This document shows, in pieces, positions 1 to 64,000 of a DNA stretch of 64,000 nt. A program made the position numbers and the translations under genes. The stretch spans positions 486,449 through 550,448 of the forward strand of contig BCKL01000016.1 of the NCBI GenBank assembly GCA_001600635.1, read 5' to 3'. The stretch is from Leucosporidium creatinivorum. Taxonomy: Eukaryota > Basidiomycota > Microbotryomycetes > Leucosporidiales > Leucosporidiaceae. Within the stretch, counting starts at the first letter, position 1, and the number at the start of each line of letters is the position of its first letter. Under the pieces are notes generated by a model that saw only the letters and a program-made list of their open reading frames with translations, searched no databases and was not told where the DNA came from.

Positions 1-739
1 AAGCTGGCGAGCGGCATCCAAGCGAATGGGGTTAGCGTGCCTCCGTCCCGAGAGGCTGAGAGAGGAAGGAGCCTGTAACCCGTTTGGAGACTGCCACGCC
101 CTATCGCTTCCGCTGGGTTTAGCTGCCTCGGCGCTCTGGATACCTTGCTACAGCACCCCAAAACCTCGCCCCAAACTGCAGCCGCTGGCGTCGAGCAGCT
201 CTCGAGAGAACAGGCGAGGAGGCTTGCAGGCGAGAGTAACGTTGAGCGGGGGGCGAAGGCTTGGAAGCAACTAGCTCGAGGCATGGATGTAGGCGAAGCG
301 GTGGGGCAGCTTCTGGCGTTGAACTGTGAAGCCTGGCTGGAGTGAACGTTGGCGGTCAGTCGGCCGAGGTGAGGGAAGAGCTCCAAGTCCCCTTCCGAGC
401 CGACTGCTCGATTCGACCGAGGCTGAGACGGGCAAGCGGGAGGGAAGCTGCGACCCAGAGGTCAAACTGCGCGTTCTGTAGACGGCGAAGGTCGCGCTCA
501 TTCGACAAAGTGCGCTCAGTCAAGCGGAGGCCTGCGAGATCCGAGATCGGCGAAGTCTCTTTCCCTCGCATCTCTTCGCCGAACGTGCTCTGCAGACTGC
601 TGTCGTGTATATGTACTTGCAAATCAGTCGTTCACAGACGCAAACGCTAATCATAAGGGGAAGGAATCACAACACACAGGTATGCGAGAGCTATGCTAAG
701 TAATACAACGTCCGAGGCGAAACCGGCCCCGAGTCTTCC
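1..739. other. Left edge without a supported gene
   Basis: Short open frames occur on both strands, but none shows a recognisable domain, splice-site pattern or homology. The right part is presumably the 3' untranslated and terminator region of the white-collar gene, which ends at 740 on the minus strand. Confidence 0.5.
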
Positions 740-3700
740 TCACTGCATCCACGACGCTGGACCCTCGCTCGTGTCCATAGGTCCTCCTCCAGGGTACGGC
801 GAGAAGGCGGGAGACCTCGAGTTGTGCCCACTCGAGCCCGAGTTGGACCTGCTGCCCGCGTCGAATCCTCCGGGACCGCCTGCTGCTGCTCCCTCGCTCG
901 CCTGGCGCTGAGTCTTGGCCCAGCGAAGTCCGCAGGCGTTGCAGAGCGTCTTGACTCCCGTTGGTCCAGCTCGCCATCTGTGGAAGAGAGGAAGAGGAGA
1001 GATTAGCTCGCCGCTGAAAGGAAGGCGAAGCGGGGAGAACTCACTCGGGCGAATCCATCCTTCCGCAGTTCGCGCAACCACGTCCTCGGTTCGACTTGTT
1101 GGAAGCACGAGAACTCGTCTCCGAGGAGGTGCGCTTGGTGAGTCGAGGCTGCGAGCCGGTGAAGCCACGCTTGCGACCCATGGCGAGGACGTGCTCCTTC
1201 TCCTCGCGCAGCTTGCGGTTGGTGTTTTGCACTGCGAGTGATCAGGTGTCAGTTGACAACTTCGGATCCAGCAGAGTCGACAAAGACTCACGCTGATGCA
1301 GCTCAAATTGCCAACTCGTCGGCCTCCTCGACTCGAGCTCGTCAAAGACGTTGTCGTTGACGGTGCTGGGGTGGGGGAGCTGCTTGAAGGTGCTCTGGAA
1401 CGATGCGCTGGACGATGAGTGGCCAGTCGAGGTCGAGTCGGCCGAGGGAGAGCGTCCAGGGTTGTTGAGGGCAGGGTAAGCGGGAGCGAGCGTGGCGAAG
1501 GGGCCGACGTTCTTGCGCTGCTCCGAGTTGACCTCGTTGGTTTGAGCGCTGTAGAAGAGGCGAGTCAGCTCATGCCACCGTTCAGAGAATGGGAAGGCGT
1601 ACATGATGTTGACGTGCTGAGGTCCGCTCGTCGGCTGCATAAGGTCGTCGGGCTCGTCGATGTTGCGAGGGTAGAAGCCTGGTGGGAGAGGCGAGTCAAA
1701 CTCCGCATCTTCGGAGCTTTGTAGGCGGCTCGACTCACGAGTGACGACGTCCGAGTAGCCTCGCTTGCTCCTGATGCGGTAGCGAACCGTCGAGGCCGTG
1801 CCCTGAGCGCACTGAGCGAGAGCTTGCTGGATGGCAGAGACGTGCTCGGGTTGCGCGAGCGTGAGAATCGAGGATCCCACTGCGGAAGGAGCGCCGAGGC
1901 AACGTCAGCGGAGCTCTCGTAGCCTTCAGAGCCGAGGTGCCACTCACTCAGATCCTGCGACGAGAAGCCGAGAACGGTCTGCACGGCAGCGGTCGTCGCA
2001 AGAACAACTCCCTTGGGGCTGAGGTTCATCCAAAACTCGACCTCGCCGAGTCCTCCAGCCTGGCGCAAGTCGGTCCAGGACATCTTGAGGACCTCGCGAG
2101 GACGGCCGACGAGGATGACACACTTGCGACCCTTGCCAGGCTCGACTGCGGAGAGACGGGAGGGTTAGTCGAGTGAAGTGAGGGGCGAGGCGAAGAGCCC
2201 GACGTACTGTGAAGCTTGCCCGACGATTCGAGCCAGATGTAGCCCGAGTGCTTCCTCCTCACGCGGTAGAGCAGGCTGACGGTAGGGTTGGAGATGCTGC
2301 TCGTGTCCTTGAGGAGGCGCATGACGGGAACGACGTCGGAGGGATGGCACAGAGTGGGGAGAGTCTTGCCGATGAGCTCGCTGCGAAGGGGGCACGGGCA
2401 TCAGCTTAGCGCCGAGGAAAAACAGACTAGGAGAGCTCACTTGGGCTGGTACTCGAGAACACGCGCACAGCTTGGCGAGCAGTAGAGGAACGAGCCCTTG
2501 AGACTGAGGACGTGGACGAAGTCGTCGGACTGGAAGCGAGGAAGCGTCAGCCCTGCGAAACCGAGACAGAGCGAGGCAGGAAACTCACCTCCATCAGCAG
2601 AAGCTTGTGGAATGCCCTCTTCTCCGCCTCGGTCTGCAGCCCATCCACGCCCTTCGACGAGACGAGGTTGAGCGCCTCCGACTCGGTGATGGGCTGACCC
2701 TCCGCGATGCCGGCTCCCGACCCATTGGCGTTGTAGCCAGTCGTCGCTGGAGCCGTCACTCCGTTTGGCTGCATCACAGGCTTCTCCTCCGTCGCCGACG
2801 TGGGCTGCTCCTGCCATGCCGCTTCCTCCTGAGCCGCCGTCGCCTCGTTCTCGATCGACTGCATCGACACGGTGGTAGCGGCAGATGCGCGCTGGGCGTT
2901 GGAGGTGAGAGAGTAGTTGATGACGTAGGTACCGTCCTTCATGCGGTCGAGGATGGCGTTCGGCTGGTCGACGAGATCTGCGAAGGTTCGGCGAGGGTCA
3001 GCTTTCAAGCTCGTCGAGAGGTTCGAGGAGGCATAAGACGCACCGACTTGGAATCCCACGAGATACGCGACCTCGTCCGAGTCCCAGCAGATCGGTACGC
3101 TGCACGAAGGAGCGAGGTCAGCGAACCGAGCTCGGCGAGAGGCGCTGAAGTGACACTCACATCGTGACCAAGTTGATGAATGGCTTGCCATCCTTTTTGT
3201 AGTTGATGAGCGACGACTGGCTCTCCTTGCCTTGAGCGATGTGCGTCCTCATATGCCACTGCACGAGTGAAAGATGAGCCGAGAGTTAGCGAAGCGTCTA
3301 ATGCCGAGGGGGCAAAGCACAGCAACTCACAGCAGCATTGCTGTCGGTGTACTTGCGAGGAGCTCCCTGTACCGTCTGAGCGTCTGGAGACTGCAGGAAG
3401 CGACCTGTAGGGTTTTGCGCAAAAAGGTTCGTAAGCGCTCAGCCCAACCGCGCCGTAAGGCCTCGAACTTACAATTACGCCCAATAATCTCGGCAGACGC
3501 GTAACCCGTCATCTTGCAGAAAGTCTCGCTGGCAAAGACGATGGGTTGGTCCCAACGTTTGGCATCGACGACGAGGAAAGCGCAGCTCGTATCGACGGCG
3601 CCGATGGAGAGCTGAGGGTTCGGCCGAGCGGCGACCCTCGCGAGAACGCCGAGCATGTCGAAGCCGCTCGAGGAGTAGAGTCCGGCAAAGTTGTTGGTCA

Positions 3701-4506
3701 TGCCGTTTGGTGGAGGAGCGGGTAGACCGAGCTGGGATGGGTCGAACTCGTTGGGACCGGGCGCCGAGGGAGGGAGAGTGATGCTGAGGGGAGGGGGTTT
3801 GTAGCCCGTGTTGGAAGGGGGGTTGACCGAGATGACAGAGGAGCCGTACGGCGCGTAGATGGGGCCCGACTGATTGGTCGTGCTGGAGCCGTACGGGACG
3901 TAGAGCGAGCTCGAGTCGGTGGAAGCGGGGACTGGAGGGTACGGCGCCGAGCTGGTGGAAGCGACCGTGTCGCCGCTGTTCGAGTGGTGACGAAGCTGGG
4001 GCTGTTGCTGCTGCTGTTGCTGTTGGTGGTGTAGAGGCTGCTCTTGGTAGCTGGGCTGTTGGTAACCACCGTACTGAGCCTGAGGCGTGTTGACGGGCGA
4101 GGCGCCGAAGCTAGTCTGCTTCAGCGTGTCGTGCATGCTATTGATTACCAACGAGTCAGTTCACAGCTCCTGTCGCAACAGAATGCACCTCTACAATCAC
4201 TCACCTGCCGCCCTGCACGACTCCAACGCCCGAATAACCATAAGCGTCGCCTGATCCAGCTTGGGCGAAGCGGGGGAGGATAAACTGGTTGGAAAAGCTG
4301 TTGGGGTCGAGTGCAGAAGGGCTGAGGCCGTAGCTGCCTCCTTGTACACCCGAGCCTTGCCTGCTCAGCGTCGGGAGCGAGTCCTGGCTCCCCATCCTGT
4401 ACTGGCTCAGATTCGGCGCAGGCGAATAGCCGCGAAGGCCAGAGAGGCCATCCTCGCGGTCGTCGACGCCGCGGGACCAGTAGGCGTCTGTAGCATCCGA
4501 GTTCAT
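740..4506 (-). CDS. wc-1: White collar 1-type blue-light photoreceptor/transcription factor
   Basis: Multi-exon gene encoding roughly 950-1000 residues. The N-terminus (start at 4506) is Ser/Gln-rich with a polyQ run near 4000-4030. A LOV domain follows: an exon ending near 3480 joins the next to give GRNCRFLQSPD, the flavin-binding motif with its photo-adduct cysteine. Two more PAS-like regions follow (around 2400-2600 and 1900-2100), then a basic stretch. The C-terminus carries a GATA zinc finger split by an intron, CANC-X18-CNAC followed by GLRWAKTQ. White collar 1 proteins bind FAD through LOV, act with white collar 2 in the nucleus and activate light-responsive genes. Domain order and motif quality make this call firm. 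Retention of the finger is notable, because the Agaricomycotina homologues I know of lack it. Confidence 0.93.
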
Positions 4507-5463
4507 TGCCTAGAGGGGGCGGCGGGGAGCTGGAGAGTCGTCGGCGGCCGGCGATCTACGAAGGACGCGAGTGCTGGCTGGTGCTGGCTGCTGGGGATCG
4601 CTGGTCTTGTAGGGTGTTATCCCTGTGTAGCACAGCAGGGAGGGGGACCTGTAGCTTGTTGTAGGCGGCTGGGCGAAGACGAAGTGACGAGAGACGAGGT
4701 GGGAGCAGAACCTCGCCAGCTTCTCCTCGAGGCCTCGAGACGCCCGAAGGATTCGCTCTCCGCAAGAGCTTGCTTCCGGCTAGCTCCTCATCACTAATCA
4801 TTAATTCTTTCAGATTTTGATCTTCTACAGCTTGCCAACCTGCTCACCTACAGCACCGCAACTTTGCTCGTACGAGCCCACCAGAGGAGTCTTCCTGCTC
4901 GCCGGCGCTCCAAGTCCGCCGCTGACGGTGTTTGCCGTCCCTTTCAATCAAGCGAAAAGGCTCCAATTTGCTCATCCTTTGCGCAAGCCTGCAGGGCGAG
5001 GCTCCAGCCCATTTGTGCCCTTCTGACGACATTGGGCGGGTTCGGACTTGGGCTTGAACCGAGCGCCGTACTTTCCGCCGAGGCGAAGGCTAGGTGCTCT
5101 GACACAGCATAGTCTGTAGCTCTACAAGCTCTCTTGTACAACGACAAGCGGCCTGTATATTCTCAGCGAGAATAGTCGTAGCGAACGATCGGCGCAAAAG
5201 CTCAAGGGACCAGACATCCGCTGCGAAGAGCTGAAACAGCGAGACAGGTTTCTGGTGATGTAGCGAACCAGGGACTTTCTGCGGGGGTCTCGAGAGGAAA
5301 GTCGAGAGTGCTTTCGGTGCTCTACAGAAGCCTGGAGTGCGCTGCAAAGTTCCCGAGCGAAGGGTCACGGCGACCTCGGCGTTGATCTCAATTGGCGTAG
5401 GGTGGGCCGAATCGCTCGACGGGAGTTACAACAGATACAGCTAGCCCCCTTCATCTCGTCTCT
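4507..5463. promoter_or_regulatory. Upstream region of the white-collar gene
   Basis: About 950 bp between the start of the white-collar gene and the stop of TRAPPC13, both on the minus strand. It should hold the promoter and 5' UTR of the former and the 3' end of the latter. No coding frame or clear motif is seen. Confidence 0.5.
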
Positions 5464-7669
5464 TCAAGCCCCCTGAGCATGTCCACTCGCCACCCAAACC
5501 TCGGCCACAGTCTCCCACTCGCCAACGACCCTCGCCATCCTCTGCGCCCCCTCCTCACCCTTCTGATCCACGTCAACGTCCGCTTCAACCTCCTCACTGT
5601 CCAACAGCAGTAGCCTCAATCCTCCAACCCTCATCAACCCCACCTCGGTCGGCAAGAACCTCATCTTGAATGTTGAAGTCGCCGAACTCCGCCTGCTCGG
5701 CGGTGGCGGCGGGGGAGCGGGATCGGCGCTATTGGACTTGGCCGTGGGAGGTAGCGGAGGAGGAAGGAGGAGGAATTCGTCAAGGTGAACGACGGCGTTG
5801 CCGAGGCGGAGGATTGAGGAAGAGGGCTTGGGCGAGGGCGTTGGAGGCGAGGAGGAGGCGAGAGGGAAAGGAGGGGGTAGGATGATGGGGGATCGTGAGC
5901 CGGCTGCAGTGGAGGTTGATGGAGCGGCTGTGTCGACGAGAGGTTGAGCGCCGGCTGCCGCTGGAGCGTGAGGCTGCGAAGGGAGCGCCAAAGTCGTCGG
6001 CGCGGGCGAGGGTAGAGGGAGAGGTCCTTCTCCTCTTCCACTTGGCGCTCCCCCCGCTGCTCCTCCCATTGGCGTCCACTGAACATGCTGAGCGACCAAT
6101 CTGACCTTCCTCCTCTTCCCATTCGACGGCGTCAAGTCCCGAATTTTCACCGCGAAGTGCACCTCGAACGGCACCTCTCGGACAATCCTCGCGGACTTGA
6201 TCGCCTCGACCGTAAAGTCGAAACTCAGTCCCGTCGCATCGGGCATCGCGGCGGGTGGTGGGCCAGCAGGAGGAGGCGGAGGAGCGTCGGAGCCCGAGGG
6301 TCCCTGCTGAGCGGGTCGGTAGGGGGCGGGAGCTTTGATGGGGCTGCTGGTTGCTGGCGGTGGAGCAGAGGTTACGGCGGAAGAAGGAAGGGGTTTGTCG
6401 GCTACTGCAGGTGCGGAGGGGAGACCGAGAGGAGCTGGCGGCTGAGGGACTCGTCGACCGAGCATAGAGGTTTGAAGACGGCCGACTTCGCCGTGTGGTG
6501 TATGCCAGACGATGTCCTGGTAGTCATTAAAGCGGGAGAAGAGGTCAGCCGGCGTTCGCAATGCTAGCGACGACCTCGAGCAGCGCCGAGCGAGAGTGAA
6601 CTCACCAGTCGACCGAGACCTTGCGACGACCCTGGAGGCGCTATCGGCACCTGAGGTGTAGCCGAGAGGACAAAGACGAATTGCCGCACCGCCGCAGGAG
6701 GCAGCAGCGATTCGGTACCGACAAAGAGCCCTTCGTTAACGTCCTCCAGCTTCCAGCCGACTACGGGCTCGAATCGCATCCGCTCGAACCACATGGCCTG
6801 CTCGCACTGGTTCTGCACTTGAACCTCGAGGAATAGCTTGTTGCGTTCGGTGACGGAGAGGGAGGTGGTAGCGATGAAGGCGTTCGGCGAATGAGCCTTG
6901 GTTCGGACGCTCAGAGGATTGGAGACCTGAAGGGAGGCAGAGAGGTGAGCAATGATACGAGAGCTAAGGCGCGAACGTTCCGAAGCCTACTTGGAACTTG
7001 TAGACCTGTAGGGAGTTGAAGGGAAGGTCAGCGCGAGGCTCGGGCGAGCGGTAGCGGGCACTCGGCGAACGTACCTTGCGGAAGCTACGGCTGATGGACC
7101 TTCCTCCTTCCAGCGGTACAGCGTAGGTGACGGTGCAGACCAGCGAGTGCATTCCTAGCTCCTTGATCTCATGCGAGACCAAGCCCTCCATGCTGTCCCC
7201 CGGCGCGAGCACCTCGTTGGGCGCGGTAATGGTCTGCAGGTGGTGCTTGCTGCCCGCCGATCCAGCTGGGGCTCCTGCAGGTCCAGCGGTGTGCATCTCC
7301 ACCTTGAGGATGGGAGCGTTGACCGTCGTCGACGAGTCGGGCACTTGGGCCGCGTCGTTGGACAGCGAAAGTAAGGCGGAGAAGGTCTCGCTGTAGTCGA
7401 GTAGGTGTCAGCTATGACTTGGAAGGTTATCAGCTGCCAGCTCACCCCAGGTAGATGGTCCCAAAGGCGTTCGGCAGCTGCAGCGCGCCGCTCAGACCGT
7501 GATCGCGTCCTTCTGAAGCGCTGTTGAGCTCCAATGCCTGGAGAGCAGCACTGCCGAGCGATTCCTCCTCATAGTAAGGTGTGCTAGAGGGTACGAGCGA
7601 GGGACGAGCCGTTCGGAGCACCTTGAGCGCGAGGAGGTGCGGCTCGCGCGGCGGCGGAAGCGTGGCCAT
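5464..7669 (-). CDS. TRAPP complex subunit TRAPPC13 (DUF974) homologue
   Basis: Multi-exon. The start at 7669 gives an N-terminus with EPHLLALKVLRTARPSL, then LPNAFGTIYLGETFS across an intron, matching the start of the TRAPPC13 family. Later exons carry VSHEIKELGMHSLVCTVTY, FRK-VYKFQ-VSNPLSVRTK and DIVWHTPHGEVGRLQT, all family landmarks in the right order. A Pro/Ser/Ala-rich insert of over 100 residues (about 5750-6450) sits before the last beta-rich block and is longer than in animals. TRAPPC13 is a peripheral subunit of the TRAPP tethering complexes acting in Golgi and autophagy traffic. The VYKFQ segment is a 15-nt exon. The gene shares a 209-bp divergent promoter with the F-box gene at 7879. 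Confidence 0.88.
6991..7005 (-). other. 15-nt microexon of TRAPPC13
   Basis: Flanked by TACAG on its 5' side and GTAGG on its 3' side. It adds five residues, VYKFQ, between ...SRSFRK and VSNPLSV. Human TRAPPC13 has FFKFQVLKPL at the same place, so the tiny exon completes a conserved strand. Confidence 0.75.
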
Positions 7670-7878
7670 GGCTGTAGCTGTATCGAAGTCTACTGCAGAG
7701 CAGCAGGCGTAGAGTGCTGTCGCTGAGCGCCTGCGAGTCCTTCGGCCGTGCGAAGGCGGTTGCGAGACGAGCGAAGAGGCGGAGGTCAAGCGCCGTCTCT
7801 TGGATCTCGTCGCTTAGCTCTGACCACGTCGGCTCGCCCCGGTTCACTACAACAGCTTGATATCACAGAATCAGAAAG
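7670..7878. promoter_or_regulatory. Divergent promoter, TRAPPC13 / F-box gene
   Basis: Only 209 bp separate the two start codons on opposite strands, so both promoters must lie here. No specific site could be recognised. Confidence 0.6.
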
Positions 7879-9165
7879 ATGAAGGACGACTCAGCTACAA
7901 CACCGCCCTCGCCTTTCCGGCCCTTCGATCTCCTCCCCGACGAGCTGCTGCTCCACATCCTGGAGCTCGCCGTCCCGCTGCGTGACCTCAATGTGGACCT
8001 ACCGCTAGCGCACGAGAAGCGGCGCAGTATATTGCTGGCTCCAGCAATAGCTCGCAAGGCGCTGAGGACCGTTTCTCGACGTTGGAAGGAGGCGGTCGGC
8101 CGAGAGACTTGCCTGCTGCTCGAGTCGAGCGTGAGCTTGCCCAGCGGGTCGCCGATGCAGGAGGAACACAGTATACCGTCAAGACCAGAGATCAAGTCAC
8201 TCTGGGCTGACCTGCAGGGCATCGACCGCTGCGACCAGCTCGGCGCTGTCCTTCCCTCGCTTCCTGGGTTGGAGCAGCTGGAGCTCGGTAAGGCCATGTC
8301 GGCCGAGCGGGACGAGCCGCTATGGCGTACGCTGGAATCTGTCTTGCCGCAGCTGACCCGTCTGGCGTGCGGATGGATGCACTACAAACTGCTCGAGCCG
8401 TGAGTGTCGAGCGCTTGCCCTCGCTTTCGCCGAGGCTCGCAACTGACAGCCGTCCAAACATCGTGCAGACTTCTCACGAGCAAAACTTCGAAGCTACGAG
8501 AGCTCGAGATCAAGCTCATAGTCGAGCTACCGCCCGTATTGCCCACCTTTCATGCTTCCCTCCGGCGCCTTCACTTAGGCCTCCACTCCTCCTACCTCCC
8601 AGGCTCCTCCCCCTCCTACGACCTGCTCGGATACCTTATCCAAGGATCCAAGGCTACCCTCCGACACCTTCATATTGTCGCTGCCCCCGTGTCCACCCGC
8701 TCAGCGCAGCTTTCGGCGATGATCGAACCCGTCGCCGAGCGACTGTCCAGCTTTTCGTTCGATCTTATTGGTCTGGGACCGCAAGGGCCAGAGTGTCCTG
8801 TTCATTCCCTTCTCAGCCGCATGACCTCGCTCCACTTCCTCCGCATCAAAGGCTGTTGCCTGCCCTCCTTCCCCTCGACCTTCGCCTTCCTCCCGCACCA
8901 ACCCTCTCTTCGCACCCTCAGCCTCGAATGGGACCACAAGCGCGCACGAGACGGAAGAGACTGGAGCTGGGATGCTCTAGCTCATTCGCTGAGCGACGGG
9001 AACGAGACAAGGAGGGAGGAACTGATGGTCGAGGTCGAGATCTCAGGCGTCTTACGCTCCTACGACGTGGCGCAGAGGATGTCGAGGGTAGCGTTCGAGG
9101 AATCGGGAGTACAGAAGGTGCAGGTGTGGTTGAAGTACTGGGAGGACCCTTTCCGTGTGTACTGA
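7879..9165 (+). CDS. F-box protein
   Basis: Two exons (7879-8399 and 8469-9165) with a 69-nt GTGAGT...GCAG intron give 405 residues in frame. The N-terminus reads PFDLLPDELLLHILELAVPL followed by LRTVSRRWKEAV, a typical F-box that would bind Skp1 in an SCF ubiquitin ligase. The rest is a set of leucine-rich, weakly repeated strands and helices, as in fungal F-box/LRR-like proteins, ending YWEDPFRVY. No substrate can be named. Only 83 bp after the stop begins a copy of the 3' end of PMA1, so transcripts may end in a borrowed PMA1 3' region. The assignment as F-box is good; any function beyond that is unknown. Confidence 0.8.
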
Positions 9166-9248
9166 GGGTGAGCAGAACCGGCGAGGTCGGCGTCGTCTCG
9201 TTCCTCCTCGACCTTCGCCAGCGGGAAGGGAAGCCAACAAGCTACCAT

Positions 9249-9862
9249 CCCTCGGTCGCCCTCTTCGCCGCCTTCTGCCTCGCCCAGCTCATCTCGTCGA
9301 TCATCGCCGCTTTCGGAGACTGGGGCTTCACCTCAGTTGTACGTTAGAGACTTCGATTCTCGACAGCTCTCGAGCTCGAGCTGACCTTCTCCTTCTTCAC
9401 TCTTCAACAGGAGGGCATCTCGGGAGGATACATCGGAATCACCTGGATCTGGAACATCGTCTGGTTCTTCCCCCTCGACCTCATCAAGTTCGCCATGCGC
9501 GCCCTCATCAAGACCTACAATGCACGCAGGGGCAAGAGGGTCCCCGAGGCCATCAAGCACCAGGATGGCGTCCCCATGTCGCGCACTCAGTCCCGCCACG
9601 AGTCGCTCTACTCCAACCGTACGTCTTCACCGCTTCATTGTCTCGCTACTTCGGCGCCGAGCGCTGACCTTCGCGTTCCCTTCCCCTCCTCGCCTCGTCT
9701 TCTCTCTAAACAGGTGTCTCCTTCATCAAGAGGGCTCAGCGCTCGGTCGGACTCGGTGGCAAGCACGTCTCCATCTCCCAGAACGAGCTCGCGCGTTTCA
9801 GCTCCCACCAGGCTCAAGGAGCCGGAGCTACTCTCGCTCGCGCTTCCTCCCGCCCCCAGTAA
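9249..9862 (+). pseudogene. 5'-truncated copy of the PMA1 C-terminal region
   Basis: Begins at [13 protein letters not shown] of the proton pump and keeps its last exons, intron signals, stop codon (9860-9862) and 3' UTR in sense orientation on the plus strand. It lacks all catalytic domains and any visible promoter of its own, so it cannot encode a pump. Near identity to the parental gene at 12021 means the copy is recent or kept alike by gene conversion. Confidence 0.9.
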
Positions 9863-10168
9863 ATGGGTGTGCGCTTTTTTTTACCACTCGTAGCCCCCTT
9901 TGTACGAGTTCCCCCTTCCCCATCATCCATCCCATTTCACTAGATCTTCGCCATTCTTCTCCTCCCCCTTCCCCCTCTGCACTCCTTCCCAACGGTTTTG
10001 CGCTACTCTCCCTCGCTCTCTCTCTCTCCCTGACTGCTAATAACCGATCTCAAAGTACCTCAAGTATATAATGCACCCCCTTAACCCTAACCGTCGTCGT
10101 CGTCTGCCCTCCCTGCGAACGACCTGAGAGCCGAGCGAGAGCGAGAGAGCGAGTGAGCGAGCGCCGAG
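9249..10168 (+). repeat. Left arm of the PMA1 inverted repeat
   Basis: 920 bp that match the reverse complement of 11715-12634 base for base (coordinates sum to 21883), apart from two mismatches seen near 9340 and 9400. The arm starts abruptly inside a PMA1 exon and ends in PMA1 3' flanking DNA. The spacer is 1546 bp. Confidence 0.95.
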
Positions 10169-11714
10169 AGTTGAGTGGCGGACGCCTAGAGACTTACAGA
10201 AGTGTCGAGAATCGCTACTGAAGAGGTGCAGAACCCGGTACCGCCTGCTGCATCGTGTCGAGAGGGCCTGGCGAGGGAGACTGCCCGTCGAACGACCTTC
10301 TCGGCGGCAAGGTGCATGCACGAGAGTAGAAAAATGGGCGAAAAGCATCTCACAAGACTAGCGAGGGCTCATGGCGCTCGAACGAGCCGAGCGGGCCACC
10401 TCAGCGCTCGAAAGCACGGATTCAGGCGAGACGGCCGACCCAGTGAGCGCGACGTCGCGCTCGCGACTTAGCGAAAATCGCCCTCAAAAGTGGTTCTGAG
10501 CGGGTGGGGGGCGTTGAGGCTGCTTAGATACAGTTTGCGACTCTCACACTACACGAGAGGGTCTTAGGGAGATATCGGGTGGTGCCTACCCTGTATCGAC
10601 GCCCGATGAGCACTTTGTAAGGAGGAATTCCCCGCGCCGAGCAGGAGTCTGGAGCGACTTGAGTCAAGTACACGCTCTCATTGGAGCTCTTCAGGCTCAT
10701 ATGATGTCAATGGGCTGATTTTGCGCCTCGAGAGTCGCGCATAATGCGAAAGGTCGACGGGACGAGCCGAAAGGAGATGAGCTCGGTGCTCGGCGTTTCC
10801 GAAACCTGAGAGAGCCGTGCTGGAGCTGTCGTCGGTGATCGCATTCGATCCTCATTTGGCTCATCTCTCATTCTCCATCTGTCTTCCTGTATCCCCCGAC
10901 GTGGCTCACTCGCAACCTCGGCTGAGACCTCCGAGTTTAACACCACCGTCGCGTCTGACTTGGAGCGAGTCGACTTCACCTCACGCGAGGTTCAGCACCA
11001 ACCGAGTGGATCGAGAAACACTACGCTACAGTCAACCTCAGCTGGGTCTCTTCGTCCAGACGGCATCCGGGAAGCAGAGGTCGTGGGTGGAGGACGTCGG
11101 CGCGAGCTCGGCGAAGGAAGTGAGTCAGCAAGAAGCGACTGCGGGGAGCGCCGAAGCGACGAGACATGTCAGAGGGGAGCTGTAGATGCTGGGTCTCGGT
11201 TGATGTAGATTTGGGCTGCAGGAAGGACCTTGCACATTGTCCATTAGGCAAAGCTCGGCGCACCTTCGCCGACGTCTCGCTGCGCTCCGGGACTCTGCTG
11301 CGGCTCTGGACGAGCGAAGCCGCTGCACTGACAGCAAAGTACATCTTTTCATCGCTTCACAGCAGTCCTCCTCTGCCCCACCCCGCTCACTACTTGGCTT
11401 CTCCACCAGCGCCGAGCACGCTACACCCGCATTCGACGTACAGCTACGGTCCACGTCTTGCCGTGCGCCAGCAGATTACAAGGCTATGATAGTGTAGCTC
11501 CCAGCCAGCTTGCGAGCCGCCTGGTTCGAGTTGAAGCAAGGGGCATCGACAGGGCGAAGGGAGAGAGCAAGCGCAGCTCGACTTGCCTCGTTCGTCGCCG
11601 CTTCTCCTTGCCTTTGTGTTGATGTTTGCTCGCTGTAGCTTCGTTCGCCAAGGGACTAGCGAAGACGCTACAGCTCACTACATCGGCAGTCTTCACCGCT
11701 TGCTCAATTCTCGG
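10169..11714. other. Unique spacer of the PMA1 inverted repeat
   Basis: 1.5 kb with scattered short open frames on both strands. None has a recognisable motif or an exon/intron pattern supporting it as a gene. The part next to 11714 is presumably the original downstream flank of PMA1. Confidence 0.5.
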
Positions 11715-12634
11715 CTCGGCGCTCGCTCACTCGCTCTCTCGCTCTCGCTCGGCTCTCAGGTCGTTCGCAGGGAGGGCAGACGACGACGACGGTTAGGGTT
11801 AAGGGGGTGCATTATATACTTGAGGTACTTTGAGATCGGTTATTAGCAGTCAGGGAGAGAGAGAGAGCGAGGGAGAGTAGCGCAAAACCGTTGGGAAGGA
11901 GTGCAGAGGGGGAAGGGGGAGGAGAAGAATGGCGAAGATCTAGTGAAATGGGATGGATGATGGGGAAGGGGGAACTCGTACAAAGGGGGCTACGAGTGGT
12001 AAAAAAAAGCGCACACCCATTTACTGGGGGCGGGAGGAAGCGCGAGCGAGAGTAGCTCCGGCTCCTTGAGCCTGGTGGGAGCTGAAACGCGCGAGCTCGT
12101 TCTGGGAGATGGAGACGTGCTTGCCACCGAGTCCGACCGAGCGCTGAGCCCTCTTGATGAAGGAGACACCTGTTTAGAGAGAAGACGAGGCGAGGAGGGG
12201 AAGGGAACGCGAAGGTCAGCGCTCGGCGCCGAAGTAGCGAGACAATGAAGCGGTGAAGACGTACGGTTGGAGTAGAGCGACTCGTGGCGGGACTGAGTGC
12301 GCGACATGGGGACGCCATCCTGGTGCTTGATGGCCTCGGGGACCCTCTTGCCCCTGCGTGCATTGTAGGTCTTGATGAGGGCGCGCATGGCGAACTTGAT
12401 GAGGTCGAGGGGGAAGAACCAGACGATGTTCCAGATCCAGGTGATTCCGATGTATCCTCCCGAGATGCCCTCCTGTTGAAGAGTAAAGAAGGAGAAGGTC
12501 AGCTCGAGCTCGAGAGCTGTCGAGAATCGAAGTCTCTAACGTACAACCGAGGTGAAGCCCCAGTCTCCGAAAGCGGCGATGATCGACGAGATGAGCTGGG
12601 CGAGGCAGAAGGCGGCGAAGAGGGCGACCGAGGG
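11715..12634 (-). repeat. Right arm of the PMA1 inverted repeat
   Basis: Holds the native last exons of PMA1, its stop codon at 12021-12023 and about 300 bp of 3' flank. It pairs with 9249-10168 in inverted orientation. Confidence 0.95.
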
Positions 12635-15600
12635 GCGCTCGAGGAAGAACCATCCGTGGGAACGGGTGATGAAGATGAGAGCCTGCGAGATCTGAGCGAC
12701 CTGGAGGTAGATGATCATGTGGAGCTTCTTGTCGTTGGCCTCGACGATGTTGTCAACGCCGAACTTGTCCGAGCAGAAGGTGGTCTGGACGATCATGAGG
12801 TAGAAGGCGATGGTTCCGAGGGCGAGGTAGAGTCCGTAGGCGATGGCGTAGGCGAAGATCTCTCCAAGGTCCCAGGCGTCGGGGGTGCTCGAGGGAAGGA
12901 CACGGTCTGTGCGAGAGTAAAAAGGAGCGGAAGAAGTCAGCTTTGGGTCCTCAAATCCTCGCCGAGCAGGAGAGAAGGCGAAACTCACCGACGGAGAGGG
13001 TCATGATGGTACCGTCGTTGAGGAGCGCGATGATTAGAACCATGAAGGGAGGGAAGTCGAACTGGAAGGCGAAGGCCATGACGGCGAATCCAACGACGAT
13101 ACGGATGGTGACTGGAGAGAGCGAAAAAGCGACGAAGGTCAGCGACTCGCTCGCCGAAGTACACCGTCATGAAGAAGAGAAGACTCACCGGCGCAGGCGT
13201 AGATCGAGTAGTTGCGCATGCGCTGGAAGATGACACGGGACTGGCGGATGGCGTGGACGATGGTCGAAAGTCCGGGCTCGGTGAGAACGATATCGGCGGC
13301 ACCACGGGCAGCGTCGGTGGCTCCCTCGACGGCGATTCCGACGTTGGCACGCGAAAGGGCGGGGGCATCGTTGGCTCCGTCTCCGGTCATGGCGACGAGG
13401 TGACCGAGGGCCTGGAGGCGCTTGACGATCTCGTACTTGTGCTCGGGGAAGACACCGGCGAATCCATCGGCGTCCATGATCATCTCGTCGAGAGTGCCGT
13501 GCTTGCCGTCGGTGGGGAATCCTCCGGCCTGCATAACCTTAGCGGGGTACATGTGGTCTCCGAGACCGAGACGACGTCCGGTCTCCTTGGCAATGGCGAG
13601 CTGGTCACCGGTAACCATCTTGACGCGAACACCGAGAGCCTGAGCGTCGTCGATGGTCTGCTTGGTGTCGTCACGGGGAGGGTCGAAGATGGCGAGGAGT
13701 CCGATGAGCTCGAATCCGTCTCCGGGCTGGTCGACCTGTCCGGAGGGAACGTTCTCGTAGGCGACGGCGAGGGCACGGAGTCCACGGGAGGCGAACTCCT
13801 CGACGTCCTTCTCGAGCTGGTCCTCGACCTCGGCGGTCTTGTTGCGCGAGCAGAGGTCGATGATGATACCCTGAGAAAGCGCGAAAAAGAAGCGAAGTCA
13901 GCGACCGCTCGTTCGTCTTGTCTCTTTCGCTAGATAAAGCTACTCACGGTCATTCCCTTGGTAACACGGAGCATCTTGCCGGTGGCGTCGACGGTGTAGG
14001 TGATCTCGGTACGCTTGTCGGTAGGGTTAAAGGCCTTGAAGTCGAGGAGCTTGATTCCAGCGCGGGCGTCCGAGATCTTGGGGATGGCACCGGTGACACA
14101 CCTGTAGGCGAGGACGAGCGCGAGGCGTTAGCAGCGAATCGAGGGGAGCGAGGGAAAGCTGCTCGGAAACTCACGTGTCGATGGCGTCCATGTTCTCGGT
14201 ACGGGAGGCGTAGGCGGCGTAGAGGATGACCTGCTCGGGGGTGAGCTCGGAGTAGGTCTTGAGGGTCGACATGTCGATGGTGAGCTTGTTGGTGGTGAGC
14301 TGTGGGAGCGACAAAGGAGCAAGTTAGCGAGCTGCGCTATCAGGTGCTCGGCGTCAAGCTGCGAGGCGACTCGATAAAAAGCGCTCGCGAGGTGCGGGAG
14401 GAACTCACGGTTCCAGTCTTGTCCGAGCAGAGGATGGTGACTCCAGCGAGCTCCTCAATGGCGGTGATACGAGTAACGATGGCCTTGTACTTGGCGAGCT
14501 GCTGGGCTCCGACGGCGAGAGTGACCGAGAGAACGGTAGGCATGGCGATGGGAATACCTCCGATCAAAAGGACGAGGATGTTGTCGAGTCCACGGCGGTA
14601 CGAGTACTTGAAGCGAGGGTAGAGAATGACGATCTCCAAGACGATGAAGATACCGATGGAGACGAGGCAGAAGAGTCCGATCTGGGCGAGAATTTTCTGT
14701 AGGAGAGTAGCGGTAGAGCGTAGGTCAGCGAGGTGCTCGGTCGAGCTCTCGGCGCCGAGCGAAGAGACGACGAACCTGGAGGTGACCAGTCGAGTCGTCG
14801 TCGGCTCCGACGAGGGAGGCGGCACGTCCGAAGAAGGTGTTGGCTCCGGTGGCGATGACAACACCCTCGGCCTCTCCCTGCTTGCAGATGGAGGACGAGA
14901 AGCACTGGTCTCCGACCTTCTTGCCCTGGGGAAGGGACTCTCCGGTGAGTCCGGCCTGGTCGATGGAAACGGTGATGGCGTCGAAGAGACGGCAATCTCC
15001 GGGAACGATATCTCCAATCTTGAAAGCGATGACATCTCCGGGAACGAGGTCGGCGGAGTCGATCTCACCCCAGACACCGTCGCGGCGGCACTTGGCCTTG
15101 GGAGCGAGCGACTCCATGAGGGCCTTGACGGCGTTTCCGGCGGAGCGCTCCTCGTAGAATCCGATACCCGAGTTGATGAAGAGGAGGAGGACGATTCCGA
15201 CGAAGTCTTGCCAATCTGGGGGCTTGCCCTCTCCGTTGGAAAGGGCGATAGCGACGAGAGCGGCTCCCTCCATGACCCACGAGAGGGGGTTCCACATGAA
15301 GCTGTAGGGGGGGTGCAAAATTCCGAGGTCAGCGCTGCTGTAGTACATTATCGGCAGAATCCCCTCGGGACGAATTCGGATGACGCAAATACGCGCCCCT
15401 CCTACCCCGCGAGAAAAATGTTGGAGGACCGAGGCGCAGGCTGAGAGCTGGCGACTTACGAGAGGAACTGGAGGAAAGCAGAGGTCTCGGTGTGCTCGAG
15501 CTTGTTGGGTCCGAAGATCTCCATACGGCGAGCGGCCTCGGCGCCAGTGAGTCCCTCCTCCTTGCACCTGGAGACGAGGGGAGGCGGGTCCGAGGGAGGG

Positions 15601-16155
15601 GGGCGGGCGCGAACGACGATTGCAAGCGAGTGAGACGACGGGAAGGGGGAAGAGTGGTGATGTAGGGCAACAAAGTCAGCTTTTGCATGTCTGTAACGCT
15701 GCAGCGAGTTGCTCCCATGTATCCCCCTCGAGACCGAAAAGTCTCAAGGCCCAATCAGCGCCGGATGCGATCGTCGAGCCGATCTCGGCGAGTACGAGCT
15801 GTAGCGGTACAGTGAAAGGCGGACGCACTGGAGAAGAGTCCACACATCGTCAAGGGAAACCTGCTCGAGGTCGACCTTGTCTTTATCGTAGAGATCCTCG
15901 GCCTTGAGCTCGATGAGGCTCATATCGACTTTGGCGTGCTGTAGCGGCGTGGGTCAGTACGGTAGCATCCTCCTACAGCTCTGCCAGCCTTACAGCCGTT
16001 TCATGCTCCGTTTCGAAGCCTTTATCGAAATTGCGGGCCTTCTTCTCGGCGACGGCGGGCTCGGATCCTCCAGCAGCGCCAGCGACGGGGGCGTCGTTGG
16101 TGATGGGGTTGGTCATCTCCGTGTTCTTCTCGTGGTCGACGATGGGTGCCGACAT
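12021..16155 (-). CDS. PMA1: Plasma-membrane H+-ATPase (P3A-type P-type ATPase)
   Basis: About ten exons encode a complete pump of roughly 1000 residues, starting [14 protein letters not shown]. Landmarks in order: [17 protein letters not shown] (M1), [12 protein letters not shown] (actuator), [15 protein letters not shown] (M3), [18 protein letters not shown] with the phosphorylated Asp, [40 protein letters not shown] (hinge), and helices to a tail ending ARASSRPQ. Such pumps use ATP to export protons and drive secondary uptake. Codon use is strongly biased to C-ending codons, as expected for high expression. Introns carry CTGAC/GTCAGC branch signals. The last exons are duplicated in inverted orientation at 9249. 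The upstream 2.6-kb gene-free region may hold an extended promoter. Confidence 0.97.
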
Positions 16156-18730
16156 GTTGTTGTAGGTGTTGAGACGACTCGAAAGCCGGTGTCGAAAGTT
16201 GGGGAGAGGCGGGAAACGGGGGTGGTCGACCTTGGGCTTTGCGAGCCTGGGGCGAAGGGGAGGGAGGGGGAAAGGTGCGCTAACGCGACTTTGCTGGGAC
16301 GGAAAGGAAGAGAAGGGAGGGGCCGAACGAAGAGGGGGGACGGAGGGGGGGAAAGTTGGCGACGAGGGAAAGAGGAAAGAGGCGCTCGCCTCGGATAGGC
16401 AGGCGAGCGTTCGGCTCATTTGAGCTCGGGCCACTTATTTTTCTCGTTCACCGAACGCTCCTCGCCTCGCTCGTCTCAGCTCCTCTGCAACAATGACCAG
16501 CCGAGCTTTTCCTGCACTGCATTAAAATGTCAGATTGCCAAACTCGGACCTCCTCGCCGAGGTCCTACTTCACTACATCAGCTCCCCTCCTCGCTTGCTG
16601 GCAATCAGCCCATCTTCGAAGCTGCGCTCTAACACTCGCGCTCACACCACCACAACACGATGTGCCGCGTTTCGGCCGTCGCGCGGGGGGGCAGGCTGCT
16701 TTTGGACTTGCTTTTTTTCTCTGCCTGCCTTGTTTGCTAATGACGTGCTGTAATCAGGCAATTGACCCATACTTATCGCTCGGTCTTCGCTCCCAAGTCG
16801 GGCGACACGCACACCGAGCACTCCGCCGAGGTCAGCCGTCTCCGAAACCGACTCTCCTCGCCAAGTCAGCCGCGACCGAGCTTCGGTGTACTGAGCTACA
16901 GAAGGCCGTCCGAACGTCATGTACGCCACTATTACCTATAGCTTCTCTGGACTTTGCTCGTCTAGCGCTTTACCCAGCCTTTTCCCTTCGCTCCCTGCCA
17001 GCGCCGAACTCCTCTCCTCCACAGCCAGGCAGCTCGCTCCATATCGATTTTTCGGGCCCCGACTCCCCCAGCGAGCGAGCTGAATGGAGGAGCATCAGAC
17101 GCGTCGTCTGTAGCAGAGCAGGGTCCTGTTCGTCCTCGAGCTAGAGCCCCCTCTCAGCCCCAACCAGGAGTCCGAATCTGGTCCCCTCTCGGCGCTGGCT
17201 CGGCGCTATCAAAGTCTTCACCTGCAGCTTCTCTGCCACCAGCCCACGCTTTCGTTATCTCTCCCGCCTCCAGCTGCAAAAAATCTTCGGGGCCTCGTCC
17301 CGAGCGCCAGCTTCCAGCCCAGCCCCGCCGAACCCTCGTTCCTCATCCCGTCCCAGCAAAGACACGTTTCTGTAGCTCGATTCCCGCTTCGCTGGGCTCA
17401 ACAAGTGCAATCCAGATCAGCTGGCCAAGCTCTCGGCGAGTCGTGTACAATTCTTCCCTCGTTGCTCAGCTGTTCAAGAGCAGCAGCCCCCGTCGGCGAG
17501 TTTCGTCCTCCGAGCGGGCGATCGTACATGGCGATTTCCTCAGGCAAAAGCGTGCGCCGACGCGGAAGTTGTGGCCTGCTGCCTTCGGCTCATGCTGGAA
17601 GAGCTTGGATCCGCATCAGGTGCGGAGGCGGCAAAATGGGGAGAACATCGACAGCGAGCTGGGCTGGGGCCGTCAAATCAGCTCGGCCGAGGGCGTTTTG
17701 CCTGCCTCTGAGGCTTCTTCAGAAGAGTTGGGGAAAGCATTTTGCTCGGTGGATCGCAAGCCCGATGACCGAAGTCAGCCGTCGCCGAGAAAGCTTTGGG
17801 TGCCGAGCAGCGCCGAGCAGCAAGAGCTGCGCCGGCGGCCAATTTTAGCTCTCCTCTCTCTGCATCTCTCGTGTTCACTGAGCAGTCTTCTTCTCACAAA
17901 CGGCACTTGTCCACGCCCCTCCGAAGCAACCGCCGAAACGCTCGCTCCCTCAGCCAAGGCCTCTTGCAGCACATCAGGCGACCACCTCAAGTAAATCCGC
18001 CGGCGCAAAACATTGTCCTTTACCGCAACAGGTCATGCTCGGCGAGGATCATCGACGAGAAGAATCACAAAAATGGGAGACGGCGCCGCCTGACCCGCCC
18101 ACTCACTTTCGCGCGCTCGAGAGCCCAGGACGACTTGGCGTTGCTCCCAAGCGGGAAGGGGAGGATGTTAATAAGATCGTACAAATCATCCGACGGAACC
18201 CCAACGAACTCTCATCATCCTAGCTCGTGCTCGGCGTTCGTAAGTGGCTGGGTTCGTCTTCGGACGAGAGCGCCGAGCGAGACTAATGTGAGCGTCCGAA
18301 AAGACGACGACGGCCAGCGCACAGCCGCCTAGTCTTACTCTTGATACGCTCGAACTGCGAGACGCTGTACTGTAGTTGACCCGCGTCTAGCAGCGTATCT
18401 GCTCTTGCTCGGCCAACCGCGGCTCTCTCAATTCAGCTCACCTCGCTCAACTACACGGTGTCAGGGGTCACACGATTCGATTATATATGATTCAGAAGGG
18501 GGGTTTGCTAAAGCTGGGGAAGTGGGGGGCGAGTCTACAGATGAAGGCAAGAGGGAGGGGGGAAGATTCGAAAAGGAGGGGAGGAATGGGTATCGACACC
18601 TCGGCGAAGGGGGGAGATGGAGAAAGGGTGTTACATGGCTCGAGAGCTCGAACCGAGGGTGTAGTCCTAAGTAGGGGTAACGGGGGGAGGGGAGAACGAG
18701 TGGTGGGCGATGAAGTGAGGGTGGAGGCGA
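16156..18730. other. 2.6-kb gene-free region upstream of PMA1
   Basis: Lies between the PMA1 start and the 3' end of CHS7. The longest frame (16527-17144, plus strand) lacks any motif and shows low-complexity Ser/Arg/Leu composition. C-rich and pyrimidine-rich tracts are frequent. I see no gene; it most likely contains the promoter and 5' UTR of PMA1. Confidence 0.5.
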
Positions 18731-20373
18731 TTAGTATGGGCTCTGACTCGGTCCGTCGAGGTAGCCTCCCTTTAAGAGTAAGGCGACAAGGTCAGCAAAC
18801 CGGCTTTGAGGCGAAAGAGAAGGGGAAGAAGGGAGACCCGAGAAGATCAACTCACATCCCAGCTGAGGAAGAGAAGCGAGAGAAGGCGAACGGTTAGCGC
18901 TGCTCGTAACTCAGGTACACTCGCAAGCTCACCTATCCTCGGTGATGCTCCTCCAGGCGACGTAGATGAGCGCGACGCTACCCGTCTCGAGGAGGGTGGC
19001 GATGAAGGACGAGTCGACCTTTGCGCTCGTGCCGGTGCAGATCTTGTGGCCGAGACCAAAGTAGGCGGCTTGCGAGAGGATGAAGAGGACTGCTGCTCCC
19101 GAGAAGAGGGCTGTTGAGATACGAGAGGTGTGAGCGAGCGATTCGACGGAAGCGAGCGAAAGGAGGAACGAACCAAGAGGCTTCTTCTCCTTGAGCACAC
19201 GGACGACGACGCCCAGCTGGACCACAAAGTAGAAGGCGGCAGCGACGGCTGGCCAGATGATGGTGAGCACGAAGAGCCAGATGGAGTGGAGGTTCTGAGG
19301 CGGGTCGGATTGGAAGTAGTTGGTGATGGTGAAGCCAGTGTCGGCGCCGATGTAGCCGGATCCGATGGTGAGGATCGCGCCGAAGATGACCATGGGCTGG
19401 GGGCGTAAACCAGGTTAGCGAGAGTCGATAGAAGGGGAGCGGGAAGCGCACGATGGAGGAAGCGAGGGTGCCGTCTTCAACGACCTGGAGCGAGAGGAAA
19501 GCGACCCATGCGAGGACCCAGAAGCTGTAGAGGCATCGAGATCAGTATCTGCTGCACCCCACAAGCTCCTGAACCACTCACAGTCCGACAACGAGCCCCA
19601 AGTGAACCGCCGAGACCCTGTCGACGTCCGAACTGGTCAGCTCTCGCCTTCCCCCAAACGGACACACTCAAGCTCACCAAGTAATAGCGGTGCTTCCCGC
19701 CCTCAACAATCCTCCCGTATCTGCCAACTGCGCGCCTTGCACCAAAGCATACATCGCAAAGAACACGCGCATCTCCACCCTTCCGACCGCCGCAGCCCTC
19801 CTTCCCGCCGCCAACGCCAATCCCACACCAACAAACACGCTCAATCCACACACGACAATGTTGGCAATGTTGCCTAGGGATCCTGCTTGACCGCCCGCGG
19901 CGCCCATGCGAGGGATGTAGCAGGAGGGGTTGACGCCGACGCCGAAGTTGGCTAGGGTCGAGGCGAAGGAGGGGGAGGATTCGGTGGGGAGGCCGAGGAG
20001 TTGGGTTGCAGGCGCAGCGATGCTCTTGGGGTCTGTTGTGGTGTAGCGAGCGAAGGAGGTCAGCGAAAAGCGTGGTGAGAAGCGCGTGACTTTGAAGCTC
20101 CGAGATGAGCGATGGGAAAAGGACGTACGGACGAGCAGCTGACGGAAGAAGAGGTTACAGATGGGTAGTGATGGGACATCCCTGCAGGCCTGTAGTGGAG
20201 GAGCAAGCAAGGGAGTAAGTTGCGGTTCGAAAGTACGTCAGTTGCTGGGTGCGATCGAGCGGAGGCGAGTCGTACTCTGCTCCTCAGCAGCTGTAGCGCA
20301 ATGCAGGGTGGTCTGCGATGATGTAGAAATCTGTACTAACCCAGTCGAAATTGCCGAAGCTGAAGAGAACCAT
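18731..20373 (-). CDS. CHS7: Chitin synthase export chaperone
   Basis: The start at 20373 gives MVLFSFGNFDW, spliced to ACRDVPSLPICNLFF, the Chs7-type N-terminus. Several hydrophobic helices follow (for example GNIANIVVCGLSVFVGVGLA, LGLVVGLFWVLAWVAFLSLQ, SIWLFVLTIIWPAVAAAFYF). The end carries KVDSSFIATLLETGSVALIY then WRSITEDSWD and GGYLDGPSQSPY. Chs7 is an ER membrane protein needed for export of chitin synthase 3 and similar enzymes. The ITEDSWD signature is only complete if a 7-nt exon (18856-18862) is included between two short introns. Family length and helix pattern agree with a whole gene. Confidence 0.88.
18856..18862 (-). other. 7-nt microexon of CHS7
   Basis: The seven bases CTGGGAT lie between an acceptor (CCTCAG) and a donor (GTGAGTTG). 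With them the frame runs ITED-SWD-GGYLDG to a stop at 18731, matching the conserved Chs7 C-terminal SITED.WD motif. Skipping the exon shifts the frame. Confidence 0.75.
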
Positions 20374-21018
20374 TTTGAGAAGGAAGAAGCGCGAGAGACG
20401 GAGAAGAGGGCTCCTGCGTTTCAAACAATCCGCCTGATCAGCTCTGGTCGCTGTGAGAGAACGCTGTAGCGATTGCTCACCTATTAGCCTAGTGCTGCTG
20501 GTAACGCTGAGACGAGTCGGCCGTACGTTGGACTCCAGAGGGGAAGGATGGCGCGCTGAGGGAGTCGAGTGTTTGTTGAGGGTGTAGCGCTTGAGGAAGA
20601 CCGTGAGGGAGCAGGGAGAAGCGTGGGAGCGAGTGTCTGTAGGTGAGTCGAAACAACGGAGAAGCGGCGAGCGCAGAGAGAGACGAGAAGCGAGCAACGG
20701 GTCGACAGCAGGAAGCAGAGCAGGAGGGGCGGGCGACGGCGAAGGGGCCAGACTCCAAGTGTCTCAATTCAAAGGTTGACTGAGGTACTCCAGTACAGAC
20801 GCGGCTGCTCTATATACTCCCAGCTACCGCCACAGCTCGGCACTGTACCTGCAGGCTGTCAGCTTGCCTTGAGCAGCTTCGACCAGTCTCCCAAGATCGG
20901 CGATGGTCTTCTCGAGCGAGAAGTCTTCAAATGGGATGGTACAGAGAGCTCAAAGTCGTACAGCAATCACATCAACAGCTAGAGAGTCTATCCATCATAC
21001 CACCTCCTCCTCGGCGGC
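20374..21018. promoter_or_regulatory. CHS7 upstream region
   Basis: 645 bp between the CHS7 start and the stop of the next minus-strand gene. It presumably contains the CHS7 promoter. No coding potential is supported. Confidence 0.5.
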
Positions 21019-22849
21019 TCACTTGCCCCATCCAAACCACCACTTCTTCTCGGCGGCGGTCTGCTCCTTCCCCTCCTCAACCTGCTCCTTCTCTCCAACC
21101 ACAGCCTCCTCGACAGCTTTATCCACCTCTCCCCCCTCTTTGCCCTTCTTCTCGGCATAGTCGCCCTCGCCGTACTCTGGGAGACTCTTGCTCGCCGACT
21201 CAGCTTCGGCGATGGTAGGGACGATGCGGGCGTCGCGGAGGAAGGAGGATTCGGAGGGCGTGGGAGGGAGCTCGGTGGCGGGGATGGGCTGCATTGTCGA
21301 GATGGAGTGCGTTGGAGGGGACGAGAGGAGGCGAGAGAGTGGGAAGGGTAGAAGGAGAGAGGCGAGGAGGGAGTGGGTCAGCGGGACAGAGAACAGAAGG
21401 AGCAGGCAAACACACCTGAACCTCAACGTCGATGACCTTCCGGACGATGAAGGGGTAGAAGACGAGGTATTGATGCTTGCCACGCTCCTCGAGTTCAGGT
21501 CTGCGAGCGCCGAGAGTCAGCGAGGAGCGAGTCGACAAGAGAAGGCGGTGACTCACCCTCCGACGATCTGCAGCACGGGGTTCTCCTTCGTCTTCCAATG
21601 CGACTGCTTGACACAGAGCTTCTCGAACGCCTCCTTGAGCGCCTTATCGACCTTGCTCTTGCCCGTCTCGCACTTGAGCGCCTTCTCCAACTCGTGCCCC
21701 GTGATATCCACCTCCGTAATCTTCTTCCCACTCTTCCCAGTCCCTCCCTCAGCTTTCTCCTCATGCTCCGCTCCTCCGAGCGCACCAGCAACAGCCGCCC
21801 CTGCCGTCGCCTTCGTAAAGTACCTCACCACATGCCCCGTAATCTTCTCTCCATTCTCCCCAACATTCTTCCTCGCAGCATCCACCAACTTGCCCTTCAT
21901 CTTCTTCCCGCCCGGCATGTTGGCAGCCTTAGCAGCCAGTCCTATCGCCGAAGCAGCGCTACTTGCGGTCGATGTCCCAGCGGAAGTGACGGCTCCTACG
22001 GCGGCTGATCCGAAACCTGTGAGGGAGGCGAGGGCCGTTCCGCCGGCGGCCATGGCGACGAAGGGGATCGCGAGGAGGGAGGTCGCGGCGACTGTTGGGC
22101 CTGCCACGGCGAGGATGGGCCAGGTCACGGACCAGGGGGTGTACGCGGTGGAGGGGGAGGTCCAGGGACGGATTTGGAGGGAGTACCACATCCCAGCTGT
22201 GAGGTTTGGGAAGTTCGGCGAGCGAGTAAGGTCAGCTCGGTGCTCGGCGATAGCAGCAAGGTAGTCCTCCGCTGACTGAAGGAACAGAGTACTCACGAAC
22301 ACGACGTTCAAACACCCCGTTTGGCAGCACTACATCGTAATGCAGCGGACCGACCTATTTCGACGATCACGCGTCATTCCAACGAGAGCGGATCAGCTAA
22401 CTTCTCTGTCGGCCTACAGCTCCGCGAAAACTCACCTGATTGAGCGAGATGTTGAGCGCCACATTCGAAGCATTGGTCACGCTCCAAGCATTCGCAAACA
22501 CATCCCCACTAGCCTCGCTCAGCCTGCCCGTCGCTCTCGCTCTAAGTTGATCGACCTTCTTGCTCCCGCTCCTCTGTAGCTCGCCTAGTTGGTCCTTGCC
22601 GCTAGCACTAAGAGTGGCGACCTTATCCGAGAGGGTCGAGACGTGCTCTGCTGCTACGGAGGAGGTGGGGAGACGGGAGGCGATAGAGACGGGGAGAGCC
22701 GCCACGGCTTTGTCGTATTGCGCGGTCCATTGGGGTGTAGGAGTGGAAGGGGAAGAGTCCGTGAAAGGTGTAGCACTTGTTTCAGCTGCTGCTGCTGCCT
22801 CGTTGGCGGTGGGAGCCGGCGTAGTCGAGGTTGAAGGCTGAGCAGACAT
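21019..22849 (-). CDS. Unrecognised protein with Ala/Gly-rich hydrophobic core
   Basis: Several exons, about 450-500 residues. I do not recognise the family. The N-terminal 110 residues are Ser/Thr/Pro/Ala-rich (starting MSAQPSTSTTPAPT), then come NASNVALNISLNQV, PLHYDVVLPNGVFERR and AGMWYSLQIRPWTSPS. A long Ala/Gly-rich segment (LLAIPFVAMAAGGTALASLT and following) could be one or two membrane helices or an amphipathic lipid-binding stretch. A Lys/Glu-rich region with KALKEAFEKLCVKQSHWKTK follows, then YLVFYPFIVRKVIDVEVQ and an acidic tail ending WWFGWGK. Splice sites join all parts in one frame. The pattern of aromatic and charged motifs suggests a conserved fungal protein. Function unknown. 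Confidence 0.7.
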
Positions 22850-23073
22850 TGTGGCGTGAAGACAACGAGCGAGGGCTTCGCAGCGATCTCAAGTCGAGGG
22901 ATCGTCGGAGGCTCGCAGGTCGTTCGCGAAGCTGATGTGTGCTCTGAAGCATATTTGGATTGCTTGCCTACAAAACTGAACCGGCTCCTGCAGGCCTTTG
23001 TACGTCCCTCCTCATCGCCGAACCTCGCGCGCCAACTCCCTCGCCCATTCTCCTTCTAACCCGTCACCCGTTA

Positions 23074-25676
23074 CTACCCTCTCAGCTCAATCATCCTCGC
23101 CCTCCTCTCCTCCTCCTCCACCTCCAGCCCCTCCTTGAAGCTCGAAGCCTCCGACTCAGCCCTCGGCTTAGCCTCGACCGAAGCAGCGAGCTCTCGGTCT
23201 GCAAGTGCATACCGAGCGTCGTCTCGGTTAGCAAACCACGCGACGACCTGAGTGAAGAGTATCTGAGAGAAGGTGATGACGGCGGAGAAGATGAAGCCTT
23301 TCTTGAAGCGAGGGGCCTCTGCGAAGGTGGGGAGAGGGTCAGCTCGGGGTTGAGAGGATCTGAAGGGGAGAGACGCACCGACGGTGGGGTAGGTGAGTAG
23401 ACCGATGAAGGCAGTGGATGCTTGAGCGACAGTGTTCATGACGATGAGGCTGCGACGAGTAGGCGGGTCAGCGATCAGCTCGGCATTGAACAGGTCGAGA
23501 GTTGTAAAGTAAAGCTCGGAACGTACACGATGACACGCTCCTTCGGATCACGACGAAGGATCGCATTGCTCCATCCGTAAAGAGAGCTGGACTGGGCGTT
23601 GGTCCACGCCAGTAAGTTGTAGCCAACAAAGAGAGCGGCGGTGTTGCCCGTGCCGCTGGCCTGCGAGGGGGTTCGGGGTCAGCAACAGGCTCATGTAGAA
23701 ATGGAAGCGGAAGAGAGAATACACACCAAGATGAGAATCCCAATGAGGAGGAAGGTGTTGCAGCCGGTTATGGCGAGCCTCGGCGAACGAAGGAGGTCCT
23801 GCGAAGTGGTGTCGATGGTCAACACGATGCTCTATGTTGCTCAGTAGCTCGATCTAGAGCTGTGAGACGTACTGCTGAAAAGTTGGTGATAATGGTGAAG
23901 CTGTGAGGAGGGCAGGATAGCGTCAGTCAGTGGCGGGAATCGACCTCGGCGCAGAGGCTTGAGAGGCGAAGGAGGGCAAGCGTGAAGCGGAAGACAGCTT
24001 ACGGTATACCCAGTGCGGAAGCAGTGACAGAGAGATCGTTGACCTTGGGAAGGCTGGTCGGGTACATGTGCTTGAGCCAGAGGAGGTAGGAGGCTGTCGG
24101 CAGAAGAGAAAGGCCGAGAGATGAGGCTCAGCTTTGTGCTCGAAGCGGAGGGAGAGATGGGCGACTAGACCTACAAGAGTTGGGTCCGCAGTTCCAGAAC
24201 AGGATGTCCCTGTATCGAGGCAAGAGGTCAGCTCCAAGCTGCTCGGCGAAGGCGACGAGAGCAGCGAACCAGAACGTGAGGACGTAGATTTTCCATCCTT
24301 TCAAAACCTTGCTAAAATCCTTCAAAGAGAAGGCGAGCACCTCGGACGTGTGCCCTACGCGCGCGAGCCGATCTTTGGCGAGCTGGATCTCCTCCTTCGA
24401 GATGAAGAATGAGTGGCCTGCGGGGGTCGGTAGAGGATCAGCGGCTGATTGAGAAATGGAAGAGATAGCTTACACTTGTCTGGTGTACCGGGCCAGAGGA
24501 GGTAGCCCACGAGTCCAAGAGGGATCGAGATGATGGCTGCAAGACGAATCGCCGAGGTCAGCGCCAACTCGTAGAGAGTGAGATAGAAAGCGGTGTGAGA
24601 TATAGACTAGCCGTTTATGATGAACTGCGACGAGTGGAGAGAAGGAGGGATAGGAACAGAATCAGTACCGTTGCTCGTCCAGGCTTGACCTCAGCGACCC
24701 CGAACACCACGCCGAGGGTCAGACTCACCATCCACCGCCACGCCGCGAGTCCAAGATGCCCATCTAAGCCCCTCAGCGTCGCCGACTGCAGCAGCCCCGA
24801 AGTCAATGTGCCGAGGTAAAGCCCAAGGTAGAAGATTCCTCCTCGCCGAGCAATCTCGTCCTTTCTATACCACGACCCGAGGACCCAATGGACCGCAGGA
24901 AAGAACGCGGCTTCGAAACATCCTACGAGAAAGCGGTAGGCGATCATCTCGCCGTAGCTCTGCGTGCGGTATTGCAGGAGGGTCATGATGCCCCAGCCGA
25001 TGTCGAGGGTTGGGACCACGATGTTCATTGGGATCTGCGTGGGAGGGCTTGTCAGCTGGCGAAGGTACTGGATAGCGTGTGGTGCTCACCTTGACAAAGA
25101 TCCAGATGAAAGGAAGCTGCATGACGGCCGCTCCGACGATGTCTACGACGGCGAAGGCAGATCAGCTCGGCTCTCTCCGGACCAACAGCGACCTGAGCAC
25201 TCACAGACGGTCTGAAACTGCACCAGCTCGTTTCCATGGAAGCCCAGCTCCTCACTCATGCCGCTGACGTACTGCAGAGGGCGTAAGGTGGAGGGTCAGC
25301 GGTCGGCGGCGCCGGTCGACATTGGCGCGGAGGAGAGAGGGTGGACCTACAGCGTTCGAGATGTTGGTCTGGTCAAGGTATTTGCACCAGTAGACGGCTA
25401 CCGAGAAGAGTACGATCAACGCGTCGAGCTTCATGCTGTAGAGGCATTGACTCAGCTCGGCGTTGGACTCGGAGCAAGGGGAAGGGCAGCAATGGCCTCG
25501 CGAGGTATCAGCAGCACTCACATCAATCGGCGCTCGGCGGGCGTATCATACTTGGAGAACCACTGGTACCAGTGTCGATCTTCCTCGTCGATGAGCTGCT
25601 GAGGCGCCTTGACGGGCTCGACGGTCGAGCTGACGCCAACGAGTCCTTCCTCCTTAAGTTTGTCGGCCAGGGACAT
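23074..25676 (-). CDS. MFS transporter, allantoate/anion:cation symporter (Dal5-like) family
   Basis: Roughly a dozen exons encode about 500 residues with 12 predicted helices. The start at 25676 gives MSLADKLKEEGLVGV. Typical sequences are LDALIVLFSVAVYWCKYLDQ followed by TNISNAYVSGM, IVVPTLDIGWGIMTLL, AYRFLVGCFEAAFFPAVHW, SWYRKDEIARRGGIFYLGL, FWNCGPNSSSYLLWLKHMYP and LAWTNAQSSSLYGWSNAILR. The SWYRKDE.A.R motif marks the Dal5/pantothenate-type symporters of the plasma membrane, which carry small organic anions or vitamins. The exact substrate cannot be told. One exon is only 13 nt and is followed by a probable GC-AG intron. The C-terminus is a charged Glu/Arg-rich tail. Confidence 0.88.
24612..24624 (-). 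other. 13-nt microexon of the MFS transporter
   Basis: Thirteen bases after a GTCGCAG acceptor, followed by GCTAGT. They read FIIN plus the first base of Ala and join WRWM to AIISIPLGLVG, the expected helix of this family. The downstream intron would start with GC rather than GT. Confidence 0.65.
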
Positions 25677-26602
25677 GGTGGTTGGTTGCTCGAATGGATG
25701 AAGAGGATAAGGTGCAAGTCGCGAGCTCAGAGTGCGCGAGCGCGTGTCGCATCGTCGAGAGCACGCCTCGGCGGTCCTGCCTTGCGAGCCGAGATGGTGA
25801 AATCGAGGAGGTCGAGGGGTGACGCTTAGGCAGAAGACTCGTTTGCGCTAGTCCTAGGTTGGTTTCAGTGCCGAGATTGACCTGGAGAAGCTCGGCCGTG
25901 AGATTTGCGAGCGCGCGAGTGCAGAGAGGATGGCGTTTAAGGGGAGCGCCGAGCACGAATCCTGCAGGTCGGCCTGTGGTGGGGGAAGTCGAGCAGGAGA
26001 GTACAAGTGGCGATCTGTGGCCTTCATTCATATGCAAGTTGATCCTGCGCCGAGGTCGTCTTGCAGCTCGAGGTTGAGCACGTCGCCTGCTCGCCGCGAG
26101 CTTCTCGAAGCAAGGCGTCGGCTGCGAGAGAGCAGTAGCAGCACAATCGAGCCATATCCTGTCCTGTAGGCGTTGACTGGCGACGAGCGATGACTTGAAC
26201 AAGGAATTGGCGAGAGGCAAGCTCCGACGTTCCGACAGCTCTCTGCTCCTCCTTCGCTATCTCGTATTCTCTCAAGACGAGTCCTTGAAGCAGGAACAGC
26301 TTCCGAGAAGACCTATTTGCATGTAACAGAGCCTGCTAGCTTCCCAGTGCAGCCTGCAACAAGGGAGAGGCGCCGATACGAACGCCGAGAGCTGTGTCGA
26401 GCCTCATAGCTCGGCTGCAGATGCGAAGCAGTCTCGTATCGACTTCCAAGCTCTATGATGTTCTCTTCGGCCGCTACTTGACTGCAGCAAGCCCCTTTTC
26501 GGGTCGGGCTCCCGCCTCGAGCCTCGTGCGGCTGCTCTTCTCCCTCCTCCCTCTTCACATCGCGCATCTCGTCTCTCGCCCAACCGCACCAGCAAGTACA
26601 GG
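25677..26602. promoter_or_regulatory. Divergent promoter, MFS transporter / inositol phosphatase
   Basis: 926 bp between two start codons on opposite strands. No motif-bearing frame is present; both upstream regions must lie here. Confidence 0.5.
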
Positions 26603-28185
26603 ATGGAAAGACTCGACCTACAGGAGCTGCACACGTTCGCCGCGACTCTCGCTATCGACGCCGGCTCCTACCTTCGAGAGCAAGCACTCGCTCGGGCTTC
26701 TCGCAACCCCGCTAATGGTCAGCACTACGACCTTGAGCTGGAGATCAAGGAAAACTCGTCGGATCTGCTTACCAAGGTCGATTTGCACTGTGAGGCGTTG
26801 ATCTCGGGAGCGATTCAGAAGCGTTTCCCCGACCACAAGTGAGCTCCTCGTTCCTCCGTCTGGAGCGCGTTGCAGTGGTCTGCGATGTACCGGACCTCCT
26901 CGCTTTCGCCTGTAGCCACCGCTGTGCTCTCACGACTCGTCGAGGCTAGCAAGCGGAGCAGGCGGAGGCGACACCTGCTCTCGAGTCAATGGGCGCTGAC
27001 GAGCGCTGTACCCCTCCCTAAAGGATCATCGGAGAGGAAAGCTACTCTGCTGGACAGGACAAGCGGTTCCTGCTTACTGATGTGAGTACCAAGCTACTCG
27101 GCGGCGATGGCGAGGGCTGGAGTGGGGTAGCGGGGTGGAGCCTGTAGGAGAGCCGCAGAGCTCGAGTTGACCTCCCCTGAATCACTTCACAGGATCCTAC
27201 ATGGATCATCGACCCCCTGGACGGTGTGAGTGTCTCCATACTGCGCGTCAAAGTCGACTTCGCTGACCTCTCGGCCGTCGCAGACCGTCAATTTCGTCCA
27301 TCTCTTCCCTACATGCTGCGTATCAGTTGGATTTTGCGTCAAGTAAGCCATCCGAGTAACGAGATAGCTCCCAGTGGCTAAACTCGATCCTCCCACAGCA
27401 AGAAGCCCGTCGCCGGAGCCATCTTTGCTCCCCTCCTGAACGGCCTCCACCCTACCAACGCCTCGGGCTCTCTATACTCCGCCGCCGAAGGTCTCGGATC
27501 ATGGTCTACCCCCATATCGTTCCCCTTCGACCCCTCCGTCCTCACTCCCCCGTCGACCTCCTCCTCGGCCTCCCCTCCAGTCCCCTTTCACCACGCCGTC
27601 CCTCTGCCATATCTCCCTCCTCAGCCCATACCTGAGGATGCACCTAAGGGCTGCTTATTCTTGGCCGAATGGGGCAAAGCTCGCTCGGATGCGCCCAACA
27701 GCAACTTGACGAAGAAGGTCAACACGCTGTGGAACATGGCGGCCGAGATTGGAGGGAGGGGAGGCAAGGGAGGCATGGTGCATGGGATGAGGAGTCTTGG
27801 AAGTGCGGCGCTGGATATGGTGTATGTCGCGACGGGAGCGGTGGACATCTTTTGGGAGGGTGGATGCTGGGAATGGGTGAGTTCCATCTCTCGGCGTTTC
27901 GGCGAGCGGCTCGTTGATCGTGCCCCTTTCTCTTCACTCGAACAGGACGTCTGCGCCGGTACTATCATCGTCACCGAAGCCGGCGGACGTGTCGTGCCTT
28001 CTCAACCACCCGCCTTCCTCCAAGACGGCGATACCATCCCCGATGCCGACCTCGGCTCGCGGCTGTATCTCGCCATCCGTCCTTGTTGCTCAACCGAGAA
28101 CGAGACAGCGACCGAGGCGCAGGATAGGCTCATCAAGGAGGTGTGGAGGAGGTGCGAGAATTTAGATTATGTCAGGCCGAAGTAG
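26603..28185 (+). CDS. Inositol monophosphatase-family phosphatase
   Basis: Six exons, about 390 residues, start at 26603 (MERLDLQELHTFA). Metal-site motifs are all present: SSDLLTKVDLHCE, IIGEES, WIIDPLDGTVNFVHLFPTCC, and WEGGCWEWDVCAGTIIVTEA across an intron. These define Mg-dependent, Li-sensitive phosphatases that dephosphorylate inositol 1-phosphate or related sugar phosphates; fungal QutG-type proteins belong here too. An insert of about 70 residues rich in Ser and Pro (27460-27640) is longer than in bacterial or human enzymes. The end, RRCENLDYVRPK, is clean. Introns follow the usual GTGAGT/CAG pattern. The exact substrate is uncertain. Confidence 0.9.
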
Positions 28186-28337
28186 AGCGTCGGGGGAGGT
28201 TAAGTTTCGGTGAAGCTGCTAGAGTAGGCGGGAGTCACGAACGATCATCCAGCAACAAGCAGTATTATCAACACGTCTCGCGTCACGCTTCGAGGGTCAA
28301 GGCATGCCGGCAGACACGTCGCCTTCAACAAGCTGTG

Positions 28338-28508
28338 GCTGCGCCGAGCAATGTTCTCCGGGCGGTCGGTGTATACATCTCGGTGCGCTTTGTTGGGGTG
28401 AAGGAGGTGCAGGAGATGTCAAAGGGGCGGGAGAGGGACATCGAAGAGAGAGAGAAGAGGGTAGAGCGAGCCGAGCGGGAGTTGAACTTGGAGAAGAGGG
28501 CTGATTAG
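28338..28508 (+). pseudogene. C-terminal fragment of the dispersed membrane-protein family
   Basis: About 57 codons ending at 28508 read APSNVLRAVGVYISVRFVGVK, then a charged helix EEREKRVERAEREL. This matches the C-terminus of the copy at 38240-39867 on the other strand (APISLLKAVGLDVSVRLAGVK, then ELERRVAKAE). No membrane segments are seen upstream, so it is a relic on the opposite strand to the other copies. Confidence 0.6.
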
Positions 28509-28605
28509 GGTCTAGTTCGGGCTTAGTGGCATAGTTCGAGAGCTGAGAATAGTAGGGCCATTAGTGTTGATCTCAGGGGAGCAGTGCTCTAGACAGCGAG
28601 GAGCT

Positions 28606-29652
28606 GCTGGAGCGGCTCGACAGCGACCGCCGAAAGAGCAGGCCCTTCACCGAGGTTCGCCAGAACTCTCTCGCTAAGGCAGAGAACGGCCTGCGAAGCT
28701 TCTTCGAATACAGGAGACATATTAGAGCCGACGTACTAGTCATGCTCTCAGGCGAGCGCAGACTCCAAGGAGCAGGAGGAAGAGCGACAGCCTCGGCGCC
28801 TTCCCGGAGCCTATCGCGAGAGCAGTAGGAGGTCTGATTGGGCGAAAGGGAGAGCTGATGGGTCGCGTGTGAAGCTGTAACTTTGCTCGACCGCCTTCAG
28901 CCACTTTGAGAGCATCGTCTCGAGCATGCACCCACTCGAGCTTGGGGCGCCTTGCCCGAGCCTCAGCGAGCTCGAGCCGTCTCTTGCTTTCCTGCCACAA
29001 CCTCGTTCCCGCGACTCTCTCGCTGCTTCTCGGTGAGTACCAGCGGCTAAAACAGAGCAGTGCAGAGCACACAGCTTACACTACTCTGCACCACAGCCAT
29101 GCCCATCCCCGCCATCCCGCCCGAGCTCGTCGAAGCGATCCTGCGCGAGCTGCCTCCCTCCGACGATTCGACCATCCCGACTCTTCTCGCCTGCACCCTC
29201 GTCTCACAAAGCTTCTACTCGATCGCTACACAGGACTCGCTCTGGTCCCCCAACGCTCGCAGCTGCTGGACGTTCGGACGAGTGCCAACTTATGCTCGCC
29301 TCTCGAACGAGGAGGATCAGCAGGAGATGAGGCTCGCTTTCCCCGAGGAGCAGCACAGTCGCAAGAGTATTCTCGAGCGCATCGCTGCTCGTCCTACCAT
29401 CAAGCGCATCCTCACTCGTCACCTCGAAGCTCTCCTCGCCGAGCCGTCCAACAAGATTCCTCACGTCCTCGCCATCGTCGAGCTCGGAGAGACCAACGCC
29501 ATGCCCTTCCTCGACGAGCTCGCGTTCATGGAGGACGATGGAAGCTACCCCGGTGACTGGCTCGCGAGGAGGTACTGGGCGAGGCAAGCCCGCGGCGCCA
29601 TCTCGAGGAGGAAAGCCATCGCCGCCTGGAAGCGTATCGGCGAGGGCTGGGA
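28606..29652 (+). repeat. Left arm of the F-box inverted repeat
   Basis: Matches the reverse complement of 34501-35544. The inner two thirds (about 28906-29556) give identical translations in two frames, so the DNA is essentially identical. The outer 300 bp differ by scattered substitutions and a 3-bp indel. The arm covers the promoter, 5' UTR and most of exon 1 of the F-box gene. Confidence 0.9.
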
Positions 29653-31379
29653 TGGCACCGAGGCGTTCCATAACGGAATATACGCCTTCGACGCTTTTCA
29701 TGGCGAGCAGAATTTCGATGAGGTGAGCTGCTCTCTCGTGCTCGCGCCAGTCGGAAAGCTGACCTTGACGTCCGGTGCAGCTCGAAGGGTACATCGACTT
29801 CTACGCGAGATACATCTCGGATGTAGTTACTTCCGTGCGCAAGAAACAGGAGACCTCGAACGATCCCAAATGGCACTCGGTAGCCCAACTCGGCGCAACC
29901 CTCGGCGAAATCCTTTTCCACCGCGCCTTCAAGCTCCACGTCCTTCCTCCGGAGGACTTCTTCGTCGGTCTTGATCAGGTGGGTTGACAGCCATCTCCAG
30001 CTTCTGCTCAGCGGTGTGCTGATTCCAGGCATCGCAGGTCTTCCCATACGCCGTGTTCAGCCGCCTCCGCGACCTCCATCTGCACGGGCCCGGCTTCGAC
30101 CTCGAGGCGTACTTCAAGACCACGCTACTCGGTCTTCCCATAATCTACGTCGCCATTGTCTGCGCTGCAGCCCAACGCCAGAACGACATCTTGGTCCGCC
30201 CGGTTCAGCTTCCAGGCTTCGAAACCCTGGTCGCCGTCGCCTGGAAGTCACTCGACACCAAGCCTGTTCCGCCCGAAAAATGGAGCTGCATCTCGTTCAT
30301 GGACGGAAGTCTCAACACCTGGGAGGCGCTCCAAGCGCACTACGAGGCCAATTGCCGCTCCTCCAACCTCTCGCTCGGCCGCGTGCAGTCCTTCGCCGTC
30401 AGCTCTGCCCGACCTCTGGTACTTCGAAGGGCTCACACCGCTACGTCACCGAGCTGATGTCAAGCCTCTCAACAGGTTCTCAATCTTGCCGCCACCATCG
30501 CTCAGGTGCTCGCCACAGGCTCTCTCGGAGTAGAGCACCACGACCTTGCGCCTGACGACACCGGCAACGCTCGCTACGCTTCGAGCCTCGCGCACCTCCT
30601 CATCCCTCCTCCTCAACACGAAACTCTCATCCAAGCCCCCCATCAGATCATTGACCTTCAGCAGAGCCTCGAAGCGGTCGTCAGCGTAACCTGCGTTCGC
30701 TACCCTTGGGACGCCGAACTCATCATGCGCGACGTGCTGCCCGGAGTGCAGATCTCGTTGCAGGAGAAGCACGCCTACCTTCAACGGCTGTTGGGCATCA
30801 TGTCGTTCGAGGCCAGAGCGAAGGAGGTCAAGAGGAGGAGCGACTCCAAGCTCACCACAGCGCCGAGGTTCCGAGTCGGCGAGATCATCAGGTGCGCGAC
30901 TACCCAGGGCGGGCAGCAGTTGGGCTTAGTGATTGGATGGGAGGTCACGTACTTTGCTGGTACGTTTGGATGGCAGCGATTCGACCCTACCGCTGACCGC
31001 CTCGTCGTTGCAGTTCGCAAGCCCCAAGATATCGCGGCCGGAGTCGCCGAGATTAGCCTCAAAGAGCACAAGGGCTCGATCAAGTCCTTCGCCTTCAACA
31101 CTGTACGTTCTCTACTGGAGTCTCCGTCGTCTGGCTCGATCTGACTCTCGCCCTGCCTCCGCATCTTCGTCGACGCTACAGCTCGGTCCTCACGGATCCA
31201 TCAGCAGCCTCCTCGACACGTCCAGCCTACAGCCTTGCGACGCTGCCAGCGAGGAGGACATTGACATTCTCACCAAGGTCAAAGACGTCGGCAAGTACTT
31301 CAAGAGGGTCCACTGGAGCGGCGACCGCCCTCGCTTCGTCCTCGCCGATGATCACGCCAAGCTCTACCCTGAGGATTAA
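29099..31379 (+). CDS. FBXO21-like F-box/transglutaminase-like/YccV protein, copy A
   Basis: Six exons (29099-29722, 29781 onward, and further exons to 31379). The F-box is IPAIPPELVEAILRELPPSD. A helical region rich in Arg/Trp follows (LARRYWARQARGAISRRKA), then a degenerate transglutaminase-like part with GLPIIYVAIVCAAAQRQ. The C-terminus has the YccV/hemimethylated-DNA-binding fold: PRFRVGEIIRCATTQ, LGLVIGWEV, then VGKYFKRVHWSGDRPRFVL. This domain order is that of FBXO21, an SCF substrate receptor. The start at 29099 follows a CCACAG that looks like the acceptor of a 5' UTR intron. Its 5' part is almost identical to that of copy B, while the rest has diverged strongly. Confidence 0.82.
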
Positions 31380-31982
31380 GGGACGAAGGACGGTGATCTC
31401 TTAGCTTCCCTGTACTCGCTTTCTCTCCCCGCTTCTCGCAATCCAGACGAGCATACTCGTCAGCCGGCTCTTCACCGAGACACGAGAGAGCAGCAAATGG
31501 CCTCTTCGCAGCATTCGGAGCCGACGTGATTCAGCGGAGGGTAAAGAGTGGAATCCTCTGGAGGATTTCGAGATTCCGGGCGAAGAGCCTGTCGCATTGG
31601 TGAGCGTTTTGGCGACGACAGAGGTGCTCGGCGCAGAGGCGACCGCGGTTCATCGTCGTCGCGAGCCAAAAGGGAGGCTCGAGAGACGCGGCGAGCGACG
31701 GGAGCCCCAGTCTGAAGCTGTGTTGACTCCCTGCGTGCAGCGGAAGCGAGACCTGGAGGTGTCGAGAGGCGCTCGGCGCTTCGGTTTGAGCCAGTCGCCG
31801 CGGGGCGCAGGGAGCTCGTGCTGGATCACAAGAGCTCCCTGATAGCCGTGTACTCTCTCCTCCCTCTCGGCTGTCCCACTGCGCTGCTGTAACGAATTCC
31901 TCTAGTCCTTTGCGTCGCCCTTCCTCCCTGCGCGCTACGCCCTTCCTCCCTGCTCCCCCGCACTGCCTCCGTACAATACCAC
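31380..31982. other. Intergenic, convergent
   Basis: 600 bp between the stop of copy A and the stop of the L34 gene. The open frames have no recognisable content. It should contain both 3' ends. Confidence 0.5.
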
Positions 31983-32363
31983 CTAATGACTCAAGAACTT
32001 CCTTCCCTTGCTCCACCTCCTCTCCAACGTCTTCCTGCCATTCCTCGTCCTCTTACGGCACAAAAAGCCGTGCTTCCTCTTCCTCCTGACCTGCGACGGC
32101 TGGTACTCAGCTCCATAGGTGGCGAAACGAACTTGCTGTCCTCCTGCTGCTCCGGCGAATGGTGAAGGGCCGAGGAGGGAGAGGATGCCGCTAGGACGAG
32201 AGGGGAGCGAGAAAGGCTGCAGGGGAGCGCATTGGCGGAGGGTGGTTCGGAGTAGCGAAGGGCGGGCGGATGAAGGGAGGAGAGAGAGTGGTGTAGGTAG
32301 ACGTGCTACAGGCGCTGCTGTCGGGAGGAGCGAGCGAAGGAGGGAGGATCGAGGGATGCGCAT
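31983..32363 (-). CDS. Mitochondrial ribosomal protein bL34m
   Basis: A single exon of 126 residues. The last 40 residues, from [20 protein letters not shown] to [18 protein letters not shown], are a textbook L34: very basic, with the KR..GF..R..T..GR..L..RR..GR..L motif. The first 80 residues are Arg/Ser/Leu-rich with few acidic residues, as expected for a mitochondrial targeting sequence. L34 is a small protein of the large ribosomal subunit. It sits between the two FBXO21-like genes. Confidence 0.93.
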
Positions 32364-32769
32364 CTCGCTGGCGGCTGCTCTGCTGGCGAGTTGATGGGGT
32401 GTAGGGGGGTAGATGGGTGCTCTGGTGCAATACGAGCTCTTTTTGATGCCTTAGGATGGCGCGAAAGTCAAGCGAGGAAGGCGTAGGAGCGAGAGCCGGT
32501 TTCCGAGGCGAGCGCGCCTTCGAGTCGGCGAGGGGAAGTGTGTTGAGAGCTGACGGAGGCGCAGAGCGCTGGTGTCGGGACACGTGTATATCTCACTGTT
32601 CAATGAGCATCTCCGAAGCTGCTGAAGCCGCCACAAGACTGCAACAAAGCCACTTCGGCGCTCCTTGGCCTTCGCAACTTCGCCGAGCGGGTCGAATTCG
32701 TATCGTTCCCTGAGTTTCGCGCTCGACTAACAGCGAGTACAGCAAGTCAAAAAGTCTCATTTATGCTCC
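32364..32769. promoter_or_regulatory. Upstream region of the L34 gene
   Basis: 406 bp between the L34 start and the stop of F-box copy B, both on the minus strand. No gene is seen; it is the presumed promoter of the L34 gene. Confidence 0.5.
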
Positions 32770-35054
32770 TCAATCCTCAGGGTAGCGTTTGGCGTGGTCG
32801 TCGGCGAGGAGGAAGCGAGGCGGCTCGGCGTCCCAGTCAACTCGCTTGAAGTACTTGCCGATGTCGTGGAGCTTGATAAAGGGTTTGAGGTCTTCTTTGT
32901 TAAACGATGTACGCGTCTGGAGGTTGGGCATGTCGAGGAAGCGTTCGGTCGCCCCTTGAGAGTCGAGCTGACGAAGCGCCGAGGTGTAAGAGGTCAGCTA
33001 TCCCAGCGCGGGAACAGAGAGAAAGGATGCGCACCAGCTGGTAGAAAAACTGGATCTTGGAGATCTCCCCTGTCCCAAGCCGAAGCGCGCTGAGCAAAGA
33101 AGCGAGATCCGGGTCGTCGATCTCTTCGAGCTTCTCAAGCGTTTCTGCACATGGAAGGGGGGCTCAGCTGGCGTTCAAGGTTGTGGCGGTCTAGCTGGAC
33201 TGACCCTCACTGAAAGAGACGGAAGCCCAGGCAACCAAGAGGTACACGTCGTCTGGAGAATCTCGAATCTCGACGAGCTCGCCCGCTCGAAACCTCGGCG
33301 CCACCGGGACCTCGCTCCTCCTGCAGCCTCGCTCAGCTTCGGCATCGGCAGCCTGCACCTCAAAAAGCCTGCAAGCATACGGATCCTTGATATCCGAAGG
33401 CAGGTCGGAGCGGGGAAGCACATCGCGCATGACGAGCTCGGCGTCCCAAGGATAGCGAGTCTCGACGACGTCGACGACGACAGAAAGGCTAGTCTCAAAG
33501 TCGGTGACCGACTCATCTCGTTCTCCGACGTACTGCCTCTCAGAAGGCTTGATCATGAGGTGCACAAGTCTCGAGGCGTAGTGGCTCGTTCCATCGTCGT
33601 CCATGGAGAGTTGACGAGGGCCGAGTCCGACGATGGTGAGCAGCGCTTGAGAGACGTCGCGGGCGTACTCCGACACCTGTGTAAGATGTGAGTCAGCTTG
33701 TCGGACACGGTCCACAGGAAAGAAGCTTAGCGCACCAAGTCCCGAGTCGGAGTACGAGCAGCAAAAGTATCGAAGTCGAGATTCTTGACGAAAGCGTGGT
33801 CGGCATCACGAAGGTACTGGTAGTGCCGGAGAACAACGGTGGTAGGTATCTGTCCACTGGGGAGAAACGAGATGTAGGATCAGTCCTCGGAAGGGATGCG
33901 CTTGGCGCCTTTCCAAGCGACGGCAACGGCGAGATCCCTCGAAGGAAGCTGCACTGGTCGGAAGAGGATATCGCCTTGCTGCTGGCGCTTGGCGGCCGCG
34001 CAGAACAAAGCACCAAAGACGCTAGGGTGGCCTTTGGCGGTACTATTCGGGTCTGGCGTCCCCGACACCAGCGCCGAGTCTTGACCGTCGAGCTCGCGGA
34101 TTCGGCGGACGATGTCGTGGGGGAGCAGCTACCATGCAAGTCGGTCAACCCTTGCATCGGAAAGAGAGGTACAGCAGTGCTCACTTGATCGGCCCCGACT
34201 GCAAGCTCTGGATCAGATCTTGGAGAGAGCTTGAAGGCTCCTCGAAGCAGGATCATCTCGATGCCTCCGCCAAGCTCATACACGGAGCTAGAGTCGTCGT
34301 CGCCGTATTGAGCCTGTTGACTGATGAAGGGGAATATCGAGCCGAGGAAGAAGGAGAACCACGGAATCTGCTTCTCGACCTTAGCGAAAGGTCAGCGTCG
34401 GCCTATGACATCTCTTCGTTGTTTACTCACCTCGTCAAGGTTCTGCGTACCACGGAAGGCAGCAAATGCGAACAGTCCCTTGTAGAACGCCACCGTCGTG
34501 TCCCAGCCCTCTCCAATGCGCTTCCAGACGGCGACAGCCTTCCGCCTCGAGATGGCGCCTCGGGCTTGCCTCGCCCAGTACCTTCTCGCGAGCCAGTCAC
34601 CGGGGTAGCTTCCATCGTCCTCCATGAACGCGAGCTCGTCGAGGAAGGGCATGGCGTTGGTCTCTCCGAGCTCGACGATGGCGAGGACGTGAGGAATCTT
34701 GTTGGACGGCTCGGCGAGGAGAGCTTCGAGGTGACGAGTGAGGATGCGCTTGATGGTAGGACGAGCAGCGATGCGCTCGAGAATACTCTTGCGACTGTGC
34801 TGCTCCTCGGGGAAAGCGAGCCTCATCTCCTGCTGATCCTCCTCGTTCGAGAGGCGAGCATAAGTTGGCACTCGTCCGAACGTCCAGCAGCTGCGAGCGT
34901 TGGGGGACCAGAGCGAGTCCTGTGTAGCGATCGAGTAGAAGCTTTGTGAGACGAGGGTGCAGGCGAGAAGAGTCGGGATGGTCGAATCGTCGGAGGGAGG
35001 CAGCTCGCGCAGGATCGCTTCGACGAGCTCGGGCGGGATGGCGGGGATGGGCAT
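32770..35054 (-). CDS. FBXO21-like F-box/transglutaminase-like/YccV protein, copy B
   Basis: Paralogue of copy A in mirror orientation. Exon 1, from 35054, is nearly identical to copy A through WKRIGEGWD. Later exons are diverged but collinear: FCAAAKRQQQGDILFRPVQL, RDVSQALLTIVGLGPRQLSM, TRYPWDAELVMRDVLPRSD, PRFRAGELVEIRDS (YccV start) and DIGKYFKRVDWDAEPPRFLL to the stop at 32770. The family role is that of an SCF substrate adaptor with a YccV-type domain. The sharp contrast between a near-identical 5' part and diverged 3' part implies gene conversion or a partial recent duplication on top of an old one. Confidence 0.8.
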
Positions 35055-35544
35055 GGCTGTGGTGCAGAGTAGTGTAAGCTGTGTGCTCTGCACTGCTCTG
35101 TTTTAGCCGCTGGTACTCACCGAGAAGCAGCGAGAGAGTCGCGGGAACGAGGTTGTGGCAGGAAAGCAAGAGACGGCTCGAGCTCGCTGAGGCTCGGGCA
35201 AGGCGCCCCAAGCTCGAGTGGGTGCATGCTCGAGACGATGCTCTCAAAGTGTTTCACAGAGGCCAAGCAGAGCTACAGCTTCGCAGGCGACCCATCAGCT
35301 CTCCCTTTCGCCCAATCAGACCTGCTACCGCTCTCGCAAGCTCGGCGAGGGGGCCGAGGCTTTCGCTGGTCCTCCTGCTCCTTGGAGTCTGCGCTCGCCT
35401 GAGAGCATGACTAGTACGTCGGCTCTAATATGTCTCCTGTATTCGAAGAAGCTTCGCAAGCCGTCCTCTGCCTGAGGGAGAGAGTTTAGGCGAACCTCGG
35501 TGAAGGGCCTGCTCTTTCGGCGGTCGCCGTGAAGGCGCTCCAGC
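34501..35544 (-). repeat. Right arm of the F-box inverted repeat
   Basis: Mirror of 28606-29652 (inner coordinates sum to 64153). It carries the promoter and exon 1 of copy B. The unique centre, about 4.85 kb, holds the diverged parts of both F-box genes and the L34 gene. Confidence 0.9.
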
Positions 35545-35716
35545 TCTTCGCTATCTACTTTGCCGGTTCAGTGACCTCAATACTAATCGCACTACCACTT
35601 CCAGCTTTCGTGTTCCGCTACTAAGCCCCAAACAGGCCCTATTCGGCCTTCCTCTCCAGGTTCACCTCCCGCTCGGCCTTCTCCACCCTGTTCTCTCGCT
35701 TTTCGGTCACCAATCT

Positions 35717-37523
35717 CTAAAGCTTGGCACCGTTGGTCTCGTTGACGAGCACGTAGCGGTAGCGAGCCTTGGAGGCGTGCATGTCCTGGACCACTTGGTT
35801 GACGTCCTTCATGGGGCGCTTGATGATCCATCCCTTGATGTCCTGCTTGGCAGCGAGCTCGAGCATCTCCTTGATGATCTGGGGCGAGCCAATCGCCGAG
35901 CCGGTGAGGTGGATATTGTTCATGATGAGAGGGAAGGTGGGGAACTGAGGAAGAGGCTCCTCGGGGGCGCCGACGACTGTCAAGAGACGGTCAGTGAGGT
36001 GCGAGGAGGCGAATGAGAGAGCTAAAGACGCACAGACGAGGTGTCCTCCAGGCTTGAGCAGGCCGGCGTACTCGAGCAAAGGCATCTTGGAATCGTTGGT
36101 CGTGGCGATGATGAGGTCAAGAGTGCGGCGGTTCTCCTTGGCCCACTTCTTGTCGGCGCCGTGCGTCTCGATGAAGTTAGTCGCGCCCATCTTCTCAGCG
36201 TCGGCCTTCTTCGATGCCGAATGGGAGATGGCAGTAACGTTGGCGCCGAGCGCCTTGGCGAAGAGAAGACCGAAGTGACCCTGCACGCGAGGCGAGTTAG
36301 GAAAGTCAGCGATGAGCGATGTAGGTCAGCGAAGAGCGATGAGGGATGACTGTCGACCTCGCTCGACCTCGGCAAAGGGAGGGAGAGCTTACGAGGCCTC
36401 CGATGCCGATGATTCCGACGTCCTTAGCGGTCGTTCCAGCTCCATATTGGACGAGAGGCGAGTAAACGGTCACTCCTCCGCACTGTGGAGTGTAGCAAAA
36501 TCAGCCAAAGCCTGCGACAGAGGCAAGAAAGCGACTCACGAGCATGGGAGCGGCGATGGCGGGGTCGAGTCCGTCGGGGATCTTGACCACAAAGTGCGAG
36601 GGAGCCCTGTGCATGTCGGCGTATCCTCCGTATGACTTGTCACCCTTGCCGTTGCCTATCGAGCGGCCGTTAGCGGGCGATTCAGATCAGGGAGACGAAC
36701 GCCGAGCCGAAACTCACCCTCGCGGTAGTATTTGCCGTCGTAGGTGCCAACCTGGCCCTTATCGCAGTAAGACTCGCGGTTGTTCTAATATTCTAGAGCG
36801 TCAGTGAGTACTCGGAAGTCCCTCAAGCTTCCGACTTACCTTGCACTGGCCGCACTCGAGGCAAGAGTCGTTCTGAGCTCCAACGCCGACCATGTCACCC
36901 TCCTTGATGTGGGTGACCTCGGATCCAACCTTGACGGCGATTCCTACAATTTCATGTCCCACGACCTGATTTGCGGAGGCGGAGGTCAGCCACAGCGGTG
37001 CGGACGAGCTCGGTGAGCATGTAAGCTCGCCTGGGGATACTCCTGCTTGGGGTTCCATCCCGCGGTGGCGCAATGAATGTCCGAAGCGCAGACTCCTGGA
37101 CGTCGGGAACGTGTGGGAGGTCGTCAGCAGGTGCATAGCGCGGTACAAAGCAGCAAGAAGCGAGCTGGGAGCACCAGGGAGCAACTCACCGCAGTAGAGC
37201 TGTAGTAGAAGAGTGACGAGTGCATCAAGCGGTTAGCTGAATATTCTGGCTCAAGTTTTGGGTCTTCAAGCTCACAATCTTGACTGTAGGTGAAGAGCGA
37301 GGTCAGCATCCGGGATCGAGATCAACGGCTCGTGATCCAACGTACTGTCGACATCAGTCTCGTCCCATCCCTTGGGGGTATAGCTGAACTTCCTGAAGCT
37401 GCCATCCTTGACGCAGTTCCTGTAGTGGTGCAGGGGAGGGTCAGCGATGCCTCGAGATCAAGAACGACTGCGTGGGGCTCACTTGTCGAAGGCCCCCCAT
37501 CCAGTGAATTCAGTCTTGGACAT
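35717..37523 (-). CDS. Zinc-dependent, NADP(H)-type alcohol dehydrogenase (ADH6/cinnamyl-type)
   Basis: About eight exons. The start at 37523 gives MSKTEFTGWGAFDK. Splicing through 8- and 10-nt exons yields LYCGVCASDIHCATAGW, whose CGVC.SD.H carries the first catalytic Zn ligand. GHEIVGIAVKVG holds further Zn-site residues, and CLECGQCKNNRESYC is the structural Zn loop. GIIGIGGLGHFGLLFAKALG is the nucleotide-binding fold, and FPLIMNNIHLTGSAIGSPQ is typical of the ADH6 branch. Such enzymes reduce aromatic and branched aldehydes in the cytosol. One intron probably starts with GC (GCGAGC). Stop at 35717. Length and motifs indicate an intact gene. Confidence 0.92.
37190..37199 (-). other. 10-nt microexon of the alcohol dehydrogenase
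   Basis: CTCTACTGCG between TACTACAG and GTGAGTTG. It encodes LYC plus the first base of Gly, and the Cys is the catalytic zinc ligand. Confidence 0.78.
37276..37283 (-). other. 8-nt microexon of the alcohol dehydrogenase
   Basis: TCAAGATT between CACCTACAG and GTGAGCTT. It gives IKI between DETDVD and LYCGVC, keeping the frame. Confidence 0.78.
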
Positions 37524-38239
37524 GCTGCTGGTGTGGTGTGTTGTAAAAGGTTGAGAAGGGTAGACGAAGTGTGTAGAGAAAGAGGAGAGGGAGAAGGAGA
37601 AGAGCGATTTCGATTCGCCCTCGCCTCGGTTGATGTGGAGGCCGGTGGAGGTCAACAGCATCGCGTCATCAGCTCTGTGCTCTTGTGCTGGTGCTGTAGC
37701 GCTTGGGGAGCAGCTGTAGGTCGTTACATGCTACTCGAGTCGATTCGAGCCGCCGAGCGCTTCGACCCTCTCCCCTCCCTTCTTGACGGTCTGCAAGTCG
37801 AAGAGCGCAGTGTGCAGCCTCCACTCAAGTGCCCTCATCGACCGAGTCAAAGGCGTACAGAAGCAGAGAGCTGACGAAACAAGCCGAACGAGGCAAGAGG
37901 GAAAGAAGGAAAATGAGATTCTGCACTGCTCCTCGGCATTGTCTTGCGAGTCGGCGGTTGCCCTACTGATCATCGGCCTTACCGCTGAGGTGCAGAGGGA
38001 AGTTCGACCAATTGTTGTGGAGGGTGGACGAGGTTTAACATGCTGTAGGGCGTATTGCTGCTGCTCCTTCACTCTCTTCTGTGTCTGCTCGGCTCTGAGC
38101 TGCTCACTTCGCTGCTCTGCTAAGTCAGCGAGGCTTGAGATCGTAGGCTATCAATTGCTGGAGCTAATTCACTACCAATAACAAGCACCTATATTGCCCT
38201 CGTCAGCCAAGAGCCACCGCTTCCTTCAGCGCCGAGCTC
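37524..38239. promoter_or_regulatory. Upstream region of the alcohol dehydrogenase gene
   Basis: About 720 bp with no supported gene, between the ADH start and the end of the membrane-protein relic. It presumably holds the ADH promoter. Confidence 0.5.
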
Positions 38240-39867
38240 TCACTCCCACTTGCTCTCCGCCTTCGCCACCCTCCTCTCCAGCTCCTCAATGACCCTGCGA
38301 TTCTCCTTGAGCTGCTCCTCCATCTACTTTACTCCAGCAAGGCGCACCGAAACGTCCAGCCCCACGGCCTTGAGGAGCGAAATCGGCGCAAAGGTGCTCG
38401 GCGCAAAGGAGCTCGGCGTAAGGTCGAACATGCCGGCAAGGAGATGAGCCGCGAGGGCAAGGTGAGGGTAGGGGTAGTAGCGGGAAAAGATGGGATTGTG
38501 GAGGTTGATGTACCAGAGGAGAGGGCCGACGAGGAGGGTGTGGTCGATGAAGTAGAAGAGGGGAAGGGGGAGCTCGGCGGTAAGGGCTGGGCAGAGGTCG
38601 GCGGTGGTGAGAGTGTGGAGGCTGACACCCCAGTATAGAGCAAGGGCGGGTTGAATCCACCACAACAGCATCCCGACGATCCAGAGCGTAATGCTTGCGG
38701 TGAGGCTGTAAACCAGCGCCGAGAGCACGACGTGTTGCCAGACCCGAGCGAGGGCGAAGCCTACCCAAGGGAGGAGGAAGCCTACTCCATAGCTGAAGCC
38801 CTCGCATAACCAGCGAACCACGTGGATATAATCGCCAGCAAAGATCGGGCGCATGAAAGCAAATGTGTAGGCGTATAGTGAAGTATCCGTTTCCGCCGAG
38901 CTCTCCCTGATGTAGATGGGGACTGAACTCCAAGTGGTGCAGGTACAATCCTGACTGTACTGTACTTTTCGCCAAAAAATACAGCCCCTATCTAGAGCCT
39001 GACCTATCTAGAGCCTGACAGTACAATCACAGCCTCTCGGATCGGACAGGCGCGTAACCGAGTGTCGAAAGTAGCCAGCGCGGCGCTCGGCGAGTGGTCT
39101 ACGAAGCGCGACTTGGTCTTCAAACAGCTCGAGAGCTCTCAATCGATGGCCAAGTAGTCGAGTGGTTAACTTCAGTTTATCTCTGCTCATTCAAAGCTCT
39201 CGAGGCGGGTTCAATTCGCTTCCAAGTTCACTCGTTATCCTTCGGCGCCGGCTTTTCTCGCCAGAAAATTTCTATTGACATGTAGATTTTGCCGGAAGTT
39301 CATCCTTTTGCTGCGCATAACCTACTACACGACTTCTCGCTGCCTGCATGTAGCACAACATGTGATAATTTGCCAGCTCGGCGTTGACCTCGCGACCTTT
39401 CTCCCTTCTTCAGCCTCTTCCGGCCGACACAGATGCAGAATGTACCTGTACTGAGATGTATCGCGTAACATTGCGGGGTAAAGAGGTACAGTACAGAAGC
39501 AGAGGTCGTATTTCGCAGGTTTTGTACCACTTGGAGTTCAGATGGGGAACCCTACCCAGAAGACAAGGCCTAGGAGGAGGGCGGGGAGCGCGGTGATTCC
39601 GACTAGCGGGGGGAGTGGCTCCGTATCCCGGCGAAAGTTTATCGCGCCGAGGAGGATTTCGTAACGAGCATCCACCGTTCGGTTCTCGTTGAAGAAGGCG
39701 GCGAGGCGGGAGTATAGGCTCTGGGCTGGTGACGCGGTGCTGGGCGAGAGTTTCGTGCCACACGTTGCGCTGCTCGAGGGCTCAGAGCTAAGCTGGGCGG
39801 ACGGAGAGCTGCCGGAGGTGCTCGGCGCAGGCATCGCCGAAGTCGACTTTCGGGCTTTGATGGCCAT
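38240..39867 (-). pseudogene. Membrane-protein family member split by a DNA element
   Basis: A paralogue of the intact gene at 57389-58363. The N-terminal part (39867 to 39549) reads SPAQSLYSRLAAFFNENRTV, then ITALPALLLGLVFWVGFPI. The 619-bp element at 38923-39541 follows. The rest (38915 to 38324) is open in the same frame and includes FMRPIFAGDY, WWIQPALALYWGVSLHTLTT and YPYPHLALAAHLLAGMFDLT. Without the element and one 7-bp target copy the frame is continuous for about 305 residues. After the first stop at 38324 the frame goes on with a coiled-coil tail (ENRRVIEELERRVAKAE) to 38240, matching the relic at 28338, so the stop may be a second lesion. The function of the family is unknown. Confidence 0.8.
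38923..39541. mobile_element. 619-bp non-autonomous TIR element (MITE-like)
   Basis: The ends are perfect 16-bp inverted repeats, CTGAACTCCAAGTGGT at 38923-38938 and its complement at 39526-39541. CTGTACTGTAC recurs near both ends in inverted orientation. It is flanked by a 7-bp target duplication, ATGGGGA (38916-38922 and 39542-39548). There is no transposase frame inside. A 16-bp direct repeat (CTATCTAGAGCCTGAC, twice) lies near 38987-39020. The superfamily is not clear: hAT elements make 8-bp duplications, P-like elements 7-8 bp. Confidence 0.88.
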
Positions 39868-40767
39868 GACGTTGATGGGCAGAGGTCTAACGAGATCTCA
39901 GGTCAAGGAAGAAGAAACGCTCGACGCCTGAAAGTCGGGTCCGACCCGTCACAGGCTCTCAGAGCACGATGGAGCCCTGCTCAGAACTCGAGTCGTTCCA
40001 GCTAGCTAGTACATACGAGAAGGCGACGTGTTGAGCTCTAAGCGGAAAGTTGAACAGTATCACGAGTGAAGCTTTTCGCTGGCAAGGCTCAGTTCAAGCC
40101 GGCGGCGAGGCAGCTCTTCTAAGCTCGCCGAGCAGCTCGATTCGGGGTTCGCCTACCATTCACCTCCTCGCCACCTCGACTGAACCTTATGCTCGCGCTG
40201 CGTGTACATCCATCCTTTGACTCCCTACTCCGATACAGAACGTACTGTAGCATTTCGACCTTAAGAGTCGGTCACGCGTCACGCTCGGCCGCCAACTCTT
40301 CGTTTCCCGAGATCTGGGAAGAGGAGTTGTTGCGGTACAGAGAGCTACACTCAACGAAAAGGCTTGTTTGCCGCGATACTGCGTTTCTGCAGCTCTCCAG
40401 CCTTCCTACGCTTCGAAGCCTGATTTGTTCGGCTCGGCGCTGCTCGGCGCTGGAAGGGACCCTCTCTTGGAGGCTCTCTGCGGCCGTTGCAGAGTCGATG
40501 GGATGAGCAGAGGGTGAGCTACATACTACTCGATGCCCCAGATGCTCTGGACGACCTCTTCGGAGCTCTCTCTAGTGTCCTGGCCTTCGCCGAACTGCGC
40601 CGAACTCTTGTGTGACCAAAATCCTGCGCCGAAAGAGTCGGTCACGCTTTTTTGCCCCGACTCTTATAACAGTACCCCGTATTTCTTCGTTTCGCCCCTC
40701 CTCGGGATTTCCGCTCCCAATTTTGCTCGGCGTTCGCCTGCTTCTTTTCTCCGTCCCTTTCCGAGCA
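39868..40767. other. Intergenic, divergent
   Basis: 900 bp between the split membrane-protein gene (minus) and the small membrane protein (plus). No motif-bearing frame. A longer N-terminus of the plus-strand gene starting at 40612 cannot be excluded. Confidence 0.45.
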
Positions 40768-41709
40768 ATGAGCTGCTGTTGCTCAAGCGCTTCTGCAGCG
40801 TCTCTTGGCTTCAGTATCTACCTGTTGGTCGGCTACGTGCCGCCCACCTTCTACGTATCTGTAGCACTCGCTTTCAGTGAGTCCTCCGCGCGCACCTGAA
40901 ACCCCTGCCGAGCCTGAGCCAAGCTGACGGACGAGACCGAGTAGAACAGACCAAACTGGACAAGCCGGCGCTGTGGACTTGCGTGCTACTGGCTAGTATC
41001 ACTGGTGTCGTGGCGTGTGCATTGGCGTTAGTAGGGCACAGAGTCAAGCCGCAGAAGCTCAACTTCTCGGCGATGATTGTCGGAGGGGTGAGTCGGGCTT
41101 TCGAGGGCTAACCGGCGCCGCGTACTAACAGGAAACGCTCCATAGATCTCTCTTCTCTTGAGCCTCATCACCATGGTCTGGTCCATCATCATTCAATGGC
41201 AAACCAGGCTATCGACCCAGTCCAAGATCCTCCTCGCCGGCGGAGTCCGTCTTCTCCCTTCCCCAATCTCTCTTCCACAAGACTGACCTTCTACTCCCAC
41301 CTCACACAACCAGATCATCCTCTCCTCCTCCTTCCTCCTCCTCGTCCCGCAAGCCTGGGCCCTCTGGATCTGGCGCTCCCTCTCCCTCGCTCCTCCTCCT
41401 TCCGCCGATGACGAAGCCTCCCTCCCACTCGGTCGCGCACCTCGTCAATCTCTTTCAAAGCACCAGGGGAGAAGACAGATGGTACCTGCTTATGACTCAG
41501 CCTCCGCTTCGGCCTCCGAGTCGGAAGGAGAGCTGCTCGGCGGCGGCGGCGGGGGAAGGGGGAGGAGCGCTCAGAGGCAGGGTGCTGGAGGAGGCGGAGG
41601 GCTGTCGGATGAGGAGCAGGAGATGGGGATGGGGATGAGGAGGTCGATGTCGGTGGGCGAAGCAGGAAGTGAGAGGAGTAGGAGCCAGAGTAGGAGTAGG
41701 AGGGGTTGA
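40768..41709 (+). CDS. Small four-helix membrane protein, function unknown
   Basis: Four exons (40768-40876, 40945-41087, 41146-41244, 41314-41709) join in frame to 248 residues. Four hydrophobic stretches are seen: FSIYLLVGYVPPTFYVSVAL, LWTCVLLASITGVVACALAL, FSAMIVGGISLLLSLITMVW and IILSSSFLLLVPQAWALWIW. A cytosolic-looking tail of about 110 residues is rich in Gly, Ser, Glu and Arg and ends SQSRSRRG. All introns have GT-AG ends and a CTGAC or CTAAC branch; the last has a GTCCGT donor. I do not recognise the family; the layout resembles small fungal transmembrane proteins with a disordered tail. The start could be further upstream, at 40612. Confidence 0.65.
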
Positions 41710-42060
41710 GGCCCGAGGGGAGCTTCGGTGCCGAGCGTCGCAGAGGAGTAGAAGTAGAGGGGTAGCGGTGGTGTGGAGACGGACACGTCAATTATCTCAT
41801 AGCATAATCAGCTCGAGCGTACAGCACAGCGAGAGCATCTCGAGGAGTGAGCCCGCCGAGAATCGGCTCCCTTTCGCCACTCTCAGCGCCCACCCGTTCT
41901 CACGCCTCTCACGGCGATACTCGAGACGAAAGCCCCTCTATTGATGATGGCACAAAGTATACGGAAGAAACGAAGGCGGAGGGTTAGGCAGCCTATGCGA
42001 GGGGTTGTAGCGTCGAGGATCCTTTCAAGGGGGCGTCCGAAGCGGGAGAAGTGCAGGGCT
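41710..42060. other. Convergent 3' region
   Basis: 350 bp between two stop codons on opposite strands. It holds both 3' ends; nothing else is seen. Confidence 0.5.
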
Positions 42061-44590
42061 TTACTCCTTCATGTAGGCGATAGGGCGAAGGAAGGCCTTG
42101 GGTCCGAACCAGATTCCCTGTGAGCGTGTGGAAAGCAGAAGGGAGCGGTCAGCGCTGAACTCGTCGCCGAGGAAGGAAGGAAGGAAGCGAGGAGAGCAAG
42201 GGAAGGGAAAGGAAGCTCACCTTGACGAAAGCGTTCCAGTAGGCGAAGGGGAAGATGTCCCTGCACCCAAGCGCACCATCAGCATTCTCCTCTCCTCCCT
42301 CACCTCAGCTCAGTCTCCCGCGAGCCGAGCCGACCAAAGACACAGCAGCAACTCACTTCTTCAAGTAGTAAAACAGCGCATTGGGCTTATCCTGCGACCC
42401 GACAAAGCGGGAGAAGGTCTCCTTGGGGACGCCGCCGTACTTGAACTCGGCGAGCATGAGCTCGTTGTGGCCGGTCAGGAGGGGGCTGTTTGAGGCGAGA
42501 AGGGGGATCAGCGAGGGTGCTAGGAAGAGGAGAGAGACTTAGGACGGACCAGGAGGCGTAGCCGTCTGTTCGTTGCGAGCGGGAAAGCAGAAGGTCGGTT
42601 AGCTCTCGCCTTCGTCCCTTCGCGCCTGCACCTCACTCACCATACACCGCCTTCAACTCCTCTCCATCCATGTGTGCCCTGAGGTTATCCACCAACACGG
42701 GCGCCTGGGCCGTAATCGCCGCCGCCGTTTTGGAGTTGGGCATGGACGAAGCATCGCCGAGGGAGAAGATGTTAGGGTACTTGGTGTGCTGCGTCGTGGC
42801 GGGGTTGACCGAGACCCAGCCGGCGGCGTCGGCTTGATCAACCAATCGAAGATGGGTCAGCTCGGGAGAAGGGAGGGAGGGAAGGCGAGGGAGTGAGAGA
42901 GAGAGGGGTGAGGGCGTACCGATGGGCGAGTCCTTGATGAAATCAGGCGGGCACTGCGGCGGGGTGACATGCAGGAGATCATAGGCTTCCTCCACCGTCG
43001 TTCCATCACTCTTGGCAAAGGTGGCCTTCTTGTTCTTGCCGTCAATCTTTACGAGATTGTGGTTGAAGAGGCCGTGGACGTCGCGCTCCTTGCGCAGGGC
43101 TTCGAGCGCGGCGGCGTACTTGGGGACGGCGAACATGGCTGTTTTGGAGTGTGGGGGAATGTGGTGTGGTGCGAGACGAGAGGGCGGGGAGGAGGAGAGG
43201 GAGACGAGGGTCAGCGCACGAGATCAGGCAGAAAGCAGCAGAGCACTAAAGACGGACCAGGTCCTCCAGTGGCAAAAGTGATGTCCGTCTTGTCGCGCTT
43301 GCCGTCCTTCTTCCACTGCGAGAGGGCCTGTTCGAGGGAGGGAGAGATGGGGGAGAGGGTCAGCTCGAGCTTTCGTTCGCGGGGCGATGACGGCCAAGAG
43401 GAGGTCCGAAGAGTGTCAAGACGTACCATCCACATGATCTACGACGAGGAGGAGAACCGACAGAGCACAGGATGAGCTTCTAGACGGACAATCGCCGAGC
43501 CTGCCGAAAGCTACTCAAGCTTCGGCTCGACTCAAAATCGCACAGCCACGATAAGCAGGGAACTCACCTTCTGCGGCGCTCCCGCGCACTTGATAATCCC
43601 AGCAGGCTGGGTGAAGATCTATTCCCACCCAAGTTCCCCTCCCTCAGTCAGCTTGCTTCCTTTGCCTTCTCCCCGCCGAGCCGAAACTCACCGCCCTCCC
43701 CCCTTGAAACTCTTGGATATCGCTCCACACCTGCTCGACACTATCCTCCTTATAAATCGTCGAGACCTTGCTGTTGGGGTCCTTCAACGCCTCGGAAAGC
43801 CCAGGAATGGCAGAGAAGTTGGTCTTGAGCCCCGGGGCGACGATGAGGTAGTCGTAGCTGTTGCGTTGTGGGGTTGTCGTCGTGTCGTGGCGAGGCGAGG
43901 CGAAGAGGAGGAGGACGAGGAAGGCAGGGTGGTTGGTCAGCAAGCCCCTTTCGACGCTAGCTCGGCGTCGAGGAAAGTTGACAACCTACGAGATCTCGTC
44001 CTTCCCTCCCTCGACCTTGACGAGGTTCTTCTCCGGCTCAAAGCTCTCTACATTCTGTTGATAAAGCTTGACGCCCGAGGGGATGACGGACTCGAGTGGA
44101 CGGGACATGTTGGTGAGGGGGGCGAGGCCGGCGCCGCTGTGTTGCGCCGAGATGAGACGAGGACGGGGTCAGCGAGCGGAAGGGGAAGGAGGGTGTGGGA
44201 GAGCGTACACGAGCGTCCACCCGGGCTGGTCTGTATTCCAGGAAAGGACGAACCACACGACGGCGAAAGGAAGGGAGAAGCGAATGCCAGTCAGTCAGCT
44301 CCTCGCTCATTCTCCCAGCTCGCAGCAGCTCTTGCACCCAGCTCAGCGAGCAGCAGGACACTAAAAAACGTACAATGATGCCTCCCCGCCCCATCTACCA
44401 CCGCGACACTCCCCTCCCCAAGCGCCCTCCCCTCGCTCTTAAAAGCCCTCTGCAGCTGAGCAGCAACGGTAGTCCCTGCGGTCCCTCCTCCGACGATGAG
44501 GAATTGATGATGCGTCGAGGCGAGGCGGAGTTGCTGCCTTGCTACATTCGAGGTCAAGGTCAGACGGAGGGGGCGGGAGGTGAGGAGCAT
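42061..44590 (-). CDS. Mitochondrial sulfide:quinone oxidoreductase
   Basis: Many exons, start at 44590: MLLTSRPLRLTLTSNVARQQ is a mitochondrial presequence. HHQFLIVGGGTAGTTVAAQL is the FAD-binding motif, followed by YQPGWTLVGAGLAPL, SYDYLIVAPGLKTNFSAIPG, IIKCAGAPQKIMWMALSQW, LLHVTPPQCPPDFIKDSPI, NPATTQHTKYPNIFSLGDAS and YASCPLLTGH. The cysteines of KCAGAPQK and SCPL are those that carry the sulfane sulfur in human SQOR and fission-yeast Hmt2. The enzyme oxidises sulfide at the inner membrane and passes electrons to ubiquinone. Two microexons (22 and 16 nt) complete the YQPGWTLV and DGYASC motifs. Stop at 42061. Confidence 0.94.
42550..42565 (-). other. 16-nt microexon of SQR
   Basis: Flanked by AACAG and a GTCCGT donor. 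It reads the end of Asp, GYAS and two bases of the Cys codon, so the catalytic cysteine codon is split across the next intron. Confidence 0.75.
44209..44230 (-). other. 22-nt microexon of SQR
   Basis: Flanked by AATACAG and GTACGC. It encodes QPGWTL with split codons at both ends, giving HHYQPGWTLVGAGL, a conserved SQR motif. Confidence 0.7.
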
Positions 44591-45285
44591 GCTTGAGTGG
44601 TGGGGAGAGGACAGGGAAGGGAGGCCCAGGACGCGCTTGCTGGAGGGAAGACGTGATTTGGTGTAGAGGTCAACAGGAGGGAGTGTGGAGGAGCAGGGAG
44701 GGCGTTGGGAGGTGTAGCAGAAGTGTTGGGAAGTGGGGTTAGAAGCTGAGAAGAAAGAGCTCGGCGATTTGAAAGGGCCCCCTCTTGCTGGCTTTGGCGA
44801 GGACGGGTCGGCTGGTAGCTCGACCAGACCGCAGAGAAAGAGACTGCAGCTTGCAGGGACGACTAAAAGATAGTACGACAAACACCTCTGCCCACTCCTC
44901 TTTGATGAACGTCCAAGCTGATTCGGCGCGAGGTTCGGCGCCGAAGCTCGCTCTCGGCGCCGGACAGAGAAGCTGCTCGCCAACAGCAGCGAGAATCGAA
45001 GTCGCATCGTAGACGAGTTATATAAAAGCTTGTAGCAGAGTAGTCTAGACTAGCCAGCCACTCTCGAAGCGTACAGAGAGAGAGAGAGAGAGAGAGAGCT
45101 TGGCCCGAAGTTGCTCGGCGAACCCGCAACACGCTGCTCGCTGCTCTCCCTGCCCTCTCACTCCTCCCGCCCGTTTAGCAAACTGCTCGGAAAACCCAAC
45201 ATAGCACTTCATTCAGCGCCCCCTCAACCCGCACTCTCTCTCTCCTCCTCAGCTCCCTCCCGGACCCCTCCCCTCGCAGCTCAGC
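44591..45285. promoter_or_regulatory. Upstream region of SQR
   Basis: About 700 bp, with no supported gene, between the SQR start and the stop of the CENP-H-like gene. It contains an (AG)12 tract. Confidence 0.5.
45075..45098. repeat. (AG)12 microsatellite
   Basis: Uninterrupted AG dinucleotide run in the region upstream of SQR. GAGA tracts often keep fungal promoters nucleosome-poor, but that role is not shown here. Confidence 0.9.
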
Positions 45286-46748
45286 TCACCTCCCCCCTCC
45301 AGCCTCCCCAGCCAAAAGCATCAACCGCAACAACCGCTTGGTATCCATCGGCGCTTCGGGGTCGTCCTGCTCCTGCTCTTCGTCCTCAGCTGTTGGGTGG
45401 TCGGCCATGGTGGTGTCGCCTGAGCGGGAGGAGGAGGGTTGGGCGGGGACGAGGAAGGAGGGGAAGTCGGCGCCTGTGTGTGCGAGAGCAAAGAGTCGAG
45501 TGTCAGCGTCTGAGCTCCACACCCAAGTCCGAGAAGCCCCGCCCCGCCCCTCCACTCCCTCCTTCCCCTCCTCCCCCCCGAGCAAGAAAAGACAGCCCAG
45601 AAACTCACCGTCATACCACCCGACCCCACTCTCCACCACCACCAACTGGAACACGTTCCTAATAATCGCATGCCCCGAGAGCTGGCGCTTGGTTTCTGCT
45701 TGCAGGCTGATGTGATTTGGAGCCGGAGGGGAGGGGAGGGGAGGTGTCAGCTCGCTCGGCGCCGGTCGCTCGGGTCGGGTCGGGAAGGAGGTGCGTGGGA
45801 GGGAGGGAGAAGGTGAGGGAGGAAGAGCAGGCAGAAAGAAAGGAAACCCACCGGTCCCAGGCTTTTCGTTCGGCACTCGACATGCCCTCCACGGCCTTCC
45901 TCTCCGGCTCAGCCGTAGTCTCCTTCAGCCTATTCGCCAGAGTCGCATTTTGCCTGTTAAGCTCTGCTCACACACCCCATTGCATCGTCGAGGTTAGCGA
46001 GCAGCGGGTCAGCAGAGATGAGAGAAGCAGAGAAGCAGCGCACCGAGCAACCGCCGCCGACGGGACAGACGGGCTTGAGTAAGTTTGTGCGAGGCGGATT
46101 GGGTGTGGAGCAGTTGGAGCGCGAGGGCGTCACGCCTTTTCAGCAGGGCGGTCGTATCGCTGCGAAAGAGGGAGGAGGAGGGTCAGCGCGGCGCCGAGCC
46201 TAGCCTCGGCGAGGGGGGAGGAAGAAGGAGGGAGGGGGCTTACGCGTCCCGCTGAGTCTGCGCTGTTGAGGAGGAAGAGATAGCAGGACGGGAGAGGTGC
46301 GAGTTGATAGCGTAGGAGTGGTTCAGCCTGTCGCGCGCGCCGAGAAGGGGTCAGCTCGGCTCCCCCTCTCTGTACACCACCATCTGCAGGCGACTCACGC
46401 GTCGACAATTCCCTCTCTCACGCTCTTCTTGCCCCTCATCTCGTCAACTTGGCTCGTAAGCTCCTCAATCCTGCTGCTCGACTGCTCCTGCTCCTCCCTA
46501 CTGTGTTGTTCCCCCTCCGAGTGGGTCTCTCCCCTTGAATTCGCTATAGCGCTAGCAGCTTTCCTCGCTGCAGTAGCATTGATATGAGCTTGCTGGAGCT
46601 GGTCTGTTAGCTGTAGGTTTAATTGACGGGCTGTAGCGAGCAGGGCGGAGGGGTGGGGACGAGGAGCGGGTGGGAAGGGGGAGGAGTGGGTGTTGGTGGT
46701 GTGCAAGAGGGAGAGGGAGGAGGAGGTTAATTGCTGTAAAGCGTCCAT
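45286..46748 (-). CDS. CENP-H (Fta3)-like kinetochore protein
   Basis: Six or more exons, about 300 residues, start at 46748 (MDALQQLTSSSLSLLH). Long helical, coiled-coil-like regions (RIEELTSQVDEMRGKK; LLKRRDALALQLLHTQSASH; LNRQNATLANRLKE) lead to LSGHAIIRNVFQLVVVESGV followed by GWYDGADFPSFLV. Human CENP-H ends with LQKNVLQNLIVGSGVNWAED, so this block is the family signature. CENP-H is part of the inner-kinetochore CCAN, working with CENP-I and CENP-K at the centromere. The tail is acidic and disordered, with a basic end. The call rests on one strong motif plus overall architecture. It shares a 316-bp divergent promoter with YPT1. Confidence 0.68.
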
Positions 46749-47064
46749 TTGCGAGTAAAGTTGTATTGTGAGATAATGGTAGGAGTTAGACTTGTGAATG
46801 AGCTGAGCACGCGCCTCTCTCACTCCTTCCGCTCCTTCCGCTCACTACTCGTCGCCCTCTCTCTCTCTCTTCTCCGCCTCTCGCTCTAGCACAGGGTATG
46901 TGGTCTGATGTCCAACAGCTTTCGATTGATGGCCAGCTAACCCGCTCTTCATCCCTCCTTACCACTCGCTGTTACGTCCAACCTCCACGCGTCTTGCCAC
47001 TCGCTCTCAGCTTCAACTCTCCCTCTAATTCCCTATACGCCTACAACTCGACACTCTCAGTGCG
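46749..47064. promoter_or_regulatory. Divergent promoter, CENP-H-like / YPT1
   Basis: 316 bp between opposed start codons, with pyrimidine-rich (CTCT) tracts on the YPT1 side. Confidence 0.55.
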
Positions 47065-48514
47065 ATGCAGAACCCCGACTACGACCTCCTCTTCAGTTCG
47101 TCTCTTCTCTTACTCTCTTCTCTTACTCTCTCTCCCTCTCTGCTTCCCAGCCGCTGACGCCCCCTCCCTCCCCCCTCCCTCTCCCCTCCGCTCCCTCGGT
47201 GTGAAACATCCGCAGAGCTCCTCCTCATCGGCGACTCGGGCGTCGGGAAATCCTGCCTCCTCCTCCGTTTCGCCGACGACACCTACACCGAATCCTACAT
47301 CTCGACCATTGGCGTCGACTTCAAGATTAGGACCATCGAGCTCGAGGGCAAGACGGTCAAGTTGCAGATTGTGAGTTCGTTTGTGCCAGAGTTGGAACTA
47401 TTGTGGGAGAGCGCGGGAAAGGGAAAGGAGGGAGGAGGGGTACAGAGGCTAGATGGAGGATGGGCCTAGCTGAGCTGAGATGCCGGGGATGAAGCGGAGG
47501 AATTCAACAAGGAGGAGTGGGATAAAGAGTAGTGTCATCTCTGGCTCTACCAGGATGGTAGGGTAGGGGATCACTCCATCTGCTCCGTCAATCGACTACT
47601 CGCTTGCACCGACGCATCCTCTCGACGTCGACGGACAACAGCAACTCGGGCGGTCGAGCCCCTAGGGGACGGGTTCGGAGCTGAGTTGCTTGTTGGGGTC
47701 GATCTCGAGTGCATCTGTGCTGTCGTGCTGCAGCTGGTTTTCCCCAACCACGCGGCTCCACACCCCCGCCCGCCCTCCGCACCCGCTGACCAACGCCTCC
47801 CTCTCCCTCTCCTTCCCTCCCTGCACCACACCCACAAAAACAGTGGGACACGGCCGGCCAAGAGCGCTTCCGCACCATCACCTCCTCGTACTACCGGGGC
47901 GCGCACGGCATCATTGTCGTCTACGACGTGACGGACGCCGACACCTTCTCCAACGTCAAGCAATGGCTGCAAGAGATTGACCGTTACGCCTGCGAGGGCG
48001 TCAACAAGCTCCTAGTGGGCAACAAGAGCGATTTGACCAACAAGAAGGTCGTCGAGTATGGCGTCGCCAAGGAGTTCGCCGAGAGTTTGGGAATCTCGAT
48101 GTTGGAGACGTCAGCTAAGAGCGCGACGAACGTGGAGCAGGCGTTCTTGACGATGGCCAAACAAATCAAGGAGTTAGCTTTCCCTGTATCTTACAGATCA
48201 AGCCCAGCTGACCTCCGTCCTCTCCTCGCCGCTTTTCCCTCCCTTCGCCGAACCGCTCTCCCTCCACCTCACCAATCCAATCTCGCACCCTTCCCTTCCA
48301 CCACTGCACCACTATCTTCATTTACCTCCCTCACCCATCACCCCTCAACCCTCAATCCTCAACCCTCAACCCAACGTCCCTCCTCGCTCCGCCGTTTCTC
48401 CAACTCAGCCGCATGGCTTCTGCGCCCGTCGCTGCTGGACCGGCAAAGGCGGCTCTCAAGGTCGGAGGAGGAGCTGCGGTGGGAGGAGAGCAGAGCGCTG
48501 GTGGGTGCTGCTGA
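47065..48514 (+). CDS. YPT1: Rab1-family GTPase Ypt1
   Basis: Four exons (47065-47095, 47216-47370, 47844-48172, 48409-48514) give 206 residues, the usual Ypt1 length. All G-motifs are intact: GDSGVGKS (P-loop), [11 protein letters not shown] (switch I), [20 protein letters not shown] (switch II), NKSD and ETSAK. The C-terminus, GGGCC, is the double-geranylgeranyl signal. Ypt1 governs ER-to-Golgi tethering and autophagosome formation and is activated by TRAPP, of which another subunit gene lies at 5464. The first exon is 31 nt, the second intron is 473 nt and the third 236 nt, both long for this window. Donors GTTCGT and GTTAGC are atypical. Confidence 0.96.
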
Positions 48515-48879
48515 GCGGATGTATAGCAGAAGCTCGGTGTGGGCGGCTCGGTCTTTTTTCCCCCATTTCTTTCATCTGTACCTCCCTCCCCTCCCGTCTT
48601 TCTACCACCCCCTTCTTTCGTTTACTGCTCGATCAATACAGTTTTTTTCCTAGTTTTCACATTGACAATGGTGCAAAGGCGAAAGAACCAAGCGAGCTCG
48701 GTGAACGAGTCGAGCTCGAGCGACTGCTCAGACGGTCTACTGCGCCATGCTGTCAGGAAGTACCGAGCCGGAAACGGTCAGATCACTTTCAAAAATCACT
48801 AGACGATAGTGCAGCAAGCCGGGCTACTTCTACAGATCAGCCCTCACGCTCGGCGCTCCCTCGGCGCTAGCAAATCTCC
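48515..48879. other. Convergent 3' region of YPT1
   Basis: 365 bp between YPT1 and the relic tail of the next minus-strand gene. A 44-codon frame at 48668-48802 has no recognisable content. A T-rich run near 48640 may belong to the 3' end of YPT1. Confidence 0.45.
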
Positions 48880-49835
48880 TCCCGCTTCCCTCCCGTCCTC
48901 GCCCATCCTGCGTCTCTCTCCCTCTCCGCCTCCCTCCGTAACCTATCCATCTCCTCCAACCTTAACCTCAGCCGACGATTCTCCTCCGCGACGCTCAACG
49001 TCGAGCCCACTGTCTTCCTCGCCGAACCGAACGCCGAGATGAGCTGGTCGAGGGACAGGTCGAGGGTACCGGCGAGGAGGATGAGAGCTTAGAGGATGTA
49101 TAGAGAGATGTGTAGGGAGGGAGGGATCCAGTCGGTCCTGATATGCATGGCGAGGAGAGGCGAGAGCAGGATGAGGTGGTCGATGAGGTAGAAGAAGCCG
49201 GCGGGGAGGCGAGAGGTGATAGTACAAGGTGTGAGATGGATAGTCGATAATTGATGGAGTGTAATGGACCATAAGAGGGCGAGGAAGGGGACGCAGATGG
49301 CGCAGAAGAGGAGGAAGATAGTGTAAGCGCCAAGGCCGAGCACGAAAAGCGCCGGCAACCATAGCATGGCCCAGACGATCCAACTCCCGACAAGCGTAAT
49401 GAACCAGGTAACGCTGTTGACGCTCGTCTGCACTAGCCACCACCAGTTGGCGAAGAAGGCGACAAAGTGCTCGGACGCCGTCACGCTTGGATCGTTAGGC
49501 GGAAAAGCGGCGAACTGGATGTTCAAGCCGCCCATAACAGCACCCATCCCGTATGCTATAGCGATGCCCTCTTCTTGGGGAAGGAGGAGGCGGAGACGCT
49601 CCTCAACGGAACGTAGGCGTAGGAGGGCGAGGAGCGACTCGAATAGTGATGCCGAGGGGGTGGCCTTCGACTGCTCCTGGGAAGGGGTGGTGTCTGGGGA
49701 GCTCGGATTGCTGAATTCCTCGAGGTGCGATGCAGTGGACGAGGTGTGAGGCTGCGAGAGCGCCTCATCGTCGAATTCGAAGGTCGTTCTCGGAGACGGG
49801 GAGTCGAGCGACCAGGAGTTGTGCTGAGGTGTCAT
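48880..49835 (-). pseudogene. Membrane-protein family member with a stop before its tail
   Basis: An open frame of 248 codons from 49835 to 49089 reads SASLFESLLALLRLRSVEER, then hydrophobic helices including LGAYTIFLLFCAICVPFLAL, LLWSITLHQLSTIHLTPCTI and AGFFYLIDHLILLSPLLAMH. It aligns with the intact copy at 57389. A TAA after SLYIL is followed in the same frame by ALILLAGTLDLSLDQLISAF and a charged helix (EENRRLRLRLEEMDRLRREA), which fits the family's tail. Either a truncated but working protein or an early pseudogene. No intron signals surround the stop. Confidence 0.6.
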
Positions 49836-50087
49836 AGGGGTGATGCTGATGTAGCCAAGGGCGTGGATAGAGTATGTAGTATGGCGGAAAAAGAGTCAGC
49901 TCGAGAAGACGGCCGACATGCGAGCGCACAGTCGACCTGGCTCTGTGAGCCCTCCGATCCTTCGCGCCCTCGCATCGAGCAGCAGGCATACAGCTTTCCC
50001 CGCCCCCATCCTTGAAGCACAAATTGAGATTAGAGAGCAAAGACACACACTACAGACCCAGAACAAGCTGACCCCTCCACACCCCAC

Positions 50088-53000
50088 TCACGCCGAACCA
50101 TTCCACTCGCCTTTCAACTCCTCGGCGAACTTCTCACCGATGGCGATCAACGGCGCCATCTGTGAGGGAGAGACGCGAGACAGTTAGCCTTTGGATCGCT
50201 TTGAGCAAAGACGGCGAAAGCTCACAGGATGTCCACTGAGCTGCTCGGGGAAGATGGAAGCGTCGCAGACCCTGAGCGAGGTCGTTCCGTGCACCTTAAG
50301 ATCGCCGTCGAGGCAGCGGCCGAGGGAGACGGTGCCGATCTGATCGTTCGTAGTAGCAGGGAGAAGGTAAGAGGGTCAGCCAAGCTGAACGGGAAGGTAG
50401 GAAATCTCGGCGATGCTCGTGATCAACGCGGGCGACAAAAGGGCGGGACTCGGAGGGGATGATAGATCGCGCAACACAGCTTGAACAGAGACGAAAATGA
50501 GCCGAGCTCACAGGATGGTACAACACCTCCGCATGCCCACGAATATACTCCTCAACCTTTTCATCCGACCATCTCTCGACGTCGATGAACTCGGGGAAGC
50601 TGGGATCGTTGGAACGGAAGGGTCCGACAAGAAGAGACGAGAGAGGCTCCGTGTTGGCGACCTGTGGGCAGAAGAGCGGAGTCAGCAGCTGAGCGCAGTC
50701 GACGCGGCGAGGGTGGGAGAGTAGACGAGTTGGACCTTGTAGCAGAGCTTGAGACCCCAGGCGAGGAGCTTAACGTCGTGAGGGTCGGAGAGGAATCTAT
50801 GTAGAGATGCAGCTGTCAGCAGTCGGCTCAGTCGGATATCTACGACCTCGGCGCAAGCTTCGACCCGCCAACTCGGCCAACTCACTGAGCATCGATGACA
50901 GGCTTGACAAAGACATCCTTGCTGATAATGGTGACCTTTCCATGGCTCTTGGGACGAAGAAGGATCGGCGCGAGCGAGAAGAAGTCGTCTGTCGGCGAGG
51001 AGGGAGACGGTCGGATCAGCTTCCGGGGCCGAGTGAGCGCTAACGATTGCAAATGTCGGCTCACCTCCAGATCCAGCAGGAGGCTTGATCGTTCCGTGCT
51101 TCGCGAAGACCATGGGAGCGTCGATGAGCTCGATGTCGGGCTATAGAGAGGAGGAGCGAGGTCAGCCGAGCAGCTCAAGTCTCAACGACCAACACTGCCC
51201 CAGAGACAGTACTCACGCCGACACCACCAGATCCAAGATCCTCGACATCAGCAGCAGCAAGCCCAGAAAGCTTAGCAAACTCCTTGTCGGTCGAGCGGAC
51301 GAAAGCGAGCGATTCGGCGATCTAGCGAGTGAGAGATCAGCGGATAAGCTCGGGGCTGAGAGCTTCAGCAGGACTCACGTTGGAGGTGAGAGGTCCAGTC
51401 TTATACCTGAGCCATTCGACGAGAGGAGAAAGTCCCTTGAGAGGATCGGCGACCCATTGCGAAGAGACGCCAGGCTTGGCGCTGCGAGCGAGGGAGACCG
51501 AGGGGAAGAAGAGGTCAGTCGGGCGCACTCTTCAACGTTGACAGCTGCAGGCGTGTACGGAAAGCTCACACGAACGCCATGCCGACACTGAGATGATCTT
51601 TGAGGTGACCTCCGACCTCGGGAGCGTCGACGAGGACGGGCACGCCGGCGTTCTCCAGCTCCGCACGAGGACCGACACCAGAGACCTTGAGGATCTGTGA
51701 CAAAAATCATCAACTACTGGTCTCTGGGCGAGGCGAGCTCGCTGGACTCACCTGCGGGCTTCCGAAAACTCCGGCAGTGAGGATGACCTCCTTCTTGGCG
51801 CTCGCGCGATAGAGAGGACGGGCTTGAGGCTCGCCGCTGATGGTGGGCCAGGGCTTGTCGAGCGAGGTGAACTCCACTCCGACGGCGCGAGGAGGGGTCG
51901 AGTCGGAGAAGAGGATGCGAGTGACCTGCGAGAAGAGGTCAGATGATCAGCTCGGCGAAGGCAGTCTACGCGAGGAGCGAGCGTACGGTGGCTCCGACGG
52001 CGACGGTGAGGTTGGGACGAGCAGTGACCTCGGGCGTGAGGTAGGCCGTAGCAGAGGATACTCGAGCTGTTCGGCAGGTAAGGTCAGCAGTCGAGCTCGG
52101 CGATCCAGTAATTCGGCGTTCTACTCGCAACCAGCCTCGATGAACGTCTTAGTCCTCGAAACCCCCATAGTCCCCTTCCCCTCCTTCTTGTCATTCACAT
52201 CCGCCCTCACCTCCATCCCCAGTGATTTGCAAGCATGCACGAACGCGAGGCAAAGCTCGTTGATATAACTGTAGCCAGTCTTGACGGGTCCGGTTCCAGC
52301 GACAACGCTCTTGCCTGCCTCGTCGAGAGGCCAAGCGGAGGACTCGACGTGCGATTGAGATTTGGCGAAGTAGGGCTCGAGCGAGGCGGACGAGAAGGAG
52401 GGGAAGCCGAGAGCGGCGATCTCGTCGAAATCGGAGGGGCTGCAGTGGTGGCACCTATGATTGGTGGAGGGTCAGCGGTGATGCAGAGCAGCTCCATAAG
52501 CTCAAGGAGAACATACATCATGGCTGCGCGAGAGGAGTGGCGTGTCAGCAAAGTCTCCGCTTCTCGGTCGCCGAGCTCCCTTCACTCACCGTTGATGCTC
52601 GAACAGCCACCCAGCATTCTGGCCCTCGGGCAGAGGAGACTACGTCCTCTCACTCCCTTCGAAGGCGCGAAGCGGTAACCCCACTCGGCGGTTTGGTGAG
52701 CAAAGAGACGAGCGAAGGTCGCCGGGATGCGAGAGAAAAGCTGAAGGGTGCCGGCTTTGCCTGCTTCGAGGAGAAGGACGGAGATGTTGGGGTCCTCGGA
52801 GAGTCTGTGTGCGATACTGACAGGTCAGCAGCTGCTCCGAGATGGGCTGAAGGAAGCCGAACTCACCGCGAGGCGAGCACACATCCGCTGGTGCCCCCTC
52901 CGACGATGATCACGTCGTATTGCTTGCCCTTTGCGTCGTCTAAACTTCCCTCCTTGATCTCTGTACCCGCCTCCGAGAGGTCACTGCTTCCCGGATACCA

Positions 53001-53153
53001 TTTGGGCGGTCCAGCGAGCTGCAAGACCGAGTAGGCGAGGTGGAGCCCACCGAGGAAGGGGATGAGGAGCAGAAGCCACGGCGAGAGGCCAGCTACGAAG
53101 GGAACAGTCGGTACAGCTTGTAGACGTTGGCGGAGGGAGTTGAAGCTGAGCAT
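50088..53153 (-). CDS. GMC-family FAD oxidoreductase
   Basis: More than ten exons, about 620 residues. An N-terminal anchor (FVAGLSPWLLLLIPFLGGLH) precedes YDVIIVGGGTSGCVLASRLS, the FAD-binding motif. MLGGCSSINAMM (GMC signature 1) needs a 7-nt exon. SAKKEVILTAGVFGSPQILK is GMC signature 2. The end carries HAEVLYHPIGTVSLG and LRVCDASIFPEQLSGHPMAP, with the catalytic His region. GMC enzymes oxidise alcohols such as choline, long-chain or aryl alcohols; the N-terminal membrane anchor hints at membrane attachment, but the substrate is unknown. The stop at 50088 follows KGEWNGSA; a further intron with a longer tail is possible. Confidence 0.87.
52517..52523 (-). other. 7-nt microexon of the GMC oxidoreductase
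   Basis: CCATGAT between GCGCAG and a canonical GTATGT donor. It completes SSINAMM and restores the frame into CHHCSPSDFDEI. The alternative donor 4 nt downstream breaks the frame. Confidence 0.75.
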
Positions 53154-53410
53154 TGGTGGCGACGGAACGAAAGAGATGAGCTGGCGAAAGAGCGGGGAAG
53201 TCGAGCGCTCGGGGTAGGGGCGAATTGCCGTGCCGTCGTGTCAGGAGGGGCGCCTGATCAGCTGGTGTAGCTCAGTAGAAGTGAGATCTCCCTGCTGTAG
53301 CGAAGCGAAACGAGCCGAGATGTGGTTGAAGGGAGAAAGAGACGTAGACTCGCGCGCTTCGACTCCGCCTCTTTCGCTTCGACCAATTCGCCTCTGAGCT
53401 ATCGACCAAC
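53154..53410. promoter_or_regulatory. Divergent promoter, GMC oxidoreductase / SET protein
   Basis: 257 bp between opposed start codons; it must serve both genes. Confidence 0.55.
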
Positions 53411-54664
53411 ATGTTCGCTCATCGCTTCGCAAGGACAGCTACAAGAGCAAGCAGAACTGCTGTACCGCGATCTACCTCGGTCGCCCTCACTTCAACGCCT
53501 CACCGTCGCAACTTTTGGTCCTCTTCGGCGCCGACTGAAGCACCACTGGAGCTAGCATCCAACTCCATCCCCTCCATCAGCGATTCTCTCTTCCCCGTCA
53601 TCCTTGCTGTCGTCCTCGCCGCCTCCAACTCGGAGGACGATGAGCGGCCCTCCCCCTGGCGCGTCGAGTCTACCTCCAAAGGGTTCGGCGCCTTCGCTAC
53701 TCGGGAGCTGCATCGAGGAGAGCTACTCATCGCCGAACGACCGATCTGCGTGTGGCCGCAAGGATTGAGCGAGGCGCAAGCAAAGGAGCTGTTCGAGCAG
53801 ATGGGCGAGAAGGAGCAGAAGGTCTTCATGCAACTATCGAGGACCGAGGGCGATGGACCGGTGCAGGCTTTAGATGATATTCGAGCAATTCGGGCGACGA
53901 ATGGATTCAGCATTCAGCTGCCGGGGTCAGGATTGACCGCCGGTTTTGTGTTTCCGCGATTAGCAAGGTGTGCTGTATTGAGATGTAATTGTCTTTGAGT
54001 CGCCACTGACCGCCTCTGGACTCTTCATAGGATCAATCACAGCTGGTGCGTCTCGGCGCAGTTTCATTCCCCCTTCGCCGAAGCCGAGCTGACCTCCTTC
54101 GTCGCTCCTCCAGCACCCCCAACTGTTCGCAAGCCATGAACGTGAGTAGGAGTAAACGACGTCACGAGCTCGACTGCTCACACGCTTCTTTCTGCAGTTC
54201 GAGACCCTCCGCATGGAAGTCTACGCCATCACCACCATCCGCCCCTCCGCCGAACTCGCCATCGAATACCTCCCTCTCATCACTTCCACCCGCGCCGAAC
54301 GTCAGCGAGCTCTCAAAGATTCATTCGGCTTCTCGTCATGCCTATGCTCCGTCTGCACTGCACCCCCGGCGGAAGTCGAGAAGAGCGATGCTCGGCGGAT
54401 GGAGATCAAGAAATTGGGAGAGGGAGTAAGGACAGGAAAGAGTGATAGGAAGGGGACAATGGTCAAGCTGGAGAGGATTAGGGTGCTGCTAGAGGAGGAG
54501 GGATATGAGAGCCTCCCCGAGTTTGGTGAGTCTCGCTGCTCTCTCGCTCGGCGGACAGCAGAGGTGACCCTTCCTGTCGCTCTGCAGAGGACGTCTCCGT
54601 TTCGAACGCCTACGCTGTCTATGCTGGGATGTACCAGCGCTCTCTACGGGAGGGGCGACAGTAA
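53411..54664 (+). CDS. SET-domain protein (possible lysine methyltransferase)
   Basis: Five exons (53411-53967, 54031-54045, 54114-54141, 54198-54525, 54588-54664) join to 334 residues in frame. The N-terminus is Arg/Ser/Thr-rich (MFAHRFARTATRASRTAVPR), suggesting mitochondrial targeting, with a hydrophobic stretch SLFPVILAVVLAAS. The SET domain begins STSKGFGAFATRELHRGELL and has INHSCTPNCSQAMN, the AdoMet/catalytic core, then ELAIEYLPL and a short CLCSVC post-SET motif. It resembles small fungal SET proteins. The INHSC motif is encoded by a 15-nt exon and TPNCSQAMN by a 28-nt exon. Substrate unknown. Confidence 0.82.
54031..54045 (+). other. 15-nt microexon of the SET gene
   Basis: Between TTCATAG and GTGCGT. 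It encodes the end of Arg, INHS and two bases of Cys: the heart of the SET active-site motif. Confidence 0.8.
54114..54141 (+). other. 28-nt exon of the SET gene
   Basis: Between CTCCAG and GTGAGTAG. It completes Cys and adds TPNCSQAMN. Confidence 0.8.
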
Positions 54665-54976
54665 TGCTACAACTCAGGCATCACTTCTCTTCGCTGTCCG
54701 GCTCTTTCGCTCGGTCAACGTTGCGAGCCCATTCCCTCTGCTCATAGCTCACCTTGTTCGTGCTGGCCTATCAGTAAGATGCGATCTACTACAGGAATGA
54801 CGCAGGGCTGACCTTTGCTTAGTGCAGTTGGATCCGCTCGGATTCCTTTCACGCCTCAGCTCAAAGAGAGATGATCGAGAATTAGGTGCTCAGCGTCCAA
54901 GTTCGCGTTTCGCAAGGTGAGCTGGACAGCGTCTCTGGCGCCAGCTTGACCATCATCCCCTCTCGGGAGAGCTGCG
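54665..54976. other. Intergenic, tandem
   Basis: 312 bp between the SET and bZIP genes on the plus strand. It should contain the SET 3' end and bZIP promoter. No gene is seen, though a longer SET C-terminus through further splicing is not excluded. Confidence 0.45.
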
Positions 54977-56598
54977 ATGAGCACGACTAACGACCAGCAT
55001 ACAGCGCTGAGCTTCCCCTTCTCGAGCGAGCGCGGTGTCCAGGCCGACTCGGCTCCCCCCTCGCCGTCGCTCTCCAACGCGCCCATCCTGCCATCGCTCT
55101 ACACTAGCTCGCCTAGCCAGATGACAGCACCTCGCCTCCCTTCCATCCCATCCCTTCTCAATGCCCCCCTCTCCGCCACCTCGAGCAACGCCGACTTCCC
55201 CCTCCTCCCCACTTCAGCTGCACCTTCGCAAGCTGGCGCCCCGCCCACTGGCTCGCTCGACGCCAATCTACGCCAGCTCGCGCTCCTCCAAGCACTCGTA
55301 GCTCGTCAACAGGCTCTCGTCGAATCGTCTTCATCGCACGGCCGCTCCAATTCGACCTCCTACGCCTCGTCACCTCGGCTCGGCGGAGATTCGGGAGGCT
55401 CGTCGTCGACCGCCGCCGCCGCCGCTTCGGCTTCGTTCGACAACAGTCTGATGAGCAACGACTGGAGTAACGTCGTCGAAGGGCTCAACCACTCTACTAG
55501 CACCAGCACCGACATCTCGGCGCATGGGAGCCCTAGCCTTTCCTCCGGCGTCGTGGGTCTCGGCAGTGATTGGCCACCTCCAGGCGTGACGGCCAATGAG
55601 CTCGCTGTAGCTCAACAGCAACTCGACCTGTGGTCTCAAACCGTCTTCACGACAGACTCGCCTACGCACACTCAGCCCTCGACGCCCGCTCCCACCCCCT
55701 CTTCGCCGCCCTCTCACTCTCATCTCTTGCACCACCATCCGCACGCTCACCAGTCCAACACACCCTTCGACTGGAACACCCTCTACTCTCCACCTTCCCA
55801 CCACCACTCACACGGCTACGCTCCCCTCCCGCCTGCATCTAACGCCTTGGCCCCTCCTCCACCTTCGGCGCACACCTCCGAGCATCACCAATACCGCGCC
55901 AACGGCCTCGCTCGCGGTCTCTCAGACGACTTGGACTCTCCTCCTACCTCTCTCACTCAGTCTCGAGGTCGTCGAGGATCCAATTCGACTGCAGCAGCCG
56001 CTGGAGCGAGGAATCGCAGCTCGAGCTTCAACGCTAACGCCGCTGCTTCGACGGGGATGACGACTCGAGGAGGAGGTCGACGGAGCTCGAGCCGTGCGGT
56101 CAAGTATGTTGAGGAGGACGAGGATGTGGATGTGGGAGGAGACGATGGGGAGATGGATCCGGGGCCGTTGCAGAATGGGACGCCCGATGAGATTGAGGAG
56201 GATAAGAGGAGGAGGAACACGGCGGCGAGTGGTGAGGACCTCGTTTTCGAGGCGTGGAGACGAGTAGACGAGTAGACGAGCACAAGCTGACCTTGCTGTC
56301 CCCTCTCTGTCCTCTCCTTCGAGCCGAGCAGCTCGTTTCCGCGCCAAGAAGAAGCAGCGCGATCAGCAACTTCAGCAGACTAGCGTACAGCTGCGCGAGA
56401 AGGTGCTGGATTTGGAGAAGGAGAAGACCTCGGTATGTCCTGTCGCCTCGTCTTGCTCTCACGCTCGCCGAAGCTGACTCGGCTCTCCCTCGCCTTCAGC
56501 TCAAGAACGAGAACACATGGCTTCGCGATCTCGTCTCGGAGCGTTCAGAGATCAGCCCCAAGATCCGAGAGCTGTTGATCTCGCAAAAGCAGCGGTAG
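54977..56598 (+). CDS. bZIP transcription factor (Cys-3/Zip1-like)
   Basis: Three exons, about 500 residues, starting MSTTNDQHTALSFPF. A long disordered region rich in Ser, Pro, His and Ala leads to a C-terminal bZIP: DKRRRNTAASARFRAKKKQR (basic region, completed across an intron) followed by leucine-zipper heptads in VQLREKVLDLEKEKTSLKNE and LRDLVSERSE. RRRNTAASARFR.KKK is the basic-region type of Neurospora Cys-3, fission yeast Zip1 and Met28, which control sulfur or metal-stress genes. The tail ends ISQKQR. The DNA-binding class is sure; the regulon is inferred only by family. Confidence 0.88.
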
Positions 56599-57388
56599 CG
56601 ATTCGCGCTCACGGGCTAGGAAGGCGAGGAAGGCGGGCTTGCCTTGGGGAGTTCTCATGGTTCTAGTACAAGTTGTTTATGTTCTGCGGTGCCATTCTGA
56701 TACTCTGTACCAGCTCTTTGAGCACCTCGAGAGCTCAGCGAGCCTTGTTGACAAGCAGGCTGAGCACGACTGAACCGGCTCGGCGCTCGCCATCTCCCCG
56801 CAGAATGGTGGAGCGCTGTGGACTGTGTGGGTCGTTGGTTCTATCACGCCGGTTCAAGATATACTTGCTCTCATTGGACAAGGCTTGGAAGCTACAGAAC
56901 CACCTTGATGGCAAGTAGGCAGCCCCTCCGGCCTTCGCCGAGCCCGGCCCTTGGTCTCTTCGTCGATGCAGCTATGAGGAGTGGACGATCATAAGACGCA
57001 GCGGAGGAGAAGAGAAAAAGAGGATGAGCAAGAGCGTGAGCCGCGTTGCCGGCTCGACCACGCTCGCAGAAGGCTCTCAGAGCTGGGTCGATGGCCCCTC
57101 CACAGCGAGCAAGGTGGCGAGTATGAGCGGCGATGCTGGTCCTTTCTCTCTCTCTCAGCGCCCTCAAAGCGCCGGGAATTTTCTCGAATGGATGTAAAGC
57201 ACAACTCGATTGCCCTCGCTCCCACTGATACGCTTCGCCGGCGCCGAAAGTGTCGCCGAGCTAATGCTCAAGGCTCGACACCAAGCTACTCAATTGACCT
57301 CTGTGTTACAGAAACGAGGGTCAGCTCACTACTACGTCGTCCTCAAACCGAGCTGACAAGCGACTCACGTCAAGACTCCTGCGCCGCG
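56599..57388. other. Convergent intergenic region
   Basis: 790 bp between the bZIP stop and the stop of the membrane-protein gene. The open frames are Arg-rich and show no recognisable domain. Confidence 0.5.
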
Positions 57389-58363
57389 CTAAGCCCTCGC
57401 TCCCTTCCCCTCAGCCTTCATCCTCCTCTCCCTTTCCCACTCCACCTGACCCTGCAAGCTCTGCACCTTCCTCTCCAACTCCTTCTGCTTCTCTTCCCAC
57501 TCCTTCGGCCCATTCTTCTTGAGGCTAAACTCGAATCCAGCGCCGAGCCCCAGGTGCGCTGGCGACAGGTCGAACACGATGGTGAAGAGGTGGAACGCGA
57601 GGAGGAGGTGCGGGTAGGGGTAGTAGGTCGAAAGGAAGGTGGTACGTGTGTGGATGTAGTAGACAACAGGGCCGAGAGCGAAGAGGTTGTCGAGGAGGTA
57701 GAAAGGGACGACTGGGACTCGGCCGAGCTGCTCTTCGTCGAGAAGGTGGGCGGTGGAGATAGAGTGGAGGGTGAGGGTCCAGTATAGCGCGAGGATGGGG
57801 AGGAAGATAAGAGTGACGACGAGGAGCCAGAATGCCGTGGTAATGGTGTAGAGGACGGGGAAGAGGCCCCAGTTGAAGACGGTGAGAACTCCGCCGAGGA
57901 CCCAGAGAACGGCCAGGCGTAGCCCATAGCAGATCAAAGCAACGATCCAGCCGAAAGAGAGGGGCACGTCCTGTAGCATCCACTTGAACAACACTGCGAG
58001 TGGAGCAGCAGCGTCGTCTTGCCGCCCCGCGGGGTCGGTGACTTGTTCGAGGAAGAGAATGACCACGGCGAGGTAGAAGTAGCATACAATATTAGCAGCC
58101 GCGACTAAGGGAAGAAGAATGACTAGCGAGTCGTCCCGACCCTCGGCAGCCGGGAGGACCCACGCCAGCCGAGAGTGTACAGTGCGATAATGTGCGAAAT
58201 AGTTGGCGAGGAAGGAGGTGAGCGTAGCAGGTGTAGGAGGAGCGACTCGGTTGTCGGTGACGTCCTCTGCGGTCGAGCTCTCCGAGGGCGGCGCGGTTTG
58301 GGCCGCGATGGACGAGCGCCGAGCAGCAGCAGTGGTAGGCGGGCGGGAGGGGGATGTCCTCAT
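57389..58363 (-). CDS. Polytopic membrane protein, intact member of a dispersed family
   Basis: A single exon of 324 residues. The N-terminal 60 residues are polar, then helices: SLVILLPLVAAANIVCYFYL, VPLSFGWIVALICYGLRLAV, LFPVLYTITTAFWLLVVTLI and FLPILALYWTLTLHSISTAH, then FYLLDNLFALGPVVYYIHTR and YYPYPHLLLAFHLFTIVFDL, about six in all. The C-terminal tail is a charged helix (KEWEEKQKELERKVQSLQGQ). Shared family marks are LALYW..LH..ST.HL, FY.ID..L...P and YYPYPHL.LA. Three degraded relatives lie at 28338, 38240 and 48880. I know no named family with this pattern. The lack of introns contrasts with most neighbours. Confidence 0.75.
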   Translation of the reverse strand: MRTSPSRPPTTAAARRSSIAAQTAPPSESSTAEDVTDNRVAPPTPATLTSFLANYFAHYRTVHSRLAWVLPAAEGRDDSLVILLPLVAAANIVCYFYLAVVILFLEQVTDPAGRQDDAAAPLAVLFKWMLQDVPLSFGWIVALICYGLRLAVLWVLGGVLTVFNWGLFPVLYTITTAFWLLVVTLIFLPILALYWTLTLHSISTAHLLDEEQLGRVPVVPFYLLDNLFALGPVVYYIHTRTTFLSTYYPYPHLLLAFHLFTIVFDLSPAHLGLGAGFEFSLKKNGPKEWEEKQKELERKVQSLQGQVEWERERRMKAEGKGARA

Positions 58364-58770
58364 GTTCGACGACGAGGTGGCGAGGTGAGAGAGGAAGACG
58401 GAGAGAGAAGGAAGAAGTCAAGAGGGGAGAGCTGAGCGTTGTCGAAAAAGTTGCTCCATGCTCTCGGAGCGCACTATGTAGGGTCGTGGCTCGGCGCGCT
58501 CGATCGTCGAGGGTCGCTCGCGCGCGCAGAGGTGGTGGGAGGAGGGAAGAGGATGTTACTGTATAGAGGTGCATAGTCAAGCATTTGGTCGCCTCCCCGA
58601 GGGCGAAGAAAGACGGCTCGGCGCTCACCAGCAAGCCATACGAATTCGAGCTGGACTACGAATTCCTCGGACTGCAGGCGAGGAAAGTCAGTGAGCTTTA
58701 CGAAACGAGAGCTTGAGACGCGAGCGTAGCTCACCAATACTGACGTCTCGACCTCAAGACTTTCCCCTGC
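58364..58770. promoter_or_regulatory. Upstream region of the intact membrane-protein gene
   Basis: 407 bp between the membrane-protein start and the F-box/LRR-like stop, both minus strand. It includes short segments bounded by acceptor- and donor-like sites (around 58629-58673 and 58735-58770) that may be 5' UTR exons. Confidence 0.45.
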
Positions 58771-60089
58771 CTACAGCACAAACCGAACCTCAACATCCCT
58801 CGCCTGGGCGCTCTTCCTTAGCTCCTTCATCGCTTCCAACTCGCTCAGCTGATGGAACACGCCGGGTAGGATCAACGTTTCCAAACCCCTCCGCTTCCTC
58901 CCTTGTCCTTCCTCCTCGACGTCCTCTGCTTTATAGTAATCGACCTCGGCGCTCGCCCTCCCCCTCCCCCTCCCCTGCCATCTCCAACTCTGCTCATCTT
59001 CTCGCACCTCCTCCTCCCCAGCAGCAGCAGCAAAAAACCTGCCCCCCACCTCCCTACAAACGCCCTCCACCTCCTGCACCCAATCCCTACATCCCCCCTC
59101 GGCGTGAACTCTGACTTGAAACCTCCTCAGCCTGCCCCTGCCCTCCTCCAAGGTGTCCAAGAGCGGGAAGTACGCTCCCGCTTGATGCGAAGGGTCGGCT
59201 AACAGCGTGAGGTCCTCCAATGCTGTGAACCCGGCTAAGGTGGGCTCGAGCTCTATGTCGGCTTCTTCGGGCGTTCGGAGGGGGAGGGGATGGCCGGTAG
59301 CTAGGGCCGGGGATTTGCGGGAGGGGGAGAGGTAGTGCGTTGGAGAGAAGAGGTGGTCGATGCTCAGCTCGATGAGCTGCGCTCCGAGAGAAGAGAGCGA
59401 GGGGGAGGAGAAGAACAAGGGAGAGGCGGAGAAGGTGAAGGGGGAGGGGAGGGTGTTGCTGTACCTCAGGGAGTGGAGAGCGGGGAAGGAGGGAGGGGAG
59501 GAGGTGTGCTGCAGAGCGACGTTGTGTAGGGTTAGGTGCGTGAGATAAGGGAAGGAGGAGGTCGAGGAGGAGAGGGAGAAGGTGACGGAGAGGAGGGTGA
59601 GGTGGGTTAGGCGGGAGAGGACTGAATTGGAGGGAGGGAGGGAGGGTGGTTTAGCTCGGCGCGAGACAGAAGAGAGAGATTAAGAATGAGAAGCTCACGA
59701 GAAGCGTGCAAAGCGGCATTGAACCCCACCTCCCTCAAGCTCAACCTCGCGAGCATCGGACAAACCTCGGCGACTCCCTCTAACTTTTCCATCACTCCCC
59801 CTTCGTTCATCCCGTCTCCCACGACACTCAATTCTCTCACATATCCCGCTAACCTCCTATTCCCCTGTACGAGCTGCATCAACCCCTCAGCTTGTACTAA
59901 CGAGCCAACCCTCGGCCGGCGGCACAATCTCCGCTGACACGCTACTACGAATGCTCGGTGCACGAGGGCGTAGTTCTGCAAATGCCGCTCAAGGCGGATG
60001 GCGAGAGGGACGTTGTAAGTGGCGTGGGAGATGATGAGGTCGATGAGCTCGGGAGGGAGGGAGGTCAAGGTGGCGGTAGGAGCGGTCAT
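58771..60089 (-). CDS. F-box/LRR-like protein
   Basis: Two exons (60089-59699 and 59621-58771) with a 77-nt GTGAGC...CAG intron give 413 residues in frame. The N-terminus TLTSLPPELIDLIISHATYN is a typical F-box start, followed by YALVHRAFVVACQRRL. LRR-like strands follow (LARLSLREVGFNAALHAS; RLTHLTLLSVTFSL; YLTHLTLHNVALQH; LGAQLIELSIDHLF), ending LRKSAQARDVEVRFVL. It probably acts as a substrate receptor of an SCF ubiquitin ligase. It is unrelated in sequence to the FBXO21-like pair. Confidence 0.72.
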
Positions 60090-60619
60090 GTAGGCTGATA
60101 GGGTATATAGTGCTGTGGATAAGGTGTCGAAATGCGTAGAAGACGAGATAGACGAGGTATCAAACGGGAGGAGGGTGTGTTGTCGGGTCGAGCAGTGGGG
60201 CGGGAGATCTAGAGGCGTGCTGTGCTGTAAGGCAAAAGGAGAGTGAGCTATGAAGCTGTAGGTGATTCGTCTGTCACTTACCAGTAGTTAAGAGTGACTT
60301 GGCGAGAAGTGCCGTGAAGAGCAGGAAGGAGAGCAACGACTTGATGAGCTCGGGCGCCTTGGGATCCTTGGGACTTGGTCGCGACGAGGAGCAGCTCGCA
60401 GCTCGCAGGTTGGCTCCCTCCTAGTAGTCTCTCGTCGCCGTCTTCGCCCGCTCGCTCGCCGTCTGTACCCGAGTAGATGGACTCGACCAGACCCTAGTCG
60501 ATTACAGTCTCTCACTCTCCCTCTCCCTCACCAACTCACTCAGAGCGCACCCTCTCCCTCTCTCGACCCGCAACTCTGAGCTCACCCTCGCAGCCCATCA
60601 GTCACCTCACCGCTTCAAG
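60090..60619. promoter_or_regulatory. Divergent promoter, F-box/LRR-like / R3H protein
   Basis: 530 bp between opposed start codons. The side next to the R3H gene is rich in CTCTCCCT tracts, as expected for a fungal 5' UTR. Confidence 0.5.
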
Positions 60620-60701
60620 ATGGCTTCACCTACCACCAGCACACCTATAACAGTACAAGAAGCGGACCACAGCCCAACCACCTCGACCTCTCCCCCTCCT
60701 T

Positions 60702-60734
<33 letters not shown>

Positions 60735-63700
60735 CAGCCCCTTCTCCCCCCTTTAAAGTCCTCTCCCGACCTACACCACCACCAACACCAACACCTCGTA
60801 CTTCTACCACACCTCCAAATCAACCCAGACCCTCCGACGAACTCAACAGCAGCAACTCAGCACCAGCACCAGCACCAGCACGGCCGACAAGATCCTCCAG
60901 CGAAGGCAGGGGGCTCCCTTCTCGCTCCACCTCCAACTCGGCAGCGGGCGTAGGCCCAGAAGCTCAGTACCGTCGTACAGGCTCCGACTCGGCCCTCTCC
61001 TCCTCCAGGCCATCCCCCACGGTCAACGCCGATGAGCAGCGAGTCAGCACGCGCTCCTCGACCTCGTCACCCGAGCCTTCCAGCTCAGCTACCGGCGCTT
61101 CGGATGGTGGGAGCGGTGGGATGGCTTCCACTGTAGCGACGGACCCGGCCGAGGAGGCGGTCCCGGCGCCTCAGCTTGATTCTGTGCTTTTGTTGGCCCT
61201 CGCGCATCCTAGGGATCGCATCTTGCTCCTCCGAGCAGAGGCAGAGATTGAGCGTTTCCTGGCTAGTCCTACGTAAGTTTGTCCTCTTGCCTTCCTACTG
61301 CCTGCCGACTCTGTGACCGAGCTGACCACCTCGCCTCCGACTCGACTGCGCAGCCAAACCCGACTCCCCCTCTCGCCGCCATACTTCCCCCCCGCTCTCA
61401 ACTCGTACCAACGCCTCCTGATCCACCGACTAGCCGATACCTTTGGCATCACCCGCGAGGTTGAGCCGGTGCAGATGCCCACTTGGGCGGTAGCGAGCGG
61501 TCAGCCGAACACGGGCGTAGTGGTGCTCGTCAAGGGCGAGGGAGCAAAGCTGTGAGTTTCTAGTCCCTCTCTCCTCTGCTACTCGGACATCGCTGACACG
61601 CGATGGCATTAACAGACCCGCCAACAAGCTCGCCTCCTACCTCCCCGCTCCACCGACCGAGCCGACCTCGCTTCCCCTCCCTCCCTCCACCTCCTCAACC
61701 CCCCTTCCCCCCTCCAGCACCTCCCTCCCACCCTCCCTCCTCCCCTCTCCCACCACTTCCTCCTCCTCACCCTCCCCTCAACTGCCCCCTCCACCTCCCT
61801 CCTCCCAACCAGCATCCAAGCCCCAGATCTTCAAAATCCTCCCTCGCGGCACCACCTCGCATCGGCCCTCCTCCTCCTCCTCTGCAAGCTCCTCAATCGG
61901 CACGGACGATGATCCCAACAGCGCTAGCGGAGGAGGAGGAGGAGGAGGAGGGCGGAGTGGCTCGTCGTCCACGGGAGGCGCGCGAGGACGCAAGGAATTG
62001 ACGCTCGAGGAGAGGGAAGCGGCGTACAAGGAGGCGAGGGAACGCATCTTCAGTCAACAGCCCGCGGCCGAGGAGAAGAAGGAGGCCGACTTGTCGGCGG
62101 GGGCGGGGGCGGGGATCACCCGCCCCTCGTCGGCGGGTTCGAGCTACTCGAGGAGCTCGGCCGCGTTGAGCCTTAGTGGAGCGAGAGCCGCTCCTTCTGA
62201 GGCTTCGACGAGTAGTGTGAGTATTCATTCGGGGTTCCAGGGACCGACGGGGTATTACCCTCCGCCTTCTTCGTCGGAGGCTTTGTCGGCGAGTGGGAGG
62301 ATGGGAGGGGGGCAGGGTCAGGGAGGGTTGAGCTTGAGGCCCTCGGCGCCGAGCTTTGATCCGAGTGGGGCGGGTGGGTGGGCGGGATATGGGTATGGAG
62401 GGGGACAGGAGTATGGAGGAGATGTGGGAGGATATGGAGGAGGAGGAGGAGGATTTACGGAGCAGTACGGAGGAGGAGGGGCGACGGACGAATGGTCCAG
62501 GCGTCAAGCTCCCGCTCATTCCGGCCGAACAACACCCTACTCCTACGCTCAGCAACCGCCGATACAAGTCACTGCGCCTCCTCCCCCAACAGCACCACCT
62601 CACCAGCCACCGTACCCTGCTCCTTCCTCGCTCCAATACCCTCCGCTCGTCCGCCCTTCCGCCGAGTACGGCCACGGCCACGGCCACGGCCACCCTCCTC
62701 CTCCAGCCACAGCCACCAAACCCTCCTCCGCACTCCCCAACGCCTGGTCTACCCCGCGCGCTCCTCCTCCCCCCTCCCCCGCGCTCTCCACCTCCTCCTC
62801 GAGCGGATCCTACCACCACCCGCCTCCCCCGCATCCTCATCGGTCCTCCTCCTCCTCCTCCTCTTCGAACTCCATCATCTCCATCTCACCCACCACAAGC
62901 ATCCAAGCCGGCTCGTACCTCATGCGCTTCCCAGATGGAGGGGTAGTGGGATTCAACCCTAACCCTTCGCCTTCGCCTTCTTCCTCGGTCTCTGGCGCAG
63001 GAGGGGGTGCGCGAGGAGCGTATGCGGCCAGCGCGAGTAGTTATTCAGCTTCAGTGGCGGGGAGTACGAGGTCCACGAGCTCCTCGGCGAGTACGAGTAG
63101 GACGGCTAGTTCGAGTAATAATTTGAGAGGAGGAGGGGGGCCGGGGAGCTCCGTTTCGGGTGGAGGAGGGGAGGGATTGGGAGGAGGGGCAGGAGTGATG
63201 GGGAGGAGGACGAGTCATGAGAAAAGCCATTCGGTGGGGGAGAGTAGTGGGGCCAGCGCCGGGGGGAGTGGGAGCTTGAGTGCTGGGGTTAGTGAGGCTG
63301 GATCGCAGGGGAGAGGGCAGCGCGGAGGAGCAGCGGGCGGTAAGAGCGGGAGTGCGAGTGAGAAGAGGAGTGCGAGTGGGAGTGAGAAGGGCGCGACGAC
63401 GACGACGACGATGGGGAAGGGCAAGGAGCGCGAGAGGGAGAGGGAGAGGGAGAGGGAGACGACGGCTACTTCGACCTCGCCCGCCGCCGAAGGAGGATCA
63501 ACCATCAAACCCAAGTCCACTCTCCCTCTGCACCCTTCCCTCCCCGCCAAACCCGTCTGGGTTACCACTACACCGCCAGTCCCTCGCTCCTCGTCCTTCA
63601 GCTCCAGCTCGGCTTCGGCGCCTTCCGACGATCTCGGCTCAGCAGGCTCGGAGGTCCTGAGACCAGCTAGCGTAGCTTCGAGCGTTTCGTCCGCTTCTTA

Positions 63701-64000
63701 TGGGCTGCCGGTGACGATGCAGCCTGGTCTCGCCGGAGGAGGAGGAGGAGGAGGAGGAGGACCCTCGCCTTACTCGACGGGGGCGACGGTCGCTTCGCAT
63801 CAAACGGCGCAGGGCTACTACCAATCTACTCCACCTCCACCGCCACCACCGCCCTCAGCACCTCACTCCCAAGCCTGGGCCAATGTCCACTCGGCAGCGG
63901 GAGGGGAGGGCTACTACCCTCATCCTCACCTCCCTCCTCAGCACCAAGCGCACCAAACCGCGTACCCCAACCTCCTCCTCCACCACGCCCACGCCGACGC
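60620..64000 (+). CDS. R3H-SUZ domain RNA-binding protein (3' end beyond window)
   Basis: The start at 60620 gives MASPTTSTPITVQEADHSPT. A low-complexity region with a polyAla run precedes the R3H region: LDSVLLLALAHPRDRILLLR, EAEIERFLASP, then across an intron FPPALNSYQRLLIHRLADTF followed by GITREVEP and VVLVKGEGAKLPANKLASYL. The SUZ motif is KPQIFKILPRG ... RGRKELTLEEREAAYKEARE. The remaining 700 or more residues are disordered Gly/Ser/Pro/His/Tyr-rich sequence with poly-Gly and poly-Pro runs, still open at the right edge. R3H-SUZ proteins bind single-stranded RNA and occur in mRNP and translation-control factors (R3HDM1/Encore type). The gene is partial only because of the window. Confidence 0.85.
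60698..60738 (+). repeat. CAG-rich trinucleotide run
   Basis: Eight or more consecutive CAG units followed by imperfect ones, read as polyAla in the R3H protein. Confidence 0.85.

Follow-up and report, generated by a model that had tools for sequence, protein, structure and literature searches.

Very small coding exons in seven unrelated genes of Leucosporidium creatinivorum, compared with random intron placement

Microexon candidates in the window

The window analysed here is a 64,000-nucleotide stretch of Leucosporidium creatinivorum DNA and is part of contig BCKL01000016.1 (C16; genome 27.7 Mb in 63 contigs, GC 59.6%). It carries the genes CHS7, GMC, ADH, MFS, TRAPPC13, SET and SQR, for which a preliminary description had listed microexons of 7, 7, 8, 10, 13, 15, 15, 16, 22 and 28 nt. 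A gene finder was built de novo by combining a Markov model of coding sequence with models of donors, acceptors, branch sites and intron lengths. It had no exon-length prior and was trained, with no use of homology, on the window together with the preceding 200 kb (264 kb in all). This homology-blind model recovered all ten lengths, and each of the seven named genes contains predicted microexons. The 13 candidates that fit are given in Table 1 together with two GC-AG introns; the earlier list lacked the 12-nt exon of SQR, and 22 and 28 nt each occur twice. The ends of the span first described are microexon edges, 6991 belonging to the 15-nt exon of TRAPPC13 and 54141 to the 28-nt exon of SET.

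Table 1. Candidate microexons and GC-AG introns in the window, with the evidence for each
Feature	Residues or motif	Position	Strand	Evidence
TRAPPC13 microexon, 15 nt	VYKFQ	6991..7005	-	Gene model, splice sites, Pfam
CHS7 candidate exon, 22 nt		18748..18769	-	Gene model only, no homology support
CHS7 microexon, 7 nt	SWD	18856..18862	-	Gene model; Pfam weak
MFS microexon, 28 nt	PFTIITNFSA	23873..23900	-	Gene model, splice sites, Pfam, paralogues
MFS GC-AG intron		24537..24611	-	Directly 3' of the 13-nt exon; yields a paralogue-like reading
MFS microexon, 13 nt	FIIN	24612..24624	-	Gene model with GC donors, paralogues, Pfam
ADH GC-AG intron	YPQ/VVGHEIVG	36966..37030	-	Restores the GHE motif
ADH microexon, 10 nt	LYC/G	37190..37199	-	Yeast Adh6 alignment, gene model, Pfam, paralogues
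ADH microexon, 8 nt	IKI	37276..37283	-	Yeast Adh6 alignment, gene model, paralogues
SQR microexon, 16 nt	DGYASC	42550..42565	-	Human SQOR alignment; gain 27.7, 0/500 shuffles
SQR microexon, 12 nt	IMWM	43427..43438	-	Human SQOR alignment; gain 13.1, 0/500 shuffles
SQR microexon, 22 nt	YQPGWTLV	44209..44230	-	Human SQOR alignment; gain 25.2, 0/500 shuffles
GMC oxidoreductase microexon, 7 nt	AMM	52517..52523	-	Paralogue L039 has GGCSSINAMIYQHG within one exon
SET microexon, 15 nt	RINHS	54031..54045	+	SMYD2 alignment, gene model
SET microexon, 28 nt	CTPNCSQAMN	54114..54141	+	SMYD2 alignment, gene model, Pfam

Inspection of 12 microexons with their introns showed mostly consensus-like donors, CTRAC-like branch sites and YAG acceptors. 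The flanking introns are short and of the GT-AG or GC-AG type, the longest being 297 nt after the 22-nt CHS7 candidate and 143 nt before the 22-nt SQR exon. Across the 264 kb, the final gene model contains 78 genes with 666 introns, and 589 of its exons are internal. Predicted introns are short (median 66 nt, 90% below 167 nt, in the model round preceding the final one), with a density of about 5 per kb of coding sequence in predicted genes and of 8.7 in the four homology-aligned genes, which were chosen for having microexons.

Those four genes were examined by splice-aware alignment to the DNA, the queries being three homologues of solved structure (yeast Adh6 for ADH, human SQOR for SQR and human SMYD2 for SET) and, for GMC, the paralogue L039. 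The microexons of all four genes were retained in these alignments, and proteins of solved structure can be aligned across them in each gene. Forbidding exons below 30 nt costs 30.9 score units in ADH, 66.0 in SQR, 24.0 in SET and 17.9 in GMC. The ADH and SET costs are the joint gains of the two microexons in each gene, and neither was reached in 500 shuffles (0/500 for both); nor was that of the single GMC exon (0/500 homology shuffles). For the 10-nt ADH exon, the Pfam ADH_N score is 81.3 vs. 70.7 bits, and GMC_oxred_N scores 118.4 bits with the GMC microexon vs. 107.3 without it.

ADH had at first appeared frame-broken at its GHE motif, as would be expected if some loci were decayed or mis-assembled and the microexons masked frame errors. 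This apparent break is explained by the GC-AG intron at 36966-37030, the inclusion of which raises the ADH_N score from 59.3 to 81.3 bits. The parses, moreover, run without a stop through almost the whole of each query (331 of 332 residues for the Adh6 stretch, 400 of 401 for the SQOR stretch, 562 of 589 for the GMC paralogue), and we regard decay or mis-assembly as extremely unlikely.

In MFS, the 13-nt exon was predicted only after GC donors were permitted in the model. Pfam MFS_1 scores 81.6 bits with the 13- and 28-nt exons jointly vs. 65.3 without them; the match of the 28-nt exon to the paralogues was judged by eye. For TRAPPC13, a PDB search gave 0 matches. Pfam TRAPPC13_N scores 120.4 bits with the 15-nt exon, 107.8 with the exon skipped and 120.3 with an extended exon, so that inclusion of the exon is backed by Pfam and its exact donor is not. 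The 7-nt exon of CHS7 raises the Pfam Chs7 score by just 3.3 bits (235.4 vs. 232.1). The 22-nt CHS7 candidate remains unproven: it lies past the Pfam domain, its acceptor and donor are weak, and it may alternatively be a terminal exon that reads through to a stop.

Shuffled sequence, paralogues and model errors

Given enough freedom, any reader or model will find some short run of bases, bounded by AG and GT, that repairs a frame, and the microexons could be artefacts of this kind. Two shuffle tests bear on this reading; in both, the training introns of the splice model include those flanking the tested microexons. In the homology test, which combined the homologous protein with the splice model and covered six clusters comprising eight microexons (ADH, SQR, GMC and SET), the DNA between the flanking exons was shuffled 500 times and the gain from allowing exons below 30 nt was scored. 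Some microexon gain appeared in 104 to 319 of the 500 shuffled interiors, but the observed gain exceeded all 500 in each of the six clusters. The homology-free test used the gene model alone on 10 clusters, with 200 shuffles each. The observed gain, which for SQR and MFS also includes the gene's other microexons, was reached in 0/200 shuffles in seven clusters (among them MFS 28 nt and CHS7 7 and 22 nt taken jointly), in 1/200 for TRAPPC13, in 1/200 for MFS 13 nt and in 5/200 for GMC. The total score was reached in 3/200 shuffles for MFS 13 nt, 1/200 for SQR 22 nt, 4/200 for SQR 16 nt and 2/200 for GMC.

Errors of the model did occur. It predicts 22 internal exons of at most 30 nt in window genes, nine beyond the 13 candidates. 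A predicted 21-nt exon in SQR is omitted by the homology alignment to human SQOR, and predicted 16- and 9-nt exons in ADH lie upstream of the aligned protein; at least these three look false. The microexon parse was also the worse one in two of eight flanking genes (see below). Against a general artefact stand the shuffle results and the match of the microexon residues to homologues and unsplit paralogues, and we consider this explanation unlikely.

The model calls GC donors too readily (31 of 666 introns, many without consensus), and only the ADH and MFS GC-AG introns are counted here as supported. The GC-AG share is 6.4% among 125 microexon-flanking introns vs. 3.7% among 430 others, a difference too weak to claim that the two are associated. 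Donors are weaker in introns flanking predicted microexons (mean 3.91 vs. 5.09).

Residues matching the microexons lie within one exon in paralogues of three genes: L032 and L033 for ADH, where those of both microexons are contiguous, L039 and L040 for GMC, and L046-L048 for MFS, including the residues of the 13-nt exon in all three. The paralogue parses were guided by window proteins as queries; for L033 and L039, the homology-blind model too leaves the matching motifs unsplit. The GMC paralogue L040 has an intron 2 nt off the first microexon junction. Intron positions are exactly shared with the paralogues in 3 of 64 cases (0/6, 0/7, 1/11, 1/10, 0/10, 0/9 and 1/11), which, together with the unsplit residues, suggests that the introns bounding the microexons either arose in the window genes or disappeared from their paralogues.

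Codons identical to the homologue number 35 of 56 in microexons vs. 711 of 1764 elsewhere. The first description had stated that microexons recur at conserved motifs; the higher identity agrees with this, but it is explained by ascertainment, because homology alignment itself selects such exons. That description had half acknowledged such ascertainment.

For the microexons of MFS, ADH, SQR, GMC and SET, confirmation at the sequence level comes from homologues of solved structure, from paralogues in which the residues are unsplit, or from Pfam. Support that the 15-nt exon of TRAPPC13 and the 7-nt exon of CHS7 are needed in a conserved protein is weaker. Most of the tiny exons are probably real and probably used always.

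Exon abundance and consequences for annotation

Microexons were predicted well beyond the seven genes. In the 264 kb, 45 predicted genes have an internal exon of at most 30 nt. Among these, genes outside the window with a score of at least 50 and an exon of at least 5 nt more than 60 residues from either end yielded a sample of 16, for some of which the first cluster alone was taken. Nine had a Pfam match, and eight of these also had an alternative parse without microexons. The microexon parse was better in six of the eight (28.0 bits vs. no match in one, and gains of 21.2, 30.1, 27.7, 2.5 and 25.8 bits) and worse in two (by 2.3 and 6.3 bits), in agreement with the earlier expectation that many more such exons are hidden. 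If three quarters are taken as real, a rough extrapolation of the 87 predicted internal exons of at most 28 nt in 264 kb to 27.7 Mb suggests several thousand microexons genome-wide.

To set these numbers against a null model, introns were dropped randomly into each predicted coding sequence. Internal exons of at most 28 nt numbered 87 of 589 vs. 94.7 expected, those of at most 10 nt 20 vs. 36.1, and those of at most 50 nt 133 vs. 156.6. In the 46 genes scoring at least 100, 71 exons of at most 28 nt were seen vs. 79.5 expected. Under the most stringent selection, 38 genes considered without their end exons, the count was 51 vs. 61.7 expected (range 50-75), which is close to the lower limit for random placement. 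The four homology-aligned genes, chosen for their microexons, have 8 of 34 internal exons of at most 28 nt vs. 7.5 expected. No over-abundance of microexons was seen in the 264 kb, the count being at or below random placement.

With about 5 introns per kb, microexons make up the short tail of the exon lengths in the model, and they are somewhat depleted after false predictions are allowed for. The shortfall of the shortest exons points to some cost of small size or to loss in detection, and false predictions would hide more of it. A special class of microexons was rejected, as their abundance is no higher than under random placement. The lineage might still possess a dedicated microexon-recognition system or be under selection for microexons; the 264 kb does contain many predicted microexons, and no specific support for such a system was found. 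The abundance not above random and the near-usual length of the flanking introns (median 69 vs. 64 nt) argue against it, and we judge it very improbable.

It had also been proposed that standard annotation would truncate many proteins, and in a test confined to the model, an exon floor of 31 nt broke 10 of the 45 genes into at least two pieces and lost one. SET is among the split genes, where the model has probably fused two genes. In the homologue-guided model of SET, a 30-nt floor lowers the Pfam SET score from 43.9 bits with both microexons to 20.2 bits, under the Pfam cut-off. In this genome, annotation that accepts no exon below about 30 nt would be expected to break genes apart or corrupt family motifs. 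Annotation trouble from short exons is already in print (PMC3990503).

Intron definition and known fungal microexons

Skipping would be expected to shift the frame for 10 of the 13 microexons, whose lengths are not multiples of 3. This matters for a further reading, in which they are regulated cassette exons like those of animal neurons, conditionally skipped to switch protein activity, for which a 20-nt exon in Trichoderma Xlr2 provides a fungal precedent (PMC11121469). The same source describes the lengths of cassette microexons as "usually" frame-keeping, its Xlr2 exon being an exception; the microexons described here differ in that most do not keep the frame. Multiples of 3 show no excess among predicted internal exons of at most 28 nt in genes scoring at least 100 (21 of 71), and several of the microexons encode family motifs (INHSC, SINAM, YQPGWTLV). 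Regulated skipping is, in our assessment, improbable.

The reading we consider likely is that these are real, constitutive coding microexons, left by chance between dense introns where splicing works by intron definition and exons have no strict lower size limit. The introns are dense and mostly short, each apparently with a donor, a branch-like site and an acceptor, and it is most likely across each short intron that the spliceosome brings donor and acceptor together. With pairing across the intron, an exon between two introns would need no measuring. Intron positions seem to be almost independent between paralogues, and two introns falling close together would leave a microexon between them. 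Dense introns and intron definition, with tiny exons arising by chance, are the simplest account. What the sequence establishes is the exons with their splice sites, reading frame and homology, and how their number compares with random placement; that they are used constitutively, that splicing works by intron definition and that the microexons stem from the gain or loss of introns is inferred. Against this reading stand the deficit of very short exons relative to random placement, the weaker donors beside predicted microexons and the two flanking genes that scored better without microexons.

The interpretation given in the preliminary description is partly supported. Its appeal to intron definition is consistent with the short introns and with exons too small for bridging; as a proposal it is an inference that was already in the literature. 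McGuire and colleagues proposed that short introns are the units of recognition in three fungal groups, the ascomycetes, basidiomycetes and zygomycetes (PMC2397502), on the basis of retained introns and not of microexons. Before microexons are deemed special, exon lengths can be checked against random intron placement with a simple null model of this kind. If RNA confirms near-random lengths, this genome would allow a direct measure of the smallest exon that the spliceosome tolerates.

The closest parallel is the bglA gene of basidiomycetous yeasts, in which exons were defined by cDNA comparison (PMC9142197). Exons below 30 bp are reported there for 10 of 22 in Rhodotorula minuta (smallest 6), 2 of 17 in Sirobasidium magnum (smallest 5) and, from an earlier paper, 3 of 19 in Hamamotoa singularis (smallest 18), and the bglA of Sterigmatomyces elviae is given as having 7 exons and no microexons. 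Mean bglA introns are 59-81 bp, and one GC-AG intron flanks a microexon in each of R. minuta and H. singularis (PMC9142197). The latter two species belong to the Pucciniomycotina. Tiny exons, short introns and adjacent GC-AG introns are common to bglA and the present genes; bglA, however, is one gene family (PMC9142197), whereas the microexons described here fall in seven unrelated genes of a single window and have been compared in number with random placement. Because similar tiny exons are known in related yeasts, the microexons matter mainly as an annotation trap.

Other fungi provide further comparisons. Cryptococcus neoformans, an intron-rich basidiomycete, has RNA-seq-based exons down to 1 bp and 5.7 introns per gene (PMC3990503), vs. 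666 introns in 78 predicted genes here. In Phanerochaete chrysosporium, microexons of 2-10 amino acids are reported in almost one third of the P450 genes, a single superfamily for which the authors stress alternative splicing (PMC1184071). Fusarium CYP621A contains a one-nucleotide exon in a conserved motif, inferred from homology and later supported by reads (PMC12940212); it is a single conserved case in an ascomycete, and the likeness lies in the tiny exon inside a conserved motif. Microexons, adjacent GC-AG introns and intron definition are, in the sources cited, already reported in basidiomycetes. What is new here is not a new kind but further instances of a known one, set against a null model.

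Microexons in flanking genes

Predicted microexons also occur in two genes outside the window. Those of the protein-O-mannosyltransferase gene fall in core motifs, and the predicted 15-nt exon of the Ras-family GTPase gene supplies the core motif DTAGQ.

Features in the window and its flanks (L016 to L018, flanking DNA; number after colon, position there)
Feature	Position	Strand	Detail
PAS-domain protein, C-terminal GATA finger	356-4506		Pfam
Inverted repeat, left arm	9249-10168		920 nt
Inverted repeat, right arm	11715-12634		920 nt
Similar genes, opposite orientation	28816-29727; 34426-35337		912 nt at 95%
Hydrophobic predicted proteins	38324-38854; 49089-49845; 57389-58266
Predicted protein-O-mannosyltransferase	L016:4810-8174	(-)	microexons 17 and 27 nt
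Predicted Ras-family GTPase	L017:8408 to L018:14	(+)	microexon 15 nt

Inverted sequences

The repeat arms, separated by a 1546-nt spacer, are 100% complementary; they are either a recent duplication or an assembly palindrome. A predicted gene that presumably resembles a plasma-membrane H+-ATPase has its 3′ end in the right arm; the left arm carries a copy, which the homology-blind gene finder joins to another gene. The two genes of the inverted pair diverge in their 3′ halves, and a Pfam scan of the left copy gave an F-box match.

Other predicted proteins

The three hydrophobic proteins share, as judged by eye, a motif like LHxL...FYxxD, and the stretches scanned gave no Pfam match. The PAS and GATA protein resembles white-collar photoreceptors.
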